From Diogma glabrata (Eukaryota; Arthropoda; Insecta; Diptera; Cylindrotomidae), in assembly GCA_963693315.1 (NCBI GenBank), contig OY856188.1:154698309-154762308 (forward strand): a stretch of DNA of 64,000 bases, read 5' to 3'. The translations under genes and the position numbers were made by a program. Below, piece after piece: positions 1 to 64,000 of the stretch. The notes below the pieces were generated by a model, which saw only the letters and a list, made by a program, of their open reading frames with translations, ran no database searches and was not told where the DNA came from. Numbering within the stretch: the first letter of the stretch is position 1; each line of letters begins with the position of its first letter.

Positions 1-591
<591 letters not shown>

Positions 592-837
592 GGTGTCCCA
601 AGACATAGAGGAAAAAAATTTTTTTGCAAAATTTTATACGCATACCCGCTAAATTTTTTCCAATTAACCATAAAAACTTAAATTAAAAGTTTTACTGCGA
701 TTGGATGACGATAACCCGTGCCGACTTGAAGTTGAACCTTAACAGACGAGCTTTTACTGCGAATACTGTGCAATTATTTGAGAAATTATTTTACTCTCAT
801 TAAATAAAACGCCAATGAATTAGAAAAAGATACTATT

Positions 838-1885
838 TCGGTCTGAAAGTCCTAAGTATTACACTCTCGAGCCAAAAATGAAATTCTTACCCCATTTATC
901 GACGTTTTAGGACTTATTGATTCTAAAAAAAACTGTATGTCTGTCTGCCGTCACTACCGACGAAATCTAGAAAACCGCTGGAAGGGATCTCAAAAATTTT
1001 TGTTTCTAAAAATAGGATTACTCAATTGTAAGAGCCAAAAGGACGATGTGTTCGATAACTGTACGGGAAGTGTGTCAAAAAAAATCGTCAAGTATGGTAA
1101 AACACGGATATATGCCTATTTTTTGCTTAAAAACGTTCATTTTAAGTGATTGCGAATAGGAACATTGAATTTGGAGAAATTTTGATGGTCGGTATTGGTA
1201 TGTGAAACCAAAATCTAGATTATTGCGTTATAAGTTTGTCAAAAAAATGTTGTCAAGTGTGTCAAAAGAATGATTTCCATTTTACTTAATTTTTTGGAAC
1301 AATATGAAATTAATTATTTGTTTGACATGAAATGTTATCGAACATGAAATTGGACATGGAAATTTTTGATTTTGTTATAATTTTTGGAATATTTTAAAAA
1401 TTTTTGAATTTTTGAAAAAAGTTTAAATTTTTGATTTTGTAATAATTTTTGGAATGTTCTTAGAACTTTAAAAAAAAGTTTAAATTTTTTATTTTATTTT
1501 AATTTTTAGAATATTTTTTGAATTTTGAAAGAACCATGAATATTTGGTTTTGTAATATTTTCTTGAAACGCTAAATGGAGAGGTTTTTGAGTAGTTTCAT
1601 CTGGGTGTTTCATCTTTTCAATAAGTTATATTAATAAATGATCTGTTATAATTTTCCGGCACTTATTAATATTTCTTGTTAGTTTTGTAATAAATTTCTA
1701 AACAGAAATAGAAAAATATTTATGCTATACCAAAGAGTTTTATGTTTGATATACATCGCTGCCTAAAACTAAAAGCAATGTCCTCATAAAAGTTTTTTGC
1801 CGAAAACTATATCAAAATCCTTAATCCAGACTGAAGTCTTGATATCTCAGAGCTAGAGATTTCAGTCCCTCCATATTTTAATATT
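838..1885 (+). repeat. Interspersed repeat family A, copy 1
   Basis: This starts GGTCTGAAAGTCCTAAG and ends near CCCTCCATATTTT. It is collinear with 52272-54045. The copies share a CTGTCTGCCG segment, a CGAAATCTAGAAAACCGC block, GTGTGTCAAAAAAA-type blocks and the segment ATAAAAGTTTTTTGCCGAAA. It has no coding potential that I can recognise. It may be part of the surrounding TIR element or an older insertion. Confidence 0.7.
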
Positions 1886-2130
1886 ATTTTTAATTACAAC
1901 AACTATTACTAAGTATATTTTCTTTTCAATGTTTGCTGTTTACAGTCCGGATATAACATCTTGTGCTTTTGTACGCAACATAGCAAATATTGCCTCAATT
2001 GTAATTAAACAATGAAAGTCCTGCATTAATTAGACCGCTCTTTCAGCTGTATCTGAACGATGCAGCTGAAATGCTCTAAGCATTGATATCTCCTTTTTAA
2101 TTATTATTTCTATTATTATTTAATCTACTT

Positions 2131-2367
2131 TCAATTTATCAATTTTGGAAACAGGCACCATTCCACCTTTTCTCTATAGCATTCTATTTTATGATGATCA
2201 ACTTTTTGCCAATGATCTCTAATTTTTTGAAAAAGTGAAATGTCCGGGCTTATTATAGGCACTTGTTTTATTTTCACTTCAAAAAGACTTTTTAACACCA
2301 GCTCGTACATGTGATGGTTGCAAGCGAAAATAAGTTTTTCTATATTGATTTTTTTCAACGCGCACAC
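2131..2367 (-). pseudogene. Transposase-like remnant (78 codons)
   Basis: The 78-residue open frame begins MCALKKINIEK and carries an ACNHHMYELVLKSLFEV block, followed by a SPDISLFQKIRDHW block. From memory, a C-x-HH-x-x-ELVL ... SP(D/E)...LF(K/Q)...W pattern occurs in large uncharacterised transposase-like proteins scattered through invertebrate genomes. I cannot name the family with certainty. The frame is short, has no partner domain beside it and lies inside a TIR element, so it is best read as the surviving piece of that element's own transposase. A search of residues 10-60 against arthropod proteins would settle the family. Confidence 0.5.
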
Positions 2368-2873
2368 ATACGATGTGTATTCGAAGCAGTTATAGTATCA
2401 CAGCAGAGAATTTGCACTTTGTCTTGAGTTTTCAGTCTAAAATAACATTCCAAGCGTGTCTACAGAATTATTCAGTTTTGGCACAAAAATTGTTCTTTGT
2501 TTTCGTATGAAATGTATTATATTAAAAAAAAAAATATTATACAACAATACTATACGAGAGCTTGTCCATTTGAAGGAAGTTTTGGGTTACCTTTTAGGTA
2601 TATTTTTTGCTTAGAACTACCTAGTTCGACGGACATATTTATTTTTCAAGAAAAATTCGTATAGCCGACAAGTCATTTAGAAATTATAAGCACATCAAAA
2701 CAGATATGCGCGCTAAAGTTTACAATCAAGTATTGAGATGTTTAGGTCCAAGTCGGCACGGGTTACTGTTATTTAAATAGCATGAAATTTTTTTTACAGT
2801 TGTTTTGACATAAAAGAAAAAAAATTAAAGGGTATGCGTTTAAAAAAAACAATTTTAATTTTTCTGGGACAGC

Positions 2874-3151
<278 letters not shown>

Positions 3152-4299
3152 GCCGGGACGAGGCTTAATTACGCCCTAGGCACGAATAAGATTTGACGCC
3201 CCTACCATCCTCTCCCCTCTACAGAGTTGGTTTGTTTTAAACAGAGTTTAAATGTTCAAAACAAATTGGTTTTTATTCCAAAAAAATAATGTTTGAAACA
3301 AAAATTGTTTTTTTTTAAATATAGCAATGTTACTTATATGTTTTTTAATTGAACTGGTGCATAATGTGGAATTTTATCGTTTTTAATACATTTACACCTA
3401 ATACGCCATTAAAATTTTGAAAGTTTTTAAAAGGAATCACATGTCAAAACATTTGTACAAAAGTGCTGGCGGATCTGGTATTCGATTGTCGACAAACGCA
3501 ATTCGTTTAATTTCTAAATAAAAAGTGACAAATATGTGTCATTACTGTGAATCAAAAGGAACGCGGTGCGAGATTTGTAAAATTAGGTTACATATTTCAT
3601 CTCATTGTTGATTGACTTGACGTAATGTTTTCCATTACATTAATTTTTCAATAAAAAATGTTATGTTTAAGAATTTACAATATGTGTCACAACAATACAT
3701 AAATGCTTTTTAAGACGTAGGTTCCACAACTACATGTACTCTAAGATGTTGACGAACGCTTTCTTTAAACTTTTGGGGATTGGACGCCCCCCGAAGTCCG
3801 GCAAAGCATTCCGTTTGTACGATATACGGACAAAGGAATCTCTCAGAATTCTGTCACTATGACAGAGAGTGACCTCAATAGTTTGACTGTTTGCACAAAC
3901 CGATTGACGTGTATAACAGGAAAAACAATATGATTGAGGAAGAACATGATGGATTCGATTTCAAATATTATAATTTTTACCAGATACTTAACATGCACTT
4001 GATAAAAAAGACCTAAAAATTTTAAAACCAGTCGCAAATGCTTGGGAAGCAAATGAATGCAGTATTAGCCAATAAGTAATTTGGAAACAGTAACGACATG
4101 ATTTGGATTTTTTTGGTCATTTTGGCAGCCCTGTGAATAAGTACGAATTTGGAAACAGTTACAACATGATTTGGATTTATTTGGACTTGTGATCAGTTTT
4201 ACAAAAGGAAAAAAAATCGTTACGTTATATGGGTTTCGTTTTTATGCATTATATTTATTTTTGCGGTACTTTATTTCGTTGTGGAACAGACAAATATTT

Positions 4300-4850
4300 T
4301 TTCTTTTTTAAGTGTTTCGGTTGGGATTCGAACTCGTAACCTCATCAGTACCAGAGTGAGCTCAAATCTATTTATTTCGCTACCAATGCGATGATATTTG
4401 GAAGTTGAGACTTCATCATCACTCTATTTACTTAAGTTGAATTCTCAATTGTCATTACAATCTTATTTTCCGGAAATATTTTAACATTATTTTTGGAATT
4501 AAATCTCTAGACAGCACTATTGTGTGAATTCATATGAGGTGTAATATTTCTATATTATAGGCCACATTTTAAGTCACGTGTATAGTCATTATTGATTGTT
4601 TCCAATCAATGTGAAATCAATAACACTTGGTCAATTATTTCATATATTGGCTTGCAAATTAGACAACATTTTGGGGAATTTTAATTTATTCGGGATTTTT
4701 GTGAGCAATTAAACTCAAAGGAAGTAATTTGAATTTTTCAATTCAAAGGTATGGTTGGAAATATCTCGTAAAAAAACTCTGTTTTTCTTTTTTACGTGTT
4801 TTGGTTGGGATTCGAACTCGTAACCTCATCAGAGTGAGATCAAATCAAAA
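4300..4850 (-). repeat. Interspersed repeat with tRNA B-box-like motifs (SINE-like)
   Basis: On the minus strand, ACGAGTTCGAATCCCAACC occurs twice, at about 4319-4337 and 4803-4821. GTTCGAATCCC matches the T-arm/B-box of tRNA genes. The intervening sequence is collinear with 20228-20540, including TCATTATTGATTGTT and TTTGTGAGCAATTA blocks. The arrangement suggests a tRNA-related SINE or a tandem unit carrying a B box. The A box is not convincing, so a true SINE is unproven. Confidence 0.45.
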
Positions 4851-5999
4851 ATTTACAAAATGCTTAATATTTTGCCACAAATATCAAAAAAAATTTAGAA
4901 CTTCCAAAATCTTTAGTTAAAGCGTGCACATACATTTAAAAAGAGCAGATATGTGGGATTTTATATAATCGATATTTGCAAAATCGTTCAAAAAACGAAA
5001 TAAAATATTTACGTTATCGTTACGTTTTACAATATTGTCACCAGATGAATTTTTAAAACGATACGAAAGTAATTATTATTAACAACGCTACTTAAGTTCG
5101 TTATTTTATTTTTACGTTACGAGTAACGTTTTGCAACACTGCTTGTGATGCAAAAACCCATTTCCACGCGTTTAGTCAGCATTTATGACATCGTTTCATT
5201 ACGTTGCTGTGTAACTATATCCAAATGCACTTTTTAATGAAAATTTCATTGTTTTAGAAAACAAAGAAAATGAATCGGCACCACTTTCGTCGAAGAAATT
5301 TGCCACTAAAATTTTCCACATTTTATAAATGATGGACCAAATTAACTCTGTTCTGTGCAACATTTTCTATGAATGATTTTTGTGAAAAATTATCTGACGC
5401 TAAGCGAGTGACCACTGCCCTTAATTTAGATTCCAATTTATTTGGACTAAAAAGTGAAATAAAGTAATTTGTATTTCGAAATCAATCTCAACGTCAGTAG
5501 GAATTGAGCGCGTCTTTTATAAATTTGGCTTGGTACATAGGAAACTCTTAATCCAATTTTATACGGACTACTAGTTTTTATTAATCAACCGTTTGAAATA
5601 TGTACCTATGAAACCGACGGTTTTGAGTTTTTTTAAATGCAAATATATATTTAAAAATTGAAATAAAAATATATTGCTTTCATATTCAAAATCTTGTTGT
5701 TTTCAATCTTTTGTTAAAGATTATACTGTTTTACCCAACCAATATTCTTATGAGGATGATATGAATATTGTAATCCGTAATTTATAATCGTCAAAAACTC
5801 TATTTCTTTATTTAATCAAATTTTTTACATGCATCAGGTCATTCGGGACTCAGGTTAAACATAGATCACAGATTTTTTTTATCATAATTAAAATTTCTGA
5901 AGTTTATGTTAGCCAATAAAAACAAAAATGTCATTAGATTGAGCGATAAATTATTCTTTGGCATCTTGCATGGGACAAATATTTGAGAATATTCAAGAA

Positions 6000-6190
6000 A
6001 TCTAGAGAAGCTTAAAAAAGATTCTTAACAACCGTCGCAAAATCTTGAGAATCTTACCGAATCTCTTGAGAATTTCAAAAAATCTTGAGTACATTTGGAC
6101 ATACAGAGTTTCTTCAGATAATCTAGGGAATCTTGAGAATCTTGTAAATATGAAGAGAACCTTAGAAATCTTTAGAGAACCTTTAAATAA
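6000..6190. repeat. Degenerate AATCTTGAGAATCTT tandem repeat
   Basis: Short AATCTTGAGAATCTT-like words recur across about 190 bp. The overlapping open frames on both strands reflect this simple composition and are not genes. Confidence 0.6.
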
Positions 6191-6381
6191 TCTTACAATA
6201 TTTAGGATACCTATTTTCTTTGTGATTTTCCACTCCAATTAGATATTTTAATTTAAAACAAAAAAGAAGTAATCTCCGTAGTATAAAATATATTAAATAC
6301 AAAAATTGTGTTCTCAATTTATGCGCCCTTCAAATAAAACGCCCTAGGCGAGTGCCTAGTTTGCCTACCCCTCGTCCCGGC

Positions 6382-6561
<180 letters not shown>

Positions 6562-6599
6562 GGTGGCCCTTAGATTACACTAGAATTTTTTTTTTCATT

Positions 6600-7709
6600 G
6601 TACAGTTTGCGGCACCCTCCCATTTCGTGTGAATACTCATAAAAATATTATTTGCAAAATCTGATATCAATCGGTCAATTCGTAGACGTGCCTCCGACCA
6701 CTTAAAGTTGAGAAATTTTGTTCTGGACCCTAAAAAAAAATTTTTTTTTTGTGCGACACCCTCGCATTTCGTGTCAATACCCATAAAAAAATTATGTGTA
6801 AAAATTGATATCAATCGTTCAACTCTAAGGGGTGCCCTCGGCCACTTAAAGTTAAGAGGTTTGGTTGTGGCCATTACAAAGAAAAATTTAAATTTTTTGT
6901 ACGGCACCCCCCCATTTGGTGTCGATACCCATAAAAATATTATGTGTAAAATTTGAAATCAATCGGTCAACTCTAAGGGGTGCCCCCGGCCACTTGGAGT
7001 TGAGAGGTTTTGTTGTGGCCATTATAAAGAAAAATTTAAATTTTTTGTACCACACCCTCCGATTTGGTGTCGATACCCATAAAAATTCTATGTGCAAAAT
7101 TTGAAATCCATCGGTCAACTCTAAGAGGTTCCCCCGGCCACTTAAAGTTGAAAGGTTGGGTTGTGGCTATTACAAAGAAAAATTTGAATTTTTTGTACGA
7201 CACCCTTCCATTGTGTGTCGATACCCATAAAAATATTATTTGTAAAATTTGAAATCAATCGGTCAACTCCAAGGGGTGCCTCCGGCACCTTTAAGTTGAG
7301 GGGTTTTGTTGTGGCCATTATAAAGAAAAATTTAAATTTTTTGTACGACACCCTCCAATATGATGTCGATACCCATAAAAATATTATGTTTAAAATTAGA
7401 AATCCATCGGTCAACTCTAAGGGGTGCCCCTGGCCACTTAAAGTTGAGAGGTTTGGTTGTGGCCATTACAAAGAAAAATTTAAATTTTTTGTACGACACC
7501 CTTCCATTTGGTGTCGATACCCATAAAAATATTATTTGTAAAATTTGAAATCAATCGGTCAACTATTAGGGGTGCCTCCGGCCACTTGTTGTGGCCATTA
7601 TAAAGAAAAATTTAAATGTTTGTACGACACCCTCCGATTTCATGTCAATACCCGTAAAAATATTATGTGCAAAATTTGAAATCAATCGGTCAATTCCAAG
7701 ACGTGCCTC
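6600..7709 (+). repeat. 148-bp tandem monomers, left arm outer part
   Basis: About 7.5 monomers. The GTAC word opening each unit recurs at 6899, 7047 and 7195, which gives the 148-bp period. Each unit includes CGATACCCATAAAAATATTA and ATCAATCGGTCAACTCTAAG. Confidence 0.9.
7706..7709. other. Provirus target-site duplication, left copy (CCTC)
   Basis: CCTC lies immediately left of the left LTR (TGTTGTATTTT at 7710) and is repeated at 17965-17968. Joining across the provirus restores the monomer reading GTGCCTCCGGCCACTT seen elsewhere in the array. This proves that the provirus entered an existing repeat. Confidence 0.92.
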
Positions 7710-8326
7710 TGTTGTATTTTGGAGTTAGGGTTTAACTAAAAGTGTCATTCATTAAAACACAGACACAATTTTTTTTATTTTCATATAATTAATTATTTGA
7801 TAATTTTTGGTTATTTTATTTTTTTTTACTGATACACTACACATTAACTTTTAAATTAATTTAAATTTATTATTTATATTTATTATTTATTGTATTTGTA
7901 TAATTATTTTTTTATATTTTTTTAAGAATATTCTAACCTAATCGTTGTAGCGGTTGTCTTGTTAATTTCAATCTGATCTCTTTTTCCATTTTCCAATTTT
8001 CATTAGCTTTAAAAAGTGGAAGGAAGATTTCATTTATAAAGTGAATTCAATTATATTTATTATTTTCGCGAACTAAACAGAAATTGTTTTAATAAAATTT
8101 TCTCATAGAAATATGATAATATGTTTTATATTATCGCAAAGAGATTTGTTTTAATTTGACTAATAAATTTTCTCATAGAAATACGATAATATGTTTTATA
8201 TTATCGCAAAGATATTTGTTTTAATTTGATTAAAAAATATTATGAGAAAATTGGTTTCTAATTATTGTTTGGTTGATTTTAGTTTTGGAAATTAAAAATT
8301 GAAATAAGAATGATGCAATCACAACA
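7710..8326 (-). repeat. 3' LTR of the provirus (617 bp)
   Basis: The ends are TGTTGT...ACAACA. It matches the other LTR (612 bp) almost throughout. I see a 5-bp difference (an extra TACAC-type unit near 7833) and one substitution (GGAAGGAAG versus GGAAGGGAG). A 50-60-bp internal duplication around TTTTCTCATAGAAATA-GATAATATG is present in both LTRs, so it predates the insertion. Confidence 0.95.
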
Positions 8327-8339
8327 TCCCTCCGCCCTT
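8327..8339 (-). other. Polypurine tract of the provirus
   Basis: Read on the minus strand this is AAGGGCGGAGGGA, directly before the TGTTGTG start of the 3' LTR. It is the expected primer for plus-strand DNA synthesis. Confidence 0.85.
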
Positions 8340-9054
8340 ACAAAAATTTGTATCATATGGTCAATTGTTCGAAATAAACATTAACAATTTTTTTTTTTTT
8401 TTTTTAAATCTTTCAATTTTTTAAAATATACTTTTATTGCATTGATCATTAATCATTTATTAATAGGAATGCTATAATCATAACATCTAATTTTATTTGT
8501 GTGTAACATAAAAATATTTTAACATAACCTAATTTATTCAATAAAGTTTGCTTTAAGTTTTATTTGAATGTTGAACTGTATTACTGTAATTTATGTTTAT
8601 TTATTCATTACAACAAATTTTAGTTTAAGTTCTTTTAAAAATTTCTTAGAGCTATTACAATAATTAAATATCTTAATAAACATTAAAATATTTATCATAA
8701 AATATTTAATAAAAAAAAACAATATTAATAAAAGTTATTATAGATTAAGTACTAATACTTTTTGTAAATTCATATCCTATTTTTTGTTGTACTTCTATAA
8801 AATTGTTAGAAAAAAATCTAATTATATATTCAATATTATATCTTACTATCTGAATTTAGAAAAATATTAATATATTCTTAAAATATCGTTAATTGTTTAA
8901 AATATTAACTTGTTTGTTTTTTGTTTAAAGTAATCCGAAGTGTTGTTTAACTTTCAAAAAGGCATGAACTATAAAATATTTTGTGTATTTTTATCTCTAT
9001 AGTTTAGATTATGAACTAATTTTTTGTTTTCATTATTATTAAATGTAAAATATT
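8340..9054 (-). other. Proviral 3' non-coding region
   Basis: AT-rich sequence between the env tail frame and the polypurine tract. I see no open frame or recognisable motif in it apart from long T and A runs. Confidence 0.6.
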
Positions 9055-9330
9055 TTAAGCCAAATTAAATGGCGTTTCAATCATCGTTTCAAAATTGTCG
9101 AAAGTATTTTCTTGTTTTTGGTTTGGAACTTCAATTTTGGTTGTTACTTTTGGACTTGTTAGCTTCGGCTTATAAATAATTTTAGTGTTTGAACGTTGCA
9201 TTAATCGGCTTAATTGGAATTTCCTTTTTAAACGTTTAATCAAATAACAATTGCATACTATTATAAATATTATTACGGCAAGTATGACAAGGAAAGAAGA
9301 ATTGCGTTGAATTTTATCGTATGGGTTTGG
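9055..9330 (-). pseudogene. env: env C-terminal membrane anchor and tail, out of frame
   Basis: This is the downstream remnant of env. On the minus strand, a different frame from the main env ORF encodes a strongly hydrophobic stretch of about 20 residues (around 9245-9310). A basic cytoplasmic tail beginning IKRLKRKFQLSRL follows and ends at 9055. A membrane anchor followed by a basic tail is what the C-terminus of an F-type envelope protein should have. The upstream ectodomain frame stops at 9273, so a frameshift lies around 9290-9330. As it stands the ectodomain would not be anchored. A sequencing or assembly indel is the alternative explanation. Confidence 0.7.
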
Positions 9331-10988
9331 TGGCGTAGAATTCGTTCATGCTCAGTGAGATTTAAATCTCTTTCTAGATTTTGTAACGCAGGGTTTCTCA
9401 ATGATATTTCTGTGTTAAAAACATCTTTGTTTGAAATTTCTAGATCTTTTCTGTTCTGTTTATCTTTAGAGTATTCGAAAGGTTTGGAAAAAGTCCATTT
9501 TGGATATTCAACGTGAGAAATGGGTTGAAAAACTTCTAATATTTCTTGTCTTCCTCCTTTTACTGGAAGTAATAGATTTGCCGTTTGGATTTCACAATTT
9601 GTGTTAAACGATATTATTCCTTGGTGAATAATGTCTACCGTCTCTTGTTTTTTGTCTTGACACTTAATAAAAAGTGTTCGAGTATGTTCTAACATGTACA
9701 ACCAGGAATTTTTTTTTGTCATTTGCACGAAAATATCATTTTTAAAATAGAAAGGCTTCGTTTTACAGCTAGACTGTTCCTTTAACGGATTATGATAAAG
9801 CTCTAGTAAGCAATTTCCTGTTGAGCTTAAGATCTTTGGACTATTTTGTTGGCAAATTCTAAGTGACGATTTAAAATCTTTAATGATGGATTTGCACTGC
9901 TTAAAATCTGAATTGGTTAAAAGTATAAAATCGTTTTTATACTCAGTGCTAGCTATAAAGTCACTTTTAATATCTAATAAGCTATGAGTATCATTTGGAA
10001 GATTAATCGGTAGCAAATATATTTTGTAGATATTGTAGTTTGTCGGTTCCGGTAGAGGAATTGTTATTTTAACTAAGATCCGATCCAGATATTCAAAATA
10101 GTCTATTCTAATTATTTGTTCAAGGTGGTGAACTTCAAGAAAATCTTCGTTTATTTTAAAATCGCGAGAAATATTTGATATTAGTTGGGATAACTCTTTA
10201 ATTTTAATTACTGACGGATGTAGTTGGTGATTGCGAAGTGATTGTATAATGGATAAGGCGATGCCCTGGTCTCTTTGTATTTGAATTATTTTCAAAAGAA
10301 TAAACGTCGCTATTTCGTTTATTTGGATTTTTATTTTATCTTCAGCAAATGCCGTTTGGGATTCTGTACCAAAATTTTTGATAACTTTTTCTAATTCTAT
10401 TACTTTATACTTTAATGCCAATGTTTCATTTAGATTCTCTTTTATGGGTTTTTTTAGTAAATTGTAATTTGATTTGACTACTGATATTTGTTCCTTCAGT
10501 AGTTTGAAAGTGGTATTATCATCTTTTTCGAGAACATCTAATTTACCGTAAATATCTTTAGAGTCCTCATCGTCCATAGTACCGAAAGCTATTTTTGAAA
10601 ATCTACCAATCGCATCTATCCAACTTCTTTTAATCCTTCTAGAACTGAATAAATGTGATATTTCGGATTCTCGTAGTTTTATTTCATGAATATATGTCCC
10701 TAAATCATGTGCTATGCTGTAACACGTAGTTCGGGATTGTGAAATTGCATTATTTAATTTTTTACACAAACCATCAATTTCGATTCCACTTAACTCTAAA
10801 AAATTTATTTCATCTGAATAATTTGAAAGGCTGATAGACGTAAATACTTCCCATTCGTGAGTATAAAATATTGAAGTTCCCAAACTTTCAAATAGTATTC
10901 CATGCTGCTCTAATGGTTTTATGGTATAGTCTGAGACCATTTCTCCATTTACCACTAATATACTTAATATCCAGGTGATTGAAAACAT
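9273..10988 (-). CDS. env: Errantivirus Env, F-type fusion protein ectodomain
   Basis: The 571-residue frame starts at an ATG with an N-terminal hydrophobic signal (residues 3-14). It has a furin-type cleavage site RRIKR at residues 117-121, followed directly by a candidate fusion peptide region containing the FGTMDDED block (135-142). This layout is characteristic of the baculovirus F / insect errantivirus Env family, which mediates membrane fusion. Cysteines and NxT/NxS glycosylation sites follow, with coiled-coil-like stretches after the cleavage site. The frame ends without a membrane anchor because of a frameshift; the anchor is encoded just downstream in another frame (9055-9330). The start lies 42 bp after the pol stop. 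Errantivirus env is usually made from a spliced RNA, but splice sites were not verified. Confidence 0.88.
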   Translation of the reverse strand: MFSITWILSILVVNGEMVSDYTIKPLEQHGILFESLGTSIFYTHEWEVFTSISLSNYSDEINFLELSGIEIDGLCKKLNNAISQSRTTCYSIAHDLGTYIHEIKLRESEISHLFSSRRIKRSWIDAIGRFSKIAFGTMDDEDSKDIYGKLDVLEKDDNTTFKLLKEQISVVKSNYNLLKKPIKENLNETLALKYKVIELEKVIKNFGTESQTAFAEDKIKIQINEIATFILLKIIQIQRDQGIALSIIQSLRNHQLHPSVIKIKELSQLISNISRDFKINEDFLEVHHLEQIIRIDYFEYLDRILVKITIPLPEPTNYNIYKIYLLPINLPNDTHSLLDIKSDFIASTEYKNDFILLTNSDFKQCKSIIKDFKSSLRICQQNSPKILSSTGNCLLELYHNPLKEQSSCKTKPFYFKNDIFVQMTKKNSWLYMLEHTRTLFIKCQDKKQETVDIIHQGIISFNTNCEIQTANLLLPVKGGRQEILEVFQPISHVEYPKWTFSKPFEYSKDKQNRKDLEISNKDVFNTEISLRNPALQNLERDLNLTEHERILRHQTHTIKFNAILLSLSYLP

Positions 10989-11030
10989 ACCTAAAACTAA
11001 AAAGAAATATCTTGACCTTTGATGACATAA

Positions 11031-14000
11031 TTATTCATTAAATAACTTTAATCTGTTATTATGAACTCTACTGTAACGTTTTCCTATCTTAATGGTACTG
11101 TTTAAATCACTGTGTATTTGCGTAACCTTATAGGGGCCTTTCCATATTTTTGATAATTTATTCTTACGCGTCTCATTGCGAATCAAAACAGAGTCACCTA
11201 CATGAAGTTTTAACGGGTAAATTTTTTTGTCGTAATACTTTTTAGAAATTTTTTGACTTTTAATTAAGTTTTCTCTTGCAATTAAATGAGCTTTTTGTAT
11301 TTTATACTTTAAAACTAGAAAATAATCATCCATATTGTATAAGGGTGATGGAGTTTTCTTTAGATTTGTTGGTATGTCCGAAGTGAAACCAAAAAGGCAG
11401 TCCATTGGGCAAAGCTTGGTACTGGTATGAGGAGTATTAGTGCGTACATGAACAGCTTGTCTAAGCCATTGATCCCAGTTATTACTAGACTCATCAACGA
11501 AGCTTCTAAGGTATTCTGCTAAAGGTCTATGGCTACGCTCTAACGCACCATTTGACTGCGGGTGATATGCAGAAGTTTCGAGTTTTTTAATACCTAAAAA
11601 TTTACAAACTCTTTTGAACATATCGGAAGTGAAATTTGCTCCCTGATCGGTTACTAAACATCCAGGTATTCTATAGCGGGAGATTATTTCATCATAGAAT
11701 ATTCTGGACACTGTTGCTGCTTCTTGATTAGGCATTGCGTAGCAATCCATAAATCTTGTAAGATCGTCTTCGAAAGTTAAGATATAGGTATTTCCATTAC
11801 AGGTAGTTGGAAGAGGTCCCACAATGTCCATGTAAATTTTTTCAAAGGGTTTTTTAGAAATATTTCCTAACGCCATTGGCATTTTGCTGATACGCGAAAT
11901 TTTGTTTGTTTGACATAAGGAGCATTTCTTTATATATTTGCTTATATCATTGAACATGTCATTCCATCTATATTGTTTTCTAAGTCTTTCGCAAGTTCTT
12001 TTAATTCCTTGATATCCCCCTAGCGGGTTGTCGTGACAATCTTTAAGAATAGTTTCGATGTCTTCTTGTGTTGTCAATATCTTTATGTCTGTATCTTCGT
12101 CAAGAAAACCGTTCTGTTCAAAATCGAGATCGTCATCTATGTTGTCATTTAACTCAATTTGACCGTCTTGTTTAATGCAATTATTAACTTTGTTTTGTTC
12201 TAAATTTAAGTCATCATCAATTTTTTTCTGTGCCCTAGTTACAGCTAAGCAATTTAATATTTCAAATGGAGTTTGTTCACCTTGATTGTGGATTAAAATA
12301 TTTTGATCTACTTTGTTTGTTTGTGTTTCATTTTCTTCCCTGTTTTCATAATAAGAAACAAAATTATGTGCTGCAGCAGTGATGTTTTCATTACTTTTAT
12401 CGTGTGATTGTAATATAATGCCGTCTTTGTGTTGTTCTATTTCATTCGGTATGTGTAGTTCTTCATTATTTGTTTTGGAATCGTCAATTAAATATAAGTT
12501 TTGTTTTTCTTTTATTTTATTTTCATTATTGCAAAAAATGGAACTATTTGCCCTTGAAGAGTTTATTGAATTTTTGTTATTGCACATTTGGAATGTAGGT
12601 CGACTCTCATTTTGACCTACTGTAGGCAGAAGGTTTGGAACGTCGTTTTTTAATGTTTCATTTGGTTCATCAGCAACTATTCTACTTAAACAATCAGCTA
12701 CCCTGTTTTTCGTTCCTGGTACATAGACAATGTTATAATCGAATTCAGACAGCTTATGATGAAAGCGTACTAGTCGTGAGGTCGGATCTTTTACGTTGAA
12801 TACTCCCTTTAACGGTAAATGATCTGAGAAAACGGTGAATTTCCTTCCTTGTAAATAACATCGAAGAGTTTTTGTGGCCCAAACTATTGCCAACAGCTCT
12901 TTTTCGATTGTAGAATACTTTTTTTCAGCCTTATTTAATGTTCTACTAATAAATGCTATAGGCTTGTCTTGGTCTGATTTCGTTTGAGATAGCACGGCAC
13001 CTAAACCCTCGTTACTAGCATCAGTTGTGAGATTGAATGGTATATTGAAGTCAGGATATGTAAGTACTGGAGGAGAAATTATTAATTGTTTTAATGTTTG
13101 GAAAGCAAAATCACAATCTGTATCCCAATGAAATTTTACTCCTTTTTGCAATAATTTATTTATTGGATTCGCTATTCGGGAAAAATTTTGAATAAACTTA
13201 CGATAATAATTAGCTAGACCTAAAAACGACTGAACTTGTCTAATCATTCTTGGTGTGGGAAAATTTTGAACAGAAATTGTACGAGCAGGATCAGGCGTTA
13301 CACCGTCTTCAGTGCATAAGTGCCCTAGATAAGTGATTTCCTTTCTAAGAAATTGACATTTATTGGGTTGCAGTTTTAAATTGAATTGCCGTAATCTGGT
13401 GAGAACCCCTTCTAATTTTCTATTATGATCTTCTAGATTTTTGCCGTAAATCACAATATCGTCCAAGTAAACATAACACTCTATGCCTTGAAGTCCTGTT
13501 AGAATATAATTCATAACTCTCTGAAAAGTTGCTGGGGCAGAGGTTAAACCAAAAGGCATTCTGTTAAATTCGAAATGACCTAAGGCTGTACTAAAAGCTG
13601 TTTTTTCACGATCTTCCTGTCTCACGGAAATCTGATGATAGCCACTAGCCAAATCTAGTGTTGTAAAGAATCTCGAATTGCCAAGTTGGTCTAGTATTTC
13701 CTCAATTCTTGGGAGTGGAAATGCGTCATTTATGGTAATTTTGTTTAATTTTCTAAAATCAACAACAATTCTAAAACGTTTTTCGTCAGGACTCGTGTTT
13801 GAACGCTTCGGAATTAGCAACAAAGGAGAGTTCCAAGGAGAACAACTAGGAGAAATAATTTCTTGGTTTAACATTTCTTGAACTTGTTTGTTTATTTCTG
13901 TCTTTTGACTCTCAGGTAGCCGGTACATTTTTTGATTTATAGGTCTGCTGTTTTGAACTATTGGTATTGAATGTTGAATGGCGTCGGTGTAACTAAGTTT

Positions 14001-14199
14001 TTCTCCTTCGAGATAAAATACATCATTGAAAGATTCGCAGATGTCAGTAATGGAAAGTTTCTCTTCGTGACTCAGTGTTTCGTCTAAGCTTATTTGCTTT
14101 ATAACTTTTTGTTTGCGCTCGTTTATTTGTACGTCAGGATTTAAGGTAGTTTGTTTTTTATTATAATCTATGTTTGTGTTTATTAAATCTATTATGTTA
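11031..14199 (-). pseudogene. pol: pol: reverse transcriptase, RNase H and integrase; 5' end cut by a MITE
   Basis: The frame is open from the MITE border at 14199 to the stop at 11031. The first ATG (13928) is internal and not a true start. Residues counted from that ATG: RT with LDLASGYHQI (91-100) and the active-site YLDD (154-157); RNase H with TDAS (302-305) and SDH (368-370); an Asn/Glu-rich linker (about 420-625); integrase with C669/C672 and a D,D-35-E triad at D701, D761 and E797; then a C-terminal GPY motif (KGPYKV). The second zinc-binding His of the integrase HHCC domain, expected near 639, is Tyr (GGYQG). That would probably weaken integration. In relatives, protease and RT are one ORF; here a 612-bp MITE separates them. 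Confidence 0.92.
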
Positions 14200-14201
14200 T
14201 A

Positions 14202-14813
14202 GGGTCATTCCATGGAAACATAAACCTCAATAGTTGCAATGAAGTTTATGTTGTGTGGAAAAATTAATCTAATTGGAAACTTGCCCGTCATTATTAATAC
14301 CAAAGATAGAAAGTAAACAAATAAATTGTTTAAAAGTTGGAAAAAAATAAATAAGTACTAAAATTGTTGTTAGAAATGCATTATTTTCTTATGTGTTTTT
14401 TTCTGTTACGTTGGTCACGTTACGTTGGTCACACAATATTTTTTAAAGGGACCTCTTACTGTATGTAGTATTTGTAAAAAACATATCCTTATTTAAAAAC
14501 AGATAACTTGTGCTTTATAAAAACCTAAATTTGAATTTATTGAAGGCATGCTTTCAGAGAAATTGCTTTGAAAGTGTGAGTAAGTTTTACTGTGGTACTT
14601 TTTTAGTTACGTTGGTCACAGCACTGAATTTTGTTATTATTACTTAATATACATTTAATTCGCTACTTTTTTTCATTGATAGTGTATTCCTTACCTGCAC
14701 AATAGCATAAAATAGCATAAATTTCATAAAATAACAATGTTTTTTATGAATAATAGGCAAAAGTAAGAGTGGAAAAGGGTAAAAATGTTACGTATGTCAC
14801 AATGGAATGACTC
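14202..14813. mobile_element. 612-bp MITE inserted in proviral pol
   Basis: The ends are inverted repeats: GGGTCATTCCATGGAAACAT on the left and GAGTCATTCCATTGTGACAT on the right read from the other strand. TA lies outside each end (14200-14201 and 14814-14815), so the target duplication is TA. The interior has several GTTACGTTGGTCAC words and no open frame. A TA duplication suggests a Tc1/mariner-like or related source transposase, but that is inference. It supplies the premature stop of the protease ORF. Confidence 0.85.
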
Positions 14814-15685
14814 TAATACTGTTCTAAAGGACTAAGAGTTGGTTGAAAATGTCCGATGTTTGCATCGTGAGTTTGTGTATTTATTATGGCAGTAACAATT
14901 TTTCCGTTTTTCACGTCAACTAATGAGTTTGCAATAAAAACTCCTGGCAAAATTTCTTGTTTCTCACGAAAAAGTTGCCCGGTAGTGGTTGGTGGAACAG
15001 GGAAATTAACAATTTTTATTTTTCTAGAAGGAATTGTTAAACCTGAACTATAACTTGGAACATTAATTTCCTTTCGAGGGAAAATATTACCGATTTCGTT
15101 TGAAATTTCATCTTCAGAATTCTTTCTAAGTATTATTTCTTCGGATTCATTTCGTGCGAGCTCTGGTTTTGCATCAGTTTGATAAATTTCAATCATGTAA
15201 TTCAAGCAATCTATTCTAGCATTATTCCATAGAAAGTCTCTACCCAGGATACCATCTTCTGTGATATCAAGAGCATCATCTCTTACTATATGGAATTTAC
15301 AAACTAGCTTTGAATCATTAAAAAAAATGCCTGTTGTTGTTCCCAATGTTTCCGTTACTGCACCTTGTATTCCTTTATATTTAATAGTTTTTGAGGTATC
15401 TATTATTGTGTTTGGTTTGAGATTATTTAATTTTAATATGGAGAGTTCCGCGCCTGTATCAACGACTATTTCTACTACGTTATTTTTAATTATATCTAAA
15501 GGTAAATTTACTACTGCATCATCTGTTAAAGAATTTGAATATTTTACGTTTATTGATGTTAGAGTTTTATTATTACCCGGGTTTAGGCTTGCAATTGTTG
15601 GGCTTCGACTTGTGGGTTGCAAGTCGTGCCTGGAGAGTTTCCCGCATCTGTACTTTTTAACTCCCATTTTTGTTTTTGGAAGCAT
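14813..15685 (-). pseudogene. pro: Retroviral aspartic protease region, truncated pol N-terminus
   Basis: Residues are counted from the first ATG at 15685, though the natural product is probably reached by -1 frameshifting from gag. The active site DTGA is at 76-79, and the second conserved block ILGRD at 146-150. These are the two hallmarks of retropepsins, which cut the Gag-Pol polyprotein. The frame is -1 relative to gag and overlaps its last 103 bp. It runs on through a linker towards RT but ends at a stop created at the MITE edge (14813-14815). The enzyme domain looks whole; the polyprotein is cut before RT. Confidence 0.88.
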
Positions 15686-17022
15686 TTGTCAACCGTATCA
15701 CTTATTCTGCCACAAAACTCGCATTTTTGGGTATTAAAATTATTTTGATAAGTTTGTCGGGTCGTTTGGTCATTTAAATTGTTTTGTCGCATCTGGTACT
15801 GTGGATTATTATTGTAAGTGTTACTAAAGTTCCGGTTATAATTTTGCTGACTTTCGATCCTTTGTCGAGTTCTACATTCAGAAATCAGATGTCCTATTCT
15901 ATTACAGTATAAACATTTAACTGGTTGAGGATTGTAAACTTGATATTGTTTTTGTGAATAAACTGGTGGTACTGTATCATATTCAGTTTTAATATTATGG
16001 GGTTGAAAAGTGTAATATGGAGAATTGTTATAAAACTGCGGCTGTTCGTATTTAATTGGTGGGGGATATAGATTACTGGGATGCATAATAGGTAACTTAT
16101 TTGACTGATGTGTATGTAATTGGGGCTGTATAACTACGTTATGAGAAGGTTGAATATTAGGTTTTAACTCTTGGTTAGGAAATGAAACACCTGCCAATTC
16201 ATACATAGTGTTATCTCGGGAATAGGAAATTAAAAGCTCAGTCTGTAATGCCAATTTGATTAAACCCTCTAGTTCTGTTTCTGTAGAGCCTATAATCGTC
16301 TGTCTTATAACTGGATGTGACAAACCCATTTTAAAAGAGTTAATAGCGTACAATTCAAGCTCTTTTATGAAGGCCTCATTACTTTCAGCATATTTGCCTT
16401 TTACAGCTGTTTTTGTCTGGTTAAGTATAGTTCGAATTTTATCGGAATATTTTAAAACACTATCGTCTGGCATTTGACGGCAGTTGATTATCTCTCTGGT
16501 CAAATCTATGGTTGTTTTGGAGGGATAATAATGTTCACATAGGAATTTTTTTAGTTCCACAGAGCTAGTGTATTTTGGTAAATTATTTAGTAATGCAAAA
16601 GCTTCACCTTCAAATCGAGTGTAAATATATTGCATAAAAATTGGTTTTTCCTCTGCCGTTAAATTGTGGTAAATAATTTCACTGTTACTTAAAAATATTT
16701 GTAACCGTTCTGCCAAATTTGAAGTTCTTTCGCCGTTAAAGAGAGGAATAGATTGAATTTGTTTAAATATTTCGAAAGTCGACATTTTTTTACACGTATT
16801 TGAAACCGATTGAATTTGGGTTAATAGTTTATTAGTATTTAATGCTAGATCTAACAAATCTTCTAATTCGTGGTCGTTTTCACTATTATTATTATCTATT
16901 AAATCTAAAGTTTTACCTTGGGTATTTGGTGTAGTGTCAGCTGTGCTGGTGCTGGTAGTCCTTGCTCTGAGGTTGTACAGTGGTGGTCCTACTTTACTTT
17001 TATGTATTTTTTTGTCACTCAT
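15583..17022 (-). CDS. gag: Errantivirus-like Gag
   Basis: The 479-residue frame starts at an ATG. After a low-complexity N-terminus, residues about 85-270 form the alpha-helical capsid-like region (FNGERTSNLAERLQIF, then HYYPSKTTIDLTREI), as in gypsy-group Gag. A Pro/Gln/Tyr-rich stretch follows. Then comes a canonical CCHC zinc knuckle CLYCNRIGHLISEC (370-383) and a second, degenerate one CEFCGRISDTVDKC (434-447), where the His position is Asp and the preceding Gly is lost. Gag forms the particle and packages RNA. Its 3' end holds a -1 frameshift signal leading into the protease frame. Confidence 0.9.
   Translation of the reverse strand: MSDKKIHKSKVGPPLYNLRARTTSTSTADTTPNTQGKTLDLIDNNNSENDHELEDLLDLALNTNKLLTQIQSVSNTCKKMSTFEIFKQIQSIPLFNGERTSNLAERLQIFLSNSEIIYHNLTAEEKPIFMQYIYTRFEGEAFALLNNLPKYTSSVELKKFLCEHYYPSKTTIDLTREIINCRQMPDDSVLKYSDKIRTILNQTKTAVKGKYAESNEAFIKELELYAINSFKMGLSHPVIRQTIIGSTETELEGLIKLALQTELLISYSRDNTMYELAGVSFPNQELKPNIQPSHNVVIQPQLHTHQSNKLPIMHPSNLYPPPIKYEQPQFYNNSPYYTFQPHNIKTEYDTVPPVYSQKQYQVYNPQPVKCLYCNRIGHLISECRTRQRIESQQNYNRNFSNTYNNNPQYQMRQNNLNDQTTRQTYQNNFNTQKCEFCGRISDTVDKCFQKQKWELKSTDAGNSPGTTCNPQVEAQQLQA
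15606..15643 (-). promoter_or_regulatory. -1 ribosomal frameshift signal: GGGAAAC plus hairpin
   Basis: On the minus strand the heptamer GGGAAAC (15637-15643) is phased G GGA AAC in the gag frame, so a -1 slip leads into the protease frame. After a 10-nt spacer, CGACTTG and CAAGTCG (15606-15626) form a 7-bp stem with a 7-nt loop. Heptamer, phase, spacing and hairpin all fit the standard -1 programmed frameshift design. Confidence 0.85.
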
Positions 17023-17332
17023 TCAAACAAATTTATTGTTCATATACTAGAAATAGTATTTAGTAATTGTTTAAAATATCACTTTTTAGCTGATTTAAAA
17101 ATTTTATTGTTTTCAGAATTTAAATACTTTTTTCAGATTATTTAAATTTTTAGTTGTTAACTATTCACTTTTATTAAATAACCAAAGAATTGGCTAGTGT
17201 TTTAATATGGCTTTTGGTTCAATTTTTTTTCACAAATTAACAACAACTTTTTATTTTAAAAATCACTTTTAACCCGTTTCTCATTTAGAGTAGGCAATAA
17301 TTCCTTTAAATCCTTTCTAGGGATGATTTGGA
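17023..17332 (-). other. Proviral 5' leader
   Basis: Untranslated sequence between the primer binding site and the gag ATG, rich in A and T runs. I see no open frame on the sense (minus) strand. A packaging signal would be expected here but cannot be read from sequence. Confidence 0.6.
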
Positions 17333-17350
17333 ATCCTACCGGCTGCGCCA
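17333..17350 (-). other. Primer binding site, tRNA-Ser-like
   Basis: Two bases inside the 5' LTR the minus strand reads TGGCGCAGCCGGTAGGAT. The TGGCGCAG(T)CG core is complementary to the 3' end of insect tRNA-Ser including CCA, with one mismatch here. The 17.6/297/ZAM group uses this primer type. The tRNA identity rests on recall, not a search. Confidence 0.75.
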
Positions 17351-17352
17351 CT

Positions 17353-17964
17353 TGTTGTATTTTGGAGTTAGGGTTTAACTAAAAGTGTCATTCATTAAAA
17401 CACAGACACAATTTTTTTTATTTTCATATAATTAATTATTTGATAATTTTTGGTTATTTTATTTTTTTTTACTGATACACATTAACTTTTAAATTAATTT
17501 AAATTTATTATTTATATTTATTATTTATTGTATTTGTATAATTATTTTTTTATATTTTTTTAAGAATATTCTAACCTAATCGTTGTAGCGGTTGTCTTGT
17601 TAATTTCAATCTGATCTCTTTTTCCATTTTCCAATTTTCATTAGCTTTAAAAAGTGGAAGGGAGATTTCATTTATAAAGTGAATTCAATTATATTTATTA
17701 TTTTCGCGAACTAAACAGAAATTGTTTTAATAAAATTTTCTCATAGAAATATGATAATATGTTTTATATTATCGCAAAGAGATTTGTTTTAATTTGACTA
17801 ATAAATTTTCTCATAGAAATACGATAATATGTTTTATATTATCGCAAAGATATTTGTTTTAATTTGATTAAAAAATATTATGAGAAAATTGGTTTCTAAT
17901 TATTGTTTGGTTGATTTTAGTTTTGGAAATTAAAAATTGAAATAAGAATGATGCAATCACAACA
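17353..17964 (-). repeat. 5' LTR of the provirus (612 bp)
   Basis: Bounded by TGTTGT and ACAACA and nearly identical to 7710-8326. On the minus strand it should carry the promoter and transcription start. The AT-rich sequence offers several TATA-like words, none clearly dominant. Confidence 0.95.
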
Positions 17965-17968
17965 CCTC
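17965..17968. other. Provirus target-site duplication, right copy (CCTC)
   Basis: CCTC directly follows ACAACA at the end of the right LTR, matching 7706-7709. Confidence 0.92.
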
Positions 17969-18742
17969 CGGCCACTTAAAGTTGAGGAATTTTGTTCTGG
18001 ACCTTAAAAAAAAATTTTTATTTTTTGTGCGACACCTTCCCATTTCATGTCAATATGGGTATTGAAAAAATTATGTGTAAAATTTGAAATCAATCGTTCA
18101 ACTCTAAGGCGTGCCCGCGGCCACTTAAACTTGAAAAGTTTTGTTCTGGCTATTACAAAGAAAAATTCAAATTTTTTGTACGGCACCCTCCCATTACGTG
18201 TGAATACCCGTAAAAATGTTATGTGCAAAATTTGAAATCAATCGTTCAACTCTAAGGGGTGCCCCCGGCCACTTGGAGTTGAGAGGTTTTGTTCTGGCCA
18301 TTACAAAGAAAAATTTAAATTTTTTGTACGACACCCTCCCATTTCATGTCAATACCCGTAAAAATATTATTTGCCAAATTTGAAATCAATCGGTCGATTC
18401 TAAGACGTGCCTCCGGCCACTTAAAGTTGAGAAATTTTGTTCTGGACCTTAAAAAAAAAATTTAATTTTTGCGCGACACCCTCCCATTTCGTGTCAATAC
18501 CCATAAAAAAATTATGTGTAAAATTTGAATTCAATCGTTCAACTCTATGGCGTGCCCCCGGCCACTTAAGCTTGAAAGGTTTTGTTCTGGCCATTACAAA
18601 GAAAAATTTAATTTTTTGTACGACACCCCCATATTGCGTGTGAATACCCTTGAAAATGTTATTTGCAAAATTTGAAATCAATCGTTCAACTCTAAGGCGT
18701 GCCCCCGGCCACTTAAACTTGAAAGGTTTTGTTCTGGCCATT
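17969..18742 (+). repeat. 148-bp tandem monomers, left arm inner part
   Basis: Continuation of the plus-orientation array after the provirus, about five monomers, ending at the inversion point GGCCATTAAGTGGCC near 18737-18751. Confidence 0.88.
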
Positions 18743-19762
18743 AAGTGGCCGGAGTCACGTCTTAGAATTGACCGATTGATTTCAAATTTTGCTCACAATA
18801 TTTTTACGGGTATTGACATGAAATGGGAGGGTGTCGTACAAAAAATTTAAATTTTTCTTTATAATGGCCACAACAAAACCCCTCAACTTTAAGTGGCCGG
18901 AGGCACCCCTTAGAGTTGACCGATTGATTTCAAATTTTACAAATAATATTTTTATGGGTATCGATACCAAATGGAAGGGTGTCGTACAAAAAATTCAAAC
19001 TTTTCTTTGTAATGGCCACAACCAAACCTTTCAAATTTAAGTGGCCAGGGCACCCCTTAGAGTTGACCGATGGATTTCTAATTTTAAACATAATATTTTT
19101 ATGGGTATCGACATCATATTGGAGGGTGTCGTACAAAAAATTTAAATTTTTCTTTATAATGGCCACAACAAAACCCCTCAACTTTAAGGTGCCGGAGGCA
19201 CCCCTTAGAGTTGACCGATTGATTTCAAATTTTACAAATAATATTTTTATGGGTATCGACACCAAATGGAAGGTTGTCGTACAAAAAATTTAAATTTTTC
19301 TTTGTAATAGCCACAACCAAACCTTTCAACTTTAAGTGGCCGGGGGAACCCCTTAGAGTTGACCGATGGATTTCAAATTTTACGCATAATATTTTTATGG
19401 GTATCGACACCAAATGGGAGGGTGCCGTACAAAAAATTTAAATTTTTCTTTGTAATGGCCACAACCAAACCTCTTAACTTTAAGTGGCCGGGGGCACCCC
19501 TTAGAGTTGAACGATTGATTTTAATTTTTACACATAATTTTTTTATGGGTATTGACACGAAATGAGAGGGGGTCGTACAGAAAAAAAAAATTTTTTTTTA
19601 GGGTCCAGAACAAAATTTCTCAACTTTAAGTGGTCGGAGGCACGTCTACGAATTGACCGATTGATATCAGATTTTGCAAATAATATTTTTATGGGTATTC
19701 ACACGATATGGGGAGGGTGCCGTACAAAAAATAAAAATTTTTGTTTTCAAGGGCCACCCTAA
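18743..19762 (-). repeat. 148-bp tandem monomers, right arm
   Basis: About seven monomers in inverted orientation. Private variants mirror those of the left arm; for example the CATCATATTGGAGG variant near 19110 pairs with CCTCCAATATGATG near 7352. Gene conversion or a palindromic duplication has kept the arms alike. Confidence 0.88.
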
Positions 19763-20227
19763 TATATATATATACTAGCGGGGCCCGGCGTGCTTTGCTA
19801 CGCCTTTAAATAAAGTTTGTGTGTATACATTTTGTTGACGTAGTAGCAATAATTTCAAAGAGTTGTAATGAGAAATGATCTATTTTTTTTTTAAATATGA
19901 ATGTAAAAGGATCAGCACTCTAGTTGATCAGTAAAATATAAAAAAAAATAGTTTTATATATACAACAAAGGATATATAAAAAAATACGCGATCAAATAAG
20001 TTTTCATGTGTGTCTCTATATAGGAACATACGGAACAAAAATGGATTCACAAATTTTCACAGTGCTCATGCGGTTTAATATACGCTTTCTTTACCTGTGG
20101 TTTATGGTCAGCAAGGGCAGTAAGAATAGCGACAATATATTCGATGAAGGTATAGAAGAAGTGATGCAAAAAAGGAATAGAAGAAATGATGCCAAAAAAA
20201 TCAAAGTAATTTGGATGTTTTTGTATT

Positions 20228-20660
20228 AGAATTCATAGGATGTGAATTTATAGGAAGAGAAATATTTCTATTTAGTCAACATACTAAGTCATTTTAAAGT
20301 CATTATTGATTGTTGCAAATCAATGCGAAACTAATATCTTACACACAGTCAATATATTGGCATATATGTTCCATATATAGACAACATTAATGGAATATTA
20401 ATTTTTGGGTGATTTTGTGAGCAATTATTGCTCAAAGTAATTATTGAAAGTATTATTCCCGATAATAAGTGATTATTGTTGGGATTGAACTCACACTCAT
20501 CAGAGACATCATAGTTCAAACCCATCATACAGACTCAGTCACAGTGGATGAAACAACAATAAAACATATTTTAATTTTCATGTTCAGATAATTTCTAAAT
20601 TGAAACTTCATTATCTCATATTTATTTAAATTGAATTCTTCATCTGTGACTATACAATTG
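20228..20660 (-). repeat. SINE-like repeat, second locus
   Basis: Collinear with 4530-4850 (shared TCATTATTGATTGTT, ATATTGGC and TTTGTGAGCAATTA blocks). The minus strand contains GAGTTCAATCCCAAC, a B-box-like word lacking one base relative to the 4.3-4.8 kb copies. Confidence 0.45.
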
Positions 20661-20933
20661 TATATTGTATTTGTTCCCGACACGAAACACACAAAAACTG
20701 TTTTAAAGAAGTTTTTCTGAGCGAAAATAAAAAATGCTTTGAAATTGCAAAATTCATGTGAAATAAAATAATTACTTTAAGCTTCATCACTCTAAAAATC
20801 GCCCAAAACTTTATTTATTTTACACCAAATAGTGTAAAACTTTTGTTTATTTAACATTATGCCTGTCGCATATTGTCGGTATCTCATAAGAAAGGAAATT
20901 CAAGAAAACTCGTTCTGATAACAGCCGTGTTCG

Positions 20934-21009
20934 GTTTGACTGAATCATTTGAAACAACGAAAAACTTAATACAATTGTTGTTGTTTTTTCAGTTGTTTCA
21001 GTCAAACTA
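20934..21009. repeat. Short hairpin MITE-like repeat, copy 1
   Basis: GTTTGACTGAATCATTTGAAACAA pairs imperfectly with TTGTTTCAGTCAAAC-type sequence at its other end, giving a ~76-bp hairpin around CAATTGTTGTTG. A second copy is at 61010-61085. Confidence 0.6.
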
Positions 21010-21074
21010 AACGTACCAAACATTCAATTTAATAAGGAAAAAATTTCAAAATGTCGTTTTAATTCTATTTCTTT

Positions 21075-21620
21075 GTTCGTGCTTGTTCGCACACATTATG
21101 TGTTTTGCGGTCTAGATGCGTACACGAATAAATCAGAAGGTATTCCGACGTTAGCTGACCACATACAGTTGTCCAGATGTGAAAAGTACGGATTCTCCAT
21201 ATCTACCTGGTCTGCATCCTTGCAGAAATTTTCCTTGTGCTTTGTTGATGGTCATTGCAAAAGCGAGTCGCACTGGAAACTAAACGTCTGAATTCAAGTG
21301 CCATATCTGTTGGGATCATTGAAATGCGTAGCAACAGTACTCTTTGAACTTTCCATTCAAAATTGTAGCTTCAATGACATTGTTCATCATCTTTTTCACC
21401 AAAGAATTTCAAAAAGATTTGTGCTATTTCAAAATATAGTAATATTTAATGATAAAATGGAGGAAATAAAATACTTTTTTTTTCAAATTTGTATGAACAA
21501 AGCTAAATTGGGTTACCAATTATCCTTATAGTGCTAGAAGTATATACCAAGATCATGTAAATATGGTTTTGCTGAAGGATTAAATCCGGCATATTTAATA
21601 GTTATATGGAAGCTCATTTC
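21075..21620 (-). pseudogene. Helitron helicase (Pif1-like) C-terminal remnant
   Basis: With frame changes, the minus strand reads FNPSAKPYLHDLGIYF (about 21583-21536), then VKKMMNNVIEATILNGKFK (to about 21344), SMIPTDMALEFRRL (about 21319-21276), and FAMTINKAQG (about 21263-21234), then GQLYVVS before a stop. These blocks occur in this order in the last helicase domain of Helitron Rep-helicase proteins: the ...NPSGLPPH..., NNVIEA.I..G, IP..P..F.R, FAMTINK(S/A)QGQ and GQLYVA.SR motifs. FAMTINKAQG corresponds to helicase motifs V-VI. At least two frameshifts and several stops make it non-functional. It lies upstream of a Helitron 3' end in the same orientation. Confidence 0.78.
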
Positions 21621-22651
21621 TTCAAGCAAACGAAAAAGTTCGTTTTTTTAAAAAATACAAAAAATAAAAAATTTGCGTCCATCAACACCTTAGAAAGCAT
21701 GTTGTTGTAGACCTTATTTTTCAAAGGTTGTCATGAGTTGTTGTTGCTCACATTGTAATTCGTACTACCCAACACATTTTATTTTGAAAGAAATAGCGTG
21801 TCATCATCAAATAATATTCTATAACTAAGATTAAGGGTGCTATCGTTGATTGAAAAAAGTTCATCCGCCAACATCCCTAAGATATCACTTTGGCTAGTGA
21901 TATCTCACTGCTATTGCCAGTGATTTCGATAACTCAAGCTAACTCATATGCAAATAGCAGGAATCTAAGTACGAGGGGTTGTCACACCCATAGATCAAAA
22001 ATTTTAAATTTTACAAATCTTCGTGCGGAAGTATATATTTAATTCGTTATTGAATTCTTTAATTATTACTATGAAAACATTGGTCAAAGCAAACTACGCG
22101 CATAAACCGATATGTAAACAAAAAACAAATTAAAATAATTATCACCAATCACCAATGAAAAAATAATACACGACAATTTGAAAAAGCAAATCGTAGTGTA
22201 TTTGCACAAACTTCAACGTCAAAAACAACGTTTTAAATACAAATGCGGCACCATCTATTGGCTAACCCAAATTTATGAGGCGTATATCACACTATCAGAT
22301 ATATTGGTCAATAAAAAAAATATGAAATGAAATTGGAGAGCGCAAACGTTGTAAAATAAACTTCGCTACCTAGTTTTTCATCCAGTTTTGAATTTTGATG
22401 ACAATTTTTTTTACCTCTAATCGTTATATTTTAATTAGCAATACAAATAAGAGTATTTTTCAATTTGATATTGATTTTTGTAAATTAACATTGAAGATCT
22501 ATGAAAAATTTAAAATAATAAATAAATAAATTTAAATTATTGTTTTCTTTAATTTTTACTCTTATTTTTATTCAATTTTTTACAGGCTTCGATACTTTTT
22601 AACACTTCTATAATTAATATATAACCTCCACAATAGTTATTTAAGTATTAA

Positions 22652-22750
22652 GGCAGTAAGAGTGTTTTACCGATTAAGGATACATGTTTTGAGATCGAGA
22701 CGAAGTCGAGATCTCTAATATATCCGAAATCGGTAATACTCTTAATGGCC
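22652..22750. repeat. Palindromic repeat with GAGATCGAGAC centre
   Basis: GCAGTAAGAGTGTTTTACCGAT on the left pairs with ATCGGTAATACTCTTAATGG on the right. The centre GAGATCGAGACGAAGTCGAGATCTC contains its own near-perfect hairpin. It could fold into a ~100-nt stem. Its design resembles the palindrome at 51207-51363, though the sequence differs. Confidence 0.6.
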
Positions 22751-22759
22751 AAAATGCTT

Positions 22760-23569
22760 ATTACATTTTTTATTAATCGTAAAAATTCAATTAAAATTAT
22801 TTGAATAATAAAATTCATTCACAAAATTCAAGTTTGAATGTTTTAAAGAAAATTTCTTAAAATGTCATTTCAAAATAGTAAGCTTTGCGTTTCATCATAA
22901 TTCTATAGGTGTTTTGTTGCAAAACTTAATTCCATCGAACATATTTTCAAAATTAATTGCTTTTAAATCTTTTAATTGCAATATTTTTAAATGAATGTTA
23001 TTTAAATTTGAAGCTAGTGAATAGACGTACACAATTATTTAACTAATAATCGTTTTTATTCACACCCTGAGGTCTCCCTTACTGGTAAGTAATTGCTTAC
23101 CGGCTGCATGATTGGTAAGTAATATTTTACCGACCAGTGATTTGTAAACGAAACTTACTATGTTTATTTACGAATCAGCAAACATGCAAAATCACCTCAT
23201 CGTGCAAAAAATTATCAATAATCTTTGGTAACGTATTTGACTTAGCATAATATGCTTTTCGTTTATCATCAAATAAAACAAAACTTTCTTTACTAAAACA
23301 TATTTGCTAGTCTAATAATGGCCTTATACGAAGTTGAAGTTTACTATTAATAGAATAAATTGATTTACGCTGCCATCTGAAAGTTGACATATAAACCATC
23401 CATATTTAACATTTAATGGGCAATTAAAAGATATCTAGGCATTTAATCAAGATAATAAATATCCTATCTCTCAAGCAAGACCATCATACAAACATTCTAC
23501 GAAATTTCATTGAGATTGGTTACGTTGTTGCGGAGTTCATCGCGGACAAACATCGTGACACGTGATTTT
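22760..23569. other. AT-rich sequence with a retroelement-like tail
   Basis: I see no gene. A small imperfect palindrome, ACTGGTAAG...CTTACCGG...TTACCGACCAGT, lies near 23080-23140. From about 23490 the text AAATTTCATTGAGATTGGTT...GCGGACAAACATCGTGACA leads into TA repeats. Such a tail resembles 3' ends of insect retroposons that finish in TA-rich tracts, but I cannot assign a family. Confidence 0.4.
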
Positions 23570-23880
<311 letters not shown>

Positions 23881-24030
23881 TGAAATCCGAAATTCTACGT
23901 CCACGCCGTGCTACCTGGGTAATGCTAACAGAATTAGGTTGGTGTAGTTGAGAGGGGCAGAGTAAATACTGCTTATACTCAATGATTCTGCACCATGGCG
24001 AGTCATTGGCGCCACAAAACCAATGCAACT

Positions 24031-24192
24031 CAAGCGTCTGTTCTCCATGTTAGGGGCGGCTTGGAGCGGGCGTCTGTCTTGGATCAAGCGGCTCGCTATA
24101 TAAACGTGTAGCAAGCGTCTGTTCTCCATGTTAGGGGCGGTTTGTAGCGGGCGTCTGTCTTGGATCAAGCGGCTCGCTATATAAACATGTAA
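24031..24192 (+). promoter_or_regulatory. Two 81-bp tandem repeats in the RTE 5' UTR, with TATA-like words
   Basis: Units at 24031-24111 and 24112-24192 start CAAGCGTCTGTTCTCCATG and end in GCTCGCTATATAAACGTGTA. They differ at only a few sites. Each ends in a CTATATAAAC TATA-like word. Repeated 5' UTR units act as promoters in several LINE families, so this is a plausible internal promoter; no functional evidence is available here. Confidence 0.6.
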
Positions 24193-24294
24193 AAAGGTTG
24201 TTTCTGGTGACCTAAAGATGCAGAACGAACCCATTCACGAAAATTTGGGTTGGGCGAAGGGCTAACACCCCATTTCCGTAAAAAACTACTTGTC

Positions 24295-27279
24295 ATGAAT
24301 TCTGTACACAGGCCTCGGATTATCTCGGATTCACTATTAGAACGACCTCGGAAACTGTACCCGGACTACGATTTAAAAATGGGAACCTGGAACGTGCTAA
24401 GCCTTAGAAGACCAGGAGATTTACTGAAACTTACAAACCAAATCAATAGCTATACACTGGATATAGTGGCGTTACAAGAACTAAGATGGCCAGGGAGTGG
24501 AATCCACGAAACAGCCAAAGGATACACTCTCTACTATTGCGGTCATGAAAACGGAGGAGAATTTGGAGTTGGCTTTCTCACACATCGTCGCGTGAATCAA
24601 CATGTTATCGACTTTCGCCCAATTAATATGTGGATATGCACAATGAGAATCCGCACGCAAAAATTTAATGTAACGATCGTCAATGTTCATGCACCTACTG
24701 AAGACAAAGCAGATGACATTAAAGACCTGTTCTTTCTAGAACTCGAAGAAGTCATCAATAACATCCCGCGGCACGATATAAAAATCGTGGTAGGTGACTT
24801 CAATGCGCAAATTGGTAGAAGTGCAGAACTTAAAACACATGTCGGCCCTAACAGCTTGCATCATGCTAGTAACAATAACGGCTTTCGCACAGCTGAACTG
24901 GCTATGATGTATGATCTAGTAATATCTAGCACTTTCTTTCCTCATAAGAGAATCCACAAAGCAACGTGGAAATCAAATGATGGAAGAACTGAAAATCAAA
25001 TCGATCACGTCATGATTTCTAAGAGACACTCTACAAGTGTAACTGACGTTCGATCATACAGAGGTGCTGATATGGACACCGATCATATGCTTGTCATCTT
25101 TAAGTATAAGTGCAAATTATCATCTACATTTAATAGGCAAGCAAAAAAGACCGTGCGCTGGAATGTCGAAGCATTTAAACACCTGGAAACACTGAATAGA
25201 TATCAGGAAATTGTAACGCAAAACATAGAAGAGCATGACATCCCATCTGAGATGCCATTAAACATACAAGAAGAATGGCAAACGCTTCAATCAACCATCA
25301 TATCCGCAGCACAAACTACAATCGGAAAACGACCACCGAAATCACGTAACGAATGGTTTGATGACGAGTGCCGCGAAAGCATTGAGCACAAACAAAAACT
25401 GCGAGAAAAATGGTTAACAAGAAACACCCGAAGCTCCCAAACTGATTATCTATGCGCCAGAAAAGCCTCAGCAAAACTCCTACGGAAAAAGAAACGCGAA
25501 CACATGAAAAGCTGTATCGAAAACATCAACCAACATGCGGCTAATGGAAATTCGAAAGAGTGTTTTGCCAATGCGCGAAATCTGACCAAAGATTTCCACC
25601 CAAGATCTACAGCCATCAAAAATGGAAACAACGAGCTTACAACAAGTGAACGTGATGTGCTGGAAGTATGGCGATCCCACTTTCAAGACCTACTGAATAG
25701 GACGAACGAAGTTCATCCTATTCGAGCAATTGCTCCGTCAAGTGAGGAGATTTTTGTCCCTTACCCAACAATAGAAGAAGTGGAAGCTGCCATCAAAAAA
25801 TTAAAAAATGGCAAATCACCAGGTATCGATGGAATCCCTGCAGAACTACTTAAGAATGGAGGAGCAGCTCTGGTCTCACGTATATATGATCTGATTCTTG
25901 CAATCTGGGACCAAGAAGAACTACCTGCTGAATGGAAAACAGCTCTCATTGTTCCGCTACATAAAAAAGGTGACCGCCTAAAGTGTGCAAATTATCGTGG
26001 AATCGCACTGTTGAACACTGCATATAAAATACTAGCTAATGTCGTACTCGCTCGGCTCATCCCGTTTGCCGAATCTATCATCGGCGACTATCAGTGTGGT
26101 TTTCGTCCCAACCGTTCAACCACAGATCAATGTTTTACCTTAAGGATGATTCTGGAAAAATGTTGGGAGTACAACATCAGCATTCACCAGCTCTACGTTG
26201 ATTTCAAGCAAGCATATGATAGCATCATCCGCGACAACCTCTGGTCTGCACTCATATGCCTTGGTATTCCAGAGAAACTTGTTTCTCTGTGCAAACTCAC
26301 AACATCGGGATCAAACTGTAGAATAGTAATCGAAGGGTCAGTTTCTGACTCTTTTGATATAACATCAGGTGTTCGACAAGGTGATGCACTCGCACCCGTA
26401 CTATTTAATTTGGCGCTTGAGTACGCGATAAGAAAAAGCCGCATTGAGACACAAAACTGTATATTTAACAAATCAAGTCAAATTCTTGGCTATGCAGATG
26501 ATATTGTGCTTCTCGGACATAGAACAAGCGATATCAAGGATAGTCTCTCTCGGCTTGAAAGAAATGCTAAACGACTTGGATTATGCATTAACACCGGCAA
26601 GACTAAACTATTAACAACATCCAGGAATAAACCTCCCGGCAATCTGAATACTGGCGACTATGAAGTGGAACGTGTGGAAAACTTCAAATACCTCGGGTCT
26701 GTAATAACATCGTCAAATGACATGCAGGCAGATATTAAAGCTCGTGTCTCAGCCGCATACAGAGTTTTCTACGCATACTCAAAACTTTTGCGATCTAAAC
26801 ATCTTTCGCAGTCGTGCAAACTCACACTTTACAAAGCATTAATTCGACCTGTGCTTACCTTTGGAAGCGAAAGCTGGACACTGACTTCCTCCGATTGTAG
26901 AATTTTATCAACATTCGAGAGGAAAGTCATACGAACAATTTATGGTCCATGTAAAGTTGCTGAAAATCAGTATAGAATCCGAATGAATCATGAAATCAGA
27001 CAGCTTCTTGGAGGCTGCGATGTAATCGGATTCATTAAATCTAACCGGATTAGATGGTTTGGTCATGTAGAAAGGGCACCATTAGATAGAATGATTAAAA
27101 AAGCGTCCCAACAACAACCAGCTGGTGTTCGTCGAAGAGGAAGACCTAGACAACGCTGGCGTGATGACATCATCCAAGACCTTCGTGATATAGGATGTCG
27201 AAACTGGGGTCAACTGGTCATGGAACGAGACGATTGGAAGCTGATTGCACAGACGGCAAAATCCCTCCATGGGATGTAA
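24295..27279 (+). CDS. RTE LINE endonuclease-reverse transcriptase
   Basis: The frame is open upstream to 24250, but that codon is TTG, so the ATG at 24295 is preferred (994 residues). The protein nicks target DNA and reverse-transcribes its own RNA. The apurinic endonuclease domain has [19 protein letters not shown] (catalytic Glu), [18 protein letters not shown] and DTDHM. The RT follows, with [57 protein letters not shown] and the active site YADD at about 748-751 from the TTG. The C-terminus has [14 protein letters not shown] and [13 protein letters not shown], typical of RTE-clade proteins. There is no RNase H and no stop or frameshift. Confidence 0.93.
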
Positions 27280-27284
27280 ACGCC

Positions 27285-27604
<320 letters not shown>

Positions 27605-27716
27605 AAGTACGGCCAAGGGACCGGCGTAAACGTACGTTACACACCATGGTACGTTATATCCATAAAAATTAAAAAATCATAAGCAAATTTGCCTGTTATG
27701 CTCATTATATCATTTA

Positions 27717-27755
<39 letters not shown>

Positions 27756-27829
27756 TGGAGGGCCTTGAGACTTACAGTTCAAGTAGCACTGCGACCTGAA
27801 GGTCTATTGTGCTTACCCTGATTTTGTTA

Positions 27830-29251
27830 TTAGTCAGTCGTCGTCTGTGCCGTTACTGCTTGTATTCTGTCATCCAAGTTGAGACTTTTAATAAAATTAA
27901 TTAGCTCAATTGGAGTGACGTTTTGTGGTAATGGAAGTGTTAGTCTTCTATGACCAAGTTGGTTGTATCTGTGCCCAGAGAGTTCAGGACAGCTGCAGAT
28001 GACGTGTTCCATCGTTTCCGCATCCGAGTAGCAGAATCTGCACCTGTCGGAAATAACAAGGCCTATTTTGTTAAGATGGTGGTTTAAAGGACCATGTCCA
28101 GTAACGCACCACGTTAGAATTCTTAGAGACTCTCTGTTTAAGTCGATTGTTTTTAAGGGTGAAACAGGGAGGTTACCTAGAAACTTCTTGGAGTGTACTA
28201 GTCCCTCTCTGCTTTTCCATAATTTAGCATTTTGTTCTTGTTCCATTGTTTGGATTGTGCTTTTGAGCGAACTCTTGGCCATTCCAAAGCATGGTTCCGG
28301 CCCAACAAATTTTTTATTGGCACCTTGCTTTGCTAAAGCGTCAGCGATAGCATTTCCTTGTATTCCTGTGTGGCTAGGTGCCCACACAAGTGTTACTGTG
28401 TTATTGCACGAGATTTTTAATAGATTTTGGTAGCATTCCCATACCAGTTTTGAATCAAAGCGCGTAGATTTTAGTGCCAAGAGTGCTGCTTGGCTGTCAG
28501 AGATAATATATATTTCAATATTTTGGTATTTTCTTTCAGCGCATAGCAAAGCGCAACTGCTAATGGCAAAAATTTCGGCTTGAAATATGGTTGCTGTGGT
28601 GCCTAAAGCAACCGTTTGTTTTGTTCTAGGACCAAACACTCCTGCTCCCGTGCCCATGTTGGTTCGAGAACCATCTGTGTACCAGATGCTGGCGTTATGT
28701 GGCAGTGACCGTATGTAGTTTTTAATAAGATCTCTGGCCAATATCTTGACATCAAAGTGCCTATCTAAATCTATTGTTTTTGGCATACAATCCGAAATAT
28801 GGTATGTATGCAGTTCAGCTCGTAATTCAGAAAGGATTTTAAGGTGTCCAGTTAGATTACCCGGCTTAAACCCTTCTGTGAGTTGCAGTCTATGAACGCT
28901 CAACACCGCTACAGATTTAACATGTAGGTGCAATGGAGAAAGCTTTAAAAGAATCTCCATTGCTGACGTTGGCGTGGTTTTGAAAGCACCTGTGGCACTA
29001 AGACACACAAGCCTTTGTATTTTTGTAAACATATTTTGAGCAGTTATTTGGCGCGTTTTAGGCCACCAAACTAAAGCTGCATATGTTAGAATTGGTTTTA
29101 TAATACTTTGGTGCAACCAAAGTATCATTTTTGGGCTAAGACCCCATGTTTTCCCAAACAGGTTTCTGCATGTGAAGAAAACTTTGTTTGCCTTATCAGA
29201 GATATATTTCAGGTGTGGGTTCCAAGTTAGTTTGCTATCCAGGATCACCAC
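27830..29251 (-). pseudogene. LINE ORF2 C-terminal half: RT end, RNase H, zinc motif
   Basis: This 473-codon frame continues the ORF at 29235-31823 after a one-base shift. It begins with VILDSKLTWNPHLKYISDK, the conserved LYLGV-x-LD region at the end of RT, and contains ILTYAALVWW. RNase H follows with WYTDGSRTNMGTGAGVFG, AEIFAISSCALL, ISDSQAALLALKS and VWAPSHTGIQGNAIAD, so the D-E-D-D type catalytic residues are all visible. The end has a CRFCYSDAETMEHVICSC zinc-binding-like motif. Such RNase H domains occur in the I, LOA, R1-related and some Jockey-related LINEs. It could not be translated as part of ORF2 here without the frame break. Confidence 0.88.
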
Positions 29252-31778
29252 CTAAATATCTAACCTCTTTTGATGTTTGTATTGGATCGCCGTTTAGAAC
29301 AGGAGAAACGAAATTGAAGTTTCTCCTGTTTGTGAAAACGACAATGCTTGTTTTTTGTGGGTTGATCGACAGTCCTAATCTGTTGCACCATTTTGATACA
29401 ATATTAAGAGCTGTCTGGGTTCGACCAGCGACAATGGAGTCATGTTTCCCTCTAACCATGACTGCCAAGTCGTCGGCATAGCCTACAGTGTTGAAGCCGG
29501 AATCATTTAGCTTAGTGAGGAGATCATCAGCCACCATTAGCCAAAGCAGCGGAGAGAGCACGCCCCCTTGCGGGCAGCCTCTAGATGCAGTAACAGTCAC
29601 TGAATAATCACCTAGTGTAGCCGTTATCTTCCGACTCTGTAGCATCTTGATAATCCACGCAATGATAAGCGGGTTTATATTTTTCTTTGTGGCCATTTCA
29701 ACGATAGCATTGAAGTGGACATTGTCAAAGGCTCCTTGTATGTCCATAAATGTACAAACAAGTGCCTCCTTATAGTTTAGGGTGCTCTCAATTTCTTTCA
29801 CCATTTTGTGCAACGCCGTTTCAGTAGATTTCCCAGTCTGATAGGCGTGCTGGCTACAGTTGAGAGGGTTTTGTTTCAGACATACATGACGGATGTGATA
29901 ATCCAACATCTTTTCCATTGTTTTTAATAGAAAAGATGTAAGGCTTATGGGTCTGTATGATTTGGCTTCATTTGGTTTTTTTCCTGGCTTAGGTATAAAA
30001 ACAACTCTGGTTTCTCGCCATATCTGAGGAATGTAAGCAAGGCGAAAGCTTGCTTTGAACAAACGCATGAGGTATGGAAGAATGATTGTTAGACCCTTTT
30101 GCAGAAATACCGGAAAAATTCCATCACCTCCTGGAGATTTATACGGACCGAAGGATTCTATAGCCCATCTCGCTTTGTTGGGGGTGAAAATTGTGTTGGT
30201 TAAATGATCTGCATTACTTTTAGTTGCAGGATCTAGAAGACGTACGTCTTCGTTAGCATTATCTTCCGTGCTCCATTTTATTGAGCCCGGAAAGTGGGTT
30301 TGAAGTAAAGTATCTAGTGTCTCAATACAGCTGGTGGTATACGTACCACTTGGTTTGCAGATTGAGCCTAGAGGGTTTGTGTGATCAGACGACATCAATT
30401 TTTGGAGTCGAGCTGCAGCAGGCAGATTATCTATCGTATTGCAGAGCTCTTTCCAGCTATTTCTTTTTGATTGTCTGAGTTCTTTATTATAATTGGTTAG
30501 AGCTACTCGGTACTCTGTCCAATTATTTGTTGTTTTTGCTCTGTTAAAGAGCTTGCGAACTTTATTCCTTTTCCTCTCCAAGTTACCATTCCACCAAGGT
30601 ACATCTCTGCATCTTTTGGATTGAGTTATTGGAGTATTAAGGTTGTATGCTTCAGTGATAATTTCTTGTAAATTATTTGCTGCAGAGTCAAGCTCAAATG
30701 TAGAGTTGATACTGCTGCAACTATTTACATTATCATGAAGATATGTTGTGTAAAGTTCCCAGTTGGTTTTTCTTGGGTTTCTGAAGTACTGGATGCTCTT
30801 CGGGTAGTGTTCTATGTTGAAACATATATAAGCATGATCAGACATAGAAGCTTCCTTCGAAACATGCCAGTTCTTAATATGGTTAGTAGCGTTTATGTTA
30901 GTTAAAGTAAGGTCAAGGACCTCGCCTCTGATTGCGTTTCTAAAGGTAGGCTCACTACCTTTGTTTGCAATAAACATATTGTTTGTATACAAAAATTGAA
31001 GCAGACGCTCGCCTTTTGTGTTAATGTTGCTACTTCCCCACACGGTGTGATGAGCGTTAGCATCACACGCTATTATGAGGTTATAGTGGTTATTGTTGCA
31101 ATACTTGATGAGTTTCTCTACCACTTCTGGTGGTGTATCGTCCTCATCCCCCGGGAAGTATGCAGAAGCTAAAATGAATTTACGAAATCCACCTTGAGGA
31201 AGATGAATTTCTATCTGGACCGTTGTAAGATCTCTACAGATAAATTCATTCAACGGAAATATTTTCAGATGTTTGTTGAAGAGAATCGCGGTTCGCGGTC
31301 TTTCCACATCTGAGAAATAGATCAGTTTTGTATTTTTGTTTGACGATAGACCTTTTATTCTTTTGCTGTCTGCCCACGGCTCCTGTATAAATGCAAGATC
31401 GTGAGCATCCTGTTCAATTAACCGGTTCAAATTAACTGAAGCCATTTCTGATCTGTGCAGATTAATCTGAACGCAACTTAATTTAGGTACTAGAGATTTT
31501 TGTCTATATCGTACAGGTCTTTTGTCTGACTTAGAGTAAGCTGGTGAATCAGACATTACCATAGAGTCAGACATGGTGTGTGTACTATCCGAATTAGGAT
31601 AAGCTGATAAATCAGGCATGATCCTAGAGTCAGACATGGCATGTGTGCTGTCTGGTTTAGAATAAGCTGACAAATCAGGCATGATCCTAGAGTAGGACAT
31701 GGTGCACAGTTTTGTTGTTGGTTTATGTGATGCGTTTGGAGAAGCATCGCTCTCGTCTAAAACTTTATAGTTTTCCAT
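29235..31778 (-). pseudogene. LINE ORF2 N-terminal half: endonuclease and RT
   Basis: The frame is open to 31823, where the first codon is TTG; the first ATG is at 31778. The N-terminus holds a three-fold 21-residue repeat (SRIMPDLSAYSKPDSTHAM type). Next is the AP endonuclease (CVQINLHRSEMAS, AFIQEPWADS, IACDANAHHTVWGS, SDHAYI). RT then follows with SPGGDGIFPVFLQKG, SYRPISLTSFLLKTMEK, FMDIQGAFDNV, GCPQGGVLSPLLW and the active site YADD. The frame ends at YLGGDPG because of an extra base in the AGGTGGTGAT region (about 29244-29253). The remainder is at 27830-29251. Confidence 0.9.
31515..31700 (-). repeat. Three 63-bp tandem repeats at the LINE ORF2 N-terminus
   Basis: The word CATGATCCTAGAGT recurs 63 bp apart (31617 and 31680), with a diverged third copy near 31550. 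It encodes the acidic, Ser-rich 21-residue repeats. Sixty-three is a multiple of three, so the reading frame was kept. Confidence 0.8.
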
Positions 31779-31823
31779 ACAATATTTATGGAGAAAGTAG
31801 GGAGGTACATTGGTCAGCCACAA

Positions 31824-32339
31824 CAGAGCCCTGTGCTGTGGTAAGGCTATTGAAACTGGAGGGCGCCCGGTATCCAGAGTTCCGTACTAATAATCAAGCA
31901 CCCCCTTGACCATGCTAAGCTTTCGGCGTACGTGTCTCACCTTAGCTTTGGGTTTTGGACTTGATCTTGGCTTCGATTCTCACCGAGGACCTAACGGCAT
32001 GGGTGACCCTACCGTTGTAGCTCCTAAGATCACTGAGTTTACTGAGCCCCATCACTGCGTCAAAGTGCCAAGTCCATTAGATGGTACATGGCACATAAAT
32101 TATATAGTACATGCTATTGATATAAATCGATCATAAAAAAGTATTGGAACATATAGTTTAAAAACAATTCATTATCATAAAATAGTTATATAAAAGCTAA
32201 CTAAACCGGCACTACATAACTACATATGTACATATATATTCGAATGAGAATGTCGGAATATGTGCCTACTCAGGAGAATTTGTTTACTGAAAAATAATCA
32301 GTAATTTTATGTTGTTTAAGGCCAACTTGAATTATATTT
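31824..32339. other. LINE 5' flank and unassigned sequence
   Basis: 31824 to about 32100 is GC-richer than its surroundings and probably LINE 5' sequence. Beyond that, AT-rich sequence up to 32339 shows no gene or recognisable repeat. Confidence 0.45.
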
Positions 32340-32760
32340 CCCACTTCAATTACAATTTTCATTTGATCGAATCCGGGATGCCAACCTGATCAGCAAGCAC
32401 GTAGTGTACAGATTTAACCCGAAGTTGTCAAGCTTATGCAAAATTTTCTCACCGACCGATACATTTCGGTATCCATCGATGGCTTTTCTTCTGCGTCTAA
32501 ATTAATTAACGGTGATGTACCCCAAGGCTTAGTTTTGTCACCACTCTATTTTTAATTTATATCAAATGAAAATCACCAGTAACTCAATAAATAATTTTGC
32601 AGATGATAGTACACAGCACAAGTCAAAATGCATGAACGAATAAATCCCCCCCGGAGGGACGCTGTCATAAGTGTTAACGATGGCTTGGTAAAATTCGATG
32701 ATTGGGGTGACTAAAATATGTTCAATTTTAATCACACCAAAACATAGCTATTGATTGTTG
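32340..32760 (+). pseudogene. Decayed reverse transcriptase fragment of a second LINE
   Basis: In one frame from about 32436 the plus strand reads QNFLTDRYISVSIDGFSSA, then LINGDVPQGLVLSPLYF before a stop. About 45 bp later comes NNFADDST (RT motif with ADD) in another frame, and then VKFDDWGD-type text. The order NFL.dR...V..G..S......GVPQGSVLSP...........FADD is that of Jockey/CR1-like RT palm motifs. Several stops and frame changes show it is dead. It differs from the minus-strand LINE next door, so it is a separate insertion. It ends close to the start of the (TG)n array. Confidence 0.72.
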
Positions 32761-32796
32761 CCAGATCAACGACCGAGTTCCCCAAAGATATTTCGA

Positions 32797-34835
<2,039 letters not shown>

Positions 34836-34936
34836 CAAACTAATAAACGAATGTGAAAAATTTTATTGGGTGTCACAATTTCTATCTTATACGATCTTAC
34901 TCTACGATCCTACTCTACGATCTTATAATATATATA

Positions 34937-36384
<1,448 letters not shown>

Positions 36385-36393
36385 ATAATATTC
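36385..36393. other. 9-bp target-site duplication, left copy (ATAATATTC)
   Basis: ATAATATTC lies directly outside the left terminal repeat (ACCTCTCTTAAGC at 36394) and again directly outside the right one at 60806-60814. Confidence 0.85.
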
Positions 36394-36792
36394 ACCTCTC
36401 TTAAGCTGGAAAGACCACCTGAGCAGAATCGACTCGGACCTTTTGCATTATTTAGTACTTATTTTGTACTAATTTGTACCACCAATAAAAATTTTGTACC
36501 ACGTGCCGTTACGACAAAACCCGTGGCGCTGCTAGCTTAATATTAAGCTAGAAAGACCACCTGAGCAGAATCGACTCGGACCTTTTGCATTATTTAGTAC
36601 TTATTTTGTACTAATTTGTACCATCAAGAAAAATTTTGTACCACGTGCCGTTACGACAAAACCCGTGGCGCTGCTAGCTTAATATTAAGCTAGAAAGACC
36701 ACCTGCGCAGAATCGACTCGGACCTTTTGCATTATTTAGTACCTATTTTGTACTAATTTGTACCACCAATAAAAATTTTGTACCACGTGCCG
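36394..36792 (+). repeat. Left terminal inverted repeat with 142-bp subunits
   Basis: About 2.8 tandem units of 142 bp; AAGACCACCTG recurs at 36410, 36552 and 36694. Junctions between units contain the perfect palindrome CTAGCTTAATATTAAGCTAG (36532-36551 and 36674-36693). The unit passes into the 146-bp satellite at GTGCCGTTTAGG. Confidence 0.9.
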
Positions 36793-38745
36793 TTTAGGAG
36801 AAAACTACCCCTAATTAATTTTAGCCTTTCAAGCAAAGTAGGCTTTTGCATGAGCAGACCCGATCGTCACTTCCAAATTAAAACTATTATAGTTTGTACC
36901 GATAAAATATGAACTTTCAGATTTTGTACCCCTTGCCGTTTAGGAGAAAACTACCCCTAATTAACTTATGCCTCAGAAGCAAAGTAGGGTTTTACTTGAG
37001 CAGACCGGATCGTCACTTCTAAATTATAATCATTATAGTTTGTACCGATAAAATATGAACTTTCTGATTTTGTACCACTTGCCGTTTAGGAGAAAACTAC
37101 CCCTAATTAACTTTAGCTTCGGAAGCAAATTTAGCTTTTGCATGAGCAGACCCGATCGTCACTTCTAAATTAGAACCATTATAGTTTGCACCGATAAAAA
37201 ATGAGCTTTCAGATTTTGTACCCCTTGCCGTTTAGGAGAAAACTACCCCTAATTAACTCTAGCCTCACAAGCAAATAAGGCTTTTGCATGAGCAGACCCG
37301 ATCGTCAATTCTACATTAGAACCACTATAGTTTGTACCGATAAAAAATGAACTTTCAGGTTTTGTACCCCTTGCCGTTTAGGAGAAAACTACCCCTAAAT
37401 AACTTTAGCCTCACAAGCCAATTTAGGTTTTGCATGAGCAGACCCGTTCGTCACTTCTAAATTAGAACCATTATAGTTTGTACCGATGAAATATGAACTT
37501 TCAGATTTTATACCCCTTGCCGTTTAGGAGAAAACTACCCCTAATTAACTATAGTCTCGCAAGCAAAGTAAGCTTTTGCATGAGCGAACCCGATCATCAC
37601 TTCTAAATTAGAACCATTATAGTTTGCACCGATAAAATATGAACTTTCAGGTATTGTACCCCTTTACGTTCAGGAGAAAACTACCCTTAATTAACTCTAG
37701 CCTCACAGGCAAAGTAGGCTTTTGCATGAGCAGACCGGATCATCACTTCTAAATTTGAATCATTAAAGTTTGTACCGATAAAATATGAACTTTCAGATTT
37801 TGTACCCCTTGCCGTTTAGGAGAAAACTACCCCTAATTAACTCTAGCCTCCCAAGCAAATTTAGCTTTTGCATGAGCAGACCCGATCTTCACTTCTAAAT
37901 TAGAACCATTATAGTTTGCACCGATAACAAATGAGCTTTCTGATTGTGTACCCCTCGCCGTTTAGGAGAAAACTACCCCTAACTAACTCTAGCCTCGCAA
38001 GCAAAGTAAGCTTTTGCATGAACAGACCCGATCGTCACTTCTAAATTAGAATCATTATAGTTTGTACCGATAAAATATGAGCATTCAGATTTTGTACTCC
38101 TTGCCGTTTAGGAGAAAACTACCCCTAATTAACTTATGCCTCATAAGCAAAGTAGGGTTTTACATGAGCAGACCGGATCGTCACTTCTAAATTATAATCA
38201 TTACAGTTTGTACCGATAAAATATGAACTTTCAGATTTTGTACTCCTTGCCGTTTAGGAGAAAACTACCCCTAATTAACTCTAGTCTCATAAGCAAAGTA
38301 GGCTTCTGCATGAGCAGACCCGATCATTACTTATTAATTCGAACCATTATAGTTTGTACCGAAAAAATATGAGCGTTCAGATTTTGTACCCTTTGCCGCT
38401 TAGGAGAAAACTACCCCTAATTAACTCTAGCCTCACATGCAAAGTAGAGTTTTGCATGAGCAGACCGGATCGTCACTTCTTAGTTATAATCATCATAGTT
38501 TGCACCGATAAAATATGAACTTTCAGATTTTGTACCCCTTGCCGTTTAGGAGAAAACTACCCCTAATTAACTCTAGCCTCACAAGCAAAGTAAGCTTTTG
38601 CATGAGCAGACCGGATCGTCGCTTCTAAATTTGAATCATTATAGTTTGCACCGATAAAATATGGACTTTCAGATTTTGTACTCCTTGCCGTTTAGGAGAA
38701 AACTACCCCTTATTAACTGTAGCCTCCCAAGCAAATTTACAATAG
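36793..38745 (-). repeat. 146-bp satellite array R1 (reverse orientation)
   Basis: About 13 monomers reading CCGTTTAGGAGAAAACTACC on the plus strand, i.e. reverse of the reference monomer TACAAAATCTGAAAGTTCAT...AACGGCAAGGGG. It ends in an irregular junction at TTTACAATAGATTTTCAC. Confidence 0.93.
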
Positions 38746-41700
38746 ATTTTCACAAAATCTGAAAGTTCATATTTTATCGGTACAACTATAGTGGTTCTAA
38801 TATAGAAGTGACGATCGTTTCTGCTCATGCAAAAGTTAAACTTGCTTCAGAGGCTAGAGTTAATTAGGGGTAGTTTTCTCCTAAACGGAAAGGTGTATAA
38901 TACCTGAAAGTTCATATTTTATCGGTGCAAACTATAATGGTTCTAATTTAGAAGTGATGATCGGTATCGCTCATGCAAAATCTTACTTTGCTTGTGAGGC
39001 TACAGTTAATTAGGGGCAGTTTTCTCCTAAACTGCAAGGGGTATAAAATCTGAAAGTTCATATTTCATCGGTAGAACCTATAATGGTTCTAATATAGAAG
39101 TAACGAACGGGTCTGCTCATGCAAAAGCTAAATTTGCTTGTGAGGCTAAATTTAATTAGGGGTAGTTTTCTCCTAAACGGCAAGGGGTACAAAATCTGAA
39201 AGTTCATATTTTATCGATACAAACTATAGTGGTTCTAATGTAGAAGTGACGATCGGGTCTTCTCATGCAAAACCCAAATTTGCTTGTGAGGCTAGAGCTA
39301 ATTAGGGGTAGTTTTCTCCTAAACGGCAAGGGGTACAAAATCTGAATGTTCATATTTTATCGGTGCAAACTATAATGATTATAATTTAGAAGTGACGATC
39401 CGGTCTGCTCATGTAAAACCCTACTTTGCTTCTGAGGCATAAGTTAATTAGGGGTAGTTTTCTCCTAAACGGCAAGGGGTTCAAAATCCGAAAGTTCATA
39501 TTTTATCGGTACAAACTATAATAGTTCTAATTGAGAAGTGACGACCGGGTCTGCTCATGCAAAAGCCTACTTTGCTTGGGAGACTAGAGTTAATTATGGG
39601 TAGTTTTCTCCTAAACGGCAAGGGGTACAAAATCTGAAAGTTCATTTTTTATCGGTACAAACTATAATGGTTCTAATTTAAAACTGAAGATCTAGTGTGC
39701 TTATGCAAAAGCTAAATTTTGCTTGGGAGGCTAGAGTTAATTAGGGGTAGTTTTCTCCTAAACGGCATGGGGTACTAGATCTGAAAGTCCATATTTTATC
39801 AGTACAAACTATAATGATTCAAATTTAGAAGCGACGATCCGGTCTGCTCATGCAAAAGCCTACTTTGCTTGTGAGGCTAGAGTTAATTAGGGGTAGTTTT
39901 CTCCTAAACGTAAAGGGGTACAAAATCTGAAAGTTCATATTTTATCGGTACAAACTATAATGATTATAATTTAGAAGTGACGATTCGGTCTGCTCATGCA
40001 AAACTCTTCTTTGCTTCTGAGGCTAGAGTAAATTAGGGGTAGTTTTCTCCTAAGCGTAAAGGGGTACAAAATCTGAAAGTTCATATTTTATCGGTACAAA
40101 CTGTAATGATTATAATTTAGATGTGACGATCGGGTCTGCTCATGTAAAACCCTACTTTACTTGTGAGGCGTAAGTTAATTAGAGGCAGTTTTCTCCTAAA
40201 CGGCAAGGGGTACGAAATCTGAAAGTTCATATTTTATCGGTACAAACTATAATGATTCTAATTTAAAAGTGACGATCTGATCTGCTCATGTAAAAGCTAA
40301 ATTTGCTTACGAAGCTAAAGTTAATTAGGGGTAGTTTTCTCCTAAACGTAAAGGGGTACAAAATATGAACGCTCATATTTTATTGGTACAAACTATAATG
40401 GTTCTAATTTAGAAGTGACGATCGGGTCTGCTCATGCAAAAGCTTACTTTGCATGAGAGGCTAGAGTTAATTAGGGATAGTTTTATTCTAATCGGCAAGG
40501 GTACAAAATCAGAAAAATCTTTTTTTATTGGTGCAAACTATAATGGTTCTAATTTAGAAGTGAAGATCGGGTCTGCTCATGCAAAAGCTAAATTTGCCTG
40601 GGAGTATAGAGTTAATTAGGGGTAATTTTCTTCTGAACGGCAAGGGGTACAAAATCTGAAAGTTCATATTTTATCGGTACAAACTTTAATGATTCAAATT
40701 TAGAAGTGACGATCCGGTCTGCTCATACAAAAGCCTACTTTGCCTGTGAGGCTAGAAATAATTAAGGGTAGTTTTCTCCTAAACGTAAAGGGGTACAAAA
40801 TCTGAAAGTTCATATTTTATCGGTACAAACTATAATGGTTCTAATTTAGAAGTGATGATCGGGTCTGCTCATGCAAAAGCTTACTTTGCTTGAGAGGCTA
40901 GAGTTAATTAGGGGTAGTTTTCTCCTAAACTGCAAGGGGTATAAAATCTGTAAGTTCATATTTCATCGGTAGAAACTATTATGGTTCTAATTTAGAAGTG
41001 ACGAATGCAAAAGCTAAATTTGCTTGGGAGGCTACAGTTATAATTAGGGGTAGTTTTCTCCTAAACGGCAAGGGGTACAAAATCTGAAAGTTCATATTTT
41101 ATCGGTACAAACTATAGTGGTTCTAATGTAGAAGTGATGATCGGGTCTGCTCATGCAAAAGCCTACTTTGCTTGAGAGGCTAGAGCTAATTAGGGGTAGT
41201 TTTCTCCTAAACGGAAAGGGGTACAAAATCTGAAAGTTCATATTTTATCGGTGCAAACTATAATGGTTCTAATCTAGAAGTGACGGTCGGGTCTGCTCAT
41301 GCAAAAGGTAAATTTGCTTCCGCAGCTAAAGCTAATTAGGGGTAGTTTTCTCCTAAACGGCAAGGGGTACAAAATCTGAAAGTTCATATTTTACCGGTAC
41401 AAACTATAATGATTATAATTTAGAAGTGACGATCCGGTCTGCTCATGTAAAACCCTACTTTGCTTCTGAGGCATAAGTTAATTAGGGGTAGTTTTCTCCT
41501 AAACGGCAAGGGGTACAAAATCTGAAAGTTCATATTTTATCGGTACAAATTATAATAGTTCTTATTTAGAAGGGACGATCGGGTCTGCTCGTGCAAAAGC
41601 CTACTTTGCTTGTGAGGCTAGAGTTAATTCGGGGTAGTTTTCTCCTAAACGGAAAGGGGTACAAAATCTTAAAGTTCATTTTTTATCGGTGCAAACTATA

Positions 41701-43371
41701 ATGGTTCTTATTTAGAAGTGAAGATCGGGTCTGCTCATGCAAAAGCTAAATTTTCTTGGGAGGCTACAGTTAATTAGGGGTAGTTTTCTCCTAAACAGCA
41801 AGGGGTACAAAATCTGAAAGTTCATATTTTATCGCTACAAACTATAATGATTCAAATTTAGAAGTGACGATCCGGTCTGCTCGTGCAAAAGCTTACTTTG
41901 CTTGTGAGGCTAGAGTTAATTAGGGGCAGTTTTCTCCTAAACGTAAAGGGGTACAAAATCTGAAAGTTCATATTTTATCGGTACAAACTGTAATGATTAT
42001 AATTTAGAAGTGACGATCCGGTCTGCTCATGCAAAACTCTACTTTGCTTGTGAGGCTAGAGTTAATTAGGGGTAGTTTTCTGCTAAGCGGCAAGGGGTAC
42101 AAAATCTGAACGCTAATATTTTTTCGGTACAAACTATAATGGTTCGAATTAATAAGTAATGATCGGGTCTACTCATGCAGAAGCCTACTTTGCTTATGAG
42201 GCTAGAGTTAATTAGGGGTAGTTTTCTCCTAAACGGCAAGGAGTACAAAATCTGAAAGTTCATATTTTATCGATACAAACTGTAATGATTATAATTTAGA
42301 AGTGACGATCCGGTCTGCTCATGTAAAACCCTACTTTGCTTATGAGGCATAAGTTAATTAGGGGTAGTTTTCTCCTAAACGGCAAGGGGTACAAAATCTG
42401 AAAGTTCATATTTTATCGGTACAAACTATAATGGTTCTAATTTAGAAGTGAAGATCGGGTCTGCTCATGTAAAACCCTACTTTGCTTCTGAGGCATAAGT
42501 TAATTCGGGGTAGTTTTCTCCTAAACGGCAACGGGGACAAAATCTGAAAGTTCATATTTTATCAGTACAAACTATAATGATTCTAATTTAGAAGTGACGA
42601 TCTGATCTGCTCATGCAAAAGCTAAATTTGCTTACGAAGCTAAAGTTAATTAGGGGTAGTTTTCCCCTAAACGGCAAGGGGTACAAAATCTGAATGCTCA
42701 TATTTTATCGGTACAAACTATAATGATTCTAATATAGAAGTGACGATCGGGTCTGCTCATGCAAAAGCTTACTTTGATTGAGAGGCTAGAGTTAATTAGG
42801 GGTAGTTTTCTCATAACCGGCAAGGGGTACATAATCTGAATGCTCATATTTTATCGGTACAAACTATAATGATTCTAATTTAGAAGTGACGATCGGGTCT
42901 GCTCATGCAAAAGCTTACTTTGCTTGGGAGGCTAGAGTTAATTAGGGGTAGTTTTCTCCTAAACGGCAAGGGGGACAAAATCAGAAAAAAATCTTTTTTT
43001 ATCGGTGCAAACTATAATGGTTCTAATTTAGAAGTGACGATCGGGTTTGCTCATGCAAAAGCTAAATTTGCCTGGGAGGCTAAAGTTAATTAGGGGTAGT
43101 TTTCTCCTAAACGGCAAGGGGTACAAAATCTGAAAGTTCATATTTTATCGGTACAAACTTTAATGATTCAAATTTAGAAGTGACGATCGGGTCTGCTCAT
43201 GCAAAAGCCTACTTTGTTTGTGAGGCTAGAGCTAATTAGAGGTAGTTTTCTCCTAAACGGAAAGGGGTACAAAATCAGAAAGTTCATTTTTTATCGGTGC
43301 AAACTATAATGGTTCTGATTTAGAAGTGAAGATCGGGTCTGCTCATGCAAAAGCTAAATTTGCTTGGAAAA
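38746..43371 (+). repeat. 146-bp satellite array F1 (forward orientation)
   Basis: About 31 monomers. At least two monomer variants recur: one with GTAAAACCCTACTTTGCTTC and GGCATAAGTTAATT, another with GCAAAAGCTAAATTTGCTTG. Frames of about 61 residues inside monomers are artefacts. Confidence 0.93.
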
Positions 43372-46300
43372 CTACCCCTTATTAACTGTAGCCTCCCAAG
43401 CAAATTTAGCTTTTGCATGAGCAGACCCGATCTTCACTTCTAAATCAGAACCATTATAGTTTGCACCGATAAAAAATGAACTTTCTGATTTTGTACCCCT
43501 TTCCGTTTGGGAGAAAACTACCTCTAATTAGCTCTAGCCTCACAAACAAAGTAGGCTTTTGCATGAGCAGACCCGATCGTCACTTCTAAATTTGAATCAT
43601 TAAAGTTTGTACCGATAAAATATGAGCATTCAGATTATGTACCCCTTGCCGTTTAGGAGAAAACTACCCCTAATTAACTCTAGCCTCTCAAGCAAAGTAA
43701 GCTTTTGCATGAGCAGACCCGATCGTCACTTCTAAATTAGAATCATTATAGTTTGTACCGATAAAATATGAGCATTCAGATTATGTACCCCTTGCCGTTT
43801 AGGAGAAAACTACCCCTAATTAACTCTAGCCTCTCAATCAAAGTAAGCTTTTGCATGAGCAGACCCGATCGTCACTTCTATATTAGTATCATTATAGTTT
43901 GTACCGATAAAATATGAGCATTCAGATTTTGTACCCCTTGCCGTTTAGGGGAAAACTACCCCTAATTAACTTTAGCTTCGGAAGCAAATTTAGCTTTTGC
44001 ATGAGCAGATCAGATCGTCACTTCTAAATTAGAATCATTATAGTTTGTACTGATAAAATATGAACTTTCAGATTTTGTCCCCGTTGCCGTTTAGGAGAAA
44101 ACTACCCCGAATTAACTTATGCCTCAGAAGCAAAGTAGGGTTTTACATGAGCAGACCCGATCGTCACTTATAAATTAGAACCATTATAGTTTGTACCGAT
44201 AAAATATGAACTTTCAGATTTTGTACCCCTTGCCGTTTAGGAGAAAACTACCCCTAATTAACTTATGCCTCATAAGCAAAGTAGGGTTTTACATGAGCAG
44301 ACCGGATCGTCACTTCTAAATTATAATCATTACAGTTTGTATCGATAAAATATGAACTTTCAGATTTTGTACTCCTTGCCGTTTAGGAGAAAACTACCCC
44401 TAATTAACTCTAGCTTCATAAGCAAAGTAGGCTTCTGCATGAGTAGACCCGATCATTACTTATTAATTCGAACCATTATAGTTTGTACCGAAAAAATATG
44501 AGCGTTCAGATTTTGTACCCCTTGCCGCTTAGCAGAAAACTACCCCTAATTAACTCTAGCCTCACAAGCAAAGTAGAGTTTTGCATGAGCAGACCGGATC
44601 GTCACTTCTAAATTATAATCATTACAGTTTGTACCGATAAAATATGAACTTTCAGATTTTGTACCCCTTTACGTTTAGGAGAAAACTGCCCCTAATTAAC
44701 TCTATTCTCACAAGCAAAGTAAGCTTTTGCATGAGCAGACCGGATCGTCACTTCTAAATTTGAATCATTATAGTTTGTAGCGATAAAATATGGACTTTCA
44801 GATTTTGTACCCCTTGCTGTTTAGGAGAAAACTACCCCTAATTAACTGTAGCCTCCCAAGAAAATTTAGCTTTTGCATGAGCAGACCCGATCTTCACTTC
44901 TAAATAAGAACCATTATAGTTTGCACCGATAAAAAATGAACTTTCAGATTTTGTACCCCTTTCCGTTTAGGAGAAAACTACCCCGAATTAACTCTAGCCT
45001 CACAAGCAAAGTAGGCTTTTGCATGAGCAGACCCGATCGTCACTTCTAAATAAGAACTATTATAATTTGTACCGATAAAATATGAACTTTCAGATTTTTT
45101 ACCCTTTGCCGTTTAGGAGAAAACTACCCCTAATTAACTTATGCCTCAGAAGCAAAGTAGGGTTAACATGAGCAGACCGGATCGTCACTTCTAAATTATA
45201 ATCATTATAGTTTGTACCGATAAAATATGAACTTTCAGATTTTGTACCCCTTGCCGTTTAGGAGAAAACTACCCCTAATTAGCTTTAGCTTCGGAAGCAA
45301 ATTTACCTTTTGCATGAGCAGACCCGACCGTCACTTCTAGATTAGAACCATTATAGTTTGCACCGATAAAATATGAACTTTCAGATTTTGTACCCCTTTC
45401 CGTTTAGGAGAAAACTACCCCTAATTAGCTCTAGCCTCTCAAGCAAAGTAGGCTTTTGCATGAGCAGACCCGATCATCACTTCTACATTAGAACCACTAT
45501 AGTTTGTACCGATAAAAAATGAACTTTCAGATTTTGTACCCCTTGCCGTTTAGGAGAAAACTACCCATAATTAACTCTAGTCTCCCAAGCAAAGTAGGCT
45601 TTTGCATGAGCAGACCCGGTCGTCACTTCTCAATTAGAACTATTATAGTTTGTACCGATAAAATATGAACTTTCGGATTTTGAACCCCTTGCCGTTTAGG
45701 AGAAAACTACCCCTAATTAACTTATGCCTCAGAGGCAAAGTAGGGTTTTACATGAGCAGACCGGATCGTCACTTCTAAATTATAATCATTATAGTTTGCA
45801 CCGATAAAATATGAACATTCAGATTTTGTACCCCTTGCCGTTTAGGAGAAAACTACCCCTAATTAGCTCTAGCCTCACAAGCAAATTTGGGTTTTGCATG
45901 AGAAGACCCGATCGTCACTTCTACATTAGAACCACTATAGTTTGTACCGATAAAATATGAACTTTCAGATTTTGTACCCCTTGCCGTTTAGGAGAAAACT
46001 ACCCCTAATTAAATTTAGCCTCACAAGCAAATTTAGCTTTTGCATGAGCAGACCCGTTCGTTACTTCTATATTAGAACCATTATAGGTTCTACCGATGAA
46101 ATATGAACCTTCAGATTTTATACCCCTTGCAGTTTAGGAGAAAACTGCCCCTAATTAACTGTAGCCTCACAAGCAAAGTAAGATTTTGCATGAGCGATAC
46201 CGATCATCACTTCTAAATTAGAACCATTATAGTTTGCACCGATAAAATATGAACTTTCAGGTATTATACACCTTTCCGTTTAGGAGAAAACTACCCCTAA

Positions 46301-49300
46301 TTAACTCTAGCCTCTGAAGCAAGTTTAACTTTTGCATGAGCAGAAACGATCGTCACTTCTATATTAGAACCACTATAGTTGTACCGATAAAATATGAACT
46401 TTCAGATTTTGTGCTTCTTGCCGTTTAGGAGAAAACTACTCCTAATTAACTCTAGCCTCAGAAGCAAAGTAGAGTTTAGCATGAGCAGACCCGATCACTC
46501 CTTCTAAATTCGAACCATTATAGTTTGTACCGATAAAATATGAGCGTTCAGATTTTGTACCCCTTGCCGTTTAGGAGAAAACTACCCCTAATTAACTCTA
46601 GCCTCACAAGCAGAGTAGGGTTTTGCATGAGCAGACCGGATCGTCACTTCTAAATTAGAATCATTATAGTTTGTACCGATAAAATATGAACTTTCAGATT
46701 TTGTACCCCTTGCCGTTTAGGAGAAAACTACCCCTAATTAACTTATGCCTTAAAAGCAAAGTAGGGCTTTACATGAGCAGACCCGATCGTAACTTCTAAA
46801 TTAAAACCATTATAGTTTGTACCGATAAAACGATATGAACTTTCAGATTTTGTACGCCTTGCCGTTTAGGAGAAAACTACCCCTAATTAACTTATGCCTC
46901 AGAAGCAAAGTAGGGTTTTGCATGAGCAGACCAGAACGTCACTTCTAAATTATAATCATTACAGTTTGCACCGATAAAATATGAACTTTCAGATTTTGTA
47001 CCTTCTGCCGTTTAGAAGAAAACTACCCCTAATTAACTCTAGCCTCTCAAGCAAAGTAGGCTTTTGCATGAGCAGACCCGATCATTACTTCTTAATTCGA
47101 ACCATTATAGTTTGTACCGATAAAATATGAGCGTTCTGATTTTGTACCCCTTGCCGCTTAGGAGAAAACTACCCCTAATTAACTCTAGCCCCAGAAGCAA
47201 AGTAGAGTTTTGTATGAGCAGACCGGATCGTCAATTCTAAATTATAATCATTATAGTATGTACCGATAAAATATGAACTTTCGGATTTTTTACCCCTTTA
47301 CGTTTAGGAGAAAACTACCCCTAATTAACTCTAGCCTCACAAGCAAAGTAGGCTTTTGCATGAGCAGACCGGATCGTCGCTTTCAAATTAGAATCATTAT
47401 ATTTTGTACCAATAAAATATGGACTTTCAGATTTAGCACCCTTTGCCGTTTAGGAGAAAACTACCGCTAATTAACTCTAGCCTCCCAAGCAAATTTAGCT
47501 TTTGCATGAGCAGACCGGATCTTCACTTCTAAATTGGAATCATTATAGTTTGCACCGATAAAATATGAACTTTCAAATTTTGTTCCCATTTCCGTTTAAG
47601 AGAAAACTACCTCTAATTAACTCTAGCCTCACAAGCAAAGTAGGCTTTTGCATGAGCAGAACCGATCGTCACTTCTAAACTAGAATCATTATAGTTTGAA
47701 CCGATTAAATATGAACTTTCAGATTTGTACCCCTTTTCGTTTAGGAGAAAGCTACCCCTAAATAACTCTAGCCTCACAAGCAAAGTTAGGTTTTGCATGA
47801 GCAGACCTGATCTTCACTTTTCAATTAGAATCGTTAGAGTGTGTACCGATAAAATATGAACTTTCAGATTTTGTACCCCTTGCCGTGTAGGAGTAAACTA
47901 CCCCTAATTAACTCTAGCCTCACAGGAAAAGTTAGCTTTTGCATGAGAAGACCCGATCGTCACTTCATAATTAGAACCATTATAGTTTGTACCGATAAAA
48001 TATGGACTTTCAGATTTTGTACCCCTTGCCGTTTAGGAGAAAACTACCCCTAATTAACACTAGCCTCACCAGCAAAGTAGAGTTTTGCATGAGCAGACCC
48101 GATCGTCACTTCTAAATTAGAATCATTATAGTGTGTACCGATAAAATATGAACTTTCAAATTTCGTACCCCTTACCGTTTAGGAGAAAACTACCCATAGT
48201 TAAAATGAGCCTTGCAAACAAATTTAGCTTTTGCATGAGCAGACCCGATCGTCACTTCTAAATTAGAACCATTATAATTTGCACCCATAAAATATGAACT
48301 TTCAGATTTTGTACCCCTTGCCGTTTAGGAGAAAACTACCCCTAATTAAATTTAGCCTCACAAGCAAATTTAGCTTTTGCATGAGCAGACCCGATCGTCA
48401 CTTCGAAATTAGAATCATTATAGTTTGTACCGATAAAATATGAACTTTCAGATTTTGTACCCCTTGCCGTTTACGAGAAAACTACCGCTAATTAACTCTA
48501 TCCTCACAAGCAAATTAGGCTTTTGCATGAGCAGACCTGATCGTCACTTCTAAATTAGAACCATTATAGTCTGAACCGATAAAATATGCACTTTCAGATT
48601 TTGTACCCCTTTCCGTTTAGGAAAAAACTACCCCTAATTAACTCTAGCCTCACAAGCAAAATAGGCTTTTGCATGAGCAGACCCAATCGTCACTTCTAAA
48701 TTAGAATCATTATAGTTTTAACCGATAAAATATGAACTTTCAGATTTTGTACCCCTTGCCGTTTAGGAGAAAACTACCCCTAATTAACTCTATTCTCACA
48801 AGCAAATTAGGCTTTTGCATAAGCAGACCCGATCGTCACTTCTAAATTTAAACCATTATAGTTTGAACCAAAAATATGCACTTTCAGATTTTGTACCCCT
48901 TTCCGTTTAGGAGAAAACTACCCCTAATTAACTCTAGCTTTACAAGCAAAGTAGGCTTTTGCATGAGCAGACCCAATCGTCACTTCTAAGTTAGAATAAT
49001 TATAGTTTGTACCAATAAAATATGAACTTTCAGATTTTGTACCCCTTCCCGTTTAGAAGAAAATTACCTCTAATTAACTCTAGCCTCACAAGCAAAGTAG
49101 GCTTTTGTATGAGCAGACCGGATTATCACTTCTACATTAGAACCATTATAGTTTGCACCAATAAAATATGAACTTTCAGATTTTATGCTTTTTGCCGTTT
49201 AGGAGAAAACTACCCCTAATTAACTCTAGCCTTACAAGCAAAGAGGGGTTTTGCATCAGCAGACCGGATCGTCACTTCTAAATTAGAATCATTATAGTTT

Positions 49301-49377
49301 GTATAACGATAAAATATGAACTTCCAGATTTTGTACACCTTGCCGTTTAGGAGAAAACTACCCTTAATTAAATTCAG
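43372..49377 (-). repeat. 146-bp satellite array R2 (reverse orientation)
   Basis: About 41 monomers. The first ~3 kb mirror F1 variant by variant (see findings). The array ends in a degraded monomer before GTCTGGCCGAGGTG. Confidence 0.93.
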
Positions 49378-51206
49378 TCTGGCCGAGGTGTACCACGATA
49401 GCAAATGTCTGACAATGGCTGACGTGAGTTCTAATACTATCCCGAAGAATATATAAAAAAATTACCTTTTATACTTTAACGCAACTTTGGAGGCCCCTTT
49501 GTTTCCTGCTCCCTGCCATGGCCACCATGATCCAAGCTTCATATGTCGCCAATCGTTCCTACCTGAGTAGGAGGTTTGCGTAGAAAAACTTTCAGCTTTT
49601 ATAAAATAACGAAGTTCTGGCCGTCGCGGGCTCTTGCTCTATTAGGTAATTTAGAAGAATTATACTGTAGTGAAATTGTATCTTATTTAAAATTTTCTTT
49701 TGTTAATCCGATGATTTTTTTTGCTGGGTTTTGATTATGTTTTTTTTGTAATATTAAACAGTTTTTTTTGAATTTACAAAAGTTTTCGTTGTTCTTGGTG
49801 GATGATAATGTTCGTTGCAGAATTTTATATGATATATTAAGTTTTCTTTTAATTGGTTAGAGGATTTTGTAGGACTTAAGATAATCAGGGGAGACTTATA
49901 ACAACATATAGCACACTAGTCTCCATGGGTGGATTTAATGGGGAAAAGTGCTAGACACCTTCTACCTAGTGACTAAATATTCTTCTCAATCTGATGTTTC
50001 TTTTGTGTTGTTTTATTTCGTTTTGGTTTCTACAACAAGATTGACTCAGAACACCTTTTAGGTAAAAAGCAGCACTCTCATGCTTTTACGGAATGCCTAA
50101 GACATCCCCATACCCACTTTTCACTGATCTACTAGCCAAGGCAGATGTGCTGCGTCTTAAGGTAATTAATTTCGTGGAAGGAATTCTGTTCGCAATTCTC
50201 TCTGCGATAGAGAGAATTTTTATTCATTCCGCGACATTTTATTTATAATTTCGGTCACTGGGCGATTTCTACTATATTAAAATATTCCGCAACATGGTAT
50301 AAGTGAAAATGAATTGTTTGCAAAATTTATGAAAAATATGTGACAGAGGAAAAGCTTAAGAATTGGCACAATGAGTCTATTTCTAGAGAAAAAAATCCCT
50401 TTTAAAAATGAATGATAGCAACCGATGAAGCCGTTTTCTATTCTTTCCTAAGCAGGTTTTTAATGAGAATTACTGGGTTTGAATCGATCCTCTTTTCCGA
50501 TAGAAACGGCAGGAATAATCATTATCGTGAAACTATGAGCCTACAGAAAGTGTATTCTTAAGGTGATCAGTCGTCCTCCTTTTGGAAGGACAATTCTGCT
50601 TTTGTAGGTTCTGTCCTTCCTCGGAATATGTCCTCCTAGCTGTCCTAGCGATTTTAAAACTAATCTGTTAATCTCTGTATTCAGAGACGTTTTTATATCA
50701 GCCATTTATCAATTTAATTTTTTTAACAAAGTATTAGAATTGTTCAATCGAAAGGGTGTTGTTTTCCATCATGACTAAACCAGACTACACATATCTTTGA
50801 TTATCCGCCAAAAATGATTGAACTGTTAACTGGGTTAGCAGTTTGGTGCAGTCAATGTATATACCCCAGATTTTGCTGCATCTATCATTTATTCCTGTCT
50901 TTGGAAATAATCTTTGATGAGAAAAAGCTTGCCGATAAAAGAGTCAACGAAAATCACCTGAATAAAAAGATAAGCTTAAATAAAAAAACTAAGAATAACA
51001 GAACTATCCTGCAATTTTCATAAATGAATTTAATTGAAAGTAAAACCTACAAATATTCAATTTGCAATCAAAACTACATTCCACATCACACGATGCTACT
51101 AGGCTTGCCACCTATACGTTTTTGGATCGTATAATACGTTTTTTTTATCAAAAATATTTGTGAATACGCTATACGTACGTTTTTTGAAAATATTCATATA
51201 TAATAT

Positions 51207-51363
51207 CACGAGTCGTCAAATAATAATCGATTATTTTTCATAATCATTATTACGAATATCATTTGAGGTCCCGAGTGCGCGTAGCGCACGAGGGAAATTT
51301 TTAACCTCAAATGGCATGACTGGTAATGTTGAAAAATAATCGACTAATAATTTGGTGACGAGT
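51207..51363. repeat. Palindromic MITE-like repeat with GCGCGTAGCGC centre
   Basis: Left TCGTCAAATAATAATCGATT pairs imperfectly with right AATCGACTAATAATTTGGTGACGA. The inner CATTTGAGGT pairs with ACCTCAAATG. The centre GAGTGCGCGTAGCGCACGAG forms a tight hairpin. Confidence 0.65.
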
Positions 51364-52271
51364 TGTATTTAGCAGACAATTTAACGAACAGAAATAGTAA
51401 CATTATTTCATACAACATAATCCTTTGTTGTCAAACAAAATTAAATATTATTTCATCTTAGTAGGCGCATAAATGTTATAAATTTGTAATTTATTTTTGA
51501 CAAATAAACATAAACATGCAATCATTTATGAATGAAATCGGACATTTTTACTATTTTCGAATTGCATTTTCACATAATTTTGTATGTGAATTTTTGTTTT
51601 AAATTAATATATTAAGTAGGCCGAAAATATTCGAAAATATTGGCTGTTCCTGCCCACCAGAGAAAAATAATCGAAACAATTCGTTTTGATTTGTTAAAAA
51701 ATAGTAAATGAAGCGTTTTTATTGGACCTTATCGAAACTTTATTTAGTGAGTTGAATTGTCAAAAATATACGCCTTTTTTGGTTATAAATAGTTAAATTC
51801 AGTTATTTTCATAAATACGTAACCTAAATGAAGTTTTTCCCTTATTAACTGTAATGAATTGCAGAGAAAAGTGGACTGAATATTCTAAAATCAACATAAA
51901 CGCACTTGAATGACTTAAAATTTGCAAATTTGTGTTTGCCGGCCAGTTAATAAATTTAATTGTTTTGTTGAACGCATTTTTAGCGTGATGGGAAATATAT
52001 GGACTTACAAATCAAAAGGCTTCATACCGATATGGTGAAATCAGAATTATTTAAGCATTTCAACTACAGATGAGTTGCACTGAATTTGCAAATTTTATTA
52101 AGAAAAACGATAAGTCTAACAAAAAATTGATCGAAGCAGCAAAATCGATCTCCTATACCATTTGGTTACTATTTATAAAATTTTTAACTATGTTATTATA
52201 TGTTATTTAGTCAATTAAAGTAAGACATTTTTTTAATATATTTATTTTGTTTATATTGTTATCGTTTTACT

Positions 52272-54045
52272 ATGGTCTGAAAGACCTAAGTATTGCATTC
52301 ATGAGCCAAAAGTGAAATTCTTACCACCACTTTTTTTGGCATTTCTCGACGTTTTAGGACCTACTGATTCTAAAAAAGCAAAAAAAAATTTATATCTGTC
52401 TGCCGGCCGGCCGTCACAACCTACGAAATCTAGAAAACCGCGGGACGGGTTTTTAATTTTTTTTTTCTAAAAATAGGTTTACTTAATGGAAAGAGCCGAA
52501 AGGACAATGTGTTCGATAACTGTACCGGAAGTGTGTCAAAAAAATCATCAAGTGTGTCAAATCAAGAAAATTTGCAATTTTTTGCTTTAAAAACTTTCAT
52601 TTTAAGTGATTACGAGTAGGAACATTAAATTTGGAGAAATCTTGATTGTCGGGATTGGCATGTGGGACCAAAATCTAAGTTATTGCATTATAAGTTTGTC
52701 AAAAAAAGATTGTTGTCAGAAGAAAGATTTTTATTTATTTATTTACCCAATTTTTTGTAAAAAAATAAAATTGATTATTTGTATGATATGAACTTTTATT
52801 ATTGAGAATTATGGCATTATAAGTATGTCAAAAAAAGTTGTCAAGTATGTTAAAAGAAAGATTTTTATTTATTTTTTTACCCAGTTTTTCGTAAAAAAAT
52901 AAAATTAATTATTTGTATGATATGAACTTTTATTATTATTATTGAGAATTATGGCATTATAAGTTTGTCAAAAAAATGTTGTCAAGTGTGTCAAAAGAAA
53001 GATTTTTATTTCTTTTATTACCCAATTTTTTGGAAAAATAAAATTAATTATTTGTACGACATGAAATTTTATTATTATTATTGAGAATTATAAGTTAGTC
53101 AAAAAATAATGTCAAGTGTGTCAAAAGAATGATTTTCATTTATTTTTTTAGGAAAAAATAAAATTAGTTATTTGTATGAAATGAAATGTATAATGAACTT
53201 GAAATTATTATTGAGAATTTTTTTGCATTATAAGTTTTTCAAAAAAATATTGTCAAGTGTGTCAAAAATATGATTTCATTTTTTTTTTTTAATAATTTTT
53301 TGGAAAAAAAAATTTAGCTGTTTGCTTACGTAAATATAATTGAACATGGAAATTTTTGAATTTGTGATAGTTTTGAAATATTTTTGGAATTTTGAAAAGT
53401 TTCAATTTTTGATTTTGTAAGAATTTATGGAATATTTTTAGAATTGTGAAAAATTTTAAAATTTTGAATTTATTATAATTTTTATAATTTTGGAAAAATT
53501 TTCAATTTTTGATGTTGTTATAATTTATGCAATATTTTTAGAGTTTTTGAAAAAAGTTTTAATCTTTGATTGTGCAATAATTTTTGGAATATTTTTAGAA
53601 TTTTGTTTGAAAAAAGTTTGAGTTTTTGATTTTATTTAATTTTTACAATATTTTTGGAATGTTGAAAGAAATATGAATTTGTGATTTTGAAATATTTTCT
53701 TGAAACGCTAAATGGAGAGGTTTTTGAGTAGTTTGCTGATTGTATAATATTTTCACTAAATTATGTTAATTTATGATCTGTTATAATTTTCCGACAACGT
53801 ATTGTTGTTTCGTGTTAGTTTTGTAATACACATCTAAACAGACATAAAAAATACTAAAGTACATGTTTTTTTAACAAAAGTAACAAAAAGTTATGTTTGA
53901 TATATGTACATCGCTTCCCAAAACTAAAAACCATGTCCTCATAAAAGTTTTTGCCGAAAGCTATATCAAAATTATTAACCCAGACCGAAGTCTTGATCGA
54001 ATCTCACAGCTCTGAGATGATTTCAGCCCCTCCATATTTTTCCAA
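52272..54045 (+). repeat. Interspersed repeat family A, copy 2, internally expanded
   Basis: Collinear with 838-1885. The extra ~0.7 kb comes from about five tandem copies (52680-53330) of a ~150-bp unit containing TATAAGTTTGTCAAAAAAATG, GTCAAGTGTGTCAAAAGAAAG and TTGAGAATTATGGC. Frames inside it are short and unrelated to known proteins. Confidence 0.7.
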
Positions 54046-54320
54046 TTAACTTATAAAATAAATAAAACATATGAGTAAAAATAATTCTTTTAATTATTTT
54101 ATTTCAAAATATATATGTATACGCTTTTGGAAAAATTCAAAGGTGGTAAGCCTAGATGTTACATCATATCAGTGCTAGTTCAACATGTTTAAGAAAATAA
54201 TTAATTTTTACATTCATTTATTTGGAAAATATTAAATCTAATTGTTTACCGTTATTTGGGATTATTTTGATCTTTTTGAAAATGAAAAAAATTGATGAAA
54301 CCATTCCAAAAATTAGCATA

Positions 54321-57300
54321 CAAAATCTGAAAGTTCATATTTTATCGGTGCAAACTATAATGATTATAATTCAGAAGTGACGATCTGGTCTGCTCATGTA
54401 AAACCCTACTTTGCCTCTGAGGCAAAAGTTAAATAGGGGTAGTTTTCTCCTAAACGGCTAGGGGTACAAAATCTGAAAGTTCATATTTTATCGGTACAAA
54501 CTATAATGGTTCGAATTAATAAGTAATGGTCGGGTCTGCTCATGCAAAACTCTACTTTGCTTGTGAGGCTAGAGTTAATTAGGGGTAGTTTTCTCCTAAA
54601 CGGTAAGAAGCACAAAATCTGAAAGTTCATATTTTATCGGTACCAACTAAAGTGGTTCTATTATAGAAGTGACGATCGTTTCTGCTCATGCAAAATTTAA
54701 ATTTGCTTGTGAGGCTAGAGTTAATTAGGGGTAATTTTCTCCTAAAAGGAAAGGGGTACAAAACCTTAAAGCACATATTTTATCGGTACAAACTATAATG
54801 GTTCTAATTTAGAAGTAATGATCGGGTTCGCTTATGCAAAAGCTTACTTTGCTTGTGAGGCCAGAGTTAATTCGGGGTAAATTTCTACTAAACGGAAAGG
54901 GGTACAAAATCTGAAAGTTCATACCTTATCGGTACAAACTATAATGGTTCTATTTAGAAGTGATGATTGGGTTTGCTCAGGCAAAAGCCTACTTTGCTTG
55001 TGAGGCTAGAGCTAATTAGGGGTAGTTTTCTCCTAAACGGCAGGGGGTACAAAATCTGAAAGTCCATATTTTATCGGTACAAACTATAATGATTCAAATT
55101 TAGAAGCGACGATCCGGTCTACCGCTCATTAAAAAGCTTACCTTGCTTGTGAGGCTAGAGTTAAGTAGTTTTAGTTTTCTCCTATACGTAAAGGGGTACA
55201 AAATCTGAAAGTTCATATTTTATCGGTACAAACTATAATGATTCAAATTTAGAAGTGACGATCTGCTCTGCTCATGCAAAACTCTACTTTGCTTGTGAGG
55301 CTAGGGTATATTAGGGGTAGTTTTCTCCTAAACGGCAAGGGGTACAAAATCTGAAAGTTCATATTTTATCGGTACAATCTGTTATGATTATAATTTACTA
55401 GTGACGATCCGGTCTGCTCATGTTAAACCCTCCTTTGCTTCTGAGGCTTATGTTAATTAGGGGTAGTTTTCTCTTGAACGGCAAGGGGTACAAAATCTGA
55501 AAGTTCATATTTTATCGGTTCTAATTTAGAAATGACGATCGGGTCTGCTCATGTAAAACCCTACTTTGCTTCTGAGGCATAAGTTAATTAGGGGTAGTTT
55601 TCTCCTAAACGGCAAGGGGTACAAAATCTGAAAGTTCATATTTTATCGGTACAAACTATAATGATTCTAATTTAGAAGTGACGATCTGATCTGCCCATGC
55701 AAAAGCCTACTTTGCTTGTGAGGCTAGAGTTAATTAGGGGTAGTTTTCTCCTAAACGGCAAGGGATATAAAATTTGAACGATCATATTTATCGGTACAAA
55801 CTATAATGGTTCTAATTAAGAAGTGACGAACGGGTCTGCTCATGCAAAAGCTTACTTTGCTTGGGAGGCTAGAGTTAATAAGGGTAGTTTTCTCCTAAAC
55901 GGCAAGGGGTACAAAATCTGAACGCTCATATTTTATCGGTACAAACTATAATGGTTCTAATTTAGTAGTGAAGATCGGGTCTGCTCATACAAAAGCCTAA
56001 TTTGCTTCTGAGGCTAGAGTTAATTAGGGGTAGTTTTCTCCTAAACGGCAAGGGGTACAAAATCTGAAAGTTCATATTTTATCGGTACAAACTTTAATGA
56101 TTCAAATTTAGAAGTGACGATCCGGTCTGCTCATGCAAAAGCTTACTTTGCTTGTGATGCTAGAGTTAATTAGGGGTAGTTTTCTCCTAAGTGGCAAGGG
56201 GGAAAAAATCTGAACGCTCATATTTTATCGGTACAAACTTTAATGGTTCGAATTAATAAGTAATGATCGGGTCTGCTCATGCAAAAGCCTACTTTGCTTA
56301 TAAGGCTAGAGTTAATTAGGGGTAGTTTTCTTCTAAACGGCAAGGGGTACAAAATCTGAAAGTTCATATTTTATCGATTCAATCTGTAATGATTATAATT
56401 TAGAAGTGACGATCCGGTCTGCTCATGTAATACCCTACTTTGCTTGTGAGGCTAGAGTTAATTAGGGGTAGTTTTCTCCTAAACAGCAAGGGGTACAAAA
56501 TCTGAAAGTTCATATTTTATCGGTACAAACTATGATGGTTCTAATTTAGAAGTGACGATCGGGTCTGCTCATGTAAAACCCTACTTTGCTTGTGAGGCAT
56601 AAGTTAATTAGGGGTAGTTTTCTCCTAAACGGAAAGGGGTACAAAATCTGAACGCTCATATTTTATCGGTACAAACTATAATGGTTCTAATTTAGAAGTG
56701 ACGATCGGGTCTGCTCATGCAAAAGCTTACTTTGCTTGGGAGGCTAAAGTTAATTAGGGGTAGTTTTCTCCTAAACGGCAAGGGGTACAAAATCTGAACG
56801 CTCATATTTTATCGGTACAAACTATAATGGTTCTAATTTAGAAGTGACGATCCGGTCTGCTCATGCAAAAGCCTACTTTGCCTGTGAGGCTAGAGTTAAT
56901 TAAGGGTAGTTTTCTCCTAAACGTAAAGGGGTACAAAATCTGAAAGTTCATATTTTATCGGTGCAAACTATAATGGTTCTAATTTAGAAGTGATGATCGG
57001 GTTCGCTCATGCAAAAGCTTACTTTGCTTGTGAGGCTAGAGTTAATTAGGGGTAGTTTTCTCCTAAACTGCAAGGGGTATAAAATCTGAAAGTTCATATC
57101 TCATCGGTTCAAACTATTATGATTATAATTTAGAAGTGACGAACGGGCCTGCTCATGCAAAAGCTAAATTTGCTTGTGAGGCAAAAGTTATAATTAGGGG
57201 TAGTTTTCTCCTAAACGGCAAGGGGTACAAAATCTGAAAGTCCATATTTTATCGGTACAAACTATAGAGATTCTAATTTAGAAGTGACGATCGGGTCTGC

Positions 57301-60300
57301 TCATGCAGAAGCCTACTTTGCTTGTGAGGCTAAAGTTAATTAGGGGTAGTTTTCTCCTAAACGGCAAGGAGTACAAAATCTGAAAGTTCATATTTTATCG
57401 GTACAAACTGTAATGATTATAATTTAGAAGTGACGATCCGGTCTGCTCATGTAAAACCCTACTTTGCTTATGAGGCATAAGTTAATTAGGGGTAGTTTTC
57501 TCCTAAACGGCAAGGGGTACAATATCTGAAAGTTCATATTTTATCGGTGCAAACTATAATGGTTCTAATTCAGAAGTGACGATCGGGTCTGCTCATGCAA
57601 AAGCTAAATTTGCTTCCGAAGCAAAGCTAAAGCTAATTAGGGGTAGTTTTCTCCCAAACGGCAAGGGGTACAAAATCTGTAAGTTCATATTTTATCGGTA
57701 CAAATTATAATGATTATAATTTAGAAGTGACGATCCGGTCTGCTCATGTAAAACCCTACTTTGCCTCTGAGGCTAAAGTTAATTAGGGGTAGTTTTCTCC
57801 TAAACGGCAAGGGGTACAAAATCTGAAAGTTTATATTTTATCGGTACAAACTATAATAGTTCTAATTTAGAAGTGACGATCGGGTCTGCTCATGCAAAAG
57901 CCTACTTTGCTTGGGAGGCTAGAGTTAATTAGGGGTAGTTTACTCCTAAACGGAAAGGGGTACAAAATTTGAAAGTTCATTTCTATCGGTGCAAACTATA
58001 ATGGTTCTAATTTAGAAGTGAAGATCGGGTCTGCTCATGCAAAAGCTAAATTTGCTTGGGAGGCTACAGTTAATTAGGGGTAGTTTTCTCCTAAATGGCA
58101 AGGGGTACAAAATCTGAAAGTCCATATTTTATCGGTACAAACTATAATGATTCAAATTTAGAAGCGACGATCCGGTCTGCTCATGCAAAAGCTTACTTTG
58201 CTTGTGATGCTAGAGTTAATTAGGGGTAGTTTTCTCCTAAACGTAAAGGGGTACAAAATCTGAAAGTTCATATTTTATCGGTACAAACTATAATGATTAT
58301 AATTTAGAAGTAACGATCCGGTCTGCTTATGCAAAACTCTACTTTGCTTCTGAGGCTAGAGTTAATTAGGGGTAGTTTTCTCCTAAGCGGCAAGTGGTAT
58401 AAAATCTGAACGCTCATATTTTATCGGTACAAACTATAATGGTTCGAATTAATAAGTGATCGGGTCTGCTCATGCAAAAGCCTACTTTGCTTATGTGGCT
58501 AGAGTTAATTAGGGGTAGTTTTTTAAATCTGAAAGTTCGTATTTATCGGCACAAACTGGAATGATTATAATTTAGAAGTGACGATCCGGTCTGCTCATGT
58601 AAAACCCTACTTTGCTTCTGAGGCATAAGTTAATTAGGGGTAGTTTTCTCCTAAACGGCAAGGGGTACAAAATCTGAAAGTTCATATTTTATCGGTACAA
58701 ACTATAATGATTATAATTTAGAAGTGACGATCTGATCTGCTCATGCAAAAGCTAAATTTGCTTCCGAAGCTAAAGTTAATTAGTGGTAGTTTTCTCCTAA
58801 ACGGCAAGGGGGACAAAATCTGAATGCTCATATTTTATCGGTACAAACTATAATGATACTAATTTAGAAGTGACGATCGGGTCTGCTTATGCAAAAGCTT
58901 ACTTTGTTTGTGAGGCTAGAGTTAATTAGGGGTAGTTTTCTCCTAATCGGCAAGGGGTACAAAATCAGAAAGTTCATTTTTTATCGGTGCAAACTATAAT
59001 GGTTCTAATTTAGAAGTGAAGATCGGGTCTGCTCATGCAAAAGCTAAATTTGCTCGGGAGGCTAGAGTTAATTAGAGGTAGTTTTCTCCGAAACGGCAAG
59101 GGGTACAAAATCTAAAAGTTTATATTTTATCGGTACAAACTTTAATGATTCAAATTTTGAAGTGACGATCCGGTCCGCTCATGCAAAAGTCTACTTTGCT
59201 TGTGAGGCTAGAGTTAATTAGGGGTAGTTTTCTCCTAAACGGCAAGGGGTACAAAATCTAAAAGTTCATTTTTTATCAGTACAAACTATAATGGTTCGAA
59301 TTTAGAAGTAGTGATCGGGTCTGCTCATGCTGAACTCTACTTTGCTTGTGAGGCTAGAGTTAATTAGGGGTAGTTTTCTCCTAAACGGCAAGAAGCACAA
59401 AATCTGAAAGTTTATATTTTATCGGTACAAACTATAGTGGTTCTAATTTAGAAGTGACGATCGTTTTGCTCATGCAAAAGTTAAATTTGCTTCGGAGGCT
59501 AGAGCTAATTAGGGGTAGTTTTCTCCTAAACGGAAAGTGGCACAATACCTGAAAGTTCATATTTTATCGGTGCAAACTATAATGGTTCTAATTTAGAAGT
59601 GATGATCGGGTTCGCTCATGCAAAAGCTTACTTTGCTTGTGAGGCTAGAGTTAATTAGGGGTAGTTTTCTCCTAAACTGCAATGGGTATAAAATCTGAAA
59701 GTTCATATTTCATCGGTACAAACTATAATGGTTCTAATATAGAAGTGACGAACGGGTCTGCTCATGCAAAAGCTAAATTTACTTGTGAGGCTTAAGTTAA
59801 TTAGGGGTAGTTTTCTCCTAAACGGCAAGGGGTACAAAATCTGAAATTTCATATTTTATCGGTACAAACTATAGTGGTTCTAATTTAGAAGTGACGATCG
59901 GGTCTGCTCATGCAAAAGCCTAATTTGCTTGTGAGGCTAAAGCTAATTAGGGGTAGTTTTCTCCTAAACGGCAAGGGGTACAAAATCTGAAAGTTCATAT
60001 TTTATCGGTGCAAACTATAATGGTTCTAATTTAGAAGTGACGATCGGGTCTGCTCTTGCAAAAGCTAAATTTGCTTCCGAAGCTAAAGTTAATTAGGGGT
60101 AGTTTTCTCCTAAACGGCAAGGGGTACAAAATCTGAAAGTTCATATTTTATCGGTTCAAACTATAATGATTATAATTTAGAAGTGACGATCCGGTCTGCT
60201 CATGTAAAACCCTACTTTGCTTCTGAGGCATAAGTTAATTAGGGGTAGTTTTCTCCTAAACGGCAAGGGGTACAAAATCTGAAAGTTCATATTTTATCGG

Positions 60301-60406
60301 TACAAACTATAATAGTTTTAATTTGGAAGTGACGATCGGGTCTGCTCATGCAAAAGCCTACTTTGCTTGAAAGGCTAAAATTAATTAGGGGTAGTTTTCT
60401 CCTAAA
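54321..60406 (+). repeat. 146-bp satellite array F2 (forward orientation)
   Basis: About 41 monomers between the loop and the right terminal repeat, with the same variants as F1. It forms the outer right arm pairing with R1 and R2. Confidence 0.93.
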
Positions 60407-60805
60407 CGGCACGTGGTACAAAATTTTTATTGGTGGTACAAATTAGTACAAAATAGGTACTAAATAATGCAAAAGGTCCGAGTCGATTCTGCGCAGGTGG
60501 TCTTTCTAGCTTAATATTAAGCTAGCAGCGCCACGGGTTTTGTCGTAACGGCACGTGGTACAAAATTTTTCTTGATGGTACAAATTAGTACAAAATAGGT
60601 ACTAAATAATGCAAAAGGTCCGAGTCGATTCTGCGCAGGTGGTCTTTCTAGCTTAATATTAAGCTAGCAGCGCCACGGGTTTTGTCGTAACGGCACGTGG
60701 TACAAAATTTTTATTGGTGGTACAAATTAGTACAAAATAAGTACTAAATAATGCAAAAGGTCCGAGTCGATTCTGCTCAGGTGGTCTTTCCAGCTTAAGA
60801 GAGGT
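60407..60805 (-). repeat. Right terminal inverted repeat with 142-bp subunits
   Basis: Exact mirror in organisation of 36394-36792, including the variant order: the middle unit has the CTTGATGGTAC variant on this strand, matching GTACCATCAAG on the left. The 20-bp palindrome recurs at 60506-60525 and 60648-60667. It ends GCTTAAGAGAGGT. Confidence 0.9.
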
Positions 60806-60814
60806 ATAATATTC
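60806..60814. other. 9-bp target-site duplication, right copy (ATAATATTC)
   Basis: Perfect match to 36385-36393, immediately after the right terminal repeat. Confidence 0.85.
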
Positions 60815-61009
60815 AATGTATACATGTTTTTATATTTTATATTTAACACTACATACGCATTAAATATTCACTTACACTACACAATAGCAAGAAAACAAAT
60901 GGAATGAAGTAAATACTAAAGATGTATTTGTTTTAAAATAATAGTTTTATGTTCGTTTAAAAATCAGAACATGATACGTAATACGTTTTACATTGATTTT
61001 AACTGTGTT

Positions 61010-61085
61010 CGATTTGACTGAAGCAATTGATACAACTGAAAAATTGAATGCAATTGTTGTTGGCTATTCAGTTGTTTCAGTTTCA
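61010..61085. repeat. Short hairpin MITE-like repeat, copy 2
   Basis: CGATTTGACTGAAGCAATTG at one end pairs with AGTTGTTTCAGTTTC-type sequence at the other. It shares GTGTTCG(G/A)TTTGACTGAA and CAATTGTTGTTG with 20934-21009. Confidence 0.6.
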
Positions 61086-61609
61086 TAAAGGCAGAAGAAA
61101 AATAAATGGATATTTGTGTACTTTAGGTTCAAAAAGATCTATTCCACTTTACGAGTTTTCAAGATAAATGAAAAAAACTTTTTATTTTGAAATAATTTAC
61201 AAACTCGGTGATTTTATTGTTTAATTGGTTTCTTTAGGGATTTTCCATTAATTTGTTTGAAGTGTAAAATAAAGTAGGTAGTCAAGTTAAGCTGGTATTT
61301 TAGAAAACATTTTGGAATAGAGACGTTTTGAAACTTACACAATGGAATAAGTTCGTTTTGAAACTTATTACTATTGGAAAATGTATTTTTTCAAACTTAC
61401 ATTTTGAAATACTATCGTATTGATTGATAATTTGGTTTTCTGCCAAACCGCCGACTTTTCTAATTTCGAAACCAAGAATATTTTACAACGTTGGTTGATT
61501 TTAGATAATGCAATAAAACAAAATATTGATTTTTGATATATCTATATTATAGATGTTATATCTTTTTTAAAATGAATAATAATGAAAAACTATATATGAC
61601 TATATATGA

Positions 61610-62075
61610 TAAACGGAAGGCATTTAGCGGCACTCTCATGGTGGCATTTTTGGACCTTGTTTGACCCAAAAATATTTTCTGGAAATGTTGTGGCTAGCAA
61701 TCTCTTGGATAACTTCGACAACTGGCTATAAACGGGTATCGGTGAAGAGACTAGAGCCTTAACACTGTTCAAATCAAAGTGTTATAACGGCTGTTTAGGA
61801 CGTAAATTTCTATCATTTTTCAAAAAACCAGATAACTGAAATAAAAAGCTTTTTAGCTATCTGCAATCAACAATGTACAGGTACAACGAAATTTTGCGGT
61901 ACTTTCACTGTCGTATTTTTTAACCTACACCAAAAACATTTTCTGGAAATGTTGGGGCAAATAATCTCTTACTGGCCTTACAACTGGCCAAATCCGGTTA
62001 CCAGTTAAGGGGCTTAAGCTTTAAAGCTGTATAAATCAAAGCATTATAACGCCTGTTTGGGACAAAATTGCTGGA
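61610..62075 (+). repeat. Degenerate direct repeat of about 260 bp, two copies
   Basis: 61640-61800 and 61910-62070 share ATTTTCTGGAAATGTTG, AATCTCTT, CAACTGGC, and AAATCAAAG(T/C)(G/A)TTATAACG(G/C)CTGTTT in the same order. No coding function is evident; a short minus-strand frame (61590-61772) inside has no recognisable motif. Confidence 0.7.
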
Positions 62076-62079
62076 TATT

Positions 62080-63060
62080 AAATATTTGAGTATACTTCTA
62101 TTCTTTTTTGAAAATGCTAAACATCTGCAGTGAAGGGCTCCAAAGTAATCGGTTCCAACAAAAACCAACACCACCAAAAGTTTTCATCAGTTTTTCTTCA
62201 CGTAATAACTTGGAAATGGTCGAAAAATTTCAAATGACGGTAAAAATGAAAAATTTTTAATTATTGCAAATGAATGAACACAAAAATTGGTTTTTTCCTG
62301 AAACAATGAATAATATGATATGTCTTTGTTGATTTTAAGAAGCTGACGTTCTGAAAGAAGCTGAAAGAAGAAAACGTTCCTAAGTTGCATAGTTGTACGT
62401 TTGCTCATAACTAATTTTATTTGTAAAGTTTGTTTGATAATTCTGTTTGTAATTAGTGTGTTTACGTAAACTAATCTGATTAATCCGATTCTACAAAAAT
62501 CTGTCTGACAACGAAATCTACCTATTTCTTGCGGATATCCCACCGCTTGAACTTTGCCAGATTGAATTCAATCGGATTCAATCACACACCGCGGCTGTTC
62601 GCTGACAAACTGATTAGCATTTACTTACTGGATAATGGATATAAAAACTGATGCAAGCTGCAATAAAATATCTACCACTTTAAAACAAATATCACGATCG
62701 ACTGATATTTGAATACGAATATTTTGAAATAAAGGATTTCGGTGCCAAACGCATGTTTTGGAATAGGCATGTTATGTTTTTTAGAGACATGATTCTTATT
62801 GGAATAGATTGTTTTTGATTGCAAAACAATTGAAATGGAATAGCTTTGTTTTGTTTCAAAAGCTATGACGTAATAGATTGCTTTTGAAACGTAACTGGAA
62901 TTTGTCACCCAATTTTCTCAGAAATAGATAAATATTTTTAAATTTTTATTTTACTGATATGTTCAGTTTAATGGAAAGAAACGAAATCAATTAATACATA
63001 ACTCAAAAATTTTAAAAAGTGGAATTGATAGTTTTTGAACCTAAAGGACACATTTAAAAT
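62080..63060. other. AT-rich sequence without recognisable genes
   Basis: Open frames on the minus strand (62187-62543, 118 codons; 62672-62908, 78 codons) show no motif or signal peptide I recognise and are probably chance frames. Nothing else stands out. Confidence 0.4.
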
Positions 63061-63067
63061 TTTTTTT

Positions 63068-63645
63068 AACCGACTTCAAAAGAGAAGGAGGTTTATGTTT
63101 AATTTTGAGTTTTTTTGATTTCTCAAAAACGGTTGGTTCGATTTGAATGATTTAAATTTTATTCTATTGAGGTAAGTTTCGAGATGGTCCCATATTTTTT
63201 TCTATATCGTGAAAAATATAGTTTTTCAGAAAATCGAGAAAAACTGTATATTTTTATGTATATTCCCCGATTTCTCGAAAACGGCTCATTGTGTTCTATT
63301 AAGGTACATTCAGAGGTTGTCCCATATTTTTTTTCATGACGTGGAAAAAACTATATTTTTTATGTATTTTTGCCGATTCCTTCGAAAAAGCTTATTTTAT
63401 TTGGTTGGTTTGACCCGCGTTATATTGCTATAGATGCCAAGGTAGTCCTAAATAATTTTTCTTGATAGAAAATATTCCGTTTTTTTATAAAAATCGGAAA
63501 ACCATGATTACTAGATTTTCATCGATGAATACCTTCCGGGATTTTAAGTTATTGCATCAAAAACGCTTTCTGACATGCTTGCTAACAGACATTTGCTTTT
63601 ATACACTAAAAATTAAAAAATAAAAAATCTTTTAAAAAAAAAAAT
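63068..63645 (+). repeat. Interspersed repeat starting AACCGACTTCAAAAGAGAAGG, with inner tandem units
   Basis: AACCGACTTC...GGAGG-type sequence is, from memory, a frequent interspersed motif in insect genomes. Three diverged units of about 100-150 bp follow, each with a GATT(T/C)-CTCGAAAACGG-like word (63118, 63267, 63374) and GTCCCATATTTTTT at two places. No coding sequence. Confidence 0.45.
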
Positions 63646-63996
63646 AGAACCGATTTCAGAAAAAAAAACACAAAAAGTGAAAAATAACTCAATTGTGGCT
63701 TAGAGATAAAAATTTTGTTATATCTAACTACAGCCACAAAAATTAAGCCTTTAAACAAAATTATTATATTATAGAAGTTATTTGTTATAATAATTTTTAC
63801 AATAACTTTTATAATATAATAACAACTATAATAATTGTAATAATTATAATAACAAATAACTTCTATAATATAATAATTTTGTTTAAAGGCTTAATTTTTT
63901 CGCTGTTGTTAGATTATAGATATAACTAAATTTTTGTCTCTAAGCCACAATTGAGTTATTTTTCACTTTCTTGTGTTTTTTTTTTCTCGGTTCAAT
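63646..63996. repeat. Large inverted repeat at the right edge
   Basis: GAACCGATTTCAG plus an A-run at the left mirrors CTCGGTTCAATT at the right. The arms (about 63669-63800 and 63846-63975) share words such as AAATAACTCAATTGTGGCTT and AAATAACTTCTATAATATAA. It can form a stem of about 130 bp around an AT-rich loop. A foldback MITE is likely; it may end here or continue outside the window. Confidence 0.75.
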
Positions 63997-64000
63997 TTTT

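Follow-up and report, generated by a model that had tools for sequence, protein, structure and literature searches.

The window analysed here, a 64,000-nucleotide stretch of the Diogma glabrata genome, contains a long block of tandem repeats with inverted ends, which raises the question whether such a block reached its position as one mobile unit and, if so, by what means. We regard the block as very probably a copy of a giant non-autonomous foldback DNA transposon family, and it appears almost certain that its satellite arms and its loop move together as a single mobile unit. The family has fixed ACCTCTC ends and target-site duplications of 9 bp (sometimes 10 bp), and it moves as a whole.

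Structure of the element

The element (Table 1) has perfect termini, starting with ACCTCTCTTAAGCTGG and stopping with CCAGCTTAAGAGAGGT. A preliminary description of this DNA had placed ATAATATTC directly outside both ends, and the two copies of this 9-bp duplication are indeed exact. The ends had also been described as 399-bp inverted repeats. They are inverted, with an ungapped identity of 99.5% over 399 bp (two mismatches), but the length given was too short: over 600 bp identity is 99.7%, over 1,250 bp it is still 97.8%, and BLAST aligns the arms in a single alignment of 2,295 columns (93.0%). Deeper than this aligned part, the arms are opposed arrays of one 146-bp satellite. The approximately 19 kb of satellite that had been reported inside the unit correspond to 19,449 bp of 142/146-bp tandem repeats, about 80% of the element. 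The inverted block of the left arm has a counterpart with 94.1% identity in copy C1_423, whose left arm it matches in inverted order. The window sequence contains no N, and no RNA family was found in it at the gathering threshold.

Table 1. Features of the element and its flanks in the window.
Feature	Position	Strand	Remarks
Left flank	36300-36384		part of a dispersed repeat
Target-site duplication, left, ATAATATTC	36385-36393		exact match to right copy
Entire mobile element	36394-60805		24,412 bp; ends, family comparison, empty sites
Left terminus	36394-36805	+	about three 142-bp units, starting ACCTCTCTTAAGCTGG
Left arm, block 1	36806-38735 (array from 36775)	+	146-bp satellite
Left arm, block 2 (inverted)	38752-43366	-	146-bp satellite
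Left arm, block 3	43367-49371	+	146-bp satellite
Loop	49372-54318		4,947 bp
Right arm	54319-60393 (array to 60424)	-	146-bp satellite, opposite orientation
Right terminus	60394-60805	-	about three 142-bp units, finishing CCAGCTTAAGAGAGGT
Target-site duplication, right, ATAATATTC	60806-60814		exact match to left copy
Right flank	60815-60909		other half of the same interrupted dispersed repeat

The longest stop-free frame in the window loop comprises 82 aa, so that this loop holds no frame of transposase size. Its core (about 49385-52112) is common to the loops of the six other elements compared, with 96.8-98.5% identity to the core of the window copy. Longer loops are present at C4:181.66 and C3:299.66 Mb, both with a frame of 371 aa and the latter also with one of 457 aa; these frames were named by eye and are read as reverse-transcriptase-like, nested insertions. 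The loop is inverted in the copies at C1:49.08 and C3:299.66 Mb. An interpretation as flip isomers was set aside, as with symmetrical arms these are indistinguishable from an element inserted in the opposite orientation.

A family of whole-unit insertions

A search with the 26-bp terminus (up to two mismatches) yielded 162 matches in the 1.33-Gb genome, and the reversed-pattern control none. Other copies ending at ACCTCTC, for which the preliminary description had suggested a search, were thus found, and they carry different 9-bp duplications. Examination of 84 ends gave 35 adjacent left-right pairs, spaced 21.0-56.5 kb. The pairing uses the matches listed (100 of 162), which seem to be exact ends only, as the terminus at C1:242931502 is not among them; partners with a mismatch would lie outside it, and the pair C4:222408711-222437034 and some other unpaired listed ends were left out of the examined set. 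The bounds of 21-57 kb are set by the duplications, and the contents are known from seven copies of 21-28 kb that were read internally (one of them minus its last ~1 kb).

These seven elements follow a common plan of 142-bp ends, a plus-strand array, a loop and a minus-strand array, from which the window copy departs by its extra inverted block. Their arms measure 5-14 kb per side, nested insertions counted in, and satellite arrays make up 44-80% of each element. The three-unit terminus (401-412 bp) occurs at 13 of the 14 ends of the seven elements, the right end of C1_423 being outside this set. Over their first 400 bp, the 31 standard three-unit ends among 39 distinct ones have a mean pairwise identity of 99.1%, in an ungapped count that excludes eight ends with other spacings; a MAFFT alignment was confounded by changes in repeat number and was replaced by this count. 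The copies at C1:96.62 and C1:329.31 Mb have in common two nested insertions, one of 3.05 kb (99.2% identity) and one of 2.02 kb (99.65%), each at a corresponding position. As their duplications, CGTCATAGC and CACAACTAC, are unlike, whole units of 25-26 kb must have been copied.

Target-site duplications and empty sites

Exact duplications of 9 bp flank 27 of the 35 pairs and exact duplications of 10 bp another two, while six pairs have neither. The copies at C1 297.65 and 298.45 Mb have the same duplication and almost the same flanks (299 and 300 identical bases out of 300) and represent one duplicated segment, the merging of which leaves 28 separate insertions with duplications. When flanks of non-partners were compared as a control, a 9-bp match was obtained in only four of 1,190 cases, two of them from this duplicated segment and the rest from two places where flanks were exchanged or nested (C1:310.58-310.64 Mb, and 310.61 together with 354.00 Mb). 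The duplications are therefore not due to chance. The 27 duplications of 9 bp vary between copies, are 74% A+T and contain no fixed motif. Among the six pairs without a 9-10 bp duplication, one has 5 bp in common and three resemble exchanged or nested flanks, which points to misjoined identical elements, to recombination or to an unlisted end lying between.

The window copy sits inside a dispersed repeat. Its joined flanks with a single ATAATATTC found a full-length match at all 40 places scored (from 111 candidates), 12 of them at 100% and 28 at 99%; these empty sites are not orthologous loci but paralogues of the target repeat elsewhere in this genome. Together with the differing duplications of the other copies, they bear out the earlier proposal that the block was inserted as one unit. 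Junction-spanning matches were obtained for five of 29 joined sites, and two of the five are further paralogous empty sites: C4:174062576 against window positions 19774-19482 (94.5%, gap-free at the junction) and C1:329310638 against locus L031 (94% over 192 columns, of which only 40 are on the left side). C1:423730208 and C3:287441817 were rejected as empty sites, as each matched the site's own flank. The joined site C3:94218484 has a junction-spanning match of 75-87%, the junction itself lying outside the reading.

Transposase and superfamily

The preliminary description considered the structure compatible with Mutator-like transposition. The duplication length and the arm structure fit this proposal: the terminal inverted repeats (TIRs) of the window element exceed 100 bp, as in Mutator-like elements (MULEs), and the duplications agree with the 8-10 bp and the little sequence preference given for MULEs (PMC5225508). 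Foldback character is evident from the seven elements, in which tandem repeats form long inverted arms around a loop, and from the duplications of about 9 bp. The mover is probably a transposase of the Mutator (MULE) superfamily that acts in trans. MULE domains are plentiful in the genome, with 66 over the cut-off, and several of them belong to frames of 478-513 aa without a stop. However, none of the 58 on C1, C3 and C4 lies less than 430 kb from any end in the list (100 of 162), with distances taken to exact ends up to C4:222.4 Mb among the matches listed. As no transposase is thereby linked to the ends of the family, we infer the Mutator assignment from structure.

P elements produce duplications of 7-8 bp and Merlin elements of 8-9 bp. 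The 9-10 bp in 29 of the 35 pairs do not agree with the P length, and an origin as LTR element, LINE, Helitron or Polinton was rejected for a wrong duplication length or no duplication at all. It is nevertheless conceivable, if unlikely, that another superfamily with duplications of 8-9 bp (Merlin or P/Galileo-like) is responsible and that the resemblance to Mutator is convergence. Such a reading would fit with the distance of the MULE domains from the listed ends and with Galileo, which is placed in the P superfamily despite foldback-like arms with ~210-bp tandem repeats (PMC3573991). The abundance of MULE domains, the transposase family covered by the search, argues against it, as does the distribution of duplication lengths (27 of 29 with 9 bp, two with 10 bp), which is like that of Tm1, Muta1 and Tetris.

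Origin of the satellite

A satellite 26-mer has 2,921 exact matches genome-wide (control: none). Among the 100 matches listed, which cover the first 96.6 Mb of C1, 86 fall within two elements of the family and 11 lie outside mapped elements at two C1 loci, with three more beside an unpaired end. At one of the free loci (L117) an array of at least 2.1 kb is followed by DNA without the repeat. The preliminary description saw in the block a way in which satellite DNA could spread. With 86 of the 100 listed matches in two elements, however, the repeat has little resemblance to a host satellite that was carried along, and the block is better described as a transposon with the satellite as its arms.

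The same data bear on a composite capture, in which two small foldback or MITE ends would have bracketed an existing host satellite array and mobilised it once or a few times. In its favour, near-invariance is limited to the ends, as the arm blocks of the window copy have best matches of 87.8-95.4% in other copies, and a few satellite stretches lie beyond mapped elements. On the other hand, all 35 pairs span at least 21 kb and the 100 exact ends listed form no adjacent pair below this length (which leaves room for short copies whose ends are mismatched), the symmetrical plan and a homologous loop recur in all seven elements read, and the 142-bp end unit is partly similar to the 146-bp arm unit. 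With the concentration of listed satellite matches in two elements, this makes a capture quite improbable.

Assembly and segmental duplication

It is very improbable that the arrays were collapsed or misjoined by the assembly around short real elements. Such an artefact could account for the exchange of flanks among C1:310.61, C1:354.00-354.03 and contig C1618, for the nested-looking pair C1:310.58-310.64, for a pair with inverted flanks (C1:267.20-267.21 Mb) and for the inverted block in the left arm of the window copy. Yet in 29 of 35 pairs the two halves of one duplication face each other across 21-57 kb, a correspondence that misjoins would destroy, and nested insertions occupy identical places in two copies and the empty sites are precise. 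The interval C1:310582728-310642388 contains two elements, separated by 2 kb of other DNA, between AACAAAAAT duplications that lie 59.7 kb apart, an arrangement as expected from a composite jump, in which ends may act across neighbouring copies; if so, the donor copy would be flanked by GAACTAACC and TATATACATA, without AACAAAAAT.

Segmental duplication or gene conversion instead of transposition has a negligible probability: it describes the pair at C1 297.65 and 298.45 Mb, but the flanks of the other duplication-bearing pairs differ, starting exactly at ACCTCTC, and the joined flanks of the window copy occur uninterrupted elsewhere.

Comparison with known elements

Foldback and FB-NOF elements of Drosophila have long inverted arms of tandem repeats, a loop and 9-bp duplications; FB repeats are short (10-31 bp) and FB elements a few kb long. 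The window family resembles them in arms, loop and duplications and differs by its 142/146-bp units and its size of 21-57 kb.

Tetris of Drosophila virilis is a non-autonomous foldback element with duplications of 8-10 bp; its authors report no transposase for it and suggest Mutator (PMC4079207). Its TIR-220 tandem repeats became satellite arrays, which were amplified within Tetris and count as many as 66 units in the assembly; TIRs reach 1,735 bp at most, and three structurally complete copies with duplications are described along with four rearranged ones (PMC4079207). By description only, the window family is likened to Tetris in its foldback arms of tandem repeats and its duplications of about 9 bp, and it differs in that duplications are intact in 29 of 35 pairs, 21-57 kb apart, and that the arms of the seven copies read are 5-14 kb long.

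Tm1 of Meloidogyne, a Mutator/Foldback family, has composite TIRs of tandem repeats with units of ~14 bp and duplications that are mostly of 9 bp (45 of 53 with 8-10 bp); one measured element has 1,080 bp, and 7-bp terminal motifs outside the repeats are unlike between the ends (PMC3169594). By eye, ACCTCTC is a similar 7-bp motif, but it is identical at both ends. The insect MULE Muta1 (Aedes aegypti), a type 2 foldback element with tandem repeats in its TIR, has duplications of 8 or 9 bp and little or no insertion-site preference; it is 3,198 bp long with a 145-bp TIR of 12-bp repeats, encodes its own transposase and is active in yeast (PMC5225508). The window element is far longer (24,412 bp) and its loop lacks a transposase frame. 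Foldback-like arms of tandem repeats also occur in Galileo of Drosophila, with ~210-bp repeats of changing copy number and TIRs of up to ~1.26 kb (PMC3573991). The non-coding gadMor-hAT-1784 MITEs of Atlantic cod, hAT-derived according to their authors, resemble the window element in being non-coding with tandem-repeat TIRs (~600 bp of 167-169-bp units), and form tandem accumulations (mean 1.3-5.8 kb) at inversion breakpoints (PMC12368964). Polintons, typically 15-25 kb and up to 40 kb, are of the same size class but are coding and bring their own replication genes (PMC6431247), in contrast to the non-coding repeats of the window element.

Proposed mechanism and significance

For the foldback family proposed here, a transposase encoded elsewhere, most likely a Mutator (MULE) enzyme, would bind the near-invariant terminal 142-bp units, excise the element and insert it at another place. 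The 146-bp arm repeats may derive from the terminal unit, a descent proposed because the two units are partly similar, and the arrays could have been lengthened by unequal exchange or slippage among tandem units. Added arm units would be compatible with transposition and may act as extra transposase-binding sites. From whole-unit transposition combined with these steps, it would follow that the satellite was dispersed mainly through transposition of its carrier. Whether its chromosomal presence stems almost wholly from DNA transposition, with arms of 5-14 kb per side as working ends, is a tentative and rather doubtful extension; if true, the usual drop of cut-and-paste movement with size fails where the cargo is the end sequence.

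Foldback elements with repeat arms that seed satellites are already known from Tetris, the authors of which suggest that transposition may have been disrupted once the arrays grew larger (PMC4079207). The novelty here is continued and repeated transposition with arms of 5-14 kb, and the 28 separate insertions of 21-57 kb, each with its own duplication, point in the opposite direction to that supposition. With their near-identical ends, the approximately 80 palindromes (162 ends) are probably also prone to rearrangement and to errors in assembly. The family addresses the old question of how satellite DNA moves between places, and offers a direct system for studying the size limit of a jumping non-coding element, the help that arm repeats give to a transposase and the share of transposition in satellite dispersal.

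Genomic copies and target duplications

The giant foldback transposons with satellite arms form a real family, and the evidence for it is stronger than could be known from the window alone. A search of the 1.33-Gb genome, in which the window occupies C4:154698309-154762308, with the 26-bp terminus of the window element, allowing up to two mismatches, yielded 82 forward and 80 reverse matches (162 in total), with none for the reversed control. Of these, 100 were listed, all of them exact matches. A total of 84 ends were examined; 70 form 35 adjacent left-right pairs with a spacing of 21.0 to 56.5 kb, and 14 are unpaired. No adjacent pair below 21.0 kb occurs among the 100 listed exact ends, and short copies with mismatched ends are possible. 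An exact 9-bp duplication flanks 27 of the 35 pairs (median size 30.6 kb) and an exact 10-bp duplication two, while the remaining six have none, one of them with 5 bp in common. The copies at C1:297648277 and C1:298451327 (loci L053-L056), 0.8 Mb apart, have the same duplication, GTCAATTTT, and 299 and 300 of 300 flanking bases are identical. They are one duplicated segment with a single insertion and are therefore counted once, which leaves 28 separate duplication-bounded insertions and bears out the preliminary description of the satellite block as one mobile unit with a 9-bp duplication. Among 1,190 non-partner comparisons a 9-bp match was seen in four, all stemming from this duplicated segment or from exchanged flanks.

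Such exchanged flanks were found at pairs without a duplication. The flank AACAAAAAT borders C1:310582728 on the left and recurs on the right side of C1:310642388 (L011-L014, L116). Between these outer ends lie an inner right end, flanked by GAACTAACC, and an inner left end, with 2,029 bp separating the two. GAACTAACC, located at C1:310610860, is also present left of C1:354004781, and ATTTCGATA is found right of C1:354033643 as well as left of an element end in contig C1618 (L015, L016, L001). These shared flanks may reflect either identical elements that were misjoined in the assembly or recombination between elements, which would be ectopic in the case of C1:354.00-354.03 and C1618. For C1:310582728-310642388 it is also possible that two neighbouring elements jumped as one composite unit, and the other three pairs lacking a duplication may have an unlisted end between the two. 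At C1:267204973-267213787 (L047, L048) 8.8 kb separate a right end from a left end, and the 12 flanking bases given outside the one are the reverse complement of those outside the other (GTACTTGGTTTG / CAAACCAAGTAC).

Structure of the window element

Features of the window element and of its surroundings (window coordinates)
Feature	Position	Strand	Remarks
Mobile element	36394-60805		24,412 bp; exact ATAATATTC on both sides
Terminal 142-bp units	each end of the element		~412 bp per end
Left arm, 146-bp satellite, first block	36806-38735	+	
Left arm, 146-bp satellite, inverted middle block	38752-43366	-	
Left arm, 146-bp satellite, third block	43367-49371	+	
Loop	between 49371 and 54319		4,947 bp
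Possible old nested element in loop	~51102-54160		
Right arm, 146-bp satellite	54319-60393	-	
Second palindromic element	6546-19774		148-bp tandem repeats; arms ~90% alike; ends TTAGGGTGGCCCTT embedded in (TA)n (by eye); split by LTR element
LTR element	7710-17978		LTRs 98.4% identical; open frames gag-like, pol (RT, RNase H, integrase) and envelope-like (Baculo_F)
LINE-type retrotransposon	24211-27279		long open frame, endonuclease and reverse transcriptase domains; (AT)n directly after it
LINE-type retrotransposon	29235-31886		long open frame, endonuclease and reverse transcriptase domains
Perfect (GT)n	32800-34834		2,035 bp
Other perfect (TA)n/(AT)n runs	elsewhere in the window		four runs, 173-336 bp

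Repeats make up 19,449 bp of the element. The 399-bp inverted repeats noted previously are present and correspond to the 142-bp part only; between the arms, identity is 99.7% for the outermost 600 bp and 97.8% for 1,250 bp, and a single arm-versus-arm alignment extends to 2.3 kb (93% identity). The middle, inverted block of the left arm aligns at 94.1% with the left arm of another copy, the order being inverted. No such block occurs in the six further copies read, which makes it seem a rearrangement confined to the window copy among these seven. Inside the loop, short and imperfect inverted ends that were noticed by eye (AGGCTTGCCACC / GGTGGTAAGCCT) bound a stretch which may be an old nested element containing 134-bp repeats; self-comparison gave no significant inverted match there.

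Movement as a whole unit and empty sites

All seven copies read inside, which measure 21-28 kb and include the window copy (C1:423.73 without its last ~1 kb), have a common plan of 142-bp ends (where sequence was obtained), plus-strand array, loop and minus-strand array. Arrays account for 44-80% of each copy, and the arms measure 5-14 kb with nested insertions counted in. The copies have the first 2.7 kb of their loops in common, with identities of 94.7 to 99.9% among the pairs compared and of 96.8 to 98.5% to the window copy. Insertions of 3.05 kb (99.2% identity) and 2.02 kb (99.65%) sit at the same positions in two copies, C1:96.62 Mb and C1:329.31 Mb (L101-L106). As the target duplications of these two copies differ (CGTCATAGC and CACAACTAC, respectively), these nested insertions were carried along with the whole 25-26 kb unit. 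The inserts have CCCAAGTAAC-like inverted ends and represent another DNA transposon family sited in these arms of satellite. The copy at C1:49.08 Mb contains a relative of the larger insert.

Empty sites, all of them paralogous places within one genome, were also found. The 150 bp left of the window copy belong to a dispersed repeat with 108 candidate places, of which 40 were scored, window included, at 99-100% identity. The joined flanks with a single ATAATATTC (189 nt), the kind of site which the preliminary description proposed to look for, match over their full length at every one of the 40 places scored among 111 candidates, with 100% identity at 12 and 99% at 28. The window insertion therefore interrupted a young repeat, uninterrupted copies of which persist in the genome. 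The empty site of the C4:174062576 copy is part of the second palindrome in the window (19774-19482; 94.5%, gapless at the junction). In a further alignment, C1:329310638 and L031 agree at 94% across 192 columns, of which 40 precede the junction on its left side.

Possible transposition mechanism

The fixed ends and the 9-bp, in some copies 10-bp, duplications show that a transposase inserted these elements in a staggered manner. The terminal 400 bp, with a mean identity of 99.1% in 31 ends of standard type out of 39 distinct ends, are more uniform than the loops. Such uniformity would be expected where movement is limited to copies with well-preserved ends, or where conversion takes place between ends. 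As no long coding frame was found in the loop of the window element, the enzyme would have to be supplied in trans. In the genome, 66 MULE domains passed the cut-off, and several of them are part of stop-free frames 478-513 aa long. C1, C3 and C4 carry 58 of these domains, all of them farther than 430 kb from any listed end (100 of the 162 ends). A Mutator origin is the best inference, as distinct from an established membership.

Relation to known elements and to the satellite

The plan of the family is that of foldback elements. As far as the available text of the cited papers goes, the nearest known system is Tetris of D. virilis, a non-autonomous element with tandem repeats in its arms, duplications of 8-10 bp, terminal inverted repeats of up to 1,735 bp and derived satellite arrays with as many as 66 units, whose authors propose that bigger arrays may have disrupted transposition (PMC4079207). 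Judged by the same kind of partial text, Tm1 (PMC3169594), Muta1 (PMC5225508), Galileo (PMC3573991) and a cod hAT MITE with 167-169-bp repeats (PMC12368964) are far smaller than the window family. According to the accessible part of a review on giant transposons, transposition efficacy falls above 6 kb of cargo, artificial constructs moved cargoes of 100-200 kb, and Polintons measure 15-25 kb and up to 40 kb (PMC6431247). No satellite-armed transposon of such size was found among the open-licence titles and abstracts retrieved for foldback, satellite and Mutator.

An exact 26-mer of the 146-bp unit has 2,921 matches in the genome (control: none). Among the 100 listed, which cover the first 96.6 Mb of C1, 86 lie inside the duplication-bounded elements at 49.08 and 96.62 Mb, three adjoin the end at 54.35 Mb, which is unpaired, and the remaining 11 are at two other loci outside mapped elements, one of which (L117) is a satellite array of at least 2.1 kb. 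Within this part of C1, satellite and transposon are thus, as far as seen, nearly identical in distribution. That satellites arise from transposon repeats is not a new idea, since a 2025 review, in its accessible part, states that they can originate in terminal inverted repeats and internal arrays (PMC12628747). In one local alignment the 142-bp unit partly resembles the 146-bp unit, and this suggests that the 146-bp satellite grew out of the terminal unit of the transposon.
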